Below, one piece after another: positions 1-64,000 of a stretch of 64,000 nucleotides of DNA (position 1 is its first letter; each line of letters begins with the position of its first letter). Under the pieces are notes generated by a model that did not search any database, had not been told where the DNA came from, and was given only the letters and a program-made list of their open reading frames with translations. The position numbers were made by a program, and so were the translations under genes. The stretch comes from Tetradesmus obliquus (taxonomy: Eukaryota > Chlorophyta > Chlorophyceae > Sphaeropleales > Scenedesmaceae), in contig CP126207.1 of NCBI GenBank assembly GCA_030272155.1, forward strand, positions 62,001-126,000, given 5' to 3'.

Positions 1-3000
1 ACTATGCATTGCTGGATCGTATTTCTGTCCGTGTCTGCTGTAATCGCTGCTGTGCAAAATTCGCATGGCCTGAAGGCATTAAGCTCGTCCATGTCCGCGT
101 CATTGGCAGGTTGGGGCCCGATTCTTTGGGGCAGCTTGTAGCGGCCTGCTAGGGCAATGTCAATCAACCAGCCCGGTTGAACGCTGGTACTCCACTGCAC
201 TTTGGCCAGCAGTTGCGTGCTATGGCCCCTTACTCTTATTAACTGTTTGGGTTGCTTGCCTGCTTGGTGCGCTGTGCAACTAACTAGGGCTTCAACATGT
301 GTGATTTCTTCACATGTGTGTGCGTACTTTGTGTACAGTTCCAGAAGTGCCTCGTGGTACTTGCCTGGTGTGAGTGGCTTAGCTCGCCTTTGTCTTTTGG
401 TGCTACGGCGTTGTAGTGGCTGTGCATTGCCGGACGGTTGCTGCGGCTCGGCAATGCTGGCCTCCGCATCTGCTTTGGCGCGTTTTACCGTTGTCTTCCG
501 CCGCCTTTGATCTACAGGCTCTTGATCTTTCAACTTGAGGTACTGGGCATAGCCTGTTTCCTGAACTTTTGTCACGGTGTATGCTTTGCCTATCTTTGTA
601 TTCCTGATATTGGCCTGGTGGTGGGCTTTGCTCTGGGATTGTAGGTATGCTCGGTAGTCTAGTACTGCGTCCCTCACCGCATGTGCGTGCCGTTCGTTAT
701 GCTGCCGTATGGACGACAACATGTGGATAATGGTGTTTGAAGGGCTGGTGGGGTTGTTTGGTCTTTGTTGCCGCAACAGTGTTTGGATGGTTGGGTGCAC
801 TTTGCGCTCATAGCGCGGCAGCAGAGAGGTTTCAATTGTCGAGCTCGGGCTATAGGTTTGGCCAGTCAGCAGCAAGTGTGCTATTCTGTTCCACGCATTG
901 GTGTGCTTGGGTTTGACGTTGCGCTTCCCCACCATCATTGGTAGAGTGGCTGCTAGCTTCACCAGTGTGCGGTCTGGTGTGAGCATGCATTCCACAGTCT
1001 CTATACCTACCGCTTGCAGGGAGTGCAAATCTTGCGCTAGTTGGGCATCCCAACTGAATGGGTCTTTTAGAATTGTTGCTATCGATGATGCCAGGGATTG
1101 TGTGTCTTGAAGTGTCGCTTGGCTTTCCCCGTCCTTGCGTAGTTCGATTCTGCACCCCGCCAGTGTTGCCAGTTGGCGGAGCCGCATGCAGTGGCGCATG
1201 ACACTTGGTGCTTTTTCTGCCGTCAGTCTGTCAATGCTCTGTCTCTGAAGTTGTATCAGGGCCTTGGTGATTACGCCTAGTCTGCCTGTGTCGTTCATGG
1301 CTCTGGTGACGCGTTGTACGCACGTGGTGGTGTAATCCACTTCCAGGGAGGGGCAACCCAGGCCCCCTAACTCCTTGTCCATGTGAGCTGCAGCTGTGGG
1401 CATTGACACGGGCTGACCCCATGCTTGTTTGGTGGCTCTGGTCAACAAGCTGTCAAATAGTTTGATGTCAGACCATGAGTAAGGGGCCACCGCCATTGCA
1501 TAAGTGATTTTGGGGCGGATGCAGGTGCGAATGATCCTCTCCTTTTGGGCAGTGCTTGCATATGAGGTTTTCAGGGCCGTTACCATTTCTCTGATCTGTT
1601 TCAGCATCGCCGTGAGCTGGTGTGTAAAGTTCAGATCCATTGTCAAGTGTACTCCCAGGAGTTTGAAAGGCGCCCTGGGTGGCAAAAATGTGATGTGTTT
1701 GCCCTGAATCTGTATGGTGTTGGTGAGTTGTATGCGTAGGGTCTCTTCATCGTACGGCTTGTTTGGCTGGTGGTGGTGTAGTGCACCTGTCACCAGAGTC
1801 TTCACATTGTTTGCCATCAAGTGGCCCCAGTCTGTATATCTGCTGAACTTTCTGGTTTGGTGTTTCAGGTTGGGAAGGGCTTGTGGTCCCCCTGTGACGA
1901 TGTTTATGTCGTCAGCAAATGTTATGTTGCTTATGTGGTTCTCCTCTCGTGTTGCAGGGTCTTGAATGGCGCCGACAAGGTATCCTTTAGCTCCTGCTTG
2001 GAGCCACCTCAGGAGCGGTTCAATGTACAGAATAAAGAGGAATGGTGAAAGACTGTCCCCTTGTATGGTGCCTCTATCAATTGTCAGTGCCCTAGTCGGG
2101 CCGTGCGGGGTTTGCACTGTTGTGGTTGTGGCTGTGTACAAGTCTTTCACCACTTCTATTGCATCTGTGGGGAAGCCCAGGTCGTACAGGATCCACAACA
2201 TCTTGTCGTGCGAAATCGTGTCAAATGCTTCAGTGAGGTCGGCTTGCAGCAGGTAGATATTTTGTTTTGTCCAATGGGCATCTTCCAGGAGCATCACCAT
2301 CATTTCTAGTTGGTGTGCCGTTGAGCGTTTGTTGCGAAAACCAGCCTGCATGCTGCTGATCATGCCTTGCCGCTCTGCTCTATCTGCCATGGCAAATGCC
2401 ACCATGCGCGTCCACAGCTTGTACACCGTGAGCTCCAGCCCTATACGTCTATAGTATTGAAGTTCCAGTGGTGTGCCTTTGTGCTTGAACAACAGGATTG
2501 TGTTGCTCACCTTCCAATCCGTTGGTGTGAGGCCAGTGGCCCACATAATACGGAACATGTTGTGTATTGCTTTCTTGCCCTCCTCAGGCAAGAGCTGCAG
2601 CAGCTCGTTTGCAACTCCATCTGGGCCCGGGGCTTTCCCTTGCGCCAAGGTTTTGAGACAGGTGTGGTATGCAAGTTCATCATCCATAGCAGGATGCAGC
2701 CATTGCCTAGGCCCAGCGGGTGCGGTTTTCTGTAGTAAGCCTTTGTACTCTGCAAACTCAGGGTCTGTATCCCACACATACTGCCTGTCAGCTTCCTCGG
2801 GCATATATTTACCGGTCTTGCCGTTTGGCTCTGGTGCTGTCATCTTTTTCTTGTAAAATGTTGCCGTGTATTCTAAGATTTGCTCTCTTGCTGTGAGCAG
2901 TCTGCCATCTTCTGTTTTGAGGGCCCTGCCAACCATCACTGGTGTTGGTTGGTGTTGTCCTGTGGCTACCTTGTTTCCACGTTTCTGGTTTTTCTCCAGA

Positions 3001-3139
3001 GTGGCTTGCGCGCGACGCCTCGCTTTTTGTTCAGATATCTTTTCGTCTTGTTTGTTGAGTTTCTTTATGTGCCTGCAGATCTCATCATGCGTGGCGGTCA
3101 GCGCTGATTCTTCATGCAGTTGCGTGGCTGTTGTGTTTT
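1..3139 (-). CDS. LINE reverse transcriptase and C-terminal region (partial, in the -1 frame)
   Basis: The open minus-strand frame runs from about 3139 off the window edge and continues the LINE polyprotein after a -1 shift. RT blocks in order are: GKAPGPDGVANELL (about 2598-2640), LQADLTEAFDTISHDKM (about 2200-2255), RGTIQGDSLSPFLFILY (about 2020-2070) and the catalytic ITFADDINIV with FADD encoded at 1908-1919. A thumb-like segment PFKLLGVHLTMDLNFTHQL follows near 1620-1670. Catalytic aspartates are present in AFD and ADD. The last codons contain PCEFC followed by a further Cys, possibly the start of a zinc knuckle, but the sequence ends there; whether an RNase H or a restriction-like endonuclease follows cannot be seen. 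I found no stop codon in this frame in the stretches I translated. Confidence 0.92.
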
Positions 3140-6100
3140 TCGCACAAGATCATCCACTGCAGTTTTGTGTGCAGTCGTTATGTTGGGATCTTCATGCCGT
3201 ATTGGCTGCGGTGGATGTCGCATTGCAAACAGCCTATGTGCCACTTCTTTCTTCATGTAGTAGTATTTTTTCCTGTGTCTGGTGGCTGTGCGTGGTCTGT
3301 AGTGCTCTCCTGTGATGTTGTTTGGCCGTTTGGGGCACATGTCAATGTAGGTCTGTTTTGCGTTTGCAAGGGCTTGCATAACCTTCCGTCCAAGTCTATC
3401 CACCACTTCCCGTGCAGTTTCGGTGCCTAGATGTGTGAGGGGTTGAGGCCACTCGGCCGTCGCGCTTTCCAGCATCTGCCAGTGTCGCTTCACATATTCA
3501 TCTAACAGTTGTTCTGTCTCGGTATGCAGGCTGGCCAGTTCTGACTGATGGTTGGCAGCTATGGCGATACCTATGGCTGTTTTTTGTGCTTTGTTGGGCT
3601 TTTGCAGTTTTTTGCTGACATCCCCTTGTGTTGTGTTGTCGTAGCTGCTCCTGTCGATCAGGGGTGGCAGCGGGGGCAGGAGGTTTATCTTGGTGTATGG
3701 TATACTTGCCAGCAGACCATCGTGGTCCGAGGTTTCGCTCCCATCTAGCACCTGTACCTCTACCGGCATTGATGTTACCTGTTGCGCCGTTACGTTGATG
3801 TATATGTCGTCTATCCTGCTGTATGGCAGCTCCTCCTTGCCTTTTCTGTACGTAAATCTTCTGGCGCTCGGCTGGTCCTGGGACGACGTTATAGGGTCTA
3901 AGGGGTGCATCTGGGTGCGTTGTATGAATTGGCGGTGAATTTCATCAGCTGGCGCTGCGCTCAAGTTCAGCCTATCTGCATCTTGCATTGTGGCATTAAA
4001 ATCTCCAGCTAGTATTACAGTGTGTTGTGATGAGGACTTGTCTGCAAGCAGTGTTTCGCAAACGTTGTACATATGGCGGCGTATGGGCGTGGTATGTGGG
4101 CAATACATCCCAACTACATGCAATGGTTGAGACTCTGGCAGATGTAGTGAGACCTGCAGCATATAGCCATCCAACTTGTCGAAGTATGTGGCTTTTATTG
4201 TTCCTAGCGCACACAGCTCGTGATGCATGGCAATCAACACCCCTGCCTGTCCCCTTGCTTTTCGTGGCTTGCCTTTGTTTGTGGCTGGCTTGAGGCTATG
4301 GAATAGGTGATAGTTTTGTAGCGCGCGTCGCAGTGCCTTGGGAAGTTTTGCTAGTTTGAGCTCAGTTAGTACTATTACGTTGGGAGGCTGTTGGCCTTGC
4401 CCAGGCTGCGCCAATTTTCGAATAGCTGATAGGCTGGATATTGCGCCCCGGACATTCCATGTGCATATTGCTAAAGTTTGTTCATCGGATGGTCTAAGCA
4501 CAGGATCAGGTTGTGCGGTTGTGGTTGATGTGGGCGAGGGGTCAGGTTCCTTTGTGACCTGGAGGGCTGTGTTTGGTTCCCGATTTGTTGGCAGGTATTG
4601 TGTGATTGATGCCTGGGTGCTTGGGTGTTTTTGGGTGGCCTGGCCTGGGTTTTTAACCCGTGTTTGGGATGTTGTGTGGCGTGGCGTGGAGTGAGTCGGC
4701 TGCAATGTGCGTTTCTGTGAGCAGTTGGATTTGCTGTTGGTCTTCTTTTGGTTGCTTGTTCTTTTTGTTATTTGTCCTCGCGGTGGCGGGACCGTGGGCG
4801 AGGGCGGCTGGCCGCGCTTGCATCGTTGTTTGCCTCCAATGTTGTGTGGTTTGTTGTTTTGCAGCCGCGGATGTGCCTCGTTTGCAGTTTGTTTTTGGTC
4901 TTGTTCGTGTGTCCGCTGTGTTACCTGCAGCGTGCCTTGAGGCCTCAACGTCGGGTGGCGTGGGTGAAATTCGACCTGTGTGCCTTGAATTAGTGGCCAA
5001 TTGGTCGGCGGTGTTCCTGTGAGGTCGTCAGTTCGTTCGCTCCGTGGCAGTCTCAGGAGGGTTTGGCCTTGCGTGCGCGCATTGACTGGTACTAGCACGT
5101 TGATAACTACGTGGCGCAAAGTATCCCAGTCCTCAGGACCCACCAATTTCACTTTGCCACGTTTTGCACTCACTATTAGCCCGTCTAAGTTGTACCAGTG
5201 TCCCTCAACTGGGCTGACTTTCCACGTGACGTAGTGATATCCTATTTCGTTGATGAAGATCTCTTGGCATCCTGGGGGCAGGTGGCTGATTACAAAATCT
5301 TGTGTAACCGGCTCGTCCGGGTTTTCTATGCCTAGCGCCGGGATCAGACATGCATTTGTGATTCCTCTCACTGCCAGGCATGTGTTTATCGACGCCAATG
5401 TGTAGTTACCTCTGTCATCATATTCCCCTCCTTCGCTGGGTGCAATACCAACAGACATCAGGTCTGGTTTCATGAAGCCAGGAGCAGGAAACGGCGGCTG
5501 CATGCCTGCTGCTGTCATTCTGCAGCCAAAGAACGCATTAGCCGCTTGCGCTCCGCATTCCTGAGCAGCTTGGGCTTCCGCGTATAGCCCCACTTCTTCT
5601 GGTGTTTTATATGTGCCATGGGGCAGCAAGCGCTGGCGACTCTGATGGTGCCGTCTGCCTACATCAATGGGGTTGGCAGGTAGCCGAGGTTTGTTGCATG
5701 TTTGTGTGCAGTGTCCACCCCCTATTTGTTTGTACGTCTTGTCATATTCATCAGGATTTTGCCATTGCGGTTTTGGGGCAGGCGTGTGCATGTGTTGGTG
5801 TAGATCCTCAGTCGGGCTGCAGCTGCACATGTGCATTGCTGCAAGAGTGAGCTCCTCTGTATGGGTCGTAATTATGGTGTGTTCGCTCGGGCTCAGTACT
5901 TTGATATTATTGTTTTTGTTTAACGATTCTTCGATGGACAGTGACCTGCGTGTTGGTGCAGGTGTGCCGGTGAGGCACCCTTTCCAGTTCGTACGAAGCC
6001 CTAGGTCCTGCATGTTGTTTGGGCGTGCATCTGTTGTTCTGGAATATGTTTTGTGTCCTATGGTTGATGTGTGTTGTGATGTCATGGCGCTGTTGCTATC

Positions 6101-8995
6101 GAGGCTGCGAGTGAGCAGGTCGTACGTAGCTGTAGCAAAGCCAACCCCCCAGCACACGCTGCAGATGCCGTGTCCTGCAACCCCTGCTGCAGCTTTCGAC
6201 AATTGTACGTATGCTACTCTCAATGAGCGTACCAAGACTCTGTCGTGTGTTGCGGGAGGTGTCTTTGCTCTGCTTAGTCTTAACAGAAGGAGCAGCAGCG
6301 ATAGCAGTAGCAGCAGTGTCACTGTTATAAGCATGGACAATAGCCGATAAGGGTGCCATATGCTGGCGAGCATTGTGTAGGCAAGAAGGTATTGAATATG
6401 GAATCGTGTTAGTTGGGCTAGGTACATTCCCCAGCGCGGGCTAGTGAGCAGTGCGACCGTGACGCACACAATTGCCATGCACAACGGGGGGCAGTGATGG
6501 CGGTGGGCGTGTGTTGTTGGCATGCTGCTCTTGGGTGTATATTTCTGCTCTGATGTGAATGCCCATACAGATAGCAGTTGAGGTGCTGTGATGAGCCAGG
6601 CTCTGAGGCTGCTATGGTGTACCGCCTTCTTGACCACTGCTGCTATCACCACTTGGTGCGCTGCTCTTGTACCTGCATCGCACATGGTGCAGCTTGTGCA
6701 CACCAGCATGGTGTTAGGAGAGCTGGGATAGTGCCAGTGGTGCCAGTAGTATATCTTCCTGTTGCTGTACATCCATTTAGGGCATAGAGCGAGCAGCAGC
6801 ATTGCAGCTGCAGGTGCCATGCGTGCAAGTGCTGCTGCGAGTTGGATCATCCATGCATGGCTTGCCAAAGTGTTGTTTAGTGTTTGATGCATGATTGTCT
6901 GTATGCAGGTCGCGACAGCTGATGCTGGCTTTGTTGAAAGGGATGCTGCTGCTGCTTTTGCTGTTGCTGATGGGTGCTTTGCTCTCGCGATGCCTGATCT
7001 TGAGCCGTGATGGCTGATCGCCATTAGTTGACAGGGTGTCGGGCAGCGGGCAGGGTGTGATATAACAAAAGTTATGAAGTGTATGCCAGTAGCTGCACAT
7101 GCTTCACCGGCATAATCAGTCAATCGTGCAGCGTCTTGTGGCGTACTGTTGTTACACTGGCAATGCGCAACCATGTTAACCAGCAACGCCCCATGCTTAT
7201 CGGCATCATGTTGTAACGTGCTCCATGCTCTACCCGTGTGCCCCGCTGGAAGCGGTGCCGGGGAGCCCAGAGCAACTACCAACCCACACAACCGCAGCTT
7301 CCGCGCGTGCAGTGATGCACCGCGGGTGCTGGGCACTGCTTGCAGCGCAGCTGCCGCTGCTGGGCTCCTGCGTAGCTTGGTGGGCTGCACTTGGCCACCT
7401 CCAGTTGCTTCACTCTTGTTATCGCCATACAAGCGAAGGATGCCCTGGCGCAACTGTGGTGGGATGCTGGATGGCCTAGTTGTCGCCGCCAGCGGCCATG
7501 CCGCCGGCGATCTCCTGCGGGGTCGGTATGCGGAGACGATTAGACAGGGGTGTAACAAGGCAGAGGGGCAGATGTTACAATGGTGTAAGCACATTTGCTG
7601 TATTTCAGTCCTCTGTGTGCGCGGCGGTGCTGTCATGCAACCGCGTGTGAACATGTCATGGTGCGGCACAGGGGCAGGTGTGGAGCTGGGGCACTGCCCA
7701 CCAGTCCGGTGTGGTGCATGCATGTCATCTATGTTGAGGTTACGGGATAGTGCAGCGCCTATAGGGGCCCTGAGAGGAGAGACAGCTCCCAAACCTGGTG
7801 TGGCGGATAATTGTTTAACACAGGGGTGTAAGTTGCAGTTGGGCGATGGATGAGTCAGATTCACCATGCATGTATGTGTTGGTGACCTTGTAATTGCTGG
7901 ATGTATGTGCTGGAGTATGCAGTGGTGTATGTGGTGTCGCTCAGCCCGCAGCATGCATCTGTGTCTGGCGCTTCTGCTGCTGCTGCTATTGCTACAGTGA
8001 TTTATGTTGAGTCGATGTGTAGATGCACCCGTTCTTGCAGGATATACCAGGTCCTTCCACTCACCAGGCCAGAAGCTGAGATGGTGGTTGAGCTGCAGCG
8101 GCTGCTCTGCAAATTTGATGCTGCGTGCTTCCTTGCTGGCCGCAATATCAATGCTGGCCAGGGGGGCTGCGTGTGCGAGCTCCACCATCAGGCGCAGCAG
8201 CTGCTTTCCATCCCCGTTGAGGATGATGGTTTTAACGGGTGCCTTGATGGGGTTGCGCTGCCGTGGCAGCATCAGCTTGAAGGTGTCGTTCACGATATTC
8301 ATCCTGACCCCCCGCTGGTCGCAGCGCTGGTGCAGCAGCTGCCGCAGCAGCTGGTCCTCATAGGTGGGAGACAGCAGCTGGATGGTGACCTTGTGCGGCA
8401 GTGCAAAGGGTGAGCTGTCCATAGTGCTGCCTATGCCTGTCAAGATGCCGTGCTGCCAGGGCTGCCCCAGCAGGTGGAGTAGCTGCTGCATGACTGTTGC
8501 GTTTTGCAGTGGCTGATCCTGTTGCAGCCGGGCTGCAAGCGCCGTTAACTCGTCCCGAAACACACGCATCTGCTCAATGCGTTCTGGGCTGTACTCATCG
8601 CTGTACACTGGTGGCAATATCCTGCCATCGTGAATTTGGATCAAGACTGGCTGAGCGCCTGTGAGCAACAGTTCGGCAGCGGCAAAGGGCATTTTGATTA
8701 AGAACTGGTAAAATCTTGGCAATGGTCTGTGTTGCGAGGGCTGCATTGGTGCTGTTGGAGCTGTGGTCGGCATGTGGCCTCTGAGCAGGGCAGGCATAGT
8801 CTGCTCCACGGCATGGGCATGTATCGGCTCCATAGGCTCGTTCATGGTCTGGCTCAAGAGCCACGGCAAAGATCTTTTTGTGGGGATTGATTTAGGTACT
8901 AGGGTGCAGGTGGTGTAGGTGATGCGTGTTGGCATTTCAACCGCCCTACTTTCCGTTCCTGATGCAGAACATGTGCACGCTGTCACAGCGTGCAA
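3098..8995 (-). CDS. LINE polyprotein, N-terminal part: unknown region, Josephin-like protease, APE endonuclease
   Basis: A 1965-codon open frame. Residues 90-325 look like ordinary globular protein (for example KVTIQLLSPTYEDQLLRQLL) but match no family I know. Residues 330-700 are His/Pro/Cys-rich and less protein-like. Residues 715-910 contain several hydrophobic stretches, including a Leu-rich run near 893-906. Residues 1130-1310 form the Josephin-like domain, described separately. Residues 1350-1500 are a basic, Pro/Thr/Gln-rich linker. Residues 1508-1767 are an APE endonuclease: TWNVRG, VVGMYCPH, the metal/catalytic signature ILAGDFNA and the terminal SETSDHDGLL are all present, so it is likely catalytically intact. 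The frame ends at TGA 3098-3100, where the -1 frame continues into the RT. The start at 8995 is the first ATG; the biological start may lie downstream, and an ORF1/ORF2 fusion is possible. Confidence 0.85.
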   Translation of the reverse strand: MHAVTACTCSASGTESRAVEMPTRITYTTCTLVPKSIPTKRSLPWLLSQTMNEPMEPIHAHAVEQTMPALLRGHMPTTAPTAPMQPSQHRPLPRFYQFLIKMPFAAAELLLTGAQPVLIQIHDGRILPPVYSDEYSPERIEQMRVFRDELTALAARLQQDQPLQNATVMQQLLHLLGQPWQHGILTGIGSTMDSSPFALPHKVTIQLLSPTYEDQLLRQLLHQRCDQRGVRMNIVNDTFKLMLPRQRNPIKAPVKTIILNGDGKQLLRLMVELAHAAPLASIDIAASKEARSIKFAEQPLQLNHHLSFWPGEWKDLVYPARTGASTHRLNINHCSNSSSSRSARHRCMLRAERHHIHHCILQHIHPAITRSPTHTCMVNLTHPSPNCNLHPCVKQLSATPGLGAVSPLRAPIGAALSRNLNIDDMHAPHRTGGQCPSSTPAPVPHHDMFTRGCMTAPPRTQRTEIQQMCLHHCNICPSALLHPCLIVSAYRPRRRSPAAWPLAATTRPSSIPPQLRQGILRLYGDNKSEATGGGQVQPTKLRRSPAAAAALQAVPSTRGASLHARKLRLCGLVVALGSPAPLPAGHTGRAWSTLQHDADKHGALLVNMVAHCQCNNSTPQDAARLTDYAGEACAATGIHFITFVISHPARCPTPCQLMAISHHGSRSGIARAKHPSATAKAAAASLSTKPASAVATCIQTIMHQTLNNTLASHAWMIQLAAALARMAPAAAMLLLALCPKWMYSNRKIYYWHHWHYPSSPNTMLVCTSCTMCDAGTRAAHQVVIAAVVKKAVHHSSLRAWLITAPQLLSVWAFTSEQKYTPKSSMPTTHAHRHHCPPLCMAIVCVTVALLTSPRWGMYLAQLTRFHIQYLLAYTMLASIWHPYRLLSMLITVTLLLLLSLLLLLLRLSRAKTPPATHDRVLVRSLRVAYVQLSKAAAGVAGHGICSVCWGVGFATATYDLLTRSLDSNSAMTSQHTSTIGHKTYSRTTDARPNNMQDLGLRTNWKGCLTGTPAPTRRSLSIEESLNKNNNIKVLSPSEHTIITTHTEELTLAAMHMCSCSPTEDLHQHMHTPAPKPQWQNPDEYDKTYKQIGGGHCTQTCNKPRLPANPIDVGRRHHQSRQRLLPHGTYKTPEEVGLYAEAQAAQECGAQAANAFFGCRMTAAGMQPPFPAPGFMKPDLMSVGIAPSEGGEYDDRGNYTLASINTCLAVRGITNACLIPALGIENPDEPVTQDFVISHLPPGCQEIFINEIGYHYVTWKVSPVEGHWYNLDGLIVSAKRGKVKLVGPEDWDTLRHVVINVLVPVNARTQGQTLLRLPRSERTDDLTGTPPTNWPLIQGTQVEFHPRHPTLRPQGTLQVTQRTHEQDQKQTANEAHPRLQNNKPHNIGGKQRCKRGQPPSPTVPPPRGQITKRTSNQKKTNSKSNCSQKRTLQPTHSTPRHTTSQTRVKNPGQATQKHPSTQASITQYLPTNREPNTALQVTKEPDPSPTSTTTAQPDPVLRPSDEQTLAICTWNVRGAISSLSAIRKLAQPGQGQQPPNVIVLTELKLAKLPKALRRALQNYHLFHSLKPATNKGKPRKARGQAGVLIAMHHELCALGTIKATYFDKLDGYMLQVSLHLPESQPLHVVGMYCPHTTPIRRHMYNVCETLLADKSSSQHTVILAGDFNATMQDADRLNLSAAPADEIHRQFIQRTQMHPLDPITSSQDQPSARRFTYRKGKEELPYSRIDDIYINVTAQQVTSMPVEVQVLDGSETSDHDGLLASIPYTKINLLPPLPPLIDRSSYDNTTQGDVSKKLQKPNKAQKTAIGIAIAANHQSELASLHTETEQLLDEYVKRHWQMLESATAEWPQPLTHLGTETAREVVDRLGRKVMQALANAKQTYIDMCPKRPNNITGEHYRPRTATRHRKKYYYMKKEVAHRLFAMRHPPQPIRHEDPNITTAHKTAVDDLVRKTQQPRNCMKNQR
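3136..3140 (-). other. Frameshift site between LINE endonuclease and RT frames
   Basis: A run of five A on the minus strand (T5 on plus) lies where the two LINE frames overlap. In the upstream frame translation stops at 3098. In the -1 frame the protein reads smoothly on through QLHEESALTATHDEI into the RT. The context is GTG CGA AAA ACA. The run is one A short of the canonical A AAA AAC slippery heptamer, so a simple one-base deletion in a homopolymer is the likeliest cause; single-codon slippage on AAA remains possible. Confidence 0.7.
5096..5610 (-). other. Josephin-like cysteine-protease domain inside the LINE ORF
   Basis: Residues about 1130-1310 of the LINE frame follow the pattern of Josephin (ataxin-3-type) deubiquitinases. 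The nucleophile region reads ECGAQAANAFFG, with Cys1147 encoded at 5555-5557. The middle motif YDDRGNYTLASINTCLAV resembles the Josephin stretch of acidic residues, Gly, aromatic and SIxVI. The second active-site block has GYHYVTWKV with His1254, then GHWYNLDGLI with Asn1269, spaced like the catalytic His and Asn of Josephin, and it closes with a hydrophobic strand HVVINVLVPV. The Cys-His-Asn triad therefore appears complete. Assignment is by motif and spacing only; an OTU- or C19-like protease remains possible. In LINEs, such domains are thought to act on ubiquitin or on the polyprotein. Confidence 0.6.
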
Positions 8996-9026
8996 ATGGC
9001 ATGGGGCTCAGTTAGTACTATTACGT

Positions 9027-9847
9027 GGGGCTCGTTGACCTGAAGCAAGCAGCACATGCCATAATACCAGCAGAAGCGGCAGTGGGAACTCTGCAATGCA
9101 TTGGATGCCGCAGTCCATGTCCTGAGGACATGCAGCGCTGAGCTGCTGTTGACAGAGAGTTTTCATATGGAGGGCTGTGCTGCCGTCTGCCTTAATGGGA
9201 TGATGCTGTAGTGCGATAGAAATGTGCATACACGACTGCACAGTGCACTGCTGTGTGCACAAAGTGCTGTCGTGTATGCTGAAGTACTCGAGTACTGTCA
9301 CAGTGCAGCACTGCAGTGCAGTGCAGTGGCAGTGCAACCTGGTCAACAGTCCCACTACTTTTGACGTCGTGATTGCCACGTGCCGGTTGTCATGTTTTAA
9401 AGCTGCAAACGAATTATTCTTCACCTTTTTTACGTTGAACAACGAAGCAGCGCCGCTGAGCTGTAATCGTCGAATCGCATAGCACACGATAGGCGAACGA
9501 TGGCTCTGGCTCTGGCTTTGGCTGAATTACACTTTACGCAGCTAGTGCAGTACGGCAGGATGGCAGGTATAAGTTCCTGGAAGACAGGTACAGTAGCAGC
9601 AGGAATGGCAGGATGGGGCAGCTAGTGACAGGATGGCAGGATGGCAGGAGTAGGGTCAAGCAACCGTGCAAAGCAGCGGCAGGAGTGGCAGGATGGGTCC
9701 GCCATACTGCCATCCTGCTGGCATTATGTCGGTTCTCCCTGGTGGCTATGGTCAGCAACATCAAACCAGCCACAGCAATGGCAGTGACCGGCCTTGATCA
9801 ATAACCACTCACTTCATCGTTTTGCTTGCTGCCTTTCACATATGCAG
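9027..9847. other. Intergenic or upstream-intron stretch
   Basis: No convincing exon is seen. Around 9230-9335 there are short inverted CAGTGCACTG-type motifs. Around 9555-9720 there are irregular GGATGGCAGG iterations. At 9729-9765 a degenerate relative of the next transporter exon is recognisable (reads like FSLVAMVSNIKP). The missing 5' exons of the transporter would be expected here or further upstream, beyond the LINE. Confidence 0.5.
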
Positions 9848-10183
9848 CCACGCTGTGGTTCAGCCTGGTGGCTGTGGTCAGCATCGGCAGCCTCAACCTG
9901 TCACTGCTGGTCAACCCAGTGGGGCTGTACCAGGTGCGCTTTATTTTGTAGAGTCAAGGGTTTAGGTGTACCAGGTTGCAGGTTTCAAGGTGTAGGGTGA
10001 TTGATCACTGCTCTCACAGCTCAGCAGCCTCAACCTGTCGCTGCTGGTCAACCCAGTGGGGCTGTACCAGGTGCGCTTCGCGTTGTAGCCGCTACAATGA
10101 TTGTAAGTTGACTGGCTGGCTGTGGCTGCTGGACAGCAGCTGGGTTTGTGTGTCTGCTGGTCAAGCCGGTGGGGCTGTACCAG
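9848..10183 (+). repeat. Three copies of a transporter exon end with its 5' splice site
   Basis: The exon end encoding NLSLLVNPVGLYQ followed by donor gtgcgct occurs at 9848-9933, 10022-10070 and 10151-10183. The copies share the donor and the first intron bases. The second and third are 5'-truncated and lack a clean full-length exon. Only the first has a complete coding exon with a good acceptor (ttcacatatgcag). Confidence 0.85.
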
Positions 10184-13100
10184 GTGCGCTTCAGCTTGTC
10201 ACTCAGTGACACACAAGTTGTGTGGGTGGGCAAGTTGCTGATGTTTTCTCTGCGTGTGTGGCGTGGAGGCAAAGTGGATGTCTTGCGTGGGCTCCACGCC
10301 CGGTGAGGGCTTCATAACTGTTTACTGTTAGCTGTTAACTAATCACTGCTGTTGCCTTTTCTGTCATCTTGCTGTGTAACAAGTCCGTGTCCTGACGTGT
10401 AACTTACACGTGTTTGACGTTGCCGTGCTGCTGCTGCAGGTGGCCAAGCTGCTGGTGATCCCCTACGTGTGTGGGGTGGAGGCAGTCTGGATGGGCCGCA
10501 AATTCAGCAACGGCACATTACTGGCGATTGCGACAGTCATGGCGGGCGTTGGCGTAGTGTGAGTACATCATGGTTTGATGTTTGATTGTGGGTGTTGGGG
10601 TTTAGGGTGGAGGCAGTCTGGATGGGGCGCAAATTTATCAACGGCACGCTGCTGGCAATTGCGACAGTCATGGCCGGAGTGGGCGTTGTGCGAGGGGCTC
10701 AGGCTTTGGGTTTGAATGTTTTGTTTTGGTTATTGGGGTTTCTGTGACGTGAGTATGGACGGGGCAGCGACTAAATCAACTGGAGCGCACGCACACATGG
10801 GTTTGTGCCGGCTTGTGCGCGTGTTGGGTTGTGCGTGCTTGTGCAGATTGCATGCGCGTCTCGCTGTGTACATAGCTCACATGCGAGCGCTTGCGTGGAG
10901 TCCACGCGCGTGTCAGTCTGTATGCGCTTGCGGGAGGGCGCGCCAGCAAGGTTTTGTGCGCTTGTGCAGAAATGCGCTGCATGCTTGGCACGCGTGTGTC
11001 GGTTTGTGCGCTCTTATCAGTAGTGGGTGTGCATTTTGGTTGGTTTGCGCTTGCAGGAGTGCATACTCACGTACGTTTGTGCGCGCTTCTGCAGTGCATG
11101 GCCTCGCCTGATTTCGGGCTGGAGTCCACGCGCGTCTGGTTTGCGCGCCCGTGCAGGAGTGCATGCGTGTCTCGACTCTGAGTTGGGCGCGCATGTGTGT
11201 TGAAGCCCGCGTGCGACTCGGCCTGCACACGCCGTGTTCACTGTTTGCTTGAAGCGGCTTGAAGTTCGATCGCATTTCGATATCCATGAATGCGCTGGAG
11301 TGCACACGCATCGGATTGTTGCGCGAATGTGATGGAGGTGTGAGCGTGTCGCTTGTGCGCAGCTGTGCTAGCGTGTGCGCGAGTGTTAGATTGTGCGCAC
11401 CTGCCATGAAGGGCGCGCACGTGTCACACGTGGCACGTTGTGTGCGCCTGCGGTGCAGAGGGCGCACTGGCCCGTTTGTGCCACAGACGCGCAGCGCGCC
11501 TGCGCTTGAGGGTGCGCGTGTGTCTCTGTGCACTGTTGCTGTGTTGTTTTGTGCATGTCGCTTTATGCGTGCTTGCCGGAGTGTGTATGTGCCTGTTTGC
11601 GTGCGCCTTTGCATGAGTGGACGCACGTGTCGGCTGCGCGCGCGTTGGTCACTTGCTGCTGCTATTGCTGCTGCTGCTGCTGCTGCTGTTGCTGCTGCAG
11701 GACTGTGAATGACCTGAACTCTGGAGCCACACAGCTGATGGGGGTGGTGCTGGCGGCAGTATCTGTAGTGGCTAGCGGCAGCCAGCAGATCCTGTGTGGC
11801 AGCATGCAGCGCGCCTACAAGCTGCAGAGCCACCAGCTGCTGGCAGCGACAGCAACCGTGCAGGTGAGTAACACGTGCTACCTGCGTCCAACACGCGCTG
11901 ACTGAATTGCACTGGATGCAGCTGTACTCGCACAGTCATTTCCTATGTCATTGTCAAATGCGCCAATTGTGTGTATGCTTCGACGCAATCGCTTGTGTGC
12001 GCGCATGGGTCTGCTTCATGTAAGTATAGCAAGTGTGCACACAATGAATACTTCAGTGTGCGCGCGCTGTAGTGTGCGTATGCGCGTGCGCGCGTGCGTG
12101 CCACGAATTGCAGCATGTGCGTGTGCGGTTTCAGAGGTTTGCTGGTGCCTGCCTGCATGCGCATTTGTTTGCTTGCACGCACGTGAGTTTAAGTGCATGT
12201 GCATGTCTGCGCGAATGTGCTTGCGTGTGCCTACTGGTATGCGCACGCACGAGTGCGCTCTAGTGACATGCTGCTCGTGTGCCTCGAGTGCGTGCGCTCA
12301 CGAGCTCGCTTTTGCGTGCGTACATGTGCTGGTGCATGCGCGCGCGCTCAGCGAGTCACATGCATGCTCCTGCATGTGCGTGCGCATCTGTGTGACTGGT
12401 TGTGCATGACGCGCGTGTGTGCCGCACCGCATAGCGTGTGCGCGTGTGTGTTTTGCACCTCGTGGGGCGCGCGCGCGCGCGCGCGCGCTCGTGTGTTTTG
12501 CACCTTGAGGGGCGTGCGCGCGCGTGTGTGTTGCACCTCGAGGGGCGCGCGCGTGTTTCGCACCTCGTGGGGGGTTGCATGCGGTGCTGCGTGTCCCTGT
12601 GTGAGCGCCTGATCTTGTGGGCGCTGGCTTGCAATGTCAACGATGTCTTCCGGCTGGCTTGCACTGCTGTACAACCTACCCTCCTGCAGTCCTGCTGGGC
12701 GGCCCCCCGGGCATGTTGTTGCTAGGCCACCTAGTTTGATGCCTGGGTCACATGCCACAGTGTTTAAACACTCACCCTGCTGACGTGCAATGCTGCTGCT
12801 GATTTGCGGTGTTGTTGTCCCGCGGTTTGTTGTTTGCAGGGCGGCATGCTGCTGCTGTTGGGGCCCTGGGTGGACGCATGGGTCAGCGGGCGCTGGGTCG
12901 GCAACTATGTCATGACCATGCCAGCGCTGGGCGTGCTGATACTCAGCTGCGCGTTCAGTGTGGGCGTCAACGTCAGCCAGTTCATGTGCCTGGGGCGCTT
13001 CTCCGCAGCCACATTCCAGGTAGGTTCAAAACATGTCACTATCATGTGTTATAGCATTGTGCTGTAGCAGGGCGTTGCAACTGTGCGTTCAACGCGGGCC

Positions 13101-13998
13101 TGAGCCGGTTCATGTGCCTGGGGCGCTTCTCTGTAGCCACATTCCAGGTACGGTTTTGCAACAGCTGTTAGTGCTTCAAAACCTGGAATAACAATTTATT
13201 ACATCGGTCTTTTCTGACTGCACTGCTGTGCGAGCAACAATGTGAACCAGTTCATGTGCTTGGGCTCCTCTCCCGCAGAGGCGCAGCCACATCTGGGCCA
13301 CAAGTGGGCTGAGCAGCGGCTGCGCAGTGTTGCTATTTTTCAATACACGGCCGCAAGTGCTTGGTCACACCAAGACAGTGACACCAGACACGTGTTGCTC
13401 AATAGCGATGGATGATGACCTATGTGTTTTATGTCATTCTGCAGGTGCTGGGCCACACGAAGACAACGCTGCAGCAGCTGCTGGTGCTCCTCATCAGCTG
13501 GCTGGTGTAGGCCACTTCAACCTGTGTGCGCTACTGATGCTACTGCTGCTGCTACTGCTGTTGATGCCGCTGTAGGTATTGGGCCACACCAAGACAGTGC
13601 TTGTGTTGTTGATCAGCTGGCTGGCGCTAGGCGAGGCCATGAGCCTGCGCAAGGCAGCAGGCATGGCGGTGGCAGTGGCGGGCATGATTGCATACGGCTA
13701 CTGCGTCAGCGCTAGTAGCAGCAGCAGCAGCAGCACCAGCAGCGCTAGCAGGAAGACCAGCAAGCCAGGTGGTGGTGCGGCTGGTGCAATGGAGCTAGGG
13801 CAGCAGCAGGGAGGCGGCAGCACCAGCAGCAGCAACAGAGAGGCTGGGGTTGCTACTGCTGCTGGTGGCGATGAGGAGGCTGGGGAGTCGTTGCCGCTAC
13901 TGCGCAACGTGAGCCGCGAGCATGCTGGGTGGGCTGGCGAGTCAGTGGTGGTGGTGGCAGTGGGGCAGGAGCAACAGGAACGGAGTGCTCAAGTTTGA
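9848..13998 (+). CDS. Nucleotide-sugar / triose-phosphate-type transporter (DMT superfamily), 5' incomplete
   Basis: Exons by splice consensus and phase: 9848-9933, 10440-10558, 11701-11863, 12840-13019 and 13576-13998 (stop TGA). Phases match at every junction. The product is a multi-pass Golgi/ER antiporter of the TPT/NST family, closest by eye to plant UDP-rhamnose/galactose and UDP-xylose transporters. Supporting segments: SLNLSLLVNPVGLYQ, VAKLLVIPYVCGVEAVWMGR, GSQQILCGSMQRAYKLQSHQ, GPWVDAWVSG, NVSQFMCLGRFSAATFQ joined directly to VLGHTKTVLVLLISW, and GMAVAVAGMIAYGYC. The tail after the last helix is Ser/Gly/Gln-rich and cytosolic-like. About 320 residues are present; the first two or three membrane helices (roughly 80-90 residues) are not found. 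The first exon begins in phase 2, so it needs an upstream exon. The gene may be truncated by the neighbouring LINE, or its start may lie beyond it. Substrate cannot be inferred. Confidence 0.85.
10604..10691 (+). repeat. Duplicate of transporter exon 2 (3' part) inside the following intron
   Basis: Sequence encoding VEAVWMGRKFINGTLLAIAT repeats the 3' two-thirds of exon 10440-10558 with a few substitutions. It has no matching acceptor directly upstream and ends in gtgcgagg, so it is probably an intronic relic. Confidence 0.85.
10790..12600. repeat. Long alternating purine-pyrimidine (GT/GC)-rich intron sequence
   Basis: Introns around exon 11701-11863 are dominated by TGTGCGCG, GTGCGTGC and related alternating purine-pyrimidine strings. 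The purest tract is (GC)11 at 12467-12488, flanked by repeated modules of the type gtgttttgcacctcgtggggcgcgcgcg (about four around 12448-12570). Such sequence is a classical Z-DNA former. Open frames through this region are composition artefacts. Confidence 0.75.
13071..13510 (+). repeat. Partial copies of transporter exons 4 and 5
   Basis: Copies of the exon-4 end (reads LSRFMCLGRFSVATFQ and similar) lie at about 13079-13148 and 13218-13285. Copies of the exon-5 start (VLGHTKT) lie at about 13357-13385 and 13443-13510. The intact exon 5 starts at 13576. Copies keep the exon-intron borders but contain stops or shifts, for example TAG soon after the 13443 copy. Confidence 0.8.
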
Positions 13999-15377
13999 AT
14001 ACGTGGCAACAACCAAGTGGCAACAACTTGGGCAGAGGACAAAACTGATCATGATGTTTTGTTTGCAAGATGTACCGCACAGTTGCTTTGGCCTGGTTGT
14101 GAATCGATTATTGGTGAGGTTGTGATAAGTGTACACAAGAGAAGTGACATGTGTTGTGAGAAGTGACATGTCACACAATCATTGAACGGTTGTGCACCCC
14201 AACTTTAAGTAATAATATTGGCTATCAAGGGGCGCCTTGCTGAGCCACTGCATGCATATCCATGCACAGTTGCATGGTCGCAGTGCACTGCACGTGCTTG
14301 GCATTCCGTAGCTCGTTGTGAGCAATGGCATTGAATAAAACAATGCTTTTGGGATCGTTGTGCCGTGGCTGGGTTGAGCTGCAATGGCAAAAAGAGGACA
14401 GTTGTCACAGGTTGCCTTCAAGGCAAGTTGCATCGTCTGCAAGGCTTCAAGCCAGGCTTGCCTTGCACTACATTACATGCTCCACTCAACGAGGAGTGGG
14501 AACCCCAGTCAGGAGCCAACTTGCCTTGAAGGCTCAGCCCTCCTGCAGATCGTGATAGCTGCCCTTCAAGCTTGCCTTTAGGCTTGAAGCCGCTTCAATG
14601 CTTATGAAGGACCCCTTTGTTATGCTACTCGATCACGACCGCTGCATGTCTTTGCCTATCAGTCATCAAGACTGATTATGCATCCTTGAACACTTCATAC
14701 ATTACATTACATTACATGCTCCACTCAACGAGGAGTGGGAACCCCAGTCAGGAGCCAACGAGAGGCTCATAGGGGGAGGAAACATCGAAGAACAACTCAT
14801 CATCGTCAAAACCGACAGACGAAAACGCACTTCAACATTTGAGTTTCGGTGACCAACGCGCAAGCCATAATCTCTCCGGTGGTCAACGTTGACCATCATG
14901 CATGAACCGGGAGTTTGAAGGACTCGTCCACTAAAAACAAATATGCAGCATATCTGAAAGTTATATGCAAAAAAGGACTTCGTTAGCACGGCAAAACGGT
15001 CTGCTTACTCCACAGGAAGGTATGAGTCACCTACATTTGGTCAAAGCCAGGGGGGCTGCTGCGTTTCAGCGATTTGACAGGCCTTTGCCCGGATCCTTTT
15101 TGAACAGAACAAGTTTTTTGTCGTGTTTCTGCTCAAGATCAAGTTTTACGAAGGACAATTCATCGGTCAACGTGGCCTTACGCCTACCCGCCCTTTTGTA
15201 CCCGCCTCTCTATCACTCATCAGCTGCGCAAAAAGTGTAGTTTGATTAAATGCGAACGCTTTAGGCACGCTAAGGCACACATCTCCAGGCACCAGCGGCC
15301 AAGCCATGTACAAGTCCGTATTGAAGGATCTCGGCTGAGCAGGCGCACCATCAAAGATATCCAATAATCCGGATCGT
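13999..15377. other. Intergenic region with a direct and an inverted repeat
   Basis: Between the transporter and the Hsp70-like gene I see no convincing exon. A 52-bp direct repeat (starting tacattacatgctccactc) occurs at 14469-14520 and 14708-14759. A 17-bp perfect inverted repeat (gccttcaaggcaagttg) pairs 14414-14430 with 14517-14533. The stretch 14760-15250 is less GC-rich than the surroundings and has an open 91-codon frame at 14965-15240 with no recognisable product. Confidence 0.6.
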
Positions 15378-17132
15378 ATGAAGCAACTCATCGGTGTTGT
15401 CATTGACTACGGCTCAAGCAGAATGTAAGCGAAGTTTGCACCGCTTACAATCAGTATCTCTCGGCACTTTCTGCGTCGTTCATGACTTTGTGACTTAGTT
15501 CAGACCCAAATATACATTTCATGTGGGTTGCGGATTGTGTTACGGGCTGGATTGAGCATCATATCCATGTGGTGCATATGCACAGCATGCATCAGTGAGG
15601 GGGGAGGGCTGGGGCCATGTGGGAGCCAACACCATGCCTAATCGTGTACAGGTACATAAAATATGAGAGTTTGCAGCGCAGTAACACGTAGCTGCTGCCA
15701 TGGTGCTTCTGCTCAAGTCTCACTGCAAATGTTGTGCAAGCTTGCAGTCTCACTACAAATGTTGTGCAAGCTTGCAGCTTGCAGTGAGCTTAAGCTCACT
15801 GAGCCACATGAATAATATGATGCCTTTTCATATCTGTATAGTTTAACACCTCTGTGATGTGCATTACTTGATTGGCACTGCTACCAATTTGTTGCAACAA
15901 ACCATATGGTTTGTGTGTGCAATGCATTGGAGTCAACAATCACGTGTTGCATCGCTGCACCGCTGCTACCATATTGCCGCTCCACCCGTCTTCCGCCACA
16001 CCATGGGCACCCACGTGGCGTGCACAGCAAGGTGTACCCCTTCCACCTGGGCAGAGGCTCTACAACGTATGGCAAGTCCGCAGGCAGTTTTCTAGGCCAC
16101 AACCAAGAGCATTACATACCCTCAGCTGTGCGCATCAAGAACCGCAGTTGGGAGCCGGGTTGTGTGACCCGCGGCCGCTCAGCCGCGACACAACAACCCC
16201 TGCCCGGGGAGCTGCTGCAGTATCGGGTTGACGACTCGACCGCGCGTGGCTGGATCAATATCTTGTGAGCAAAGACGATTGAGACGTCCTGCATGAGTTG
16301 TGTATGTTGTGCTTCAAGCTGCTACCCTACGTAGTGTATCATTGCACACGCGTCATATTAAGAATCTTTTGATGCCAGCATCACGACGACGGTTTGACAG
16401 AGAAGCTCAGACTGAATGTGGTGAGCAACAATCATACTTTGGTTGCGCATGGTGCAAATTCGCTGAACATCTTGCGCGCACCTACATCATGTGTCAGAGT
16501 TGCCAATCCTTCTGGACACAACCGTAATTCCTGTGTCAATGTTGCCTTCCTTACTTGCAGCGAAAGCAAGCGTCACATTGGGGTGCGGCTGGAGGATGTT
16601 GATGTGGACACAGCCTCGCAGGAGTATGGCGGGTTGGCCCTGGTGGCCGATGAGCATGGCTACATGGCATTCCAGCGTACGTTGGGCAGCTTGCTGACAA
16701 GGCTGAGCAACCCTTCCTACAAACCTTGTTAAATATCCCTGATTAACTGCACAACATACACAACAGTTTCATCTATCGGCCCACACTATGCAAGATATGG
16801 GCGACACCAAAATTGTACAACCATGCACACCACAACTTGCGCAACAACGGGCTCATGGCCTGATGTTGCATATAACATCGCCGCCACCTATAACATGTAG
16901 CCTATCTCTTACTTATGACAGCTGTGCAAGATGCATGGGTTGTACAAGTGCAAACGTAAAGTAGGCCATAAAATGTGCCACAAAGTCTGCCAAATTAGTA
17001 TGCAAGAGCTGTACCATGTCTAAAGCAGCGTCTCTACCTTGCAGCCAACACGTGGCCCACAAAAACCCGAACATGTTCGTCAGGTTATAGTGTGAGCGTT
17101 GATTTTGCTGCTGCTAATGTTGTTGCTACTCT

Positions 17133-17180
<48 letters not shown>

Positions 17181-20100
17181 CGCCGCTGTTGTAGTGGATG
17201 CCTTGCACGGCTTCTCCATCACGCCACAACGGGTGCTTGAGCTCATCCTAGAGCACATCTTCAAGAAGGCAGATGGCGAGCACGAGTAAGGCGCATGTTT
17301 AGTGCTACTCGAATGTGTCTGTGAGCCTTAACAAGTTGGTGTCTGCTACGACAGTTAGAAGAACAGAGACAACTGCAGAGTTTGCGCATGTCCTGAGTGT
17401 TTGCAATTTACTCGGCATGTCCTGAAACACAAGAATGATGTTGTCGGTGCCGGGCAGTGCTTGAAGGCCCGTGCTCATGTATGCATGAGCCTTGTAAGTA
17501 GACATTGTTTGCCTTGCTGGGGACTGGATGTTGTAGCTTGCATTTCTCACCAAACACTACACGTTGTCGCTCATAAGTTCACAATCCACATTCCATACGC
17601 ATTTCAAGACGACTGCTTTCACCAAACAAATTAGTTTGCCTGTGTCCTGCAGGTACACTCTGGGGCTCTTAGTGCTGACTGTGCCTGTCTCTGCCACCGA
17701 GGATGTCAAGGCGCTGTACGAGGCGGCGCCAAAGCGGGTCCTGGAGGTGCGGCCGCTGCACGCAATAGTATTACGCCAACTACATCTAGTTGAAAACCTT
17801 GGCAGCTACAAAACCTGAATATCAAGCGGTTTCAGATGAATTAAATGTATATCGGTGCACACGGTGTACACATGTAGGTTCAGGCCGCACTGTTGCTCCC
17901 GCTGCGCAGCGCATGCTGCTGCAGCTGCAGCAGACCTGAGGGTAGCTATAGGCACTAAAAGCCTCAGGCTGTTGGACCGGCTTCGAGTGCCTAGGCTAGC
18001 CCAACAGTGTGGCATGCACCCACATGCGTGCATTGTGTGCAATGATGCGTTCAAACGATTGTGCCGGAGCCGGGCTGACCAGTGGGCGGTCATAGAGTAA
18101 GGAGGGGCACCCGGTGTTGGCACTACGCTGCATGTATTATCTGAGTGCGTGACGATTTTGTTTTAATTTTGAAACAAAACATTTACCAATGCGCAGCATC
18201 AGGGCGAGGCACAGGAAAAAGGGATATGTGTAACTAGTTAAGGCGGTTCAGCAGTGGACAGAGGGTACGAGTTACGCGCTCGAAACAATATATATAAACC
18301 TTCACGAATGGTTTACACAGGGAACATGAGGCGGTTGAGATGATTGTGGTCGTGAAACTGAGCATCAGCCTTTTTTGCCACAACTGTGGCTGCAGCCACT
18401 GAATAGCGCAATGGTTGCCGGCAGCGCAGGGACGTGTTTTCAACAGTTTTACTGATTTCATAGGCAGTATGCAAGTTGGGCGTGGTGCTGTTATGCCTTC
18501 TCTGCAAGAAGGTGTCAACAGTACTGCGTAGTACAGTATATATACTGTATATATTGTACAATATATTGTCGGTACTGTTGTCAACACGCCGTGTTGTTGA
18601 CACCTTCTTGCAGAGAAAGCATAACACAGTGGCAGCCAGTGTCACACTGCAGGACGGTCGTGCAAGCCATATCAGCCAGCTTAAGCCTGCGGCAGCTTCA
18701 TTTTGTAGAGCTTGCAACCTTCTCACTTGCAATAGTGACATGGAGTAGCCGTTGCCAGACAACGCGAGACCTGGCTTGTCTCGGACAAGCCAAGGCTTGG
18801 CTAGCAGTATATCCTGCTATATGGTTGCCCACTATGGGTCATGCCATGACGGTTAACTCCGCGGCATACAGGGGACAAGTCGCCGCTGAGCAACGCCGCA
18901 TTGTGCATGTTTGCATATGTGTTTTATATGCGCGGTTGCCGTGGAGGCAAGCTCCGTCACCTGACAAACATGCGCTGTTGCTGTGCTGTTTGTCCGCTGC
19001 AGAAGTTCCCTGGCCTGCTGAAGGATGGTGCCATGCCAGAGGTGCTCATCGTGTCAGAGCCGGTGGCCGGGATGTGTGACCACTTCGCAGCAGCGCCCGA
19101 CATGTGCCCTATGGGTGACGCTGGTGCGGAGGGCGAGCAGCAACAAGAGCACGTGCACCTGGGCATGGATGTGGGTGAGTGCCAAACTGTGACATGTGGG
19201 TGACTGCCAAACTGCCAAACTGTTACATGTGGGTGAGTACTAAACTGTGACATGTGGATGTAGGTGAGTGCTGAACTCTGAAATCCGCTGCACTCATTGA
19301 TGACCTCATCACTTGTTCAACCCAAATGTTTTATGCTTAGGTGCCGCACCCGATGTTTGTTGAATCCCCTGTTTTCGTTTATAACTCATCGTCAAATTAC
19401 CTATCCAGCAAGCGTTATCCAGCCATATCAATTAACGCCATCGTATATTGATTATTGTTGTATTAGGTCATTCAGCCATCAGTTCTGGAAATCTATGATG
19501 TTCACACCAAACTGCCGGCCGTCGTAGACTGCAACATGCAAAGGTCCGAATGCATCTTGCACATACCTAGCACAAATGATTGCGTTGTATGTTGCAATGA
19601 TGCAGCATTCCGCCCAACCTCTACAACCCTGCGACTTGCTTGCCTCTGTTGTGTTCTGCCACAAGGTGACGGCACCACCGACTGCTGCCTGATGACCACC
19701 GAGCACCAGCCCTCTGCGGGCGGACGCAGGGCTATGCGGGTGCTGGGCGCGCACGGCAACTCGCACCTGGGGGCTGCGGATGTGAAGAAGGCGCTGCTAA
19801 ACAGGGTGCTGGCAGAGGCAGGCGTGGAGGTGCCACTGGAGTTTGCAAACCAGTTCTGGGTGAGTGCAAGACATGTGTTGCCGGCAGCATGCGTTGCTTT
19901 CTTTTGTTGTGTGTGTTTTGCACGGCAGCATGTGTTGCTTGGGCAGGCATATGCTTGCATGGCATGTGTTGTGGGCGAGAACTGTGCGTCTTGCGATCAA
20001 CAGTGGATGGATGTGCTGGCCAGGGTGGCTATAGGTTTAGCTAAAAGGTGCTGTTTGGGTGCCTTGAGAGCCTCAGCAGATGCTAGTCTGGTCGCCAAAT

Positions 20101-23100
20101 CAGGAGGTGCGGGGTAGGTTGACTAGGGGATTTGGGTGAGGATGCCTAGGGGACATGCGAGTCTGGGCAGTGGAGGTGCCACTGCAGTTTGCAGACCAGT
20201 TATGGGTGAGTGCAACACGCTGTTTCGTACAGATGTGTGCTGGCAGTATCTCTTAGTGCCTTGAAGCAGCTCTTGGTGGGTGTACTGGCAGAGGTGCTTG
20301 GAAAAGTGGTCAGGGTGCCTTGTCAGCCTGAGCACGTGCTAGTCTATTTGCGCAGAGGGGTGCTGGTCAGGGTGGCTTGGGAGATGCTACTCACAGATGC
20401 CTTAGCAGTGCTGGGCAGGGTGGCGTGGTTTTGTTCGGAGCAAGTTGGGATGTGAACCTTGGTTATCACTTCTGGAGCCGGTGTGTGCCTTGCTGCTGCA
20501 GAGGGGTGTGACGCGGGCCATGGAGGCGCTGTCACGCGGCTGAGCAGCATATGATGCCTGGACGGCCACAATGTGTGACTGCGTTGTCTTCAACCACTCA
20601 ACGTATCACGTGTGGCGTTGTTGTGTGCCTTGCTGCTGCAGAGGGGTGTGACGCGGGCCATGGAGGCGCTGTCACGCTGCGGGGCAGCAGATGATGCCTG
20701 GGACGACTGGGAGGGCATCACGGACTCCGAGGAGATCCGGGAGTGCCTGGGGCAGATCGTCATCACACGGCGCATGGTGCACGAGGCGGCGGCGGCCTTC
20801 AAGGATGCCTTCATACAAGTACGTACACGCAAAAGCACTTTGGCTGGCGCGTGTGATGCAGCGCCCACATGTTACCACCACTCTTCTGATGCGGCTTTCA
20901 AACATGCTGTGTTCAAATTTTGTTTTGTTTTTCCATCCTCAGCATCCTCAGCATCATGTTGTGTTTTGCCTGTGCTGCAGAGCATCCGCAGCACGCTGGC
21001 TGTCGCCAAGGTGCAGGCGGCCGAGGTGACGCACGTGGTGCTGATGGGCGGGGGCTCGGAGCTGCCATGCGTGAGGCAGGCCATCAGGTATGCAAGTGCT
21101 TGCCAATGCAACTAATTGATGTCCTCTTACAGCAGCACGAACATTGACAACATAGAGTTGCGTGTTGTGCTGGCATGATGCATGGCCTCCACGTCATGCA
21201 CATGGTGATCATGCTGAGAACTGTGAGCTACTCATGAGTGAATGGCAGGTGTACTGGGGCAGACCGCACGACTACTTGCGTCGTGCGCTGTTGATGCAGC
21301 ATGTTCTTCAAGCCTTCAACCACGTCATGTCACCCATACATGTGCCACATGCACGGCGTGCAGCGTGTCTCTGCAACTCTCTTTGTGTGTCCGCACTGCA
21401 GCGCCGTGCTGGGCGATGTCCGCATCACAAAGGGCCAGGGAGGCGGCTCCACCCAGATTGCACGGGGCGCTGCGGCATACGCGCTGCAGCTGCTGGAGCA
21501 GCGTAGGAGCCAGCGCGGCGAGCAGCCAGCGCGCGAGCAGGCGCCGCTGCAGCTGGGCCGTGTCACGATGCCTGTTGGCCAGTACATCTGCACCAAGGTC
21601 ACCTTCAGGTGGGAGGCTGTGCTAAATGTGCTGTATGTCACAACACCTGTTGGCCAGTACATATGTGCTGTACATATGTGCTACATGTCTCAACTCCCGT
21701 TCGCCAGTACATATGCGCTGTACATTTGTGCAGTATGTCACCGCACCTGTTGGCCAGCACATCTGCACCAAGGTCTCCTTCAGGTGCAAGGCTGTGCTGG
21801 TACTAGCAGAATAATAGTGTGCAGATGTTGCTGCTATAATGTTGCGCGCGGCATGCATGCTCCATGTGCATAGTGGGTGTAGCATTAGGGTTTGGGCACA
21901 GTACTGTGCCATGCACCAGCGCATGCAGTGCAGCACAGCGCCCAGTAAAAGCAGTTGATTTGATTGGTAAACATTTGTACACTGAAGACACAAAACAACC
22001 ACGCCTAAGATGGGCGCACGGCCCCATTTGTGCCCTAAGAGACAAGCATACATGTGGAGGGCACGGCACCATGGGGCAACAACTCGGTCACACACACCGC
22101 CTTCAGGCCCAACTCACCCAGAAGCTGCAGAGCTGCTTGTTTATTAGCCACTCACTCACTCACTCACTCACTCACTCACTCACTCACTCGCTCACTCACT
22201 CACTCACTCACTCACTCACTCACTCACTCACTCACTCACTCACTCACTCACTCATCCACTCGCTCAATCACTCATTGTTGAAACGCCAGCCTTACGCTGT
22301 GCTGCATGTGCTGCGCGATGCACTGCAGGGGACACTGCCTGCATCCCGAGCGCCAGCATCCCGACTACCCCATCAGCGTGGCGTACCTGCAGCAGACGCT
22401 AAAGCGCTGCCTGGTCACAAGCGACCCCGAGGAGCGTGCTGCGCAGGAGCAGGTGAGGTGCTGCTTGTGAGGGGTTGTTGCATGGAATCGGGCCCACTTG
22501 GACGACCCGAGCCACCCCAATTCTGATTTCCTGTTATGTTGCTTTGTGCTGCAGCTAGCCATGTCCCGTGTTTCCTCGCCCGTAGCCAATGGTCCCTTGC
22601 GTGGTGTTGAGCATTTGACAATCCAACAAATACAACGCAACTCTGCCTCTGTTGTGCTTTGATGCAGATGCTGGACGCAGTGACAGCGCACTACGAGAAC
22701 ATGGAGGACCCCTGGGAGCCGTGGGCGCCGATGCCGAAGCGCCTGCCGGACTTCGAGGTGTACCTGCCCCTGATCGATTGCACCGCAGTCACGCCCACAT
22801 CGCCGGCCGCCATCACCTTCATGCCCTGCGAGAGCCAGCAGCGCAGCTACACCATCTCATTTTACGCTGCCGACGCGCTGTTCAGCGACTTCTGCTACAT
22901 CGGCGGCCGGCGCGTGGAGGTGCCAGCAGCAGCAAAGGGCGCGGCAGCAACTGCAGCAGCGCTGACTGTGGTGGGTGAGGTGTGGGTGGATAGGCAGCGC
23001 CTGTGCTGCACGGCGCGGCTGCCCTCGGGGCAGGAGCTGCCGGTCAGGACGGTGTGGGACAAAGACGCTGTGCAGCGGCGGCAGCGGCGGTACCGGCAGG

Positions 23101-23687
23101 CGCAGTTCAGTCCCGTGACGCTGCAGCTGCTGCGGCAGCTGTGCCAAGGGGGCGCACCAGAGGCGGCGGCGCAGGAGATGGCGGCGGATGCTGCTGCTGA
23201 GGCTGCCCCCGCAACGGCGGGCGATGCTGCCGCCAAGTTGGATCCTGGCGACCTCAGCAAGCAGCAGCTGCGGGAGCTGCTGCATCGCAACGGCGCATAT
23301 GCAGCAGCAGAAGCAAGCGCTGCGGCGCCGCTGCCGGTGCTGACCTCGGCAGCAAGCATGGGCCCTGCTGAGTGCTTGGCGGCTCCACCTGCTGCTGCCG
23401 GGGCCAGCGGCCGCAAGCGCCAGCGCTGCGAAGCATTTGAGGTGGTCGTCATATCGGATTCGGATGAAGACGAAGGCGACGACCGCCGCGTGCGCGACAC
23501 GTCAGCGGCAGCAGCAACATCAGTTCTTGCTATGGCTGCCACTGCTGCGCTGCCGCGCGTCTCATCAGCTGAGGTAGCGCAAGCGCTGGTGGACATGCGC
23601 TGGTCAGGTTCAGCATCGCCAGCAGGCCGCTGGCAGCAGCAGCGCCTGGCTAGGAGCAGCCGCTTCAGCGACCGCACCGCGCATTAG
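15378..23687 (+). CDS. Divergent Hsp70-superfamily protein with acidic SIM-like tail
   Basis: Twelve exons join in phase to 861 codons: 15378-15424, 16028-16264, 16561-16676, 17195-17285, 17653-17746, 19003-19174, 19666-19859, 20642-20818, 20981-21087, 21402-21608, 22329-22452, 22668-23687. The N-terminal 450 residues follow the Hsp70 ATPase domain: phosphate-1 loop IGVVIDYGSS (normally DLGTT), NIFESKRHIGVRLED carrying the equivalent of catalytic Lys71 (about residue 98), LTVPVSATEDVKALYEAA, phosphate-2 loop MDVGDGTTD, HLGAADVKKAL, adenosine motif VVLMGGGSELPCVRQAI and QIARGAAAYAL. A substrate-domain-like beta segment follows (LTVVGEVWVDRQRLCCTARL). The C-terminus has a SAP-like helix (LSKQQLRELLHRNG), a basic GRKRQR and EVVVISDSDEDEGDD. 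ATP-dependent chaperone ancestry is clear. It is neither a canonical HSP70 nor an obvious Hsp110, and no EEVD, KDEL or transit peptide is evident. The nuclear-like tail suggests a specialised role. Confidence 0.85.
18490..18625. repeat. Imperfect palindrome, 31-bp arms, in an Hsp70-like intron
   Basis: Arm 18490-18520 (gttatgccttctctgcaaga...) is the reverse complement of 18595-18625 with one mismatch. The 74-bp loop is AT-rich and partly self-complementary (gtacagtatatatactgtatatattgtacaatata). The RNA would fold into a strong hairpin. It could be a small foldback transposon, a cruciform, or a small-RNA precursor. No clear target-site duplication was noticed. Confidence 0.75.
20168..20567 (+). 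repeat. Partial duplicates of two Hsp70-like exons in one intron
   Basis: At 20168-20210 the end of exon 19666-19859 is repeated with its donor (valine-glutamate region, then ttatgg|gtgagt). At about 20492-20567 the acceptor and first 50 bases of exon 20642-20818 are repeated (ccttgctgctgcagaggggtg), but the copy runs into TGA. Both keep splice-border sequence yet could not give a normal protein. Confidence 0.85.
21638..21805 (+). repeat. Three copies of the end of an Hsp70-like exon
   Basis: Downstream of exon 21402-21608 the stretch encoding VTMPVGQYICTKVTF is repeated three times, at about 21638-21675, 21686-21722 and 21737-21790. The last copy retains a donor-like tccttcag|gtgcaa. They are intronic relics of a local tandem duplication. 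Confidence 0.8.
22150..22276. repeat. Tetranucleotide microsatellite (CTCA)n
   Basis: About thirty nearly perfect CTCA/TCAC units with a few substitutions toward the 3' end, in the intron before exon 22329-22452. The translated repeats (THSL) are not coding. Confidence 0.95.
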
Positions 23688-25115
23688 GCGTAGCCGCCAG
23701 GCGCAGCGGGTGGTGTGGGTGCTGCATAGGGTTGTTGTGCAGCCACTCATGGGTGGCATGGGCCTGCTGATGCAGCCTGACAAGGCGTGCTGCATAGGGC
23801 TGTTGTGCAAACACCTGTGGGTGGTATGTGTCTGCTGATGCATTGGGCTGCACGTGCAGGCTCACTGCTGGACATGAGCAGGGCGGCACACGCATCTTGA
23901 GCATACCGCTGGCTAGAGCAGCCCCTGGCTTCAATGCGCTAGAGCGGCCGCTACAGCGATCACACAACGCGATAGGTGTGGCGGCAGATGGAGCGGGGAT
24001 AGGCGGGTGCGGGTGGCGCTGGGCTGCTGGTGGTGTAGCGCATAGCGTGTGCATGCAGCTGCTGACAGCACTTTAGTAGGGCAGCGCTGGCTTCAGCGCT
24101 GCTGGTAGGCCGCTAGGTGCAGCAGAGCCAGGCTGCTGATGCAGCGGGGCGAGGCATGTGGCATGGAGCTGCTGATGCAGCGGGGCGGGGAAGGTGGCAT
24201 GGAGCTGCTGTTGCAGCGGGACGGGCAGGTGGCATGGAGCTGTTGTTGCAGCGGGGCGGGCAGGTGGCATGGAGTTGTTGTTGCAGCGGGGCGGGCAGGT
24301 GGCAATGTTTGAGGTTGATGCAGGGATGTGAAGCATGCAATGTGGAGGTGCTGATGCAGCGGGGCGGGCAGGTGGCTTGCAAGGAGCACGCCCCTTGATC
24401 TATTGTGCTGTTCTGACCAGCTATGAAGTTACAAATCAGCTGCATGCCTGCAGCACCCTATCTGCTACGAGCACATGAGGCTGGTGTGACACGCGGCGAT
24501 GCGATACTTGATACTGCTTGGTATTGCATCGTATTATCAAGTTGCATATACCTACCTCTTCACTTTCACACATAATTTTGGGCATGCCCTAAAGCCTGTG
24601 ACCTTCAGATCAGACAAATGCAGTTTTGACTACTTGCTGGTTTAGTGAAAATTTGTGTTGTTACACTGCGGATGAACGCCTTGAGCTGGGCTGATGCTCG
24701 GGCAGCAACTTCAATGTGCATAATTCAGGCTTGCAGTCTTTGGGTGTAGAAGGCTGGTTGGTGGACAAGAACTTGGCGACAGCATCACGCAATGGCAGCG
24801 CTGAACGTCCCTGGTGGGGTGTTGTTGGGTTACCAGTTACCAGTCACCAGTTACATTACTTCAACAAAGACGGTCCATGGACCAGGTGGCCACATACTGC
24901 AGCAGTGTGGCCGACTTCCACCATGGCAACAATAGTGTAAGAAGCAAGTGCCAGAACCACCACTGTTGTGGTGACAGCCGCTGTCACTGCCTGCTCCAGC
25001 AGCAACACTGTTGCGGCGGCCGCCGCAGCCAGCAAGCCAGCCGCATGGCAAGCATGCATGAGGCGTGATACAACGAAGTCATCTGTGTGTGACTCATACA
25101 CACGCTGGCAGCGTC
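23688..25115. repeat. Intergenic minisatellites between Hsp70-like and MFS genes
   Basis: A roughly 73-bp unit (gtgctgcatagggttgttgtg) is duplicated at about 23719-23850. A 35-bp minisatellite (unit ggtggcatggagctgttgtt plus gcagcggggcgggca) runs through 24121-24310, with starts at 24193, 24228, 24263 and 24298 and a degenerate copy near 24350. From 24400 to 25115 I see nothing coding. Confidence 0.8.
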
Positions 25116-26385
25116 ATGGCTCATGGAGCAGCAATGAACTACCGTAGTACGTCCACAGCTTATCGGTTCACGCTGATTGGGGTACGAGCCAACCCCCAGT
25201 TGCAGCCAGCGCTGGTGGTCCTGCTGATCCTGCTGCTGATCATGAGTACCGGAGTATGGTACCATGCCAAAATGTGCATGAATGCTGGCTTGCAACTGTA
25301 AATGCTAGCATTGATGGGCAGGAGAGTGTGCAAACGCAGGTTCTTAGGATTCGGGTTCCAAGCCAAACCCCAGTTGCATCCTGGGTGTGGCCTTGACCCT
25401 GCCACCTAGGCGCATGTGCGTGTGTGGTGGCCGATATCACCCGCTTCTGCTGTTGCCAGATATTGTCTGCAACCTGCAATGATTGATTGCTCGCCAGCTG
25501 GCTGCAGCTCAGCTGCAGTTTCGAATCCAGTTCTGGAACTGTGAGGTTTTCTTTCGTTCTGGACCCAGCCTGCTGCCCACAGCGATCGCCACATGTAGCA
25601 GATATATCATTCAAAGCGCTACGGAATAATCAACAATGACGATGCATCGCGGGATCCCTTTGAGGCAGCTTCTGGCTTACACGTAAGCAGCATGATGGGC
25701 AGTACAGCAGCAGGCTTGTGCACTTTCGCTGCTTGATGTGTGACTTGCAGAGCTTGCGGCTTGATCCTTAGTTTGTATGTGGCATGCAGTGGCTCTGCAT
25801 ACACCATTACGGTGTTGGATTGGCACACAGGCTAAGACAGGAGTAGCATGCATGACAGCAGCAGCAGCAGCACCACCAACACTCACAATAGCCAGTAGAC
25901 AGACTTGGCCTGACTCACAGCCGTTATATCGGCTGCACAAGACGGCATTCAAATCGTTTGGTTGTTTTGTCAGCTCATGAGGCTCAAGTAAGCCCATGCT
26001 GCAGGCACACTCAGCATAATGTTGCACAGCAGCACCGCCACCAGCATCCCCAACAGCCAGCAGACAGACCTGTCCTGATCCACAGTCGTTCTTAAGCTGG
26101 ATAATGCCACACTTAAACACTTGTCTGACAGCTAGTTGGGCTCCTGTGGGCCCATGCTGCAGGCACACTCAGCATAATGTTGCACAGCAGCTGAGCTCTC
26201 CTGTTCTGCGCGTTTGGCACCAGTCTCTTGCATTCACCATAACCCCACTCACACAAACCCGCACTCTGCAATGTCAACAAACTCTGCCTTGATCTCCCCT
26301 GTCGATCCTGTCGATTTTTTCATTCCTTGCAGCTGTGCCCAGTGGCCACCGCTGCCAGGGTGTGATGCTGACCCTGCCGCATGCG

Positions 26386-26459
<74 letters not shown>

Positions 26460-27368
26460 AGTGTCACCAACGGCTGCCAGGGCGTCATGCTGACCATGCC
26501 CTTCACCATAGCTGTGTACATGGTGCGCGGCTTCCTGCAGCAGCAGCAGCGCTACGAAGGTGCATTCCTGCAAGGCCAGCAGCTGCAGCAGGGCGGAGGA
26601 GGACATGGTGCAGCAGTTGCAGCTGGCGTTGATGAGCAGTTGGTGGGGCAGCTGACGGGAGCGCTGGTGAGTGATGCGGCAGCTGTTGTGTGCCTGTTGC
26701 TTTGGTTTTGATGTGGACATGTTTCTGTGGGTTGCTGTGGATGAGCAGTTGGTGGGGCAGCTGACAGGAGCGCTGGTGAGCACTGCTGCTGCTGTCAGTG
26801 TGCATGTTGCTTTGTGGGTTTCTCTGGCAGGGATGTTGCGGTTTTGCTGTTTGTGTGAAGGGTGAGCCATGGTGGTGATGCTGACCATGCCCTTCACCAT
26901 AGCCGTCTACATGGTGCGCGGCTTCCTGCAGCAGCAGCAGCAGCACCACAAATGCACCTTTCTGCAAGGCCAGCAGCTGCACAGGGCGGAGGACATGGTG
27001 CAGCAGCAGCTGGCGTTGATGAGCAGCTGGTGGGGCAGCTGACTGGGGCGCTGGTGAGCTGCCTGCTGCCTGCTGCTGTTGCTTGGATGGGCTGCCCTGA
27101 TGTGTTTTGTTTTGGGTTGTGCCGAGGTGGTCTCTGAGGTCCTGTGCTATCAAGGTAGCTCAACACATGGGTCCAGAGATGTGCCCTGCAGGCACAGCAG
27201 CAGCCAGCGTTGACGGGCGCTGTAAAAGGCAGCCCAGTCACGGACGGAGCAGCCATTGCTGTGATTAGCTGCTGGGCCAAGCTGCGTTTGACATGCCAGC
27301 CAGACTCCTGCAAGCAACCTGCCCAGCCGAAGCATCTGCCAGGCCACCACCGGCTGTGCTGGCCAATG

Positions 27369-27399
<31 letters not shown>

Positions 27400-27538
27400 C
27401 CGCGGTGTACAGCCTGAGCCAATTCACAACCAGATGGGCTGCTGTGCCAAGCTGCCATTGTCATGCTGCTCAGTGTCCTGCAAGCTTGATGCGCCTGCTG
27501 CAGCAGATGCTAAGTTGCCAAATGCTATGCCTAACAAG

Positions 27539-27586
<48 letters not shown>

Positions 27587-28135
27587 CCGCCGTGTACAGC
27601 CTGAGCCAGTTCACCACCAGCTACGCCTGGGGCCTGGCCTCAAACAGGATAGGGCGGAAGGTGAGGGTGAGGGTCTGTTGGGGGTTTGTAGTGCTGAACC
27701 TTCAACCCTCAACACAATCAGCAGGTTCACCACCAGCTATGCATTGGGCCTGGCCTCCAATCGAATAGGATGCAAGGTGAGAACAGCAAAATATAGATTG
27801 ATGCTGGCTTGCATACGTCACAGTCGCGTGTGGCCAGCACTGCATAGCAGTGGGCAGCCGCAATGGGCAGCAGCAGCAGCAGCAGTGCCACTTCACCTCC
27901 AGCTACGCCTGGGGCCTGGCCTCAAACTAAATAGGGCGCAAGGTGGGGCTTGGGGTACAGGCGCCACTGCCGCCGGGCCGCTGTGGTTTGTTACTGCGTT
28001 TGCCGTTTGCGGCAACGTGCTGGACCTTTCCCTGCGTTGGGCAACTGCGCAGCCTATCTTGCTGCGAGCGCTGCGCAGCTGATCTTCTCTTTCTCTGTCA
28101 TCACTCCTTGCTGATGTCACTTTACCGTGCTGCCT

Positions 28136-28166
<31 letters not shown>

Positions 28167-28507
28167 GCTGTACAGCCTATCATGCTGCTGGGCTCAGCCG
28201 CAAGCGCTGCTGGGCTGCTGTGGTTCGGTGCAGCTGGTAGTTACGCCTCAGCAGCCGCGTCCAGGGCAGCAGCAGGGCTGCTCAACGGCATCATCGTGTG
28301 AGTGCTGCAGTAGGTTGTGTATGTTTGCCTCTCGTATTTGGTGTAGCTGCCTGGCGAGGAACTAGGCCTTAGCAGCAGCAGCACATACGGCAGCAGCAGG
28401 ACATTGAAACAGCATCATTGTGTGAGCCGCGGCATGATTGGCGAGTGCTGTGACGCCCTCAAACAAGGCCGTGTCATGTCCTACATGAGCCTCGCACCTG
28501 CTTATCA

Positions 28508-28562
<55 letters not shown>

Positions 28563-28659
28563 GCCGCAGCAGCGCCTGGAAGTGCATGATTGGGGAGTCG
28601 TGTGACCTGCCAACACAAGGTCATGTCATGTCCTACATAAGCCTCGCACCTGCTTAGCT

Positions 28660-28692
<33 letters not shown>

Positions 28693-29339
28693 AGTGCCTG
28701 GAAGTGCATGATTGGGGAGTCCTGTGACCCCCTCACACAAGGCCGTGCCATGTCCTACATGAGCCTCGCATGGGGCCTAGGCTGCATTGCCGGGCCAACA
28801 ATTGGAGGCCTGCTGGCTCAGCCTTGTGCCAGCTGGCCTGGCATGGCTGGGTGCAGTACTGACGGCTTGCTGCGTGTCAGGTGCGCGGATTTTTCCAGCT
28901 GCTGTTTGTATGTTTGGTAGCAGTCTAGCTCAGGTTGTGTGTTGGGTTGCTGTCATGTCCTACGTGAGCCTTGCTTGGGCTGCATTGCGGGGCCAACAAT
29001 TGGAGGCTTACTGGCTCAGCCCTGCAGCAGCTGGCCAAGCATGGCGGGGTGCAGTGCAGATGGCCTGCTGCGAGTCAGGTGGGTGCATGGATGCACGATC
29101 TGCAGTGATTTTGCCGGTTGTTGTACAACAACTACATGTAGTGCCTGGTGCTAGCGTGGGGCCTGGGCTGTGTGGCTGGCACAGCAATTGGCGGCTTGCC
29201 CTGGCACAGCCCTGCTTGTCATGGCCTTTGGACAATGAGCTGTGCTGCAGATGGCCTGCTGCAAGCTAGGTGGGTGGGGCGTTTGCACAGTCTGCAGTAG
29301 TTTGGAGCCGCTTGCACATGTGGCCCTTACGGCTTCTGC

Positions 29340-29377
<38 letters not shown>

Positions 29378-30131
29378 GCAGGCCATACCTGCTGCCCTGT
29401 GCTGTGGCAGCCGCCTTTTCCCTGCTTTCACTGCTGCTCAACTGCTGGCTGCTGGAGGAGACCCTGCCAGCAATTGTGGCAGCACGGCAGCAGCGGCAGC
29501 AGCAGCAGCAGTACAGCTACACCACTGTGGACTGTGTGGATTGCAGCGCGAACAAGACAGGTTTGAGCAATAGGCTTGCTACCCTCCGCAGCCGCATCAC
29601 AGCAGCTATGACGCTGGGATCAAAGCAGGAGCAGCAGCAGCAGCAGCAGCAGCAGTACCGTCGCTTGCTGAGCACCAGCGGCAGCAGCAAGATGGGCTTG
29701 CAAGCAATCAGCAGCAGCAGCGTTGCTATGACAGATGCAGGCCGCAGCTCACCACATGCCACTGTTTCATTTCCAGCAGCGCTGCCACCCTTGACGACAG
29801 GCCCTTACATGGCAGCAGAAGCAGCAGCACATGTAGACGCACATGCGCCCGCCAGTAGCAGCAGCAGCGGCAGCAGTGCTGCTGGCGCTGTGGGTGACCA
29901 CGGCCCCTTCGTGCTCAGCCAGGCAGAGGAGGGGCTGCTGCTGCTGCTGCCAACTGACAGCTTCATCAATGGCAGCAGCAGCAGCACTAGTGGCGGCAGT
30001 GCTGCTGGCATCTTGCAACAGCAGCAGCAGCAGCAGCGAGGTGTGCATAATACACCTAGGGGGTTGCTGCAGCCAACAGACAGCTTCATATGCACCGGCG
30101 GCAGGAGCAGCAGTGCCACCAGGAAGGCCAG

Positions 30132-30167
<36 letters not shown>

Positions 30168-30237
30168 GGCATTGCAGCATGCTGAGTCAGCCAGCAGCAT
30201 GCAGCTGGCATCAATCCCACAACAGCAGCTGCAAGTG

Positions 30238-30276
<39 letters not shown>

Positions 30277-30582
30277 TTGCTGCCGCGGTGGGATAGTGCC
30301 TGGCTGCTGCGCAGCTTCAACAGCAGCGGCAGCAGTGGGGGCGCAGCATACAGCAAGCTGGAACAGCAGCAACAGCAGCAGCAGCAGGAGCAGCAGCAGC
30401 AAGGGGTAGTGCTGGAAATGGCGCCCTTGCAACATGAGGGCTCAGCGTTGCTCGGGACAGGCAACAGCCTCAGGTCATCATCAGGCAACAGCCTCAGGTC
30501 ATCATCAGGCAACAGCCTCAGGTCATCATCAGGCTCAGACTTGCTGGCATCGGCTAGTGACGACCAGCAGCTGCTGCAAGAT

Positions 30583-30618
<36 letters not shown>

Positions 30619-33221
30619 GACGTTGGAAAGCCACAACCGGGCTCTGGCAAGCAGCCGCCGCGCCAGCAGCAGCAGGAGCAGCAGCAAGATGCGCCCTGGT
30701 ACACGCAGCGTCCGGTGCTGCTGGCGCTGGCTGGCTATGGCGCCACCTGCCTGCTATTCTGCGCACTGGATGAACTTACACCCATGTTCGCCTCGGCACC
30801 TTTAGCGCACGGTGAGGGCTAGATTTATTCTTTCAAAAAGAGCCTGCAGCGCCCGCCCTTTCACAACATGCTATCTGCACCCCCGAGCACACCTTCAAGT
30901 CCTGCCGGATCCCCGCTTTGCACGTGCTGTGCTGTTTGTACATAAGAAAAACCCAGCAGGCGGTCTCTCTCTGCTGTAAGTGCAGCTGGCCGGCCCGCTT
31001 GCCTTTGGTGGCCTCTGCCTGATGGCCTTCAGCCTCCTCGCGTACCCAAGGCTGCAAGGGGCCTTTGGAACCACTGCTAGACACTTTTACATCCAAACCA
31101 CTGTCTGACGTTTATTCAAATGTGCCTGCTTGCTGTCTGCTCATCTTTCTTGCTGTCATTACAGGCGGCCTCTCTCTCCCAGAAGTGCAGCTGGCCGGCC
31201 CCCTGGCCTTTGGTGGCCTCTGCCTCATGGCCATCAGCCTCCTCGCTTACCCAAGGCTGCAAGGGGCCTTTGGAACCACTACTAGACATCTCACACCACA
31301 ACTCACTGACTGTTGTGCCTGCTCGCTGTCTGCTCATCGTTTTGCTGTCATTGCAGGCGGCCTCTCACTCCCAGAAGTGCAGCTAGCCAGCCCCCTGGCC
31401 TTTGGTGGCCTCTGCCTGATGGCTTTCAGCCTCCTCGCTTACTCAAGGCTGCAACGGGCCTATGGAAACCACTGCTAGAATCCTTTGAATCCAATCCACT
31501 GACTGTTGTGCCTGCTCGCTGTCTGCTCATCGTTTTGCTGTCATTGCAGGCGGCCTCTCACTCCCAGAAGTGCAGCTAGCCAGCCCCCTGGCCTTTGGTG
31601 GCCTCTGCCTGATGGCTTTCAGCCTCCTCGCTTACTCAAGGCTGCAACGGGCCTATGGAAACCACTGCTAGAATCCTTTGAATCCAATCCACTGACTGTT
31701 GTGCCTGCTCGCTGTCTGCTCATCGTTTTGCTGTCATTGCAGGCGGCCTCTCACTCCCAGAAGTGCAGCTAGCCAGCCCCCTGGCCTTTGGTGGCCTCTG
31801 CCTGATGGCTTTCAGCCTCCTCGCTTACTCAAGGCTGCAACGGGCCTATAGAAACCACTGCTAGAATCCTTTGAATCCAATACCACTGACTGTTGTGCTT
31901 GCTTGCTGTCTGCTCATCGTTTTGCTGTCATTGCAGGCGGCCTCTCTCTGCCAGAAGTGCAGCTGGCGGGCCCGCTTGCCTTTGGCGGCCTCTGCCTCAT
32001 GGCCTTCAGCCTCCTCGCTTACCCAAGGCTGCAACGGGCCTTTGGAAACCACTGCTAGACAATCACATAACAACCGCTGACTATCTTGCCTGCCCGCTGT
32101 CTGCTTGTTTTGCTGTCAATGCAGGCGGCCTCTCCCTGCCTGAAGTACAGCTGGCAGGCCCCCTGGCCTTTGGTGGCCTCTGCCTGATGGATTTCAGCCT
32201 CCTCGCGTACCCAAGGCTGCAACGGGCCTTCAACAACCACTTCTAGATATTCTCACTTTGTAATCGCTGACTGTTGTCCTTGCGCGCTGTCTGCTCATCT
32301 GGTGCTGTCCGCACAGGCGGCCTGTCACTCCCTGAAGTGCAGCTGGCAGGCCAACTTGCCTTTGCTGGCCTCTGCCTCACGGCTTTCAGCCTCCTCGCTT
32401 ACTCAAGGCTGCAACGGGCCGATTGAAGCCACTGCTAGACATCTTACACCACAACCCACTGACTGTTGTGCCTGCTTGCTGTCTGCTCATCTGGTGCTGG
32501 CCTCACAGGTGGCCTCTCTCTGCCGGAAGTGCAGCTAGCCGGCCCACTTGCCTTTGGTGGCCTCTGCCTGATGTCCTTCAGCCTCCTCGCGTACCCAAGG
32601 CTGCAACAGGCCTTTGGAATGCTGCCAGTGGCGCGAGCAGGCCTTCTGCTGGCTGCTGTGGTGTCAATCGCCATCCCATGTGTGCGATTTGCAGTGCCAC
32701 GCCATGCTCTACACTCTTATCAGCACTCTTATCAGCAACAGGAAGAGCCTATAATCAATCACATAGCAAGCAGCAGCGCAGCAGTAGCAGGGCCGGCCTC
32801 CAGCAGCAGCAGCAGTGGGATAGGGACTATCGCCTGGGTCCTTTTCTACTTCACAATGCTGCTCAAGGCAGTAGCCGGCTGCTCAGCTTTCACCAGCAGC
32901 ATGATCCTCGTCAATGCTCTGCCTCCACCGCAGCAGCTAGGCCAAGTGAATGGGGTGGGGCAGTCCCTGGCAAGCCTGGCTCGGGGTTTAGGCCCTGGCC
33001 TGGGTGGGGTTTTGTGGGGGGCTGCGGTGGGGTTTAACAGCCCGGGTGCGGCGCTGCTGCCGTATGGGTTGGTGGCGGGTGTGGCGCTTGGGGGTTGGGG
33101 CATCTACTGGTTTGTGGCCATGCCTGAGGGGGTTGAGGTGTCGGCAGGCAGAAGTAAGACGGGTAACAGAGAAGAGCAGCAGCAGGCTGGCATTGTGGGC
33201 AGCAGCTGCTGCCAAAAGTGA
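25116..33221 (+). CDS. Major facilitator superfamily transporter, ZIF1-like, with giant Q/S-rich loop
   Basis: Seven exons join in phase to 957 codons: 25116-25258 (first exon, less certain), 26462-26666, 27586-27660, 28176-28297, 28695-28880, 29382-30811, 32509-33221. The family is the DHA1/ZIF1-like MFS group (plant members move zinc-nicotianamine, organic ions or K+ across vacuolar or plasma membranes). Signatures: LTMPFTIAVYMVRGF in helix 1, YSLSQFTTSYAWGLASNRIGRK (the inter-helix 2-3 motif), AAGLLNGIIV, MSYMSLAWGLGCIAGPTIGG and LLAQP (helix 5), PYLLPCAVAAAFSLLSLLL and LEETLP (helix 6), then about 390 residues rich in Gln and Ser. The second half starts with PWYTQRPVLLALAGYGATC and includes DELTPMFASAPLAHGG, FTSSMILVNALPPPQQLGQV and LARGLGPGLGGVLW. 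The central loop far exceeds the usual few dozen residues. Substrate is not predictable. Only the ninth tandem copy of exon 7's start supports a full-length product. Confidence 0.87.
26331..27056 (+). repeat. Copies of MFS exon 2
   Basis: The exon 26462-26666 has an upstream partial copy at about 26331-26380 (GCQGVMLTLP), a copy of its end at about 26735-26778 (DEQLVGQLTGAL), and a longer copy at about 26876-27056 beginning VMLTMPFTIAVYMVRGFLQQ. The last contains a frameshift relative to the intact exon. Confidence 0.85.
26387..26461 (+). repeat. (CTG)24 ending in the 3' splice site of MFS exon 2
   Basis: Twenty-four uninterrupted CTG triplets (26387-26458) run straight into CAG, the acceptor of exon 26462-26666. 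The tract occupies the place of a polypyrimidine tract. On the opposite strand it would read polyglutamine, which is a shadow. Confidence 0.9.
27390..27950 (+). repeat. Four copies of MFS exon 3
   Basis: Versions of AVYSLSQFTTSYAWGLASN occur at about 27397-27432 (truncated), 27586-27660 (intact, clean borders), about 27722-27777 and about 27882-27945 (stop at the isoleucine position: aactaaatag). Each late copy ends in an AAG|gt donor context. Only the second is usable in frame. Confidence 0.85.
28420..29275 (+). repeat. Copies of MFS exon 5
   Basis: Five relatives are seen. Copies at about 28430-28500 and 28578-28650 carry CMIGESCD and MSYMSLA. The intact exon is 28695-28880. Copies at about 28955-29080 and 29150-29272 carry MSYVSLAW or GLGCVAG and end in GLLRVR|gt or GLLQAR|gt. 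CTG tracts (28511-28560, 28664-28691) precede the second and third units. Confidence 0.85.
30960..32627 (+). repeat. Nine-copy tandem array (about 192 bp) of an MFS exon start with its acceptor
   Basis: Each unit holds intron end, acceptor cag and the exon encoding GGLSLPEVQLAGPLAFGGLC and LLAYPRLQRAFG. Exon starts are at 30960, 31165, 31357, 31550, 31743, 31937, 32125, 32317 and 32509, giving spacings of 205, 192, 193, 193, 194, 188, 192 and 192. Copies 3-5 are nearly identical. Copy 1 has TAA after six codons. Most others end in TAG just after the conserved segment. Copy 2 reads through into copy 3. Only copy 9 continues in frame into the rest of the transporter (MLPVARAGLLL). Confidence 0.95.
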
Positions 33222-33504
33222 TGTGGCGCATTATGCTTTGTTTCTGTGCAGCTGTTGCTGGCAGCGCGGCCCACGCAAACGGTTTGCCGTTGATGGTGGC
33301 GCGGCGCTCTTGGCTGGTGGCTCCGATGACGCTTGGGGGCTGGTGCATCTACTGGTTTGTTGTCATTCCTGACGGGGTTGAGGTGTCGGCAGGCAGAAGT
33401 AAGACGGGGGAGCAGCAGCAGGCTGGTGTTGTTGGCAGCAGCTGCTGCCAGGAGTGATGCGGCACATCATTTGTATGTTATGTGGCAGTGTGGCGGTTGG
33501 TTTG

Positions 33505-33542
<38 letters not shown>

Positions 33543-33700
33543 GGCTGGCACGGCACAGCTGCCGTATGGGCTGTCGGCTGGGGTGGCTTCTGGGTTTTTG
33601 AGCATCTTTAGCACCCTGTTGATGCCTGCGGGTGCTGAGGATGAGTATGGTTTAGTGCAGTGCCTTAGTTATTTTGGTTGTGCGCATGTCTGATGGATCC
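33222..33700 (+). repeat. Duplicates of the MFS C-terminal coding end
   Basis: The last exon's end is repeated at about 33325-33457 (LGGWCIYWFVVIPDGVEVSA, ending in its own TGA) and more weakly at about 33555-33690 (LPYGLSAGVASG). They lie downstream of the MFS stop and are probably 3' UTR or relics. Confidence 0.8.
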
Positions 33701-34190
33701 TGAATCCCCAGTAGCCAGGAAGCAGTGCTGTGCTGCTCAGCAGTGCAGTGTGGGTTGCTTCAAAGCATGTGAGCACCTGGCGTGGCATGTTGCTCAAAGG
33801 GTATCAAGGCAGATTGAAGCTGCTGCCGGGCATGTATCATACAAATAGAACAGTGGCTTGGCCGGTGGCATTGCTGGCAGCAGCAGTAGAGGGTGCGAGG
33901 CGACGGCTGTTGGTGCATGCGTTGGCGCCTGACGCGGGCGCGGTTGTGATTGCTGCCCCCTGAGGGGCCCTCGGAGTGTACTTTTGGAGTGATGGATGAA
34001 GCTGTCGCAGCTCTTGCAGTTCAGGCTGCTTGAAACCTTGCCAACAAGGCGGATTTGTGGTTGGTACTCAGTACATTTTAGGCAGCTGCATAACTTGTTG
34101 GGATGCAATGATGTTGGGATGCAATGATGAGGTTTGGCCGCCTGATTGAGTCATTCATGCCATTGAATGATCTCCTGCTTTTGGCGCAGA
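33701..34190. other. Intergenic, no gene seen
   Basis: Downstream flank of the MFS gene up to the hAT-like insertion. I see no exon, repeat array or RNA gene here. Confidence 0.5.
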
Positions 34191-34198
34191 GTCATTGG

Positions 34199-34940
34199 CA
34201 TAGTTGCACGAAACGTGGGGTCCGGCTGTTTATGAAACGAAACGAAACGTTTAAAACGTGCGTTTTAAACGCCTTCAGTGTGAAACGCTGTATCTAAACG
34301 GCAGCTCTAGTGGGGCTCAGGCGTTTGAATGCAGAACCCCTCGTTACTCGGCCTAGCGGCCCGTTCAGGTACTCAGGGCTCTTCAAAACATTTACTGTAT
34401 ATCTTTGCTGGTATTTGAATACTTGTTGTTCTCCTATCAGTCACCGATATGGGCAAGAAGACCACTGATCAGGCTACCATAGCCTGGCAGAATGTTGACA
34501 ATTGTAGCTTGCAAGCTAGAGGAAAGAAACAACTACAGCAAAGTTGTATGCAAACACTGTGATCACTCCTTCAGCGGTGGGGCCATGGTGGCGAAGAGCT
34601 GTCGTGCGACGATCGCCAAGTATGTTCAAGTGTTGGAGCTGTACTAGTACAGCAGTACTGCTGTCAACTAGTCAAGCCTGCTGCCGTGCCTTGGCAGCCC
34701 TCCAAGCCCGGCAGGCACAGTTCTGGGGTCAATTAATTACTATAAAGACTAGTATTGATCATTTACAAACAATAAAAATGCAAAGAATTGATGTAACTGG
34801 CCTCTACATGCCTCTAGAGTGCATACTGTGACATGGCGTTTCAGCAGCGTTTCAGCAGCGTTTCAGTCCAGGCACTGGCGTTTTAAACGCGTTTAGAAAC
34901 GAAACGTTTCGTTTCAAACGAAACGTTTCGTGCAACTATG
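34199..34940. mobile_element. Non-autonomous hAT-type DNA transposon, 742 bp
   Basis: Perfect 18-bp terminal inverted repeats CATAGTTGCACGAAACGT (34199-34216 and reverse complement ending at 34940) are bordered by identical 8-bp direct repeats GTCATTGG at 34191-34198 and 34941-34948. An 8-bp target duplication with short TIRs is the hallmark of hAT elements. Subterminal regions are full of AAACGAAACG and its complement, as expected for transposase-binding repeats. Inside (34449-34647) lies a decayed BED zinc-finger start. Confidence 0.93.
34449..34647 (+). pseudogene. BED zinc-finger fragment of a hAT transposase, frameshifted
   Basis: From ATG 34449 the frame gives MGKKTTDQATIAWQNVDNC. After a one-base shift near 34535 it continues NYSKVVCKHCDHSFSGGAMV and reaches TAG at 34645. 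This is the BED pattern: aromatic-rich WQNVD, then the paired cysteines of CKHC and the conserved FSGG. The His half of the finger and all catalytic DDE-RNase H sequence are absent, so the element depends on a transposase supplied elsewhere. Confidence 0.8.
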
Positions 34941-34948
34941 GTCATTGG

Positions 34949-36640
34949 TGTGAACAGAGAGTGATGGACGCGTTGGAATGGCAGTGCTGGCAGATCAGCT
35001 GCTGCTGCCTGTAATGATGCTTGGAAGGGTATGCAGGGCACATCAACAGCCCGTTGGCTGAGCCTGATGTTTTGTTGGTGGCAAAGTATCATGCTCCCGC
35101 TACTCCGTGCGGGCGCGTGGCAATCGACAACCGCGAGGGTTTCTGAGTGCGTCATTCGCACTTCTTGGTCTATCAAACATACTTGAATCTGCATGGAAGG
35201 CGCCGAGCGCTGTATGCACGCATGAGTAGCTTGCGCAGCTGCTGGGTGAACTTCACCCTCATTGACGAAGCATCTGCTTGCTGAACTTCAGCAGAAATTC
35301 CAGGCGGCATGGGGCTGCTTTGAATGCGGTGATGGGCGCATGCAATGCTTGTCCTCTGTCTAGGGCGGGCTACTGGGAGCACGTTTGTTCCTCGAGGGCC
35401 AAACTCGTACCTTTCCGCTGCAGCACGCAGCTGCATAGTCGCAGACTGTGCCGGGCTGCAGGCTGTCACAGCGATGTAGCACTGTCGATGTACTGTGTTG
35501 TGCTTGCTTGCATTGCTGCCTGTGTCCAAATAAATCCTAAACAGAAACACAGACACTAAGCGTACGCGTCGGAGACCTCAACAAGCTCTGAGTACTCAGT
35601 CTCTGAAGCACTAGATTCAGCCGGGAGAAATCCAATCATCTCAGGTTCATTTCGAACCTTGCATTGCTGCCTCATTGTGCGCACTCCTCTGACTCAGACA
35701 GGCCAGCCGCCACCGCATCATAGTGACACCTCACACAGAAACACGGCAGGCAGCCTATAGGCTGCCAATATAGCAACATTGGTGGGACGCCTGATATGAC
35801 TCGAGTGTGGTTTGCACAGGCTGCCAGCAACACCAGGCTGTGCTGACGGATAGTGGTCAATGACGGATAGTGGTCAACAGTCGACAAACTTCCAACGGCT
35901 GCTCAGTGAGAACTTCTACACAGCTCTCAAGCACATGATTGGCACTGCCGTCGTGGTTTCCATATCCCACGGAGAGGTGTGTGCATAGTGGCACCACACA
36001 ACTGCTGCTGTCGCTGGCACTGCTGCGATTCCTGACGGCCGCCGTCAGCTGTTGAACGCGTGTGCTAAATACCACCTGTACAGCGTACGTTGAGCTGGCA
36101 AAGCATCGAAAAGGCCGCTGCAGCCGCAAGCTCCTCAAAATGTCAAGGGCAACGATGCCCTGGTACATCTAGCAGGCTTGAAGGGCCCAACAGCTGCAAG
36201 CTGGCTTTCCAGCCATGTAGATGGACAGTCCAGCATGAAAAATGCAGATTCTGCGCACCTTCATGCATTGCTGGTCCAGGAGACCCCCTGCCCAAGGTCC
36301 CCCAGCGCTCCTAGCGGGCTGTCCATGCACACACGGCTGTCCAGCATCACGGCACCATAGCAACATGCGATGTGTCAATGGCACACACGCCCGCGCCTTG
36401 GACAGCAGGCTGCCTATCCCAGTTATACATAAGCACGCCAGCTGGGCGCCCCTGCCATTGACACTGCAGTGGCAGCCTCCCTGGGGGCTCCAGCTGCTGC
36501 TGCTTGCCCCTGCCAGTGGCACTGTCGCGCACGTGTAGCCCTAGCCCGGGGTGTACATGCAACTGCTGCTGCTGCCGCAGCTGCTGTTGCCAAATACTGC
36601 TGATTCCTTTCATTCATCACTACCAGCCTTGTCATGTGCC
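34949..36640. other. No identified gene; scattered minus-strand open frames
   Basis: Minus-strand open frames at 35173-35556 (127 codons) and 35857-36168 (103 codons) look more protein-like than the usual CAG shadows but resemble no family I know, and no consistent splice structure joins them. From about 36440 the repeat copies of the next gene's last exon begin. Confidence 0.4.
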
Positions 36641-37360
36641 GGCCTCCCGAGGGCTGTCACTGCTGCCCTATGGCTGCCGCTGGCACTGCCGCCCGCCCCT
36701 GTCAGTATCACTGGCGTGTAGCCCTTGCCCAAGTCGTACAGCCTGCTGCTGCTGCTGCTCCTGCTGCCGCCGCCGCTGCTGCTGCCCCTATTTTAACAGT
36801 ATCATCTGCATCAAGCACCCGCCTCCCTGGGACTGCCGCTGGCACTGCCTGCTCCTGTCAGCAGCACTGGTGTGTAACCTTTGCCCAGGTCGTACAGCCT
36901 GCTGCTGTGCATGTGCTCACGCGCCTGCTGGGCCAGCTGCAGCAGCAAAGATGAGGGAATGTTGCAGACAGTGCAGAAACACTGTTAGTAACGAATCCAA
37001 GCAGTAGCAGCATGTGCTCGCGAGCCTGCTGCACCAGCTGCGGCAGCAAAGGTGCGACAGTGTTGCACACAGGGAAGCAACATTTCTAGGTGCCCAGACA
37101 CTTCAACAGCAGCAGGCAGGGACAACAACTAGAAGAACTGTCAGATGTTGAGTAAAATTCTCATACAGCAGCAAGCAGCTGGATGTGCGCACGCACCATC
37201 CTGCCCTTGGTGAGCTTGGTGGTCATGCCGCGCGCCACCTACTGCTGCTTCACTTGAAGGGAAAGATATAGCACGATAATGCACGCTATCAACGGCATAT
37301 GCTCACCATCCTGTCTTCTGGGAGCTTGGTGGTCATGCCCCGTGCCACATACTGCTGTGT
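36500..37360 (-). repeat. Copies of the last two exons of the unknown minus-strand gene
   Basis: Relatives of LYDLGKGYTPVLLTGAG occur at about 36500-36560 (degenerate) and about 36660-36745, and a partial LVQQAREHM copy at about 37015-37045. Copies of VARGMTTKLTKDRM with donor occur at about 37195-37245 and 37310-37355, next to the intact exon 37443-37580. Confidence 0.8.
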
Positions 37361-37625
37361 TACTTCCGAAGTAAAAGTTCAAAGTTTGAAATGCAGGGTG
37401 ACACACGCTAATGCAGGATGTGTTATAAAAGGATATGCTCACCATCCTGTCCTTGGTGAGCTTGGTGGTCATGCCGCGCGCCACCTGCGGCAGCGGCGCG
37501 TCTGCTGTGGCCACCTCGTGCACTGTCTGCACCGCGCACGCGCCGCCATGCATGTGGTCGACTGCGGCACGCAGGTTCACCTGCAGCAGCAGCAGAGGCA
37601 GGGGTGGCAGCAGCAACATGGGTGT

Positions 37626-37657
<32 letters not shown>

Positions 37658-38840
37658 TTGCTATCAGCATGGTCGCCGCTATGCATGTGGTCGACTGCGG
37701 CACGCAGATTCACCTGCTGCAGCAGCAGCGGCAGCAGCAGCGTCAGCGACGTTGGTGTCAACATGATCAGTACTCTCAGGCCACGCGCTGCACTCTGCCA
37801 GTATGCTGCCCAGCTTCCTGGGAGAAGGGACTGCAGCATGCGTGCTTGCCGCAGGCAATAACGCCGCAATCTTTTGCTTGTGCAGCGACAGCTGCTGGCA
37901 GCTGCTACAAGCCCCACCTTGGGTGAGGCCCTGCCGCTGCCGTGCTGCATGTGGCAAAATGTATGTGGCATGAGTGTCGCTGGGACCACAGCAGCTGGAG
38001 GCAGTAGCCTCCCTACCACCCCAACCCACCTTGGGTGAGGCCCTGCCGCTGCCGTGCTGCCTACCAGGGCTGCTGCTGCCGCCCTCTGCTTCAGCGCTGC
38101 TGCTGGGTGTGCAGCCCCCGCCTGTTAGGTGGTCCACCCTAGCTGGGCTAGGCTTGGCGTGAGTAGGGGAGGCCTGCAGGATGCATGCACACACAGCAAT
38201 CATATGTTACTTGGTGTTACAACATTGTCCTGTGAGGTGGTCCACCCTGGCTGGGCTGGGCTTGGCGTGAGTAGGGGAAGCCTGCAGGACAAGCAGTGAG
38301 AGTAGCACATACTTGTTGATTTAGCTCACACTCAGTGCGGGTGAGGTGGCCCACCATGGCTGGGCTGGGCTTGGCATGGGCAGAGGAAGTTTGCAGAGCA
38401 GGCAGCAGCAGCATGCAGAATTTGCATAGTAGGGTCAGGACTGCGGTATGTGCACTGTCGACGATGGCGCATGCCGCGTGCAGAGCAACCAGCAGCTGCG
38501 GCTGCAGCGCTGTTGCTGAAGCATACAGCTGATGCCCGGCTAATGCCCCTAGCAGCCATAACTTTTTGAAGTAGCATATGCATCTATGGCTTCGTCATTA
38601 CAAGCAGCAGACGCATATGTGCCGGCAGCATCATACGCTGCTCACCTGTGCTGTTGGAGATATGCAGCTGCCAGGCGAAGGCTCAGCAGGCACGCAAGCG
38701 GCTCCAACCAAGTTGCTGGTCTGCGTAGCTGGCTTGGGTGTTATCTTTACGCCACTTGGACGGTCCTGGGCTGGTTCTCCTTGGCCTGTGTGTGTCACAG
38801 GGTTGTAGCTCTGGTGCCATTGGGCAGAGCGCGTGGCCAT
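36811..38840 (-). CDS. Spliced gene of unknown function
   Basis: Minus-strand exons by splice consensus: 38646-38840 (from ATG 38838-38840, ends CISPTAQ), 38030-38173 (ASPTHAKPSPARVDHLTG to GRASPK), probably 37774-37891 (HKQKIAALLPAASTHAAVPS, PRKLGSILAEC; downstream phase does not fit as drawn), 37443-37580 (VNLRAAVDHMHGGACAVQTV, then LPQVARGMTTKLTKDRM) and 36811-36936 (LAQQAREHMHSSRLYDLGKG, YTPVLLTGAG, stop TGA). Acceptors are ctgcag and donors gtgagc or gtgggt. The last two exons join in phase. I do not recognise the protein; it looks helical and soluble. Three of the five exons have local partial copies, as in the neighbouring genes, which itself argues that they are real exons. Confidence 0.5.
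38217..38400 (-). repeat. Two extra copies of the ASPTHAKPSPARVDHLT exon start
   Basis: Sequence encoding SPTHAKPSPARVDHLT with its ctgcag acceptor is repeated at about 38226-38284 and 38341-38397 upstream (on the minus strand) of the intact exon 38030-38173. The first copy is closest; the second has Ala/Met/Gly changes. Confidence 0.85.
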
Positions 38841-39329
38841 GGTGCTGTCTGCTGCTGCAGGCTGCTGCTGTGAACGGTACACCCTGCTACAACCAGAAGC
38901 GTCACCTACAAGCTCTATTCACGAGCAACGGGGTATATGTAGGGAATGTAGCAAGGGAGTGAAGAACGATGATTGAGCAGTACAGCAAAGGAGCAGTATA
39001 TGTGGGGAGGATTGGTCTTGCTTGCACTTACAGTTAACCACTGAATTAAATGAATGAAATATTTCTCATCGTCGATATCTGATGGCAATGACGCCCGTGT
39101 GTTGTGTCGATTCTCAACCACAACCCTAGTTCTGTGTGACCTCTTGACTGCACGTCATGTTGATCGAATCGCTTTGACTTTATCGGTAAGGCTGCCTTGT
39201 GCCCTCTGGGCTAGCATCGACTGCACTGCATAAAGCTGACTGTCGACATGCGTTCGCTTTGTGTTTAGACGCCTTGCAAGGCTCGGAAACCACCACTGTT
39301 TATTCTGGTTACTTGATAGCTAGTTCAAG
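38841..39329. other. Divergent intergenic region, likely bidirectional promoter
   Basis: This separates the start of the unknown minus-strand gene from the MYCBPAP-like start at 39330. No open structure, repeat or RNA is visible. The two genes diverge, so both promoters should lie here. No TATA box is obvious to me. Confidence 0.4.
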
Positions 39330-42300
39330 ATGATAGACACCAGGCGGTTCCGTCCACACCAGGTTCTGGGGGATGCAGCACAGTATCAGCAGGCTCTGGA
39401 GCAGCAGCAAGCAGCTCAGGAGGCCCAGGCTGCTGAGCTGGGGGAGAATGACCAGAATAGAGGGCCCGGAGGACAAGCTAGTGAAGGACTAGCATCACTG
39501 GACCCTGCAGCGATTGAGAGCATGCCATCAGATGTCTGGGCAGCTGCGCAGCTGCTTGGGAATGAGAAGGGGATGTGTGTTGTTGCTTTGTACAAGGAGC
39601 TTACAGACCAGAGGTGAGCCATTACTACGAGGGTTTTTTTGCTGCAGTGAAAACAGTGCGGTTTGGTCTTAGCAGGGCATGCAGCTGCTTGCAGGAGGCC
39701 CGCCACACCCAGCTGGGCTGCAGCACTGTCCTGTTCTGCTTGCAGGATTGCAGTTGGCAAATAGTTAGCAAGGTGTACCTGAAGATGTGGATGTTGGCTG
39801 ATTCATGTGCTCTGCTGCTGCAGGGAGTCAGCAGTCCATCACATGACGCTCAATCACACTCGCAGGACACAGCAGCAGCACACTCTCGCAAGCAGCACAA
39901 GCAGTGCTGCCAACCCTGCCGGGCTTGCAGGAAGCGGCCTCCTGAACAACAGCAGCGCTCACTACAGCAGCCACAGCAGCACCAGCGTTCCTGCAAGCAG
40001 CACTGCTGCCTGGCTGAGTGCTGTGCCAGCGCCTGGCACCACACAGCAGCAGCAGCAGCTGCACAGGACAGCAGGCAAGGCAGCACCGGCGCCTGGCCAG
40101 CTGCTGAGCAGGCGCACAGTCATGGACTCCATCGTAGAGGTGAGGCGCTATCAACCATACTGCTTCGGCTCTGTGCCAGACTCACATGTTTCACAAAGGG
40201 AGCTAGCATCATGTGCTCTCCCTGGTTGACGCTGCAGCAGTGTGCCTGGTAAGTGGTGTGGCAGGCAAATCGCGTCTCTGCTCTTGTGTGATCGTTTCCT
40301 GTGAGCATGTTGTTGCCAGCTGGCCAGCTGCTCAGCAGGCGCACTCAATCGTGGTGGTGAGGCCGCAGGCTGCACTCCTGCTGGTGTGCTGCACAGCAGC
40401 TTGTCATTACGACGGTGCTAGAGGCACACGCATCCTTCCCAGTTAGCGCTGCAGCAGTGTGGCTGGCAGTTACATCGGCAGGCACGTCCAGAGCCATCAC
40501 AAGCGACTGATGGCGTGCTGGGAGGCGCAGCAGCTGCCATGCATTTTGTTGGATCCAGCTGTTGTCATGTGTGGGGCCTCACACGCGCTCACCTGCACTG
40601 TGACCGGCAGAGCCATGACGAGCGCGTGCTGGAGCGCTGGGAGGCGCAGCAGGCGCAGTGGCGGGCGCAGGCAGCGGCGCTGTGCGCAGCCACTGGCAAG
40701 CAGGAGAGGGACCTCACGCTGTCTAGAGGTGAGTGATTGTTGTGTTGGGCTGAAGCAGGCAACTAGGTTGTCGGCATGTTGATGTTGGTCAGGGTGCGGC
40801 TTTGGGTGGAATACGTACAGCTGTGCGGCAGCACAGTGTGCAGTCAGCAGTGCAAAAGACATACGCAATGGAGCGTGCATGCAGCAGCGCAGCGAACCGG
40901 CAAGCAGGAGTAGAAGCTAACGCTGTCCAGCTCATAACAACATAGGACGCCAGGGACCACATGCAATTCCTTGGCTTGCTTGCAGGTGAGGAGTGGCGGC
41001 GCAAGCTGGAGCTGCTGGCTAGACGTAGCTGCAAGCTGAGTTGCCGCTTCCAGTGCCCTGCAGGTGATGATTGGCGGCGCAAGTTGGAGCTGCTGGCTGC
41101 ACCAGTGCTGGTGTACAGTATACATTTGTTTTGAGCAAGCTGCTGATGCGGCCATGTGCGGCCCTGTCTGCTGCAGGCGAGGAGTGGAGGCGCAAGCTGG
41201 AGCTGCTGGCTGCGTCATTGCTGTTTGATTGCGCTTGAATGCTTGTGGCCATGTGTTGCTTTGTCTCCTGCTTGTCTGCTGCAGGCGAGGAGTGGAGGCG
41301 CAAGCTGGAGCTGCTGGCTGCGCTGGAGGTGGCTGTGCCTGCAGCAGCAGCAGCTGCGCACAAGGTCAACAAGGCCAAGATCATCAGTGAAGGTGTGTGG
41401 GTTCAGGGGCTGCTGGTCTAGTTGCGTAATCAGCTGGGTTATGCTGGTGGCATCTGCGGCAGGCGCTGACATACTGATCAGGCAACGCACCAGGTGAGTA
41501 CTGTAAGAGCTGTTTGCGGTGCTGCTTGTTGGTCTGCTGGGTGAGTGTGTGGTGCCTGCACCGTGACTGGCAGTGATTGTGGAAGCAGATTTGTTTTGGT
41601 TTTGTGCTGGCCGGCTTTTTGGTGTTTTGCAGACGGCGGCTACAAAAAAACGTTGGTGTGTACGTATGCCTGCTGCATGCGTTGGTCGTGACACTGAAAT
41701 GTTTTTCAACGTCGTGCACCTGTTTGTGGTTTGTGCAGATGGCGGCTGCAACAGCAGACGGCCCAACAGCGACGGCGGCAGCGGCAGCAAGGGCAGCATC
41801 AACGACGGCGACAGCGCGGGCACCGTGGCTGCCGCCAGCGGCCAGTGGATGGCCACGCTGCGCAACGCCAACGAGCGCTTTGTCATGGTGCGGCAGTGTT
41901 TGTTGACCTTTGTTTTCTGCCGCATGCTTGTCATGTGAGTGCCAGGGCATGTGGCATGGCTGTGTTGCACCTGTGGTGGAGCAGCCATGGATATGACACA
42001 TGACCTGTAATGAGCCTGCCACAGCTATGCTCTACAGGCTGAGCTGTGCTGATCTCCGCTGCTCCTGCGTGTGTTCCTGCTGCTGCCGCCGCTGCTGCCA
42101 TCGCTGCTGCTGCTGCTGCTGCTGCTGCCGCCAGATTGGCAACATCTTCTCAGGGCTGTTCCTATCCATCCACAGCAACAATGCAGTGGCAGCAGCAGGC
42201 CTCACCACCATACGCAAGCCAGCGCCAGCTTTTGCACAGCCTCACCCAGCAGCAGCAGCAGCAGCAGGGGCCAGCTTGCGTGCAAGCAGCAGCAGCAGCA

Positions 42301-42703
42301 GCAAGCCCGCTGCACGCCGGCGCAGCTGGATGGAGCGGCCGTACCTCAAGCAGAAGCTGAGCGACGGCGCAGCTGCGGTCAAGGTGCGGATAGTCTGGTG
42401 AAGTGCAGCCCTGTTTGCTATTTGGGGTTGTCACATATAGTGATTGTACATGTGTAGCTGCTTGGGAAGGTCTGCCTTTGTATCGGTGCGCTGTCACCTG
42501 CCGCTGCCAGCGCAGATTCACTTTCTGTGCTGTGTTTGTTTGGCATCATCCCTGCAGCTGCTGATGACACTACATGCTGCTGCTGCTGTTACTGCTGCTG
42601 CTGCTGCTTTTGCTGACACCTGCAGGCGCTAACCCCTGCTGCTTCCGACGCGATTACTCTGGTGGTGACTGGCAGCATCCAATACTGCTGCACCTGAAAC
42701 AAG

Positions 42704-42741
<38 letters not shown>

Positions 42742-42832
42742 CTGACGCTTGCAGGCGCTAGCCCCTGCTGCTTCCGACGCGGATGCTCTGGTGGTGACTG
42801 GCAGCATCCAATACTGCTGTACCTGAAGCAAG

Positions 42833-42888
<56 letters not shown>

Positions 42889-45800
42889 CTGACGCCTGCA
42901 GGCGCTTGCACCTGCTGCTCCTGATGCGGAGGCACTGGTGGTCACCGGCAGCAGCCTGGACTGCTGGTTCTGACGCATGTGCTGCTGCTGCCGCCGTACT
43001 TCCTTTCAACCACACACTGCTGCTTTTGCGCCTGCAGGCGCTTGCACCTGCTGCTCCTGATGCGGAGGCGCTGGTTGTCACCGGCAGCAGCCTGGACTGT
43101 GCTGGCTTGGCAGCGTCATTGGCACTGCAGCCTGTGGGGCTGGCGGCAGTGGAGGCAAGGATGGCGGTGGCAGACCCCAGCCTATTCAAGGAATACCAGG
43201 TAAGCTTCAATCAAACCGGCTGCGCCACACATCGGTTGTGTGGATGCGTGTGGTTGGTGAAAAGGGGTGTGTGCAGCCTGTGGGGTTGGCGGCAGTTGAG
43301 GCGTAGATGGCGGTGGCAGATCCTGCACTCTTCAAGGAATACCAGGTGAAGGTTTGCTCAATAAGGCAGCAACATAAGGTGTATGAGATGATGGTTACAT
43401 GTGCCTGCTCGTTGCAATTTCTAGTGGAGATCTGAATTATGTTTATGGCTGCGAGTGGATTGTTGGAGGTGTGTGCAGCCTGTGGGGCTGGCGGCAGTGG
43501 AGGCGCGCATGGCGGTGGCAGATCTCACACTCTTCAAGGAGTACCACCTGGGGTGCTGCTTTCGTTCTGGAGACATCCACGCAGCCCGGCTATACCCTGA
43601 ACTGTAGATTCTCGCCTGATAGCTGCTGCGCCATGAACACTGGTCTGCAGGCTGCACAGTCAGCAGCTGCGGCAAAGGCAGGCGCTGAGGCTGCAGCAGC
43701 AGCAGAGCAGCAGCGGCGCGCTGCAGCACGCACGGCAGCTGCCACGCTGCCATATCCGGGGCCCCACCTGCGGGCAGACACAGATGCCCTATCCCTGACC
43801 TACACCATTCCACCAGCACATGCACCTGCTGCTGCACAAGACAGCAGGCAGCCTGTGCTTGTGGATGAACATCGAGGTGTTGTTGGCAGCAGCAGCGGCA
43901 GCAGCAGCAGTGCTGGCAGTGCAGAGTTGACTGTGGTCAATACCGGCACTGCTGCAGTGTACTACAGCTGGAGCTGCAGCGGGCGGCAGCGGCCGCCTCA
44001 AGCTGGCTACCGTCAGCAGCAGCAGCAACAACATTATGATGAGGCTGCTGTAGAACAAGAGCAGCAGCAGCAGCAGCAGCAGTTGGGTGCTGGCGGTGCG
44101 TGCTGCAGCTTCTACCTGCCGCAGCAGCAGGGCGTGATTCTGCCTGGGGAGCAGCAGCGCTTCAGGTGGGTGAGGTGTGGGGGTCAGGGCTGCTGACAGC
44201 TTGTCTGTCAGCTGTGCAGTGTAGCAATTCCCAAGCTTGGGGGGTTGGGGGAGGGGGAATTGCTGTGCAGCTTCATCCTGCCTGGGGAGCAGCAGCGCTT
44301 CAGGTGGGTGCGTGAATGTTCGAGTTGGTGGAGGAGTGGGGAGTGAGGAAGGTGTTTTTGTCAGCGTGTTGAATGCGAACAGCATAGTGTAGCGGCATTT
44401 CAGGATATTTGAACAAGTGTAAGATAAACAGCCATGCGTTACATTCTGCAAGAGGAACACTGGGCTCTGGCCCCTCACGTCTTGCACATGCTTGATCTGC
44501 TGTTATCTCTACCCTTCTCCGTGCCAGCCCAGGTTCAGTTCTCTGCAAGCACATTGCTGCAACCTGTTGCTGCTGCTGCTGCCGCCGCAGGTTCTCCTTC
44601 AAAGCTGAAAAGCCGGGCATCTACCACGAGTCGTGGGCGCTGGTGTGCCTCTACTGCACTGCTGAGCATACGCATCGACGGCTAACGTGCTGCTGCTGCT
44701 GCCGCAGGTTCTCCTTCAAAGCTGAAAAGCCGGGCATCTATCACGAGTCGTTGGCGCTGGCGTGCCCTCTTGTTCAGTCCCCTGCATGCGCACTGACGCA
44801 ACCTGCTGCTGCTGCTGCTGCTGCAGTTTCTCTTTCAAAGCCCAACAGCCGGGCATCTACCACGAGTCATGGGCGCTGGCGTGCCTGTACTGCACTGCTG
44901 AGCATACGCATCGACGGCTAACCTGCTGCTGCCGCTGAATCAGGTTCTTTTTCAAGGCCCAGAAACCGGGCATCTACCACGAGTCATGGGCGCTGGCGCG
45001 CCCCATTGTTGAGTCCCCTGCATGCGTACTGACGCGACCTGCTGCTGCTGCTGCTGCTGCTGCCGCAGGTTCTCCTTCAAGGCTCAGCAACCGGGCATCT
45101 AGCATGAGTCATGGGCGCTGGCGTGCCTTTACTGCACTGCCGAGTACACGCACCGACGCGACCTGCTGCTGCTGCTGCTGCTGCTGCTGTGCCGCAGGTT
45201 CTCCTTCAAGGCCCAACAGCCGGGCATATTTCATGAGTCATGGGCGATGGCGTGCCACCCACCGCTGCTGCCGGACCCTGAGGCACCTGCGGGCAGCGAA
45301 GCCAGGAGGAAAGGCCACTGCGTACGGGTGAGTGCGTGGGTGCAGCTGCAGTCTGTGGGTGGCGGTGTTTGGTGCTTTCAACCATCTGCCACACATGCTG
45401 TGGGGCAGCATGCCTACCAGCGCGCTGACTGCTGCTGCTGCCGCTGCTGCTGCCGCCGCTGCTGCTGCTGTACCGCAGGTGCACCTGAAAGGCACAGCAG
45501 TGGCCTCCGGCTCAGCAGTGCCAGGCGAGGACCGGGCCTGGGCAGCAGCAGCAGCAGCAGCGGCAGGAGCAGCGACTGGCGGTGAGGGGGCTGGCGGGCG
45601 CGCGGGCCTGCAGCAGGAGCAGCAGCAGCTGGAGGCGCGCCTTGCTCGGCAGTGCAGGGATGCACAGGTGCGCGGTTTGCACTGTGCTGAGTGCTGTGTG
45701 CTGTGAGTTCACTTGTCTCTGTCTTGAACTGTGCCATGCGTCGCTTGAAGGCCATCAAACGCTTAGCAGGCTGTCAGGCACTTGGAAACACACTCATTTC

Positions 45801-48790
45801 ACAACAAGACATGCTGGTGCTGCTGCTTCTTCCTGCAGGTGCAGTCAGTGCTGGAGCTGCTGCTGTCACGAGTGGTGCAGCAGGCGGCGTCACAGCAGCA
45901 GCAGCAGGGTGCAGCCAGTGATAGCAGCGCGGGAGTGACCATAGGCCTAGTCTCGCTTGACCATGCAGCAGCAGCAGCCAAGTGGGCAGCCGCAAACCCT
46001 CCACCCCAGGCCCTTATCAGTGCTGCGCTAGCCGCCGGCACGGCTGGCACTGCTGCTGCTGCTGCTGGCAATGCAGCAGTAGGTGCTGCTGCAGGCACTG
46101 GTGCTGGTGGTGCAGCAAGTGCTGGCCAGACTATGGCTTCAAGCTACTACTACTACCATGCTGAGGTGGTCAGCAAGCTGGCTGGGCTGTACAGCCAGGC
46201 GCTGCTGCTGCTGCAGCCGCCGGGCCCGCCACCAGAGCCAAAGAAAGGTTTGTGATCATGCTTTAGGGTTTGGGTTTCTGTGGTTGTGTGCGCAGCAAAC
46301 ATATAGGGTGGACAGCAAGCTGGCTGGGCTGTACAGCCAGGCGCTGCTGCTGCTGCAGCCGCCAGCACCGCCACCAGAGCCAAAGAAAGGTGCGTGCGCA
46401 TACGTCAGGGTTTGTATTTCTGTGTTGTGTGTGTGCAGCAATTAGACAGGATGGTCAGCAAGCTGGCTGGGCTGTACAGCCAGGCGCTGCTGCTGCTGCA
46501 GTCGCCGGCTGCGCCACCAGAGCCAAAGAAAGGTGCGTGGGCATACGTCAGGGTTCGGGTTTCCGTGTTTGTGCGCACAGCAAACATGCTAGGTGGTCAG
46601 CAAGCTGGCTGGGCTGTACGGCCAGGCGCTGCTGCTGCTGCAACCGCCAGCACCGCCACCAGAGCCCAAGAAAGGTGCGTGAGCATGCTTCAGGATATGT
46701 ACTTCTGTGGTGGTGCGCGCAGCAAACATGCTAGGTGGTCAGCAAGCTGGCTGGGCTGTACGGCCAGGCGCTGCTGCTGCTGCAGCCGCCGGCACCGCCA
46801 CCAGAGCCCAAGAAAGGTGCGTGGGCATGCATCAGGGTTCGGGTTTTCTGCGGTTGTGCACGCAGCAAACATATAGGGTGGTCAGCAAGCTGGCTGGGCT
46901 GTACGGCCAGGCGCTGCTGCTGCTGCAGCCGCCAGCGCCGCCACCAGAGCCCAAGAAAGGTGTGTGAGCATGCATCAGGGTTCGTATTCTGTGTTGTGTG
47001 CGTGCAGCAATTAGACAGGATGGTCAGCAAGCTGGCTGGGCTGTAAAGTCAGGCGCTGCTGTCGCTGCAGCCGCCAGCACCACCACCAAAGCCCAAGGAA
47101 GGTGCGTGGGCATGTGTCAGGATTCGGGTTTCTGTGGTTGTGCGCGCAGCAAACATATAGGGTGGTCAGCAAGCTGGCTGGGCTGTACGGCCAGGCGCTG
47201 CTGCTGCTGCAGCCGCCAGCACCGCCACCAGAGCCAAAGAAAGGTGCGCGGGCATGCATCAGGGTTTTGGTTTCTGTATTTGTGCGCGCAGCAAACATAT
47301 AGCGTGGTCAGCAAGCTGGCTGGGCTGTACGGCCGGGCGCTGCTGCTGCTGCTGCTGCTGCAGCCGCCGGCGCCGCCACCAGAGCCCAAGAAAGGTGCGT
47401 GGGCATACGCAGCGCAGCATTGATGTGTAGCCGGCGCTCTGGGGACGCGTGCTGAATGGTTCTGGGTAGATGAGTGTGCGCGGCACAATTGGGACGGCGT
47501 GCTGGCGCTGGCAGCATGCCGCACAAGCTAGTGTAGTGGTTGGCAGGTCCCGCTCTCGCTGTTGTTCCGGAGCCAGACCTAGCGCCCCATCGTGTCGCCG
47601 CCGTTATATAACAGCTGCAATGCTCTCTGTTCTGCTGTCCATGCCCTGCTGCACTCAAACATCATCAACAGGTGGTGCCAGGGCTTCCACTGTCGGCCAT
47701 GCCGCTGCCTGCACCACCACTGCCAGCAGCAACACCAACAGCAACAGCAGCAGCAGCACTGCAACAACAGCAGCCGATGCTGCTGCTGCTGCTGCTGATG
47801 CAGCGCCGCTGCCTGAGGCATGGGACTGGTCTGTGGCCAGCCTGAAAGTGGCTCTGGGCAGGCTGGCAGCATCTAGCATTGCAGCAAACAGGCAGGCAGG
47901 GGCGGTGCTGAGGCAGCAGGCGGAGGCGGCGCTGAGGCAAGCAGCCGTGCCTGCAGGGCGCAGTGACATGGTGGCGGCTGCAGCCAGGTGGGTGCTGAAC
48001 TGTGGTTTCCATGTCTACGGCTTTTGGTTACTTTGTGTGTGGGTGGACTCCCCCTGCTTGGGCTGTGTGTTGCCTGAGGCGTGGGACTGGTCGGTCCCAG
48101 TTGTTGTGGCAGACTACTGTGCGTCCCGGCAGTGCTGAGCGCACAGCAATGCTGCCTGCATGCTTCCTTGTCTCACACTGCTTTGCATGGTGACGCTGTC
48201 TTCTGACGCCTCCTTGTTTCTGCTGTGTGTTGTGTTGCTGCAGGCACATGCTGCTGCAGCTGGCCGACGCAGTGCCAGCAGCTGCAGCAGCAGCACGAGC
48301 AGCAGCAGCACTGCCGGCAGCCTCGGAGGCGGGCAGCGGCCACAGCACGCAACGCAGCAGCAGAGCCAGCGCTGGCTACACAGGCGCTGACGAGCAGCAC
48401 GGCAGCAGCAGCAGCAGCAGCAGCGGCGCTGCGGCTGGAAAGCGTGCATCTGAAAATGGCGCCGCATCAACTGCTTCCAGTACTGCTGGCGGTGCTGTGA
48501 CGCACAGGGCCAAAGGCGCAGCAGCAGTGGCGGCGGCGGCAGCAGCAGCGGCAGCGGCGCAGGGCCCTGCAGTGGATGTGGAGCAGTACAGGCAGCTGCT
48601 AGCTGATGGTGTGTGGTCTGCAGCTCGACAGCAGCTGCGAGGCTTTGAGCAGGTGCTTGGCAGGTACCAGGCTGCTGCTACAGCGCAGCTGGACGCTGCT
48701 GCTGCTGCTGCTGGGGGTGGGGGTGCTGGGGAGGCAGCAGCGTGGGCGGCGTTTGTGGCGATGCGCAGGAAGCAGCAGCTGGGGGTGTAG
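39330..48790 (+). CDS. MYCBPAP-family protein (flagellar central apparatus type)
   Basis: Thirteen exons join in phase to 1163 codons: 39330-39613, 39824-40139, 40611-40728, 41285-41392, 41739-41887, 42135-42383, 43038-43199, 43651-44165, 45198-45327, 45479-45667, 45839-46247, 47672-47987, 48244-48790. Family features in order: a helical RWEAQQAQWRAQ region and LTLSRGEEWRRKLELL (the R-G-E-x-[WY]-R signature), the Ig/MSP-like fold core ELTVVNTGTAAVYYSW, FYLPQQQGVILPGEQQRFRF, SFKAQQPGIFHESWAMAC (C2b-type end of the domain), VHLKGTAVA, YYYYHAEVVSKLAGLYSQAL and LPEAWDWSVASLKVAL. MYCBPAP proteins occur in sperm tails and algal flagella (Chlamydomonas FAP147 is, to my knowledge, the relative). The role is structural in the central pair. 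Low-complexity Q/A/S inserts enlarge the protein. Seven exons have tandem partial copies in adjacent introns. Confidence 0.87.
40225..40545 (+). repeat. Partial copies of MYCBPAP-like exons 2 and 3
   Basis: The exon-2 end (GQLLSRRT) is repeated at about 40320-40365 with donor gtgagg. The exon-3 start (a Ser-His codon pair, then cgctgggaggcgcagcag) is repeated at about 40485-40540. Both retain the junction sequence of the intact exons. Confidence 0.75.
40986..41392 (+). repeat. Four copies of the EEWRRKLELLA exon start
   Basis: Acceptor cag followed by GAGGAGTGGAGGCGCAAGCT occurs, with variants, at 40986, 41064, 41177 and 41285. Spacing is 78, 113 and 108. Only the fourth continues with the full exon to 41392 and fits phase on both sides. 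Confidence 0.9.
42626..43199 (+). repeat. Four copies of the ALAPAAPDAEALVVTGS exon start, each after a CTG tract
   Basis: Copies start at 42626, 42755, 42902 and 43038. The first three are preceded by (CTG)n tracts of increasing length (about 6, 9 and 17 triplets before a ttgctgac spacer). The first two carry a frame-changing insertion (gctgcttccgacgc). The fourth is the complete exon 43038-43199. Confidence 0.9.
43255..43620 (+). repeat. Two further copies of the exon end LAAVEARMAVADPSLFKEY
   Basis: At about 43270-43346 a copy has TAG in the middle but keeps donor cag|gtgaag. At about 43475-43556 another reads to FKEYH and then runs to a stop. They follow the intact exon 43038-43199. Confidence 0.85.
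44591..45327 (+). repeat. Six-copy array of the FSFKAEKPGIYHESWALAC exon start
   Basis: Exon-start copies are at 44591, 44708, 44827, 44944, 45069 and 45198 (spacing 117-129). Each is preceded by ctgctg...ccgcag or a variant. The first five diverge into a second segment (LYCTAEHTHR or similar) and stop. Only the sixth continues into HPPLLPDPEAPAG and on to exon end 45327. A partial copy of the preceding exon end (ILPGEQQRFR) lies at about 44269-44303. Confidence 0.93.
46171..47400 (+). repeat. Nine-copy, 142-bp tandem array of an exon end plus intron
   Basis: The SKLAGLYGQALLLLQPP segment followed by PPEPKKG and donor g|gtgcgt recurs with starts at 46171, 46313, 46456, 46598, 46740, 46883, 47025, 47167 and 47309, that is 142 or 143 bp each. 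Units 2-9 begin with a pseudo-acceptor (gtgcgcag, then caaacatatagggtgg) in place of the true upstream exon. Unit 142 and mini-exon 94 bp are both 1 mod 3, so any single extra exon would shift the frame. Splicing from copy 1 (end 46247) to 47672 restores the reading frame. Confidence 0.95.
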
Positions 48791-48952
48791 GTGTGAGTTA
48801 TGCTTCAAGCGAGGCTGCTGCTGCTGCTGTTGATGAGAATGGTGCACAGCTGGAGTTGGCTGATGGTACGGGCACACGGCAGCGGCTGCGAGGCTTTGAG
48901 CAGGTGCTTGGCAGCTACCAGGATGCTGCAGCAGCGCAGCTGGACGCTGCTG

Positions 48953-48983
<31 letters not shown>

Positions 48984-49560
48984 GGGTGGGGGAGGGGTTG
49001 CGGGGGAGGCAGCAGCGTGGGTGGCGTTTGCGGCGATTCGCAGGAAGCAGCAGCTAGGGGTGTAGGTGTGAGCTTTATGCTTCAAGCGGGGCTGCTGCTG
49101 CTGCTGCTGTTGATGAGGATGGTGCACAACTGGAGTTGGCTGATGGTATGGGCCCACGGCAGCAGCTGCGCGGCTTTGAGCAGGTGCTTGGCAGCTGCCA
49201 GGCTGCTGCTGCAGCGCAGCTAGACGCTGCTGCTGCCGCTGCTGCTGCTGCTGCTGCTGGTGCTGCTGCTGGGGGTGGAGATTGGGTTGCGGGAGAGGCA
49301 GCAGCGTGGGCGGCGTTTGCGGTGATGCGCAGGAAGCAGCAGCTGGGGGTGTAGGTTTGATTTATGCTTCAAGCTGGTGTGGGACGCTGCGAGGCTGTCA
49401 GACGCTGCTGCTGCTGCCCGCGATGATGCTGCGCGACTGGATGCAGCTGCTGTGTTTCAGAGCACGTTGTTTACCTGCTAATGGAAGTGACAGCAGCAGT
49501 ACGCACTGGTCTAGGGCTCCGCTGGGCGTGAGACAGCTGCACTGAGGAGCAGCATCAGCA
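48785..49560 (+). repeat. Two and a half duplicates of the MYCBPAP-like C-terminal end
   Basis: The block encoding LRGFEQVLGRYQAAATAQLD through the Ala/Gly run to RRKQQLGV and stop recurs at about 48790-49065 and 49075-49354, each ending in its own TAG, with a truncated fourth at about 49360-49460. Period is about 285 bp. Copies keep an open frame, so they could serve as alternative ends if spliced to. Confidence 0.88.
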
Positions 49561-51777
49561 ACAGCAGCTGTGCTGGTTGAGCTATGGTACGCTGCAGCAG
49601 ATTGTCAATATGCGCATGTAAGGTTGTGACGTCAGCAGGTGTTGACAGAGAAATCGCATTTTTTCAAGGGGGTGTGTCGTGGGTGTTTACTGAGTGCACT
49701 GCAGCTTGGTGGGATGGGGGTGTGCTGTTGTGCGCTAGGTCACCTGTGGGCCGCAGCACAAAACTCAGTTTACGACGCACATTTTACAAACTGTGCCGCA
49801 CTAGGCCAGGCGGCCAACCAATCATCAGCCTGATTTAACTTGATTCAGCTGGTGGGCCTTGTCACAGCCTATTGAAACTCGCCACCATATATTGTGCAGC
49901 AGCGGCTTCCATTGGAGTGATTCCAGCGTATGCAACCTCCTGTGGTAATGGGTAGCACTCATTATGACTGACACCTCTCAGAAATGCAGGGTAGGTTGCT
50001 GAGGTTGTCTTTCCATGGTAAGCAGCGACAGTTGTATGTAGCTCGTGCCAAAGTGCTGGATGCTGCTGCCAGCAGTGGTGCAGGGGTGACGTATGGAGGA
50101 CAGCTCGTGCGTAAGCGGCTGGATGACGTGGCCTGAGTGTGTCGACGCGGCTGCTGCCATGATGCCCTAGACGTGTCTGACTTGGTGTTATTATGTTCTG
50201 CTGCATCAGCCGCGTATTAGGGTGCGAAATGAAGCGCAGCTCATGGCCACAGCTGTCGTGCTGACGAGGTTGTCACGCCCCTCGTGACAGTTACGCCCCT
50301 GGCGCGTAATGTATGTGCGAAGCGCTTCTTCTCGATATGATCGATGGAAAAAGTGTTATTGCATGTGGTATAAACTTACAACCGTACTGTGGATCGTCAA
50401 CAAGCAGACATGCAAATTGCGCTACGGAAGCTGCCAACGGGTCACGAACTTCAGCTTCATACAATTAAATGCATTATTATTCCAAGATACTGGTGACTAG
50501 AGGTGGGTGACGTCGCCCGTGTGCGCTTGCTGCGCAATCAGCTGCAGTGGCATCTTCATTTGTGCCGGTGTTTACAATCATGTTGCAAGGCCAACTGTTT
50601 CGACACAGGAATAGAGATACAAGGCAACACAACATCTTGAGAAGAGAGCTGAGCGTTCACGCGGCGTCACGACACATCAGCTTATTTGTGGAAGGTAGGT
50701 CCCTTCGTTGGTTCCAGTGTATCGCGATGCAAGAATTTGGGGGTAGACTTTACACATTTTCTGAACACACATTACGTTCGTCAGGGAATGGTCATCCCGG
50801 TGTCCATTACCCGGATTTGTCGCACTTTGGTTTCGCAACCAGCCAGTACGCAATGTCCGAGCTGCAGACTTTCAATTCATGTTTTTCAGAACCTTTTCCG
50901 CAAAGCTTGAGGCTGCATGGTGTCTGCAAGACTTATGCCGGGCCGAACAGTTCATAGTGACCCGACACACGTCTTTGTCGCTCTGAGATAGCAGCAGGCT
51001 TTCATCAATTGCCTCTGTGTCAGACACGATATTTTGATTCAGCCCTAGGCGCGCCTTACTGACAAGTGTGCGTCCTTCGACACCGTAAGTGCTGCTGTCG
51101 AGACCCCACCAGCACTGCTGCTGCTCAGTGCAGCATGCTCCTACTGTGTTGAATGCCCATAAGGTGTTCAGCGGCTGCTGATACCATCCGGTTGATCATC
51201 AAGCTACTGCTGCTGCTGCTGTGCTGCCACATACTGCTGGTCCTCTAGCTGTGTAGGGTTGACTGTAGCACAGCCCATCCCTACTGCCACCAACCTCTCC
51301 ACTGGCTACCAGAATATCCTCAGAACATATACTACAAAGCGCGGTGATAGCTGGAAAGATTCTGCAGGCTTCGTCTCAGGTGCGAAAACAACAAGCACAC
51401 CTCAGCTGCTCTGGTAATGCAGATGCTACTGCATCAATCTGCTTGCTCTCGAAGCTAGACATACACCATCATCTCATTCACCTCATCTCATACACAATAT
51501 ATTGACATATAACACGCACCAAGCAGCAGCCGCACGTCAGCATGCGTGACATGGGTATTCCGTTGCAGCACATGCTGGTTCAGTACCACAGGTGTGTAGT
51601 ATGGCTGTGCCTGACAGTCCCTGTAGTGCAGCAACCACCTCCAGCAGCACAAGCCGCCTTTCAGCAGCATGCGCAGTGCAGCACACATAGTGAGTTACAC
51701 GTCAGCAGCTTGCTACCTTGGATGCATGTGTGCGTAGCATGCAGGGAGAACGCCGCCCCTGCATGGTGGCTCCTCAC

Positions 51778-51851
<74 letters not shown>

Positions 51852-51970
51852 AGGTTCCGCTACTTACTCTGACTTCAGCCTTTAGCCTTTTGCAGGCTCC
51901 CAGGGGGCTAATAAGCGCAGCTGACCAGCCGCACCTTCTCTGACTTTAGAGGAGCAGCAGCAGCAGCAGC
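49561..51970. other. Mostly uncharacterised; unassigned open frames and a CTG acceptor
   Basis: Two unassigned frames stand out: 49862-50206 on minus (114 codons) and 50547-50957 on plus (136 codons, begins MASSFVPVFTIMLQGQLFRH). Neither matches a family I know. At 51779-51853 (CTG)24 runs into CAG, a likely 3' splice site for the gene that follows, implying an upstream exon in this region. Candidates such as 51542-51590 (MGIPLQHMLVQYH) cannot be tied to it with confidence. Confidence 0.45.
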
Positions 51971-52396
51971 ATGTTGCAAGGACAGGTGCCGTGCTCCCAG
52001 CAGGCGCTGCTGCAGCAGCTGGCATGCCCCTCTGCTGCCAGCAGCGCTGCAAATCATGGCGATGTTGCTGGATATGATAGCAGTAAATATAACAGTGCCA
52101 ACACAGGAGGGCAGCAGCCTGGGCTGTTGTGGGTGCTGCCAGCAGCATTGGCCAGGCAGAGTGGCTATGCCACTGCAGCATACGCGGCCTGGCAGCAGCA
52201 GCAGCAGCAGCAGCAAGTGCTGCGGCAGCAGCAGCAGCAGCAGCAGCAAGTGCTGCGGCAGCAGAGGAAGCCCAGAGCTGCTCCAAAGTCTGACGCTGCA
52301 GCAGCAGCAGGTGGTGGTGGTGACGACCGTGCAGTGTGGGGTGCCATGCAGCATGAGCAGCAGAGGAAGTGCAGAGCTGCCCTGAAGTCTGACTCT

Positions 52397-52431
<35 letters not shown>

Positions 52432-52543
52432 TAGTGGTGACGAGCTTGCAGTGTGGGGTGCCATGCAGCATGAGCAGGATGTTGAACCCCTGCATTCTCT
52501 GGCAGCAGCAGCAGCGGCTGCCTTGGAGGCTGCTGAGCAATCC

Positions 52544-52596
<53 letters not shown>

Positions 52597-52716
52597 GCAG
52601 CAGCAGGTGCATGCAGCTTTCACTCTGCAGCCAGCAGCACCAGCAGCAGTAGTGCCAGCAACTTCCAAGCAGCAGCAACAGGTGCATGGATCAGTTACGC
52701 CACAGCCAGCAGCAGC

Positions 52717-52750
<34 letters not shown>

Positions 52751-52903
52751 GTGCCAGCTGCTGTTGGGCTTCTGGCCAACGCTGTAGCAGAGGCTGCAGT
52801 GAATGCATCACACGGCAGGCAGCTGCAGCTGCAGGACTTGCAGGCCGCGATTGCTGCTGCTGCTGCAGCTGTGTCAGCAGCAGGAGCCGCCAGCAAGACG
52901 GAA

Positions 52904-52934
<31 letters not shown>

Positions 52935-53821
52935 ATGTTGCGTCTCAGCTCAACAACAGCACTAGTGTCACTTGGGATGTGTGCCACCCTCAGCAACGGC
53001 AGCAGCAGCAGCAGCAGCAGCAGCTGGATGCATCATACCCGGAGGCGTCAGAGCTCAGCTGCCTGGCAGCAGCAGCAGCAGCAGCCCTGAGAGATCTGGC
53101 CGCCGGCTGCTGCCCAAATGACGTGTTAGTAACACACAAAGATGACGCGAAGTTGGGCGCCGGGGATGCTGCGGCATTGTACGCAGCGGATTTTGAAGCA
53201 GCAGCAGCAGCAGCTATCGTGAAAGCACATGGTGATGCTGCCGGGCAGCCTGACCCAGCTGCTGCTGCTGCTGCTGCTGCACCAGTGCAGCACCACGCCA
53301 GCAGTCACACACACAGCAGCAGCGGCAACGGCAGCAGCAGAAAGCACACCAGCCATGACAGCGGCGGCAGCGACTCCGAACAGCACAGCCCTGCTGCTGC
53401 TGCTGCCGGCCGGCGCGGCCGGGGCGGCAGGCGCATCGGCAGGCTATCTGCTGCTCACAAACATAACAAACAAAGTAACAAAAGTAACAAGTGGATCCAC
53501 CGCTGCCCAGCGCCGGACAACAGGGTCGTCACAATCATCCCCCGCCGCCCAGGCAGAGCAGCAGCAGCAGCAGCAGCAGCAGCATCAGCTGACTCAGACT
53601 CAGATAATGATGATTACCGGAGGCCTGGCCATGCTGCTGCTAGAGCTGCTGCCGCTGTTGCTGCTGCTGCTGCTGCCGGGGGCCATGTGACAAGAGCAGC
53701 AGCTGGTGGCAGCTTCTGGGAGAAGTATGGAGCAGGCTTGTACAGGGGGCCTGGCGCACCGCCAGCAGCAGCAACAGCAGCAGCACCAGTGTCAGATTGG
53801 GGTGTGTTCTACCCGCACCCA

Positions 53822-53868
<47 letters not shown>

Positions 53869-54716
53869 GCACCAGCAGCAGCAGCTGCCGCAGAGCCAGG
53901 CGGCTGCTGCAGCACTGCCACTGGTGTCTGCTGCTGCTGCGGCCCGACAGCCTGCTGCTGCGGCCCGACAGCCTGCTGCTGCAACTGCTCAGGCTGCAAC
54001 TGCGAGCGCAACTGCTGGCAGCAGCAGCAGGAAGCGGCAGAGGGCTGCCAGCCCAGCAGCAGCAGCAGCACCAGCAGCAGCGGTGCCGGTGTCCCGCAAG
54101 ATGAGGAACTTTTCTGAGCTGCTGCAGGAACCCGGCAGCGGCAGAGAAGCGGCAAAGCAGCAGCAGCAGCAGCAGGCTCCAAGGCTTGTGGTGGCAGCAT
54201 CTTCAGCCAAGCAGCAGCTGCAGCAGCAGGAGCTGCCGCAGCAGCAGGGTGCTGCTTTTGGCAGCTGCAGTGCCTTTGAGCTTGAGCTGCAGTCACTGCT
54301 GGCCAAGTATGTGCCAAGTATGTGCGACAGCTTTGTGGCAGCAGCAGCACCTGTTGAGGGTGGCTGTTCTGGTGCTCCTTCAGTTGCAATGTACATGGCA
54401 ACACCAGCAGCAGCAGCAGCAGCAGCAGGAGGTATGCTTCCACCCAAGCCTCAGCCAACGCAGCAGCGGCAGCAGAAGCAAGGTGCTGCTGCTGCTGCTG
54501 CTGCTGCTGAGCCGCCGCCTCCACTGGAGCATGTCGCTGCACTGCTGCAGGTGTTGCTGGATGCTACGCAGCGGCAGCAGCAGCAGCAGCAGCAGACGCC
54601 ACGCTCGGCTGCTGGCGACTGTGCTGGTTTCAAGCGTAGCGCTGAAACTGCCTATGGCACCAATGAGCAGCAGCAGCAGCTGGGCAGTGCAGCAAAGAAA
54701 GCAAAAGCGTCTGGCA

Positions 54717-54780
<64 letters not shown>

Positions 54781-54829
54781 GTCTCCCAGCTCCTTGGGTA
54801 CTGTGATGACTGAGCATGTGGTCTGCTGA
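51971..54829 (+). CDS. Q/A-rich low-complexity protein, possibly nuclear
   Basis: A 952-codon uninterrupted frame dominated by polyglutamine and polyalanine with islands of ordinary sequence. Residues about 99-169 hold a tandem internal duplication (PRAAPKSDAAAA to AVWGAMQHEQ, then CRAALKSDSAAAA to AVWGAMQHEQ). Basic stretches GRRGRGGRRIGRL and SSRKRQRAASP look like nuclear localisation signals. The islands FWEKYGAGLYRGPG, SRKMRNFSELLQEPGSG and FELELQSLLAKYVPSMCDSF are the most protein-like. No DNA-binding domain is recognised. The start is the first ATG in the frame; the upstream CTG-CAG acceptor makes an earlier exon plausible. A transcriptional co-regulator is a guess from composition. A translated CAG-rich noncoding region is an alternative, but 2.9 kb without a stop favours coding. 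Confidence 0.6.
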
Positions 54830-54845
54830 GGCAGCAGCAGCAGTG

Positions 54846-55600
54846 GGTGTGGGTGTTGGTGTGGGGGTGCTGTCATTGCTTCTCTCAAGAAGCCTCAGCA
54901 TACGGCTACCATGGTGCGCAGTGGTGCACAAATGGTGCCCAAAGACAGTGTGGTGCATGTGGTGTGGGTGTGGGTGTGCTGCGCTGTCAGGGCTTCCTTC
55001 CACAAGTACTGCAGCATGCAGCTACACATGGTGTGCCGTGGAGCGCATATGGTGCCCGTAGCATGGTTATGAGTGAGTCAGTGCGGGTCTTGGGGTGGTG
55101 TGGGTGTGCAGCGCTGTCATGGCTTTCCCTCACAAGCACCAGAGCATACGCAGCCACACTTGCTGATGGTTGTGAGTGGGTCAGTGTGGGTGTGGATGTG
55201 CTGTCATTGCTCCTCTCACAAGTACCAGAGCATGGGGCGCCACATGGTGCGCTGTGGTGCGCAGAGGATGTTTGTGACTGGGTCAGTGTGGGTGTGGGTG
55301 TGGGGGTGCTGCCATGGCTTCCTCTCAAAAAGCCTGAGCATGCTGCGCAAGTATGCACAGTGGCGCGCAATGGCGCCCAAAGACGGTGTGGTGCATGCGG
55401 TATGTGTGTGGGTGTGCTGTGGTGTCAGCGCTTCATCTCACAAGTACCAGAGCATGCGGCTACACATGGTGCGCAGTGGTGCGCAAATGGTGCTCAGAGC
55501 ATGGTTGTGAGTGGGTCAGTGTGGGTGTGGGTGTGCTGCGCTGTCATGCCTTCCTAAGACAGGTACCAGAGCATAAGCGGCCACACATGCATCACAACCT
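54846..55600. repeat. Tandem repeat block A, units of about 110-130 bp
   Basis: About six units share gtgggtgtgggtgtgctg(c), then a short stretch ending in tctcacaagtaccagagcat, then acatggtgcgcagtggtgcg. The units vary in length because internal GTGGGT runs differ. The block directly follows the stop of the Q/A-rich gene. Confidence 0.8.
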
Positions 55601-55639
55601 GCGGACGTCATCACATCGGTGACACGCGCACAGCTATGT

Positions 55640-56020
55640 GCTCTGTCCTGCATTTGCATTGATCGCTGTCTGCTTGAATCTCTTGCCAAGCGCGCTGCTG
55701 CTGCAGATTTTCGGCACACAGGCGCATGTGTGCTGCTGCCGCGGCAGTTTCGCAGGCACGCATGCACACGTGGGCTGCTGCCGCGCAGCAGGTCTGCCCT
55801 GCACTTGCATGGATCGCTGTCTGCTTGGATCTCTTGGCAAGGGTGCTGCTGCAGCGGCGGCAGTTTCGCAGGCACACAGGCGCATGTTGTGCTGCGGAGC
55901 AGCGTATCAGCGGTCCTGCACTTGCATGGATCGCTGTCTGCTTGGATCTCTTGGCAAGGGCGCTGCTGCATTCTTCAGGGGCACAGGCATGCGTGTTCTG
56001 CTGCCGCGGAGCAGGCAAGT
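55640..56020. repeat. Tandem repeat block B, three units of about 120-150 bp
   Basis: Each unit contains a variant of ctgcacttgcatggatcgct, then gtctgcttggatctcttggc, then a GCTGCTGC stretch and a cgcaggcacacaggcgcatg-like end. Starts are near 55650, 55798 and 55916. Open frames on both strands here are repeat-driven. Confidence 0.8.
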
Positions 56021-56379
56021 CTGTACAACAGGCGAATCTGTACAACAGGCCTGTTGGTTGCTTGGTTGGCTGGGTTCAGGGTTTGACGCTCAAAGCAACA
56101 TGAATCCCAATGTTCTTGGGATGATGTGAGAGAACCAGCCGCAATGCCTGTCACAAGGCGCCGCCAGATTTGCAAGGCGCCTGCTGCTGTCTCAACAGTG
56201 CATGCGTGCATGCTTCCCCCTCTCCCTGTGACTGTGTGTCTGTGCCTTTTGAGTGCAGCGCACATGCAGCATGCACCCCAGCTTGGTTCGTAGCATGTGG
56301 TGGAAAGCATGCGGGTACGCCGCGTGTGGTTTGCCGCATTTGGTTGATTGCATGCGGGTTCATTGCATGTAGGGCTTCC

Positions 56380-57010
56380 TATGTGGGTGTCACTTGTGTG
56401 TCACTTGTGGGTGTCACTTGTGTGGGTGTCACTTGTGTGTCACCTGTGGGTGTCACTTGTGTGGGTCTTCCTGTGTGGGTGTCACTTGTGTGTCGGTGTC
56501 GTGAAGTGGCAGCGCCCCGGCATGTGGTGTACCATACATACATCGCAATGCTTGAAGGTGCGCAGAATTTGCTTTTTTCATGCTAGACTGTCAATCTTTA
56601 CATCGGCCGTCCCTCTGTCCCACATGTCTTCTGGGCTGACTGAGACATGGCACACATGTGACACGCTTGGACATTGGACGCTATCTATTGCCCCGTCATG
56701 TAGTACAGCATACATACATCGGCCGGCCCTCTCTCCCGCATGTCTTGTGGGCTGCAACGGACATGGCACAGAATTCACACACCTGTACATGGCCATTCCG
56801 TAGCACACTATCTGTTGCTACACCTGTTTTATTGTGCCTTGAGCACGGCACGCATGCAGCATGCGCAGCATACTTACATCGGCCGCCCCTCTCTCCCGCG
56901 CGTGTCTTCTGGACTGACTGGGACATGGCACAAATTTGACACGCTTGGACATGGCCATTCCGTAGCACGACATCTGTTGCTGCACCTTGTTATTATGCCT
57001 TGATCCATGA
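56380..57010. repeat. Tandem repeat block C (GTGGGTGTCACTTGT and TACATCGGCCG families)
   Basis: From 56380 to 56500 gtgggtgtcacttgtgt iterates. From 56595 to 57000 a second unit, with tacatcggcc(gt), ctctctcccgc(a/g)tgtctt, gggacatggcaca and cacgcttggacatggccatt, recurs near 56595, 56712 and 56875. The phrase gacatggcaca also appears in the following block D, suggesting common ancestry. Confidence 0.75.
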
Positions 57011-57228
57011 GCCTTGTCTCACTCCTTTGTGGGTGGGCCTGTGGCCCTACTTTGGTAACTGGTCATTATGCCTTGAGCACAGCACGCATGCAGCATGCGC
57101 CCGAGCTTGTCAGCGCTTGTGCTTTGACGGTGCGGCCCACTGCATGTGGTTTACAGCAGTGTGAGTTTCATCACATGTGGATGCACCGCATCTGGAATGA
57201 ACGCATGGGTTATCACATGTCGGGTTAT

Positions 57229-59235
57229 TGCGTGTCAGTGCCATGACCCATAGCAGTGCCTGGCAGGCGGTGTACATTACGTACTGCCGTCCCCACCTCC
57301 CGCCTGCCTTCCGTGCTGCCTTGCAATGGCACACTATCTGTTGCTGCATCTTACTAGTAACATCATGCGTGCAGCTGCAGGGCATATGCAATTTTTTATG
57401 TGTATCATACCCACTGCCTTTCCTACCTCCTGCCTGCATCTTGAGCTGCCTAGGGCACGGTGTACAATTTTTTTTATAGAGGATAGTTACATGTGGGTCC
57501 TGGCACCATCTTGGATGGTATGAGCCACAACAGGTTGAAGACAAGGTCTGAGACCAGAAAAGGAGAGTGAGCACCGACAGAGTGTACAATGGCACGAAAG
57601 TTGCTGCGCTCCCACATGGCATGCTGTCTGTGCTGCAGCCTGTTGCTGGTTACCCTGTCAATGTGTGAGTTGTGGAATTTGCACGACTAAATTGCAGCTT
57701 TAGCGCGGTGGTGCTGTGTTCTGTGTGGGTATATCGCGTGTCAGTGCCATGACTTGCGGCGGCGCCCGGCAGGCGGTGTACCATACACATCGCCCCCCCC
57801 CCCCCCCCCCCCCTGCATGTCTTCTGGGCTGCATAGGACATGGCAGCTATCTGTTGTTGCACCCTGTCAGTGCTTACCACAGTGTAAGCCGCTTGTCGGG
57901 CATGCCCGGATCAAGTTCAGCTGTGGCGCGGTGGTACGATGTTCCGTGTGGGGTTATCGCGTGTCAGTGCCATGACCCGTGGCGGTGCCCAGCAGGCGGT
58001 GTTTGTTACAAATTGCAGCTTGCCTTTCTCCCCCCTGCCTTGTGGACTGCCTTGGACATGGCACACTATCTGTTGCTGCACCAAGGTGTGAGCCGATTAC
58101 ACAGGCTGAGGAGCATGCTGAAGTGCAGCTCAAGCGTGGTTGTTGCAGAGGTGTGGGCATCATGTGGACGTATAGTGTGTCAGTGCCATGACTTGTGGCA
58201 GCATTCAGCAGGCGGTGGGGTATACATCACTATTCACTGCCCTGCCTCCCTCCCACCTGCCTCCTGGGATGCCTTGGACATGGCACGCTATCTGTTGCTG
58301 CACCCTGTCAGTGCTTACCATGGTGTAAGCCGCTTAAACAGGCTGTGTGGATTTGTGGGGCATGCACGGTTCAAGTTCAGCTGTGGCGCGGTGGTACGAT
58401 GTTTCGTGTAAGGTAATCGCGTGTCAGTGCCATGACATGGACAGTCCCCAGCAGGCGGTGGGTGTACATCACTAGCCAACTCTGCCCTGCCTTTCTCCCT
58501 CCTGCCTGTTGGGCTGCCTTGATGATGGCACACTATATGTTGCTGCATCCTGTTGGCAAGCTGCGGTAAGCTGCGGAGCATGCATTGCTGAAGTGCAGTT
58601 GTGGCGCAGTTGTAGCACAGGTGCCATGGGAAGCGGAGGGTCCCTTTATGTGAACTGTCAGGTTTAGGTTCCGTGTATCGCGTGTCAGTGCCATGACAAG
58701 GGCGGTGCCCAGCAGGCGGTGCACACCACGTGCTGCCCTGCCTCCCTCCCTCCCTCCCACGTACTGCCCTGCCTTGTGGGCTGCCGTGGACATGGCACAC
58801 TATCTGTTGCTGCATCCTGGTGGCAAGTTGCGTTGGGCGGCGGGGCCTGCACGGTTTTGACAGAGCTGCAGCTGTAAATGGGTTGCAGCAGTGGCGTTTT
58901 GTGGGTTTATCGCATGTAATGCAACATTCAGCATGCGGTGACCTTCACACATCGTGCCCTGCCTCCCTCCCACCTGCCTTGTGGGCTGCCGTGGACACGG
59001 CACACTATCTGTTGCTGCATCCTGGTGGCAAGCTCTGTTCAGATGTGCAGCATGCACGTTTAGCAACTGCGCAGCGCAGCTGTAACAGAGATGGCATGTG
59101 GTCTATCGCGTGTCAGTGCCATGACACAGGCAGCGCCCAGCAGGCGGCGTTCATTACAAATCATTCTGCCTGCCTCCTGCCTGCCTGTTGGCTGCCGTAG
59201 ACATGGCACACTCTCTGTTGCTGCACCCTGTTGGG
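57229..59235. repeat. Tandem repeat block D, about eight units of 200-260 bp
   Basis: The landmark cgtgtcagtgccatgac occurs near 57231, 57737, 57960, 58177, 58420, 58681 and 59108, with a degenerate copy near 58911. Each is followed by an agcaggcggtg stretch, a pyrimidine-rich part (cctgcctccctccc), gggctgcc(t/g)tggacatggc and acactatctgttgctgca. No coding logic spans the units. A run of 21 C (57793-57813) lies in the second unit. Confidence 0.88.
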
Positions 59236-59298
59236 GACGTCATCCACAAGCTGCGGAGCATGCGCATCTTGGGCGCATTTTGGGTTGCTCCCCGTCTG

Positions 59299-59402
59299 CT
59301 CACCCTACCTCCCCTGAGGCGGCGCTCACCCTACCTCCCCTGAGGCGGCGCTCACCCTACCTCCCCTGAGGCGGCGCTCACCCTACCTCCCCTGAGGCGG
59401 CG
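59299..59402. repeat. Four perfect copies of a 26-bp repeat
   Basis: Unit ctcaccctacctcccctgag plus gcggcg, four consecutive identical copies, between repeat block D and the terminal-inverted-repeat element. Confidence 0.95.
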
Positions 59403-59525
59403 CTCTGACGTGGCGGTGCCACCAGTGGCGGCGGTGTTGCTAGTCTCCCAGTGGGTCTGTCGGATCCCAGCAGTGTGCTGGGTCGACACGAGGTCCTGCT
59501 GGAGGCATCATGTAGGCTGCCAACC

Positions 59526-60084
59526 AAGGGGGTGTTGACACGCCTTAACTCCTGTCACACCCCTTGGGGCGGAGGGGTAAATGGTGGAAGTTAGTTATTC
59601 TGCTTGCACAACTGTGTTGTACGTGGTCTGAAAGGGCCAAAGCAACATAGTGAAATTTTAGCTTCTTCTAACTTCTGCTACCTCCCAACTTCCACGAACT
59701 AGGCTGTCCCACTTGTTTATAACTGCTAACTTCCCATAGAGAGCCTCTTCCCTGGGAGTCAAGGGAAGTTAGGGCAGCAGCTAACTCTCCAAAATCCCAT
59801 GCTGTCACTCATGCCTCCCTGCACGTGCCTTGCCACTAAATCCCACTAGCCCCCAACTTCCCCAATTTTCGCTTTGCCCACTAAAATTTAACCCCCAACT
59901 TCCACTGTTTCAACTGTCTCACCCTCCTTTTTTTAAAATGTTGAGATTTTAGTGGATGTTATCATACACGCAGCCTTGTGATGCTTCTTGATATATTTCT
60001 GCCGATTCAAAAGTAATAACTTCCACCATTTACCCTTCTGCCCCAAGGGGTGTGACAGGAGTTGAGGGGAGTCAACACCCCCTT
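59526..60084. mobile_element. Non-autonomous DNA transposon, 559 bp, long terminal inverted repeats
   Basis: Left end 59526 (AAGGGGGTGTTGAC...) and right end 60084 are inverted repeats of about 80 bp with a few mismatches, including AACTCCTGTCACACCCCTTG and GGTAAATGGTGGAAGTTA. Flanks are TGCCAACC (59518-59525) and TGCTAACC (60085-60092), an 8-bp duplication with one mismatch. Size, TIRs and 8-bp TSD suggest a hAT- or P-like MITE. There is no coding capacity. The interior is rich in CCCAACTTCC-type motifs. Confidence 0.85.
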
Positions 60085-60092
60085 TGCTAACC

Positions 60093-61734
60093 TTAAGCAC
60101 TGCATCACCGTGATGCTGTGACGTCAACCTGCTGTGTGGACAACCGGGTGTAAGCATAATGCTTGTTACATCATGATATACCTGATATGAGGTGTACACT
60201 GGCAGCAAACGCAATAGCAAAGTGCCACTCAGCCACATGGCAGTCACAGTCACTGCGCACCACGGTAGTGCCACACTACAGCATATGATGTGCCACATCA
60301 GATGCCATCATGGTGACTGATCCGATCACTGCATGGTAGCCGTCTGGTGTTCCTAGAGTCTGGTGACAACGCTGCAGTGATGCTGGCATGCTGTAGTACA
60401 GAGACAGTGATGCAGTGATGTTGTGAGGCTGTAGTACAGATATAGTGATGCAGTGATGCTGTAGTACGGATACAGCGCTGCAATGATGATGTAGTGTAGT
60501 GCAGTCTGACTGGAGGAGCAGCACATCTGGACATCTTATATGGTGACGAGGGGGCCTACCTTTTTTTTTGGTGTTACCAGGGGGGACGGAATCCTACTGG
60601 CTCGCTACCACAGCCCGGACCTCAAAATAAGCGGGCCTACCTTTTAGATGTGAGTACGCATTATGTTGCATTGATGCTGTCGCGATCTGCAATGTCTTTC
60701 CTGCAACTCATAATACTGGCGGGCGGCAGTACAGCGGCACTACAGCCGGGCCGCCCCGGGCCGCCCCGGGCCGCCCCGGGCCGGCGGCTACAGGCTGTAG
60801 CACAGCAGCACTGCGGCTGTTCTCAAGGCTTTAGGGACACCAGGCGGCTACCATGCAGCAAACTAGAGACATCGTATCAGACGACAGCGGCGCAGCAGCT
60901 GCAGGTGATGGCTAGCGGGCAGTCATCGCAGCTCGGTCAGAGCTGCAGCTGACTAGGCCTAGGGCAGCATCACGTAACAACGCTGATGCTCCTCATTTCG
61001 GCGTCCTGTCGCAGCAAAGCTCGATCGAAGTGGTAAGATGTATTATGATCTACCTTTAAGAAGCAACAGTATTGCATGCACGTGGCGAAGCAGGAACCTC
61101 GGTGCCGTATTGCCCACGCAACAGTAACAAACACGCCGATTGAGCCAGGAAGCGCATCTTCGATCCCTATGTCGCATTCAAGCACTAAATAGCAATTGTG
61201 AATATCATCAGCCTAGAGCCTGCTGTGAACGGTCTTCTTCAATAGCAGCACCGCACCCCTAGTGAATGATCGCACTGCTGGTGCAGCTCGGAACTTTAAA
61301 ACGCAATTAAATTCATAACTTCAGGCTTGCCTAAGCAGTACGCAGGGGCACGTCGCTAGTCCAGCACATAGGGTGACCCCAGCTCAACGTGGAGTCTCGT
61401 TGGGCAACCTTGCCGAGATCATCGCGGCCTGCATTGACTAACGATGACGAACAGACGTGAGTCGCTCTAGCGTTTTGGCCAATCAGCGCTTGCAGCTCTA
61501 GGGTCACCGGTTCTTGCGTAATTTAGCAGCAGCTGCTGTAGGAGCACCAAGCTTGCACCACTGCCACAGACTAACTGCTGAAGTCCTAGATCAACAGTCA
61601 CTCCGAGTTACTTTAAGCAGTATAAAGCATACGTAATGTCTGCGGCAGCAGCACTGCCACTGCGCTGCACACCCAGGCCAGCAGCAGCAGCAGCAGCAGC
61701 ATTGGCATTGTGGAGTGACTGACCAGGGTAGGCA

Positions 61735-61778
<44 letters not shown>

Positions 61779-61897
61779 TATCTGCCGCTGCACCGTATAG
61801 ATACACCTGTCACTGCGCTGCAGCATGTCACCACACTGCATCGCAGCAATGCCGCTGCCCTGACTGCACTGCATTTTGCTGTGTGACTGCCATGCAG
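60093..61897. other. Intergenic with short repeats, no gene identified
   Basis: Imperfect units of about 40 bp built on ctgtagtacagatatagtga and gcagtgatg iterate at about 60380-60510. A 10-bp CCGCCCCGGG repeat spans 60746-60784. A (CAG)n tract lies at about 61738-61776. From 60800 to 61600 I see nothing recognisable. Upstream exons of the SBP gene may be hidden between 61500 and 61897. Confidence 0.5.
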
Positions 61898-61922
61898 GCT
61901 CAAGCACCCGTGTGGACGCCCG

Positions 61923-62001
<79 letters not shown>

Positions 62002-62451
62002 AGCCCATGTGCAGTGGCAGCAGCAGACAGCACGTATGCAGCATATCCAGGGGCAGCAGCAGCGCTAGATCCCGCAACTGCTGCAGCTGCTGCAGCTGCT
62101 GCTCTTGCTGCTGCTGCTCCACAGCAGCGGTCGAAGGCAGCACCCGATGCAGGCGCAGCGGCTGCAGCAGCAGTGGCGGCTATGGCAGCAGCAGCAGCAG
62201 CCGGGCGCTGCTCCGGACCCCCTAGGTCAGCCCACTGGCAGTCCAACTGTCAGGTGAGGGTCCTGGAGGTCGCCATTGTCATTGTCATGTTAGTTGCATT
62301 TGTGACATGTTACAAACGCTGCCGTGACATGTTAGTTTTGCTTGCCATTCTGGCTGTTACTGCCTTTGGCTGGCAAGTGTTAGCACTTCAAGCTGTAGAA
62401 GGGCAATGTCTGCTGAGATCCGGCACGCACCTAATCCTGCAGCTGCCTCAC

Positions 62452-62528
<77 letters not shown>

Positions 62529-63060
62529 AGCTGCCCGGGTGTGGGCGGGACCTGGCTGGTGAGTTCCCGTACGCCAGGCGCTTCTCATTCTGCAAGGAGC
62601 ACCTCACCGCTGAGAGCATCGAGTACTACGGCATCACCTGCAGGTGCAATCTATGGCTTGCAATGTGTTATGTGCTGCTTTATCAAAAGGTTAGCAGCAC
62701 CTCACCGCTGAGAGCAACGAGTACTGCGGCATCACCTGCAGGTGCGCTGGAAATCCATCTTATGATTTTTTTCGGACATGTGAGGCTACCCTATGGTTCA
62801 GGTGCATGGGACACACTGTAGGCAGCACCTCACTGCGGACAGCACCAAGTCTCACGGCTTCACCTGCAGGTGCAATTTTCAGCTTCTGCAGAGTTTCTAT
62901 TCCATAACCTTATCAGAGGCTCTGGACCAGAAGCGCAGCCGTCAACTGGCACTCACTCAACTACCTGTTGATCCTGCTGCTATCGCTGCAGGTTCTGCCG
63001 TCAACTGGCACTCACTCAACTACCTGGGAAGACTTTGACGGCACGCAGCGCAGCTGCCGG
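61898..63060 (+). CDS. SBP-box transcription factor, partial or damaged
   Basis: Exon 61898-62253 encodes a long polyalanine/Ser region ending SAHWQSNCQ. Exon 62531-62643 then gives LPGCGRDLAGEFPYARRFSF and CKEHLTAESIEYYGITC. Together NCQLPGCGRDL and FCKEHL supply the Cys-Cys-Cys-His first zinc finger of the plant-specific SBP domain (typical pattern CQxxGCxxDL...VCxxH). The next exon start at 62992 fits phase and gives RFCRQLALTQL where SBP proteins have RFCQQCSRFHxL; the second Cys and the His of finger 2 are missing. The expected FDGTQRSCR follows only in another frame (from about 63028, stop near 63074). Algal SBP proteins include copper-response regulators, but no specific role is inferred. 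The gene may be broken, or a correct exon may lie outside the window. Confidence 0.75.
61925..61999 (+). repeat. (CTG)25, read as polyalanine in the SBP exon
   Basis: Seventy-five bases of pure CTG, in the GCT frame of exon 61898-62253, giving about 25 Ala. Unlike the other long CTG tracts of the window it lies inside an exon, not at an acceptor. Confidence 0.85.
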
Positions 63061-63087
63061 CTGGCACACTCATGACACTGCCTGCTA

Positions 63088-63145
<58 letters not shown>

Positions 63146-63704
63146 AGCTGCCCGGGTGTGGGCGGGACCTGGCTGGTGAGTTCCCGTACGCCAGGCGCTT
63201 CTCATTCTGCAAGGAGCACCTCACCGCTGAGAGCATCGAGTACTACGGCATCACCTGCAGGTGCAATCTATGGCTTGCAATGTGTTATGTGCTGCTTTAT
63301 CAAAAGGTTAGCAGCACCTCACCGCTGAGAGCAACGAGTACTGCGGCATCACCTGCAGGTGCGCTGGAAATCCATCTTATGATTTTTTTCGGACATGTGA
63401 GGCTACCCTATGGTTCAGGTGCATGGGACACACTGTAGGCAGCACCTCACTGCGGACAGCACCGAGTCTCACGGCTTCACCTGCAGGTGCAATTTTCAGC
63501 TTCTGCAGAGTTTCTATTCCATAACCTTATCAGAGGCTCTGGACCAGAAGCGCAGCCGTCAACTGGCACTCACTCAACTACCTGTTGATCCTGCTGCTAT
63601 CGCTGCAGGTTCTGCCGTCAACTGGCACTCACTCAACTACCTGGGAAGACTTTGACGGCACGCAGCGCAGCTGCCGGCTGGCACACTCATGACACTGCCT
63701 GCTA

Positions 63705-63762
<58 letters not shown>

Positions 63763-64000
63763 AGCTGCCCGGGTGTGGGCGGGACCTGGCTGGTGAGTTC
63801 CCGTACGCCAGGCGCTTCTCATTCTGCAAGGAGCACCTCACCGCTGAGAGCATCGAGTACTACGGCATCACCTGCAGGTGCAATCTATGGCTTGCAATGT
63901 GTTATGTGCTGCTTTATCAAAAGGTTAGCAGCACCTCACCGCTGAGAGCAACGAGTACTGCGGCATCACCTGCAGGTGCGCTGGAAATCCATCTTATGAT
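62525..64000. repeat. 617-bp tandem repeat carrying SBP exon pieces, runs off the window
   Basis: Landmarks such as ctgcagctgcccgggtgtgg recur at 62525, 63142 and 63759, exactly 617 bp apart. The first two units differ at essentially one noticed base (a/g near 62845 and 63462). Each unit contains a full copy of SBP exon 2 (62531-62643, 63148-63260, 63765-63877), two truncated copies of that exon's end (for example 62694-62740 and 62822-62868), the RQLALTQL exon start, and a CTG tract before the next acceptor. Confidence 0.95.

Follow-up and report, generated by a model that had tools for sequence, protein, structure and literature searches.

Tandem exon duplication, as in mutually exclusive exons, places a repeated exon with its splice site next to the original, and introner elements are genome-wide, intron-related repeats that have been reported in other algae. 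Pace et al. 2009 (PMC2671141) describe 824 probable events of closely linked duplication in the whole human genome, up to 619 bp in length and some copying exons, UTRs, and splice sites, and ascribe them to synthesis-dependent strand annealing. No earlier description of copied exon ends emerged among the top-ranked titles of the literature searched; with preprints and most subscription papers outside the scope of that search, this is weak evidence of novelty.

Direct local repeats in the window and across the genome

Direct local repeats cover 22.7% of a 64,000-nucleotide stretch of the Tetradesmus obliquus genome, hereafter the window, which was analyzed together with 18 gene-bearing 10-kb samples of the 104.7-Mb genome. 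Self-comparison of the window after masking of SSRs yielded 132 repeat pairs (127 direct, 5 inverted), only one of which is spaced more than 2 kb apart; this substantiates the tandem copies of exon pieces claimed in an initial annotation, and such copies are present also outside the window. In the window and the 18 samples together, repeats no more than 1 kb apart comprise 292 direct and 8 inverted cases, and the unit length is 100–160 bp in 83 of 152 repeat pairs. Tandem arrays repeat head-to-tail with a near-constant period (e.g., 193 bp × 8.6 and 142 bp × 8.7); the spacing of exon-limited clusters is only roughly constant.

Gene models and codon frames are predictions of this analysis, with the exception of the ligase discussed below. 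Two satellite-like samples (L012 and L026; GC 0.48–0.49) were excluded from every gene analysis. L017, which contains a coding low-complexity repeat, was excluded from the identity histogram and from the codon-site, splice-site retention and strength, spacing, intron-half, shared-difference, and multiple-of-three counts, and was kept in the border-side, ≥95%-identity, homology-end, array, copied-border frequency, and per-gene counts.

The repeats of the window sit in several unrelated genes on both strands: a TPT/EamA-like transporter gene (Pfam TPT match below the curated cut-off), an Hsp70-like gene (PF00012, E = 1.8e-12 with the spliced model of this analysis), an MFS-like gene (Pfam MFS_1, 3.6e-5, below the cut-off), a minus-strand gene at 36.8–38.2 kb, and a MYCBPAP gene (Pfam match above the cut-off). 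Because unrelated genes on both strands and many parts of the genome are affected, the initial view that the pattern does not reflect selection on one gene stands. The features of the window are as follows.

9848..9933, plus strand: predicted exon of the TPT/EamA-like transporter (gene model), source of the copied end
10017..10199, plus strand: two copies of the end of exon 9848-9933 (10017-10078 and 10154-10199; Lx 47 and 30, Li 8), each followed by GTGCGC
10474..10780, plus strand: exon end with donor (10474-10642) and copy (10605-10780), period 131
12975..13155, plus strand: exon end (12975-13026) and copy (13103-13155), period 128
19824..20218, plus strand: Hsp70-like, exon end with donor (19824-19872) and copy (20170-20218); the 297-bp spacer between them has no other match in the genome
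20464..20701, plus strand: Hsp70-like, decoy acceptor with exon head (20464-20561) and, downstream, the predicted functional one (20604-20701)
21571..21798, plus strand: Hsp70-like, exon end with donor (21571-21623) and copy (21746-21798)
26484..29081, plus strand: repeat cluster with uncertain exon model (26484-27075, 27396-27956, 28432-28770, 28746-29081), partly without predicted gene
30956..32619, plus strand: MFS-like, nine exon-head copies at ~193-bp spacing (exon recognized by inspection, not by the gene finder), each with ~110 bp of exon head; the intervening ~80 bp have AG and a conserved intron end, and copy nine continues into the exon body
36666..38405, minus strand: predicted gene with copies at 4 of 4 scanned borders
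40981..41322, plus strand: MYCBPAP, four copies of acceptor and exon head
42610..43546, plus strand: MYCBPAP, acceptor-side copies (42610-43099) and exon-end copies (43126-43546)
44571..45256, plus strand: MYCBPAP, six copies at 117–129 bp spacing
46165..47409, plus strand: MYCBPAP, 8.7 units of 142 bp (exon end, donor, and intron), the intron part more diverged than the exon part
48626..49377, plus strand: ~2.4 units of ~280 bp
54846..59263, no strand: arrays 54846-55970, 56598-57100, and 57216-59263; no gene predicted
62535..64000, no strand: 617-bp unit in 2.4 copies, 99.8–100% identical, up to the window end; the least diverged array

The gene finder called the copy at 10017-10078 an exon, and the MYCBPAP model makes a short exon of the first copy at 40981..41322 and begins an exon with the last one.

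The duplications are distributed patchily. Self-comparison detected repeats in 11 of the 18 gene-bearing samples and none in the other 7. Individual genes have anywhere from none to all of their borders copied (fractions of 0 to 1.0, the latter with 4/4 borders), and these fractions are strongly overdispersed (chi2 114, 28 df, P = 2e-12). The claim that nearly every gene is affected thus holds for the window but not for the genome. Expression level was rejected as the cause of this patchiness on the basis of codon adaptation, which is uncorrelated with the per-gene fraction of copied borders (rho 0.00, P 0.99). Trinucleotide repeat load correlates with duplication coverage among 18 loci (rho 0.47, P 0.049), which is a lead and not proof, and CTG/CAG tracts were rejected as the sole driver. 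Family searches of the genome, in which short copies fall below the thresholds, recovered two clusters of overlapping copies, judged by eye, for Hsp70 (C17:238408-238865 and C13:4749955-4750450; at least 65 matches, 73 of 79 candidates scored) and one clear (C2:7430665-7431399) and two possible clusters (C5:4052966-4053631 and C6:3346360-3347273) for kinesins (at least 135 matches, 122 of 134 candidates scored). No close overlapping copies were found among at least 35 DEAD-box matches (32 of 136 candidates scored).

Copies at exon borders

Exon ends are enriched in local copies about three- to fourfold. Copies are present at 33% of donor-side (n = 212) and 26% of acceptor-side exon ends (n = 219), compared with 8% at positions immediately inward of donors, 15% at those immediately inward of acceptors, and 8–10% elsewhere. 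Almost no copies are expected by chance, as none of 773 control probes matched at ≥21/24; an earlier, looser control, in which the same locus could be drawn, gave 3 matches in 464. Among 232 borders of each kind, donor copies lie more often downstream (73) than upstream (35), and acceptor copies more often upstream (63) than downstream (28).

GT or AG is retained in 150 of 177 copies and the exon–intron border in 26 hand-picked pairs out of 112, in agreement with the initial observation that the copies preserve these borders. Of the 112 pairs, 57 lose homology no more than 12 bp from the border, and 21 retain it up to the far exon end. The conserved stretch comprises the exon end and ~6 nt of the donor in donor-type copies, and ~20–30 nt of the acceptor side and the exon head in acceptor-type copies. 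Copied donors equal the real donors in strength, and copied acceptors fall slightly short of the real ones (P 0.01). At their far ends, donor-type copies show a slight excess of acceptors, and the donors of acceptor-type copies are no better than the control. The copies are therefore half-exons, not exons.

Duplications of equal unit size occur also in mid-intron and in stretches without predicted gene. At predicted stop codons, several of which are doubtful, a copy was found on the coding side in 8 of 22 cases and on the UTR side in 2 of 22; among predicted starts, 1 of 24 has a copy. In view of the doubtful stops, the argument relies on the ligase case alone. In the ligase gene of sample L016, which lies outside the window, a verified copy (L016:5515-5589) spans the stop codon and not a splice site; its likeness is confined to the coding side, and the adjoining 3'UTR is not alike. 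On account of the mid-intron, gene-free, and stop-codon duplications, it is probably not the duplication itself that is junction-specific but the persistence of recognizable copies. The initial proposal of a process that duplicates splice-junction segments is thus borne out by the enrichment at exon ends but too narrow for the process as a whole.

The gene finder did not recover the Hsp70-like, MFS-like, and MYCBPAP-like models of 2586, 2874, and 3492 coding bases for which the initial annotation claims full phase agreement. The same logic applies to the ligase gene. Without the decoys, the exon chain of the ligase gene comprises 1191 bases, stop included, and with the copies skipped, its product aligns without gaps over 396 residues to the solved structure of a chloroplastic ligase. 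The public T. obliquus model of this ligase, OEZ86_012514, uses a copied donor, which adds 49 residues in frame and does not yield one of the truncated isoforms that the initial annotation expects if copies are spliced; decoys seem to have misled this one public gene model. Its protein contains one spacer and decoy, translated identically over the 49 residues, although the record may represent the same assembly.

Divergence of exon and intron parts

Duplications that are alike over the whole unit at 0–8% divergence occur inside an intron (L025:7866-8102), across a border (L027:7480-7805), and among units 3–5 of the MFS-like array; those at 7–15% divergence are still alignable and have a near-constant period. 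Arrays range from alike spacers to a spacer divergence of 0.4, with exon pieces that are not so diverged. Among pairs with at least 95% exon identity, the intron part is recognizable (z > 4) in 8 of 32, and 3 of these 8 represent the coding repeat of L017. The identity of exon-end copies peaks at 93%, whereas intron copies are few and flat except for 10 at 100%. At 87–97% identity, there are 140 exon-end copies at 394 borders versus 18 intron copies at 284, a ~5.6-fold contrast; fully identical copies number 23 over 394 borders with exon-end probes and 10 over 284 with intron probes.

Exon-limited pairs with a spacing of at most 200 bp (43 of 68) have a spacing of 128 ± 26, which varies less than their spacer of 72 ± 34, and the spacing is little tied to the length of the copied exon piece (rho 0.26, P 0.09), as would be expected if the unit length were primary and these copies, too, had begun as tandem duplications. 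The exon-side breakpoint is common to the copies in many multi-copy clusters (exceptions: L016 minus 2273 and L027 minus 4219). Decoys share 44 differences from the functional exon, compared with ~7 expected under independence (29 pairs). The shared sites fall on codon position 3 in 17 of 39 cases and on positions 1–2 in 22; since they are not mainly at position 3, few can have arisen by change in the real exon, which is under constraint. Differences between real exon and copy are distributed 54/70/159 over codon positions 1/2/3. Decoy-specific changes are synonymous in 63 of 145 cases (43% versus 27% expected, P = 3e-5) and non-synonymous in 80; 2 create stops.

Proposed origin and maintenance of the half-exons

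The preferred explanation, to which we assign a probability of about one-half, is that short tandem duplications are tolerated across borders and that gene conversion probably preserves the likeness of their exon part, whereas the intron part disappears. A mutational process in many parts of the genome would generate direct, short tandem duplications, mostly of 100–160 bp per unit. Where a unit straddles an exon–intron border or the coding end, the gene should still work, its splice site next to the exon body being intact. The extra copy would form a half-exon in the intron, either exon end and donor or acceptor and exon head, and units may amplify further into arrays. The intron part would become unrecognizable with time, and the exon part and splice signal would mostly remain 87–97% alike, as copies would repeatedly exchange sequence by gene conversion or unequal pairing, with the selectively constrained functional exon and splice signals as the fixed reference. 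A stop-codon copy that is alike on the coding side only is expected if the boundary follows from the constraint on the functional copy. Conversion as the preserving step is a proposal. Because decoys share differences at codon positions 1–2, exchange among decoys must also be assumed. Moreover, plain exchange would homogenize the spacers, and the contrast between exon and intron parts requires the additional assumption that exchange ceases when homology has disappeared. A further objection comes from four arrays (GSH1, L028, L020, and L027) out of ten chosen by hand, in which substitutions in the exon part are not slowed or show the reverse.

It is conceivable but doubtful that the intron part was never copied and that the repair of intronic breaks, by synthesis-dependent strand annealing with capture of nearby DNA, repeatedly wrote only the exon end and splice site into the intron. 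The rarity of recognizable intron parts at high exon identity, the abrupt end of homology near the border, the 93% identity peak of exon-end copies, and two spacers that, when searched against the genome, gave no other match are all consistent with such copying, but it does not account for a spacing that varies less than the spacer and hardly depends on the size of the copied piece, for common exon-side breakpoints, for differences common to decoys, or for arrays of intermediate spacer divergence; also, we know of no reason for repair to stop at splice sites or a stop codon. Selection on the half-exons themselves, for example, as alternative 5' or 3' splice sites that tune splicing or expression, is unlikely. 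The conserved stretch resembles a splicing unit, copied donors match real ones in strength and one is used in the predicted model OEZ86_012514, real exons and copies differ mostly at codon position 3, and decoy-specific changes are somewhat biased toward synonymous ones; however, that bias may equally reflect older copies that record synonymous changes of the real exon, most decoy-specific changes are non-synonymous and two are stops, copied acceptors are slightly weaker, and no splice site is present in the stop-codon copy. Multiples of three are not overrepresented among the unit lengths (remainders 0/1/2: 31/42/33, P 0.38), for which reason selection for in-frame isoforms was rejected.

Plain neutral tandem duplication and decay, in which border copies are visible merely because the exon of one copy is constrained, would account for place, orientation, and tolerance, and the numbers of fully identical exon-end and intron copies are not very unequal. 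It should, however, produce at most a ~two-fold contrast by our reasoning, well below that observed at 87–97% identity, and whole-unit duplications stay alignable at 7–15% divergence; this explanation is already disfavored and appears improbable. The high frequency of tandemly duplicated exon borders also brings to mind intron gain by tandem duplication, a model under which the upstream exon end should recur at the intron's 3' end and the downstream exon start at its 5' end. In 181 introns (L017 excluded), the reverse was observed: copies of the upstream exon end lie in the 5' half in 29 cases and in the 3' half in 8, and copies of the downstream exon start in the 3' half in 19 and in the 5' half in 3. 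Such gain is highly improbable and was rejected as a general explanation. An assembly artefact (collapsed or stuttered reads) has almost no credibility: near-identity over long units is confined to the 617-bp array, whereas most copies differ by a few to 35%, each with its own substitutions, and OEZ86_012514 holds the same spacer and decoy, with the reservation made above. Introner-like shared elements or filler from elsewhere, and likewise long target-site duplication, which needs inserted spacers, were rejected as no source was found for the two spacers searched; mRNA-templated conversion was rejected because of the dissimilar 3'UTR next to the stop-codon copy (one case).

Implications

Returning to tandem duplication followed by exchange, we tentatively suggest that half-exons may form a maintained, genome-wide class, in which exchange follows the boundaries of selected sequence, and that the spliceosome may have to discriminate by context alone among what would be, by extrapolation, thousands of near-perfect decoys. 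If true, an easily grown alga would offer many natural tests of splice-site choice between sites of similar strength and with the same exonic context, typically 100–150 bp apart, of which the exon-proximal one alone is presumed functional. Short tandem duplication could then also be quantified together with concerted evolution, base by base and relative to a selective boundary whose position is known. The ligase model with its 49 extra residues is a warning that gene models of Tetradesmus can mistake decoys for real sites. Half-exon copies may also help to explain the long introns of the species, whose mean is given as 462 bp, compared with 230–302 bp in four other green algae (PMC5966456, Table 1).

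Comparison with known systems

Like the repair-mediated duplications described in PMC2671141, the copies in T. obliquus are short and closely linked, and some span splice sites; they conform to the limits of 5 kb between donor and acceptor and of ~600 bp in length that mark such duplications, although part of the search was itself short-distance. By contrast, roughly a quarter to a third of the sampled exon ends are copied here, as opposed to 824 events in human, and the copies are direct, have a preferred unit of 100–160 bp, form arrays, and show an exon-limited likeness. Intron gain by tandem duplication likewise involves gene-internal duplications, which in the potato case (PMC4974935) also span an intron–exon boundary, but the copies described here adjoin their own border and not the opposite intron end. 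The repetition of exon sequence with a splice site adjoining the original resembles tandem exon duplication, but whole exons with both splice sites are not copied, the far end being reached only in the minority of pairs given above. Unlike introner elements, the copied sequence differs from exon to exon; neither the two spacers searched nor the repeat pairs of the window, one of 132 being more than 2 kb apart, point to a shared family. The arrays of near-constant period resemble intronic minisatellites; unlike in these, the unit includes a splice site and an exon end, and many clusters have lost the homology of their spacers and kept the exon piece.

Local duplications in the genome

The genome holding the window comprises 104.66 Mb in 17 contigs, and the window occupies C17:62001–126000. 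Self-comparison of the window with short repeats masked yielded 132 self-matches (127 direct, 5 inverted), and the same comparison of twenty systematic 10-kb pieces from contigs C1–C16 (L009–L028) revealed local direct repeats in 11 of the 18 samples that were not satellite-like. These results substantiate the local duplications claimed by the initial annotation, which had proposed such a self-comparison. In the window and the 18 samples, pairs at most 1 kb apart were direct in 292 cases and inverted in 8. The spacing of neighbouring copies peaked sharply at 100–160 bp (83 of 152; 13 were below 100 bp). Assembly stutter can be ruled out as their source because copy identities spread from about 60% to 100%. 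Those genes with copies that could be named from domain or structure matches are ordinary ones.

Several other repeats and features are present:
Window 3098–9007, minus strand: 1969-aa open frame encoding an endonuclease/exonuclease/phosphatase domain (PF03372, E 2.7e-9)
Window 22149–22274: microsatellite (CACT)31, within an intron predicted for the Hsp70-like gene
Window 62535–64000: tandem unit of 617 bp, 99.8–100% identical, extending to the window end
L012 (C2:4500001–4510000): AT-richer stretch, 74% covered by direct repeats
L026 (C14:1500001–1510000): AT-richer stretch, 67% covered by direct repeats
L017:7337–9894: valine-rich coding-like minisatellite, differing from exon-end copies

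The domain of the open frame is of a kind found in non-LTR retrotransposons; no masked self-match lies inside this stretch. The 617-bp array contains (TGC)21 tracts between units and inner sub-repeats. The two satellite-like samples (L012 and L026; GC 0.48–0.49) also hold many inverted repeats, lack CTG arrays, and are possibly centromeric or satellite DNA. CTG/CAG trinucleotide arrays are very common in the window (62) and the sample set, and at several places such a tract directly precedes an acceptor (CTGCTG...CTGCAG); samples with a higher trinucleotide repeat load show a weak tendency towards greater duplication coverage (rho 0.47, P = 0.049).

Gene models

Exon borders were taken from a purpose-written small gene finder that was trained with exons of Hsp70 and then refined against the samples. 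It returned 240 acceptors and 241 donors; it called some decoys (copied exon ends in adjoining introns) exons, missed the MFS-like gene at 27–33 kb, and fused adjacent genes. Two genes served as independent checks. The exon chain of the glutamate-cysteine ligase in L016, with every decoy skipped, amounts to 1191 bases including the stop, and its product can be aligned with a solved chloroplastic ligase across 396 residues without gaps (in the one alignment displayed; two other matches have equal lengths). In oligopeptidase B (L023), the predicted model has two similar strands versus one in the solved structure, to which the first, decoy-like copy remains unaligned save for its last seven residues.

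Across 396 residues the ligase matches a protein of Scenedesmus acutus at 100% identity, and it differs by one residue from Tetradesmus obliquus OEZ85_002557; the genome accordingly belongs to the T. obliquus/acutus complex. In OEZ86_012514, 49 residues are letter for letter those obtained by reading on from a ligase exon through the spacer as far as a decoy donor:
L016:3195–3420: ligase donor region, proximal donor at 3273, copied donor at 3420

Judged by sequence, this fits a predicted public gene model that took the copied donor at L016:3420 and gained 49 residues (OEZ86_012514), and another that took the proximal donor at L016:3273 (OEZ85_002557).

Copies of exon ends

Using 24-base probes (a copy being a match of at least 21 of 24 bases within 800 bp), we found copies for 33% of the final exon bases before donors (n = 212) and 26% of the first exon bases after acceptors (n = 219). 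The first intron bases after donors were copied in 8% (n = 206) and the last before acceptors in 15% (n = 168), followed further inward by 14%, 8%, 5–6%, and then 9–12%. Rates were 10% in mid-exon (n = 392), 9% in mid-intron (n = 1521, decoys included), 8% in sequence without a predicted gene (n = 1806), and 0 of 773 for control probes. Duplication thus occurs in every probed sequence class and is distinctly commoner at exon ends. At 232 borders of each type, donor-type copies (exon end plus donor) lay downstream of their source in 73 cases and upstream in 35, and acceptor-type copies (acceptor plus exon head) upstream in 63 and downstream in 28 (control, 3 of 464).

The copies are half-exons. 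The median length in 112 pairs is 55–60 bases for the copied exon piece and 9–13 bases for the intron part; homology ends at most 12 bases from the border in 57 pairs and reaches the far end of the exon in 21. Of the acceptor copies, 64 of 69 retain the splice dinucleotide, as do 86 of the 108 donor copies. Splice-site strength is equal in copied and real donors and slightly lower in copied than in real acceptors (P = 0.01). Donors at the far end of acceptor-type copies show no excess over the control; acceptors at the far end of donor-type copies are in slight excess. In the ligase 3'UTR, one copy (L016:5515–5589) spans the stop codon, and by inspection just its coding side is alike.

Across the 29 genes in which four or more borders were scanned, the copied fraction ranged from 0 to 1.0 and varied much more than chance predicts (chi2 114, 28 df, P = 2e-12), without a link to codon adaptation. 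Adjacent genes often look similar in this fraction, which may hint at regional differences.

Divergence and origin of the copies

An intron part was recognisable in 28 of the 112 pairs, and in 8 of the 32 with an exon identity of at least 95%. Identities of exon-end copies peak at 93%, whereas intron copies are few and flat in distribution except for ten at 100%; at 87–97% identity, the contrast is about 5.6-fold. In 76 sets of at least three copies, noisy sets included, exon pieces diverge by 0.175 on average and intron pieces by 0.498. In ten arrays chosen by hand and read in the frame with the fewest stops, divergence averages 0.12 at codon positions 1–2, 0.17 at the third position, and 0.22 across spacers; gaps stand at 0.006 versus 0.104. 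The exon/spacer contrast is clear in the MFS (exon-head copies, window 30956–32619), 46k (MYCBPAP gene, window 46165–47409), L023, and L021 arrays and present in 44k (MYCBPAP gene, window 44571–45256) and 42k; the substitution contrast is missing or reversed in four of the ten (GSH1, L028, L020, and L027). Simple decay is insufficient to explain the exon/intron contrast, because whole-unit duplications at 7–15% divergence remain alignable.

In the 43 of 68 exon-limited pairs that are spaced at most 200 bp, spacing is 128 ± 26, tighter than spacer length and with little tie to the length of the copied piece (rho 0.26, P = 0.09). Many clusters have an exon-side breakpoint common to their copies, and 44 departures from the real exon are common to decoys, about 7 being expected by chance. 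Together, these sequence patterns point towards descent of whole units in tandem, the intron part being lost later. Each unit would arise by short tandem duplication across the border, and the exon part would be kept alike by exchange anchored on selected sequence, a force that would fit the limits at splice signals and the stop codon. Selection acting on the decoys themselves finds weak support in a bias of changes towards synonymous ones (43% versus 27% expected), but older copies that record substitutions in the real exon also produce such a bias, and multiples of three are not preferred among unit lengths.

Relation to known systems

Exon-end decoys are described in none of the papers that the literature searches listed. 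The passages on Haematococcus (PMC7617258) report tandem repeats and nothing resembling such decoys; long introns are mentioned for T. obliquus in part of another report (PMC5966456). Judging from excerpts of the respective papers, the two closest relatives are intron gain by tandem duplication (PMC4974935), which was tested on these copies and does not describe them in general, and repair-mediated duplications of nearby DNA (PMC2671141).
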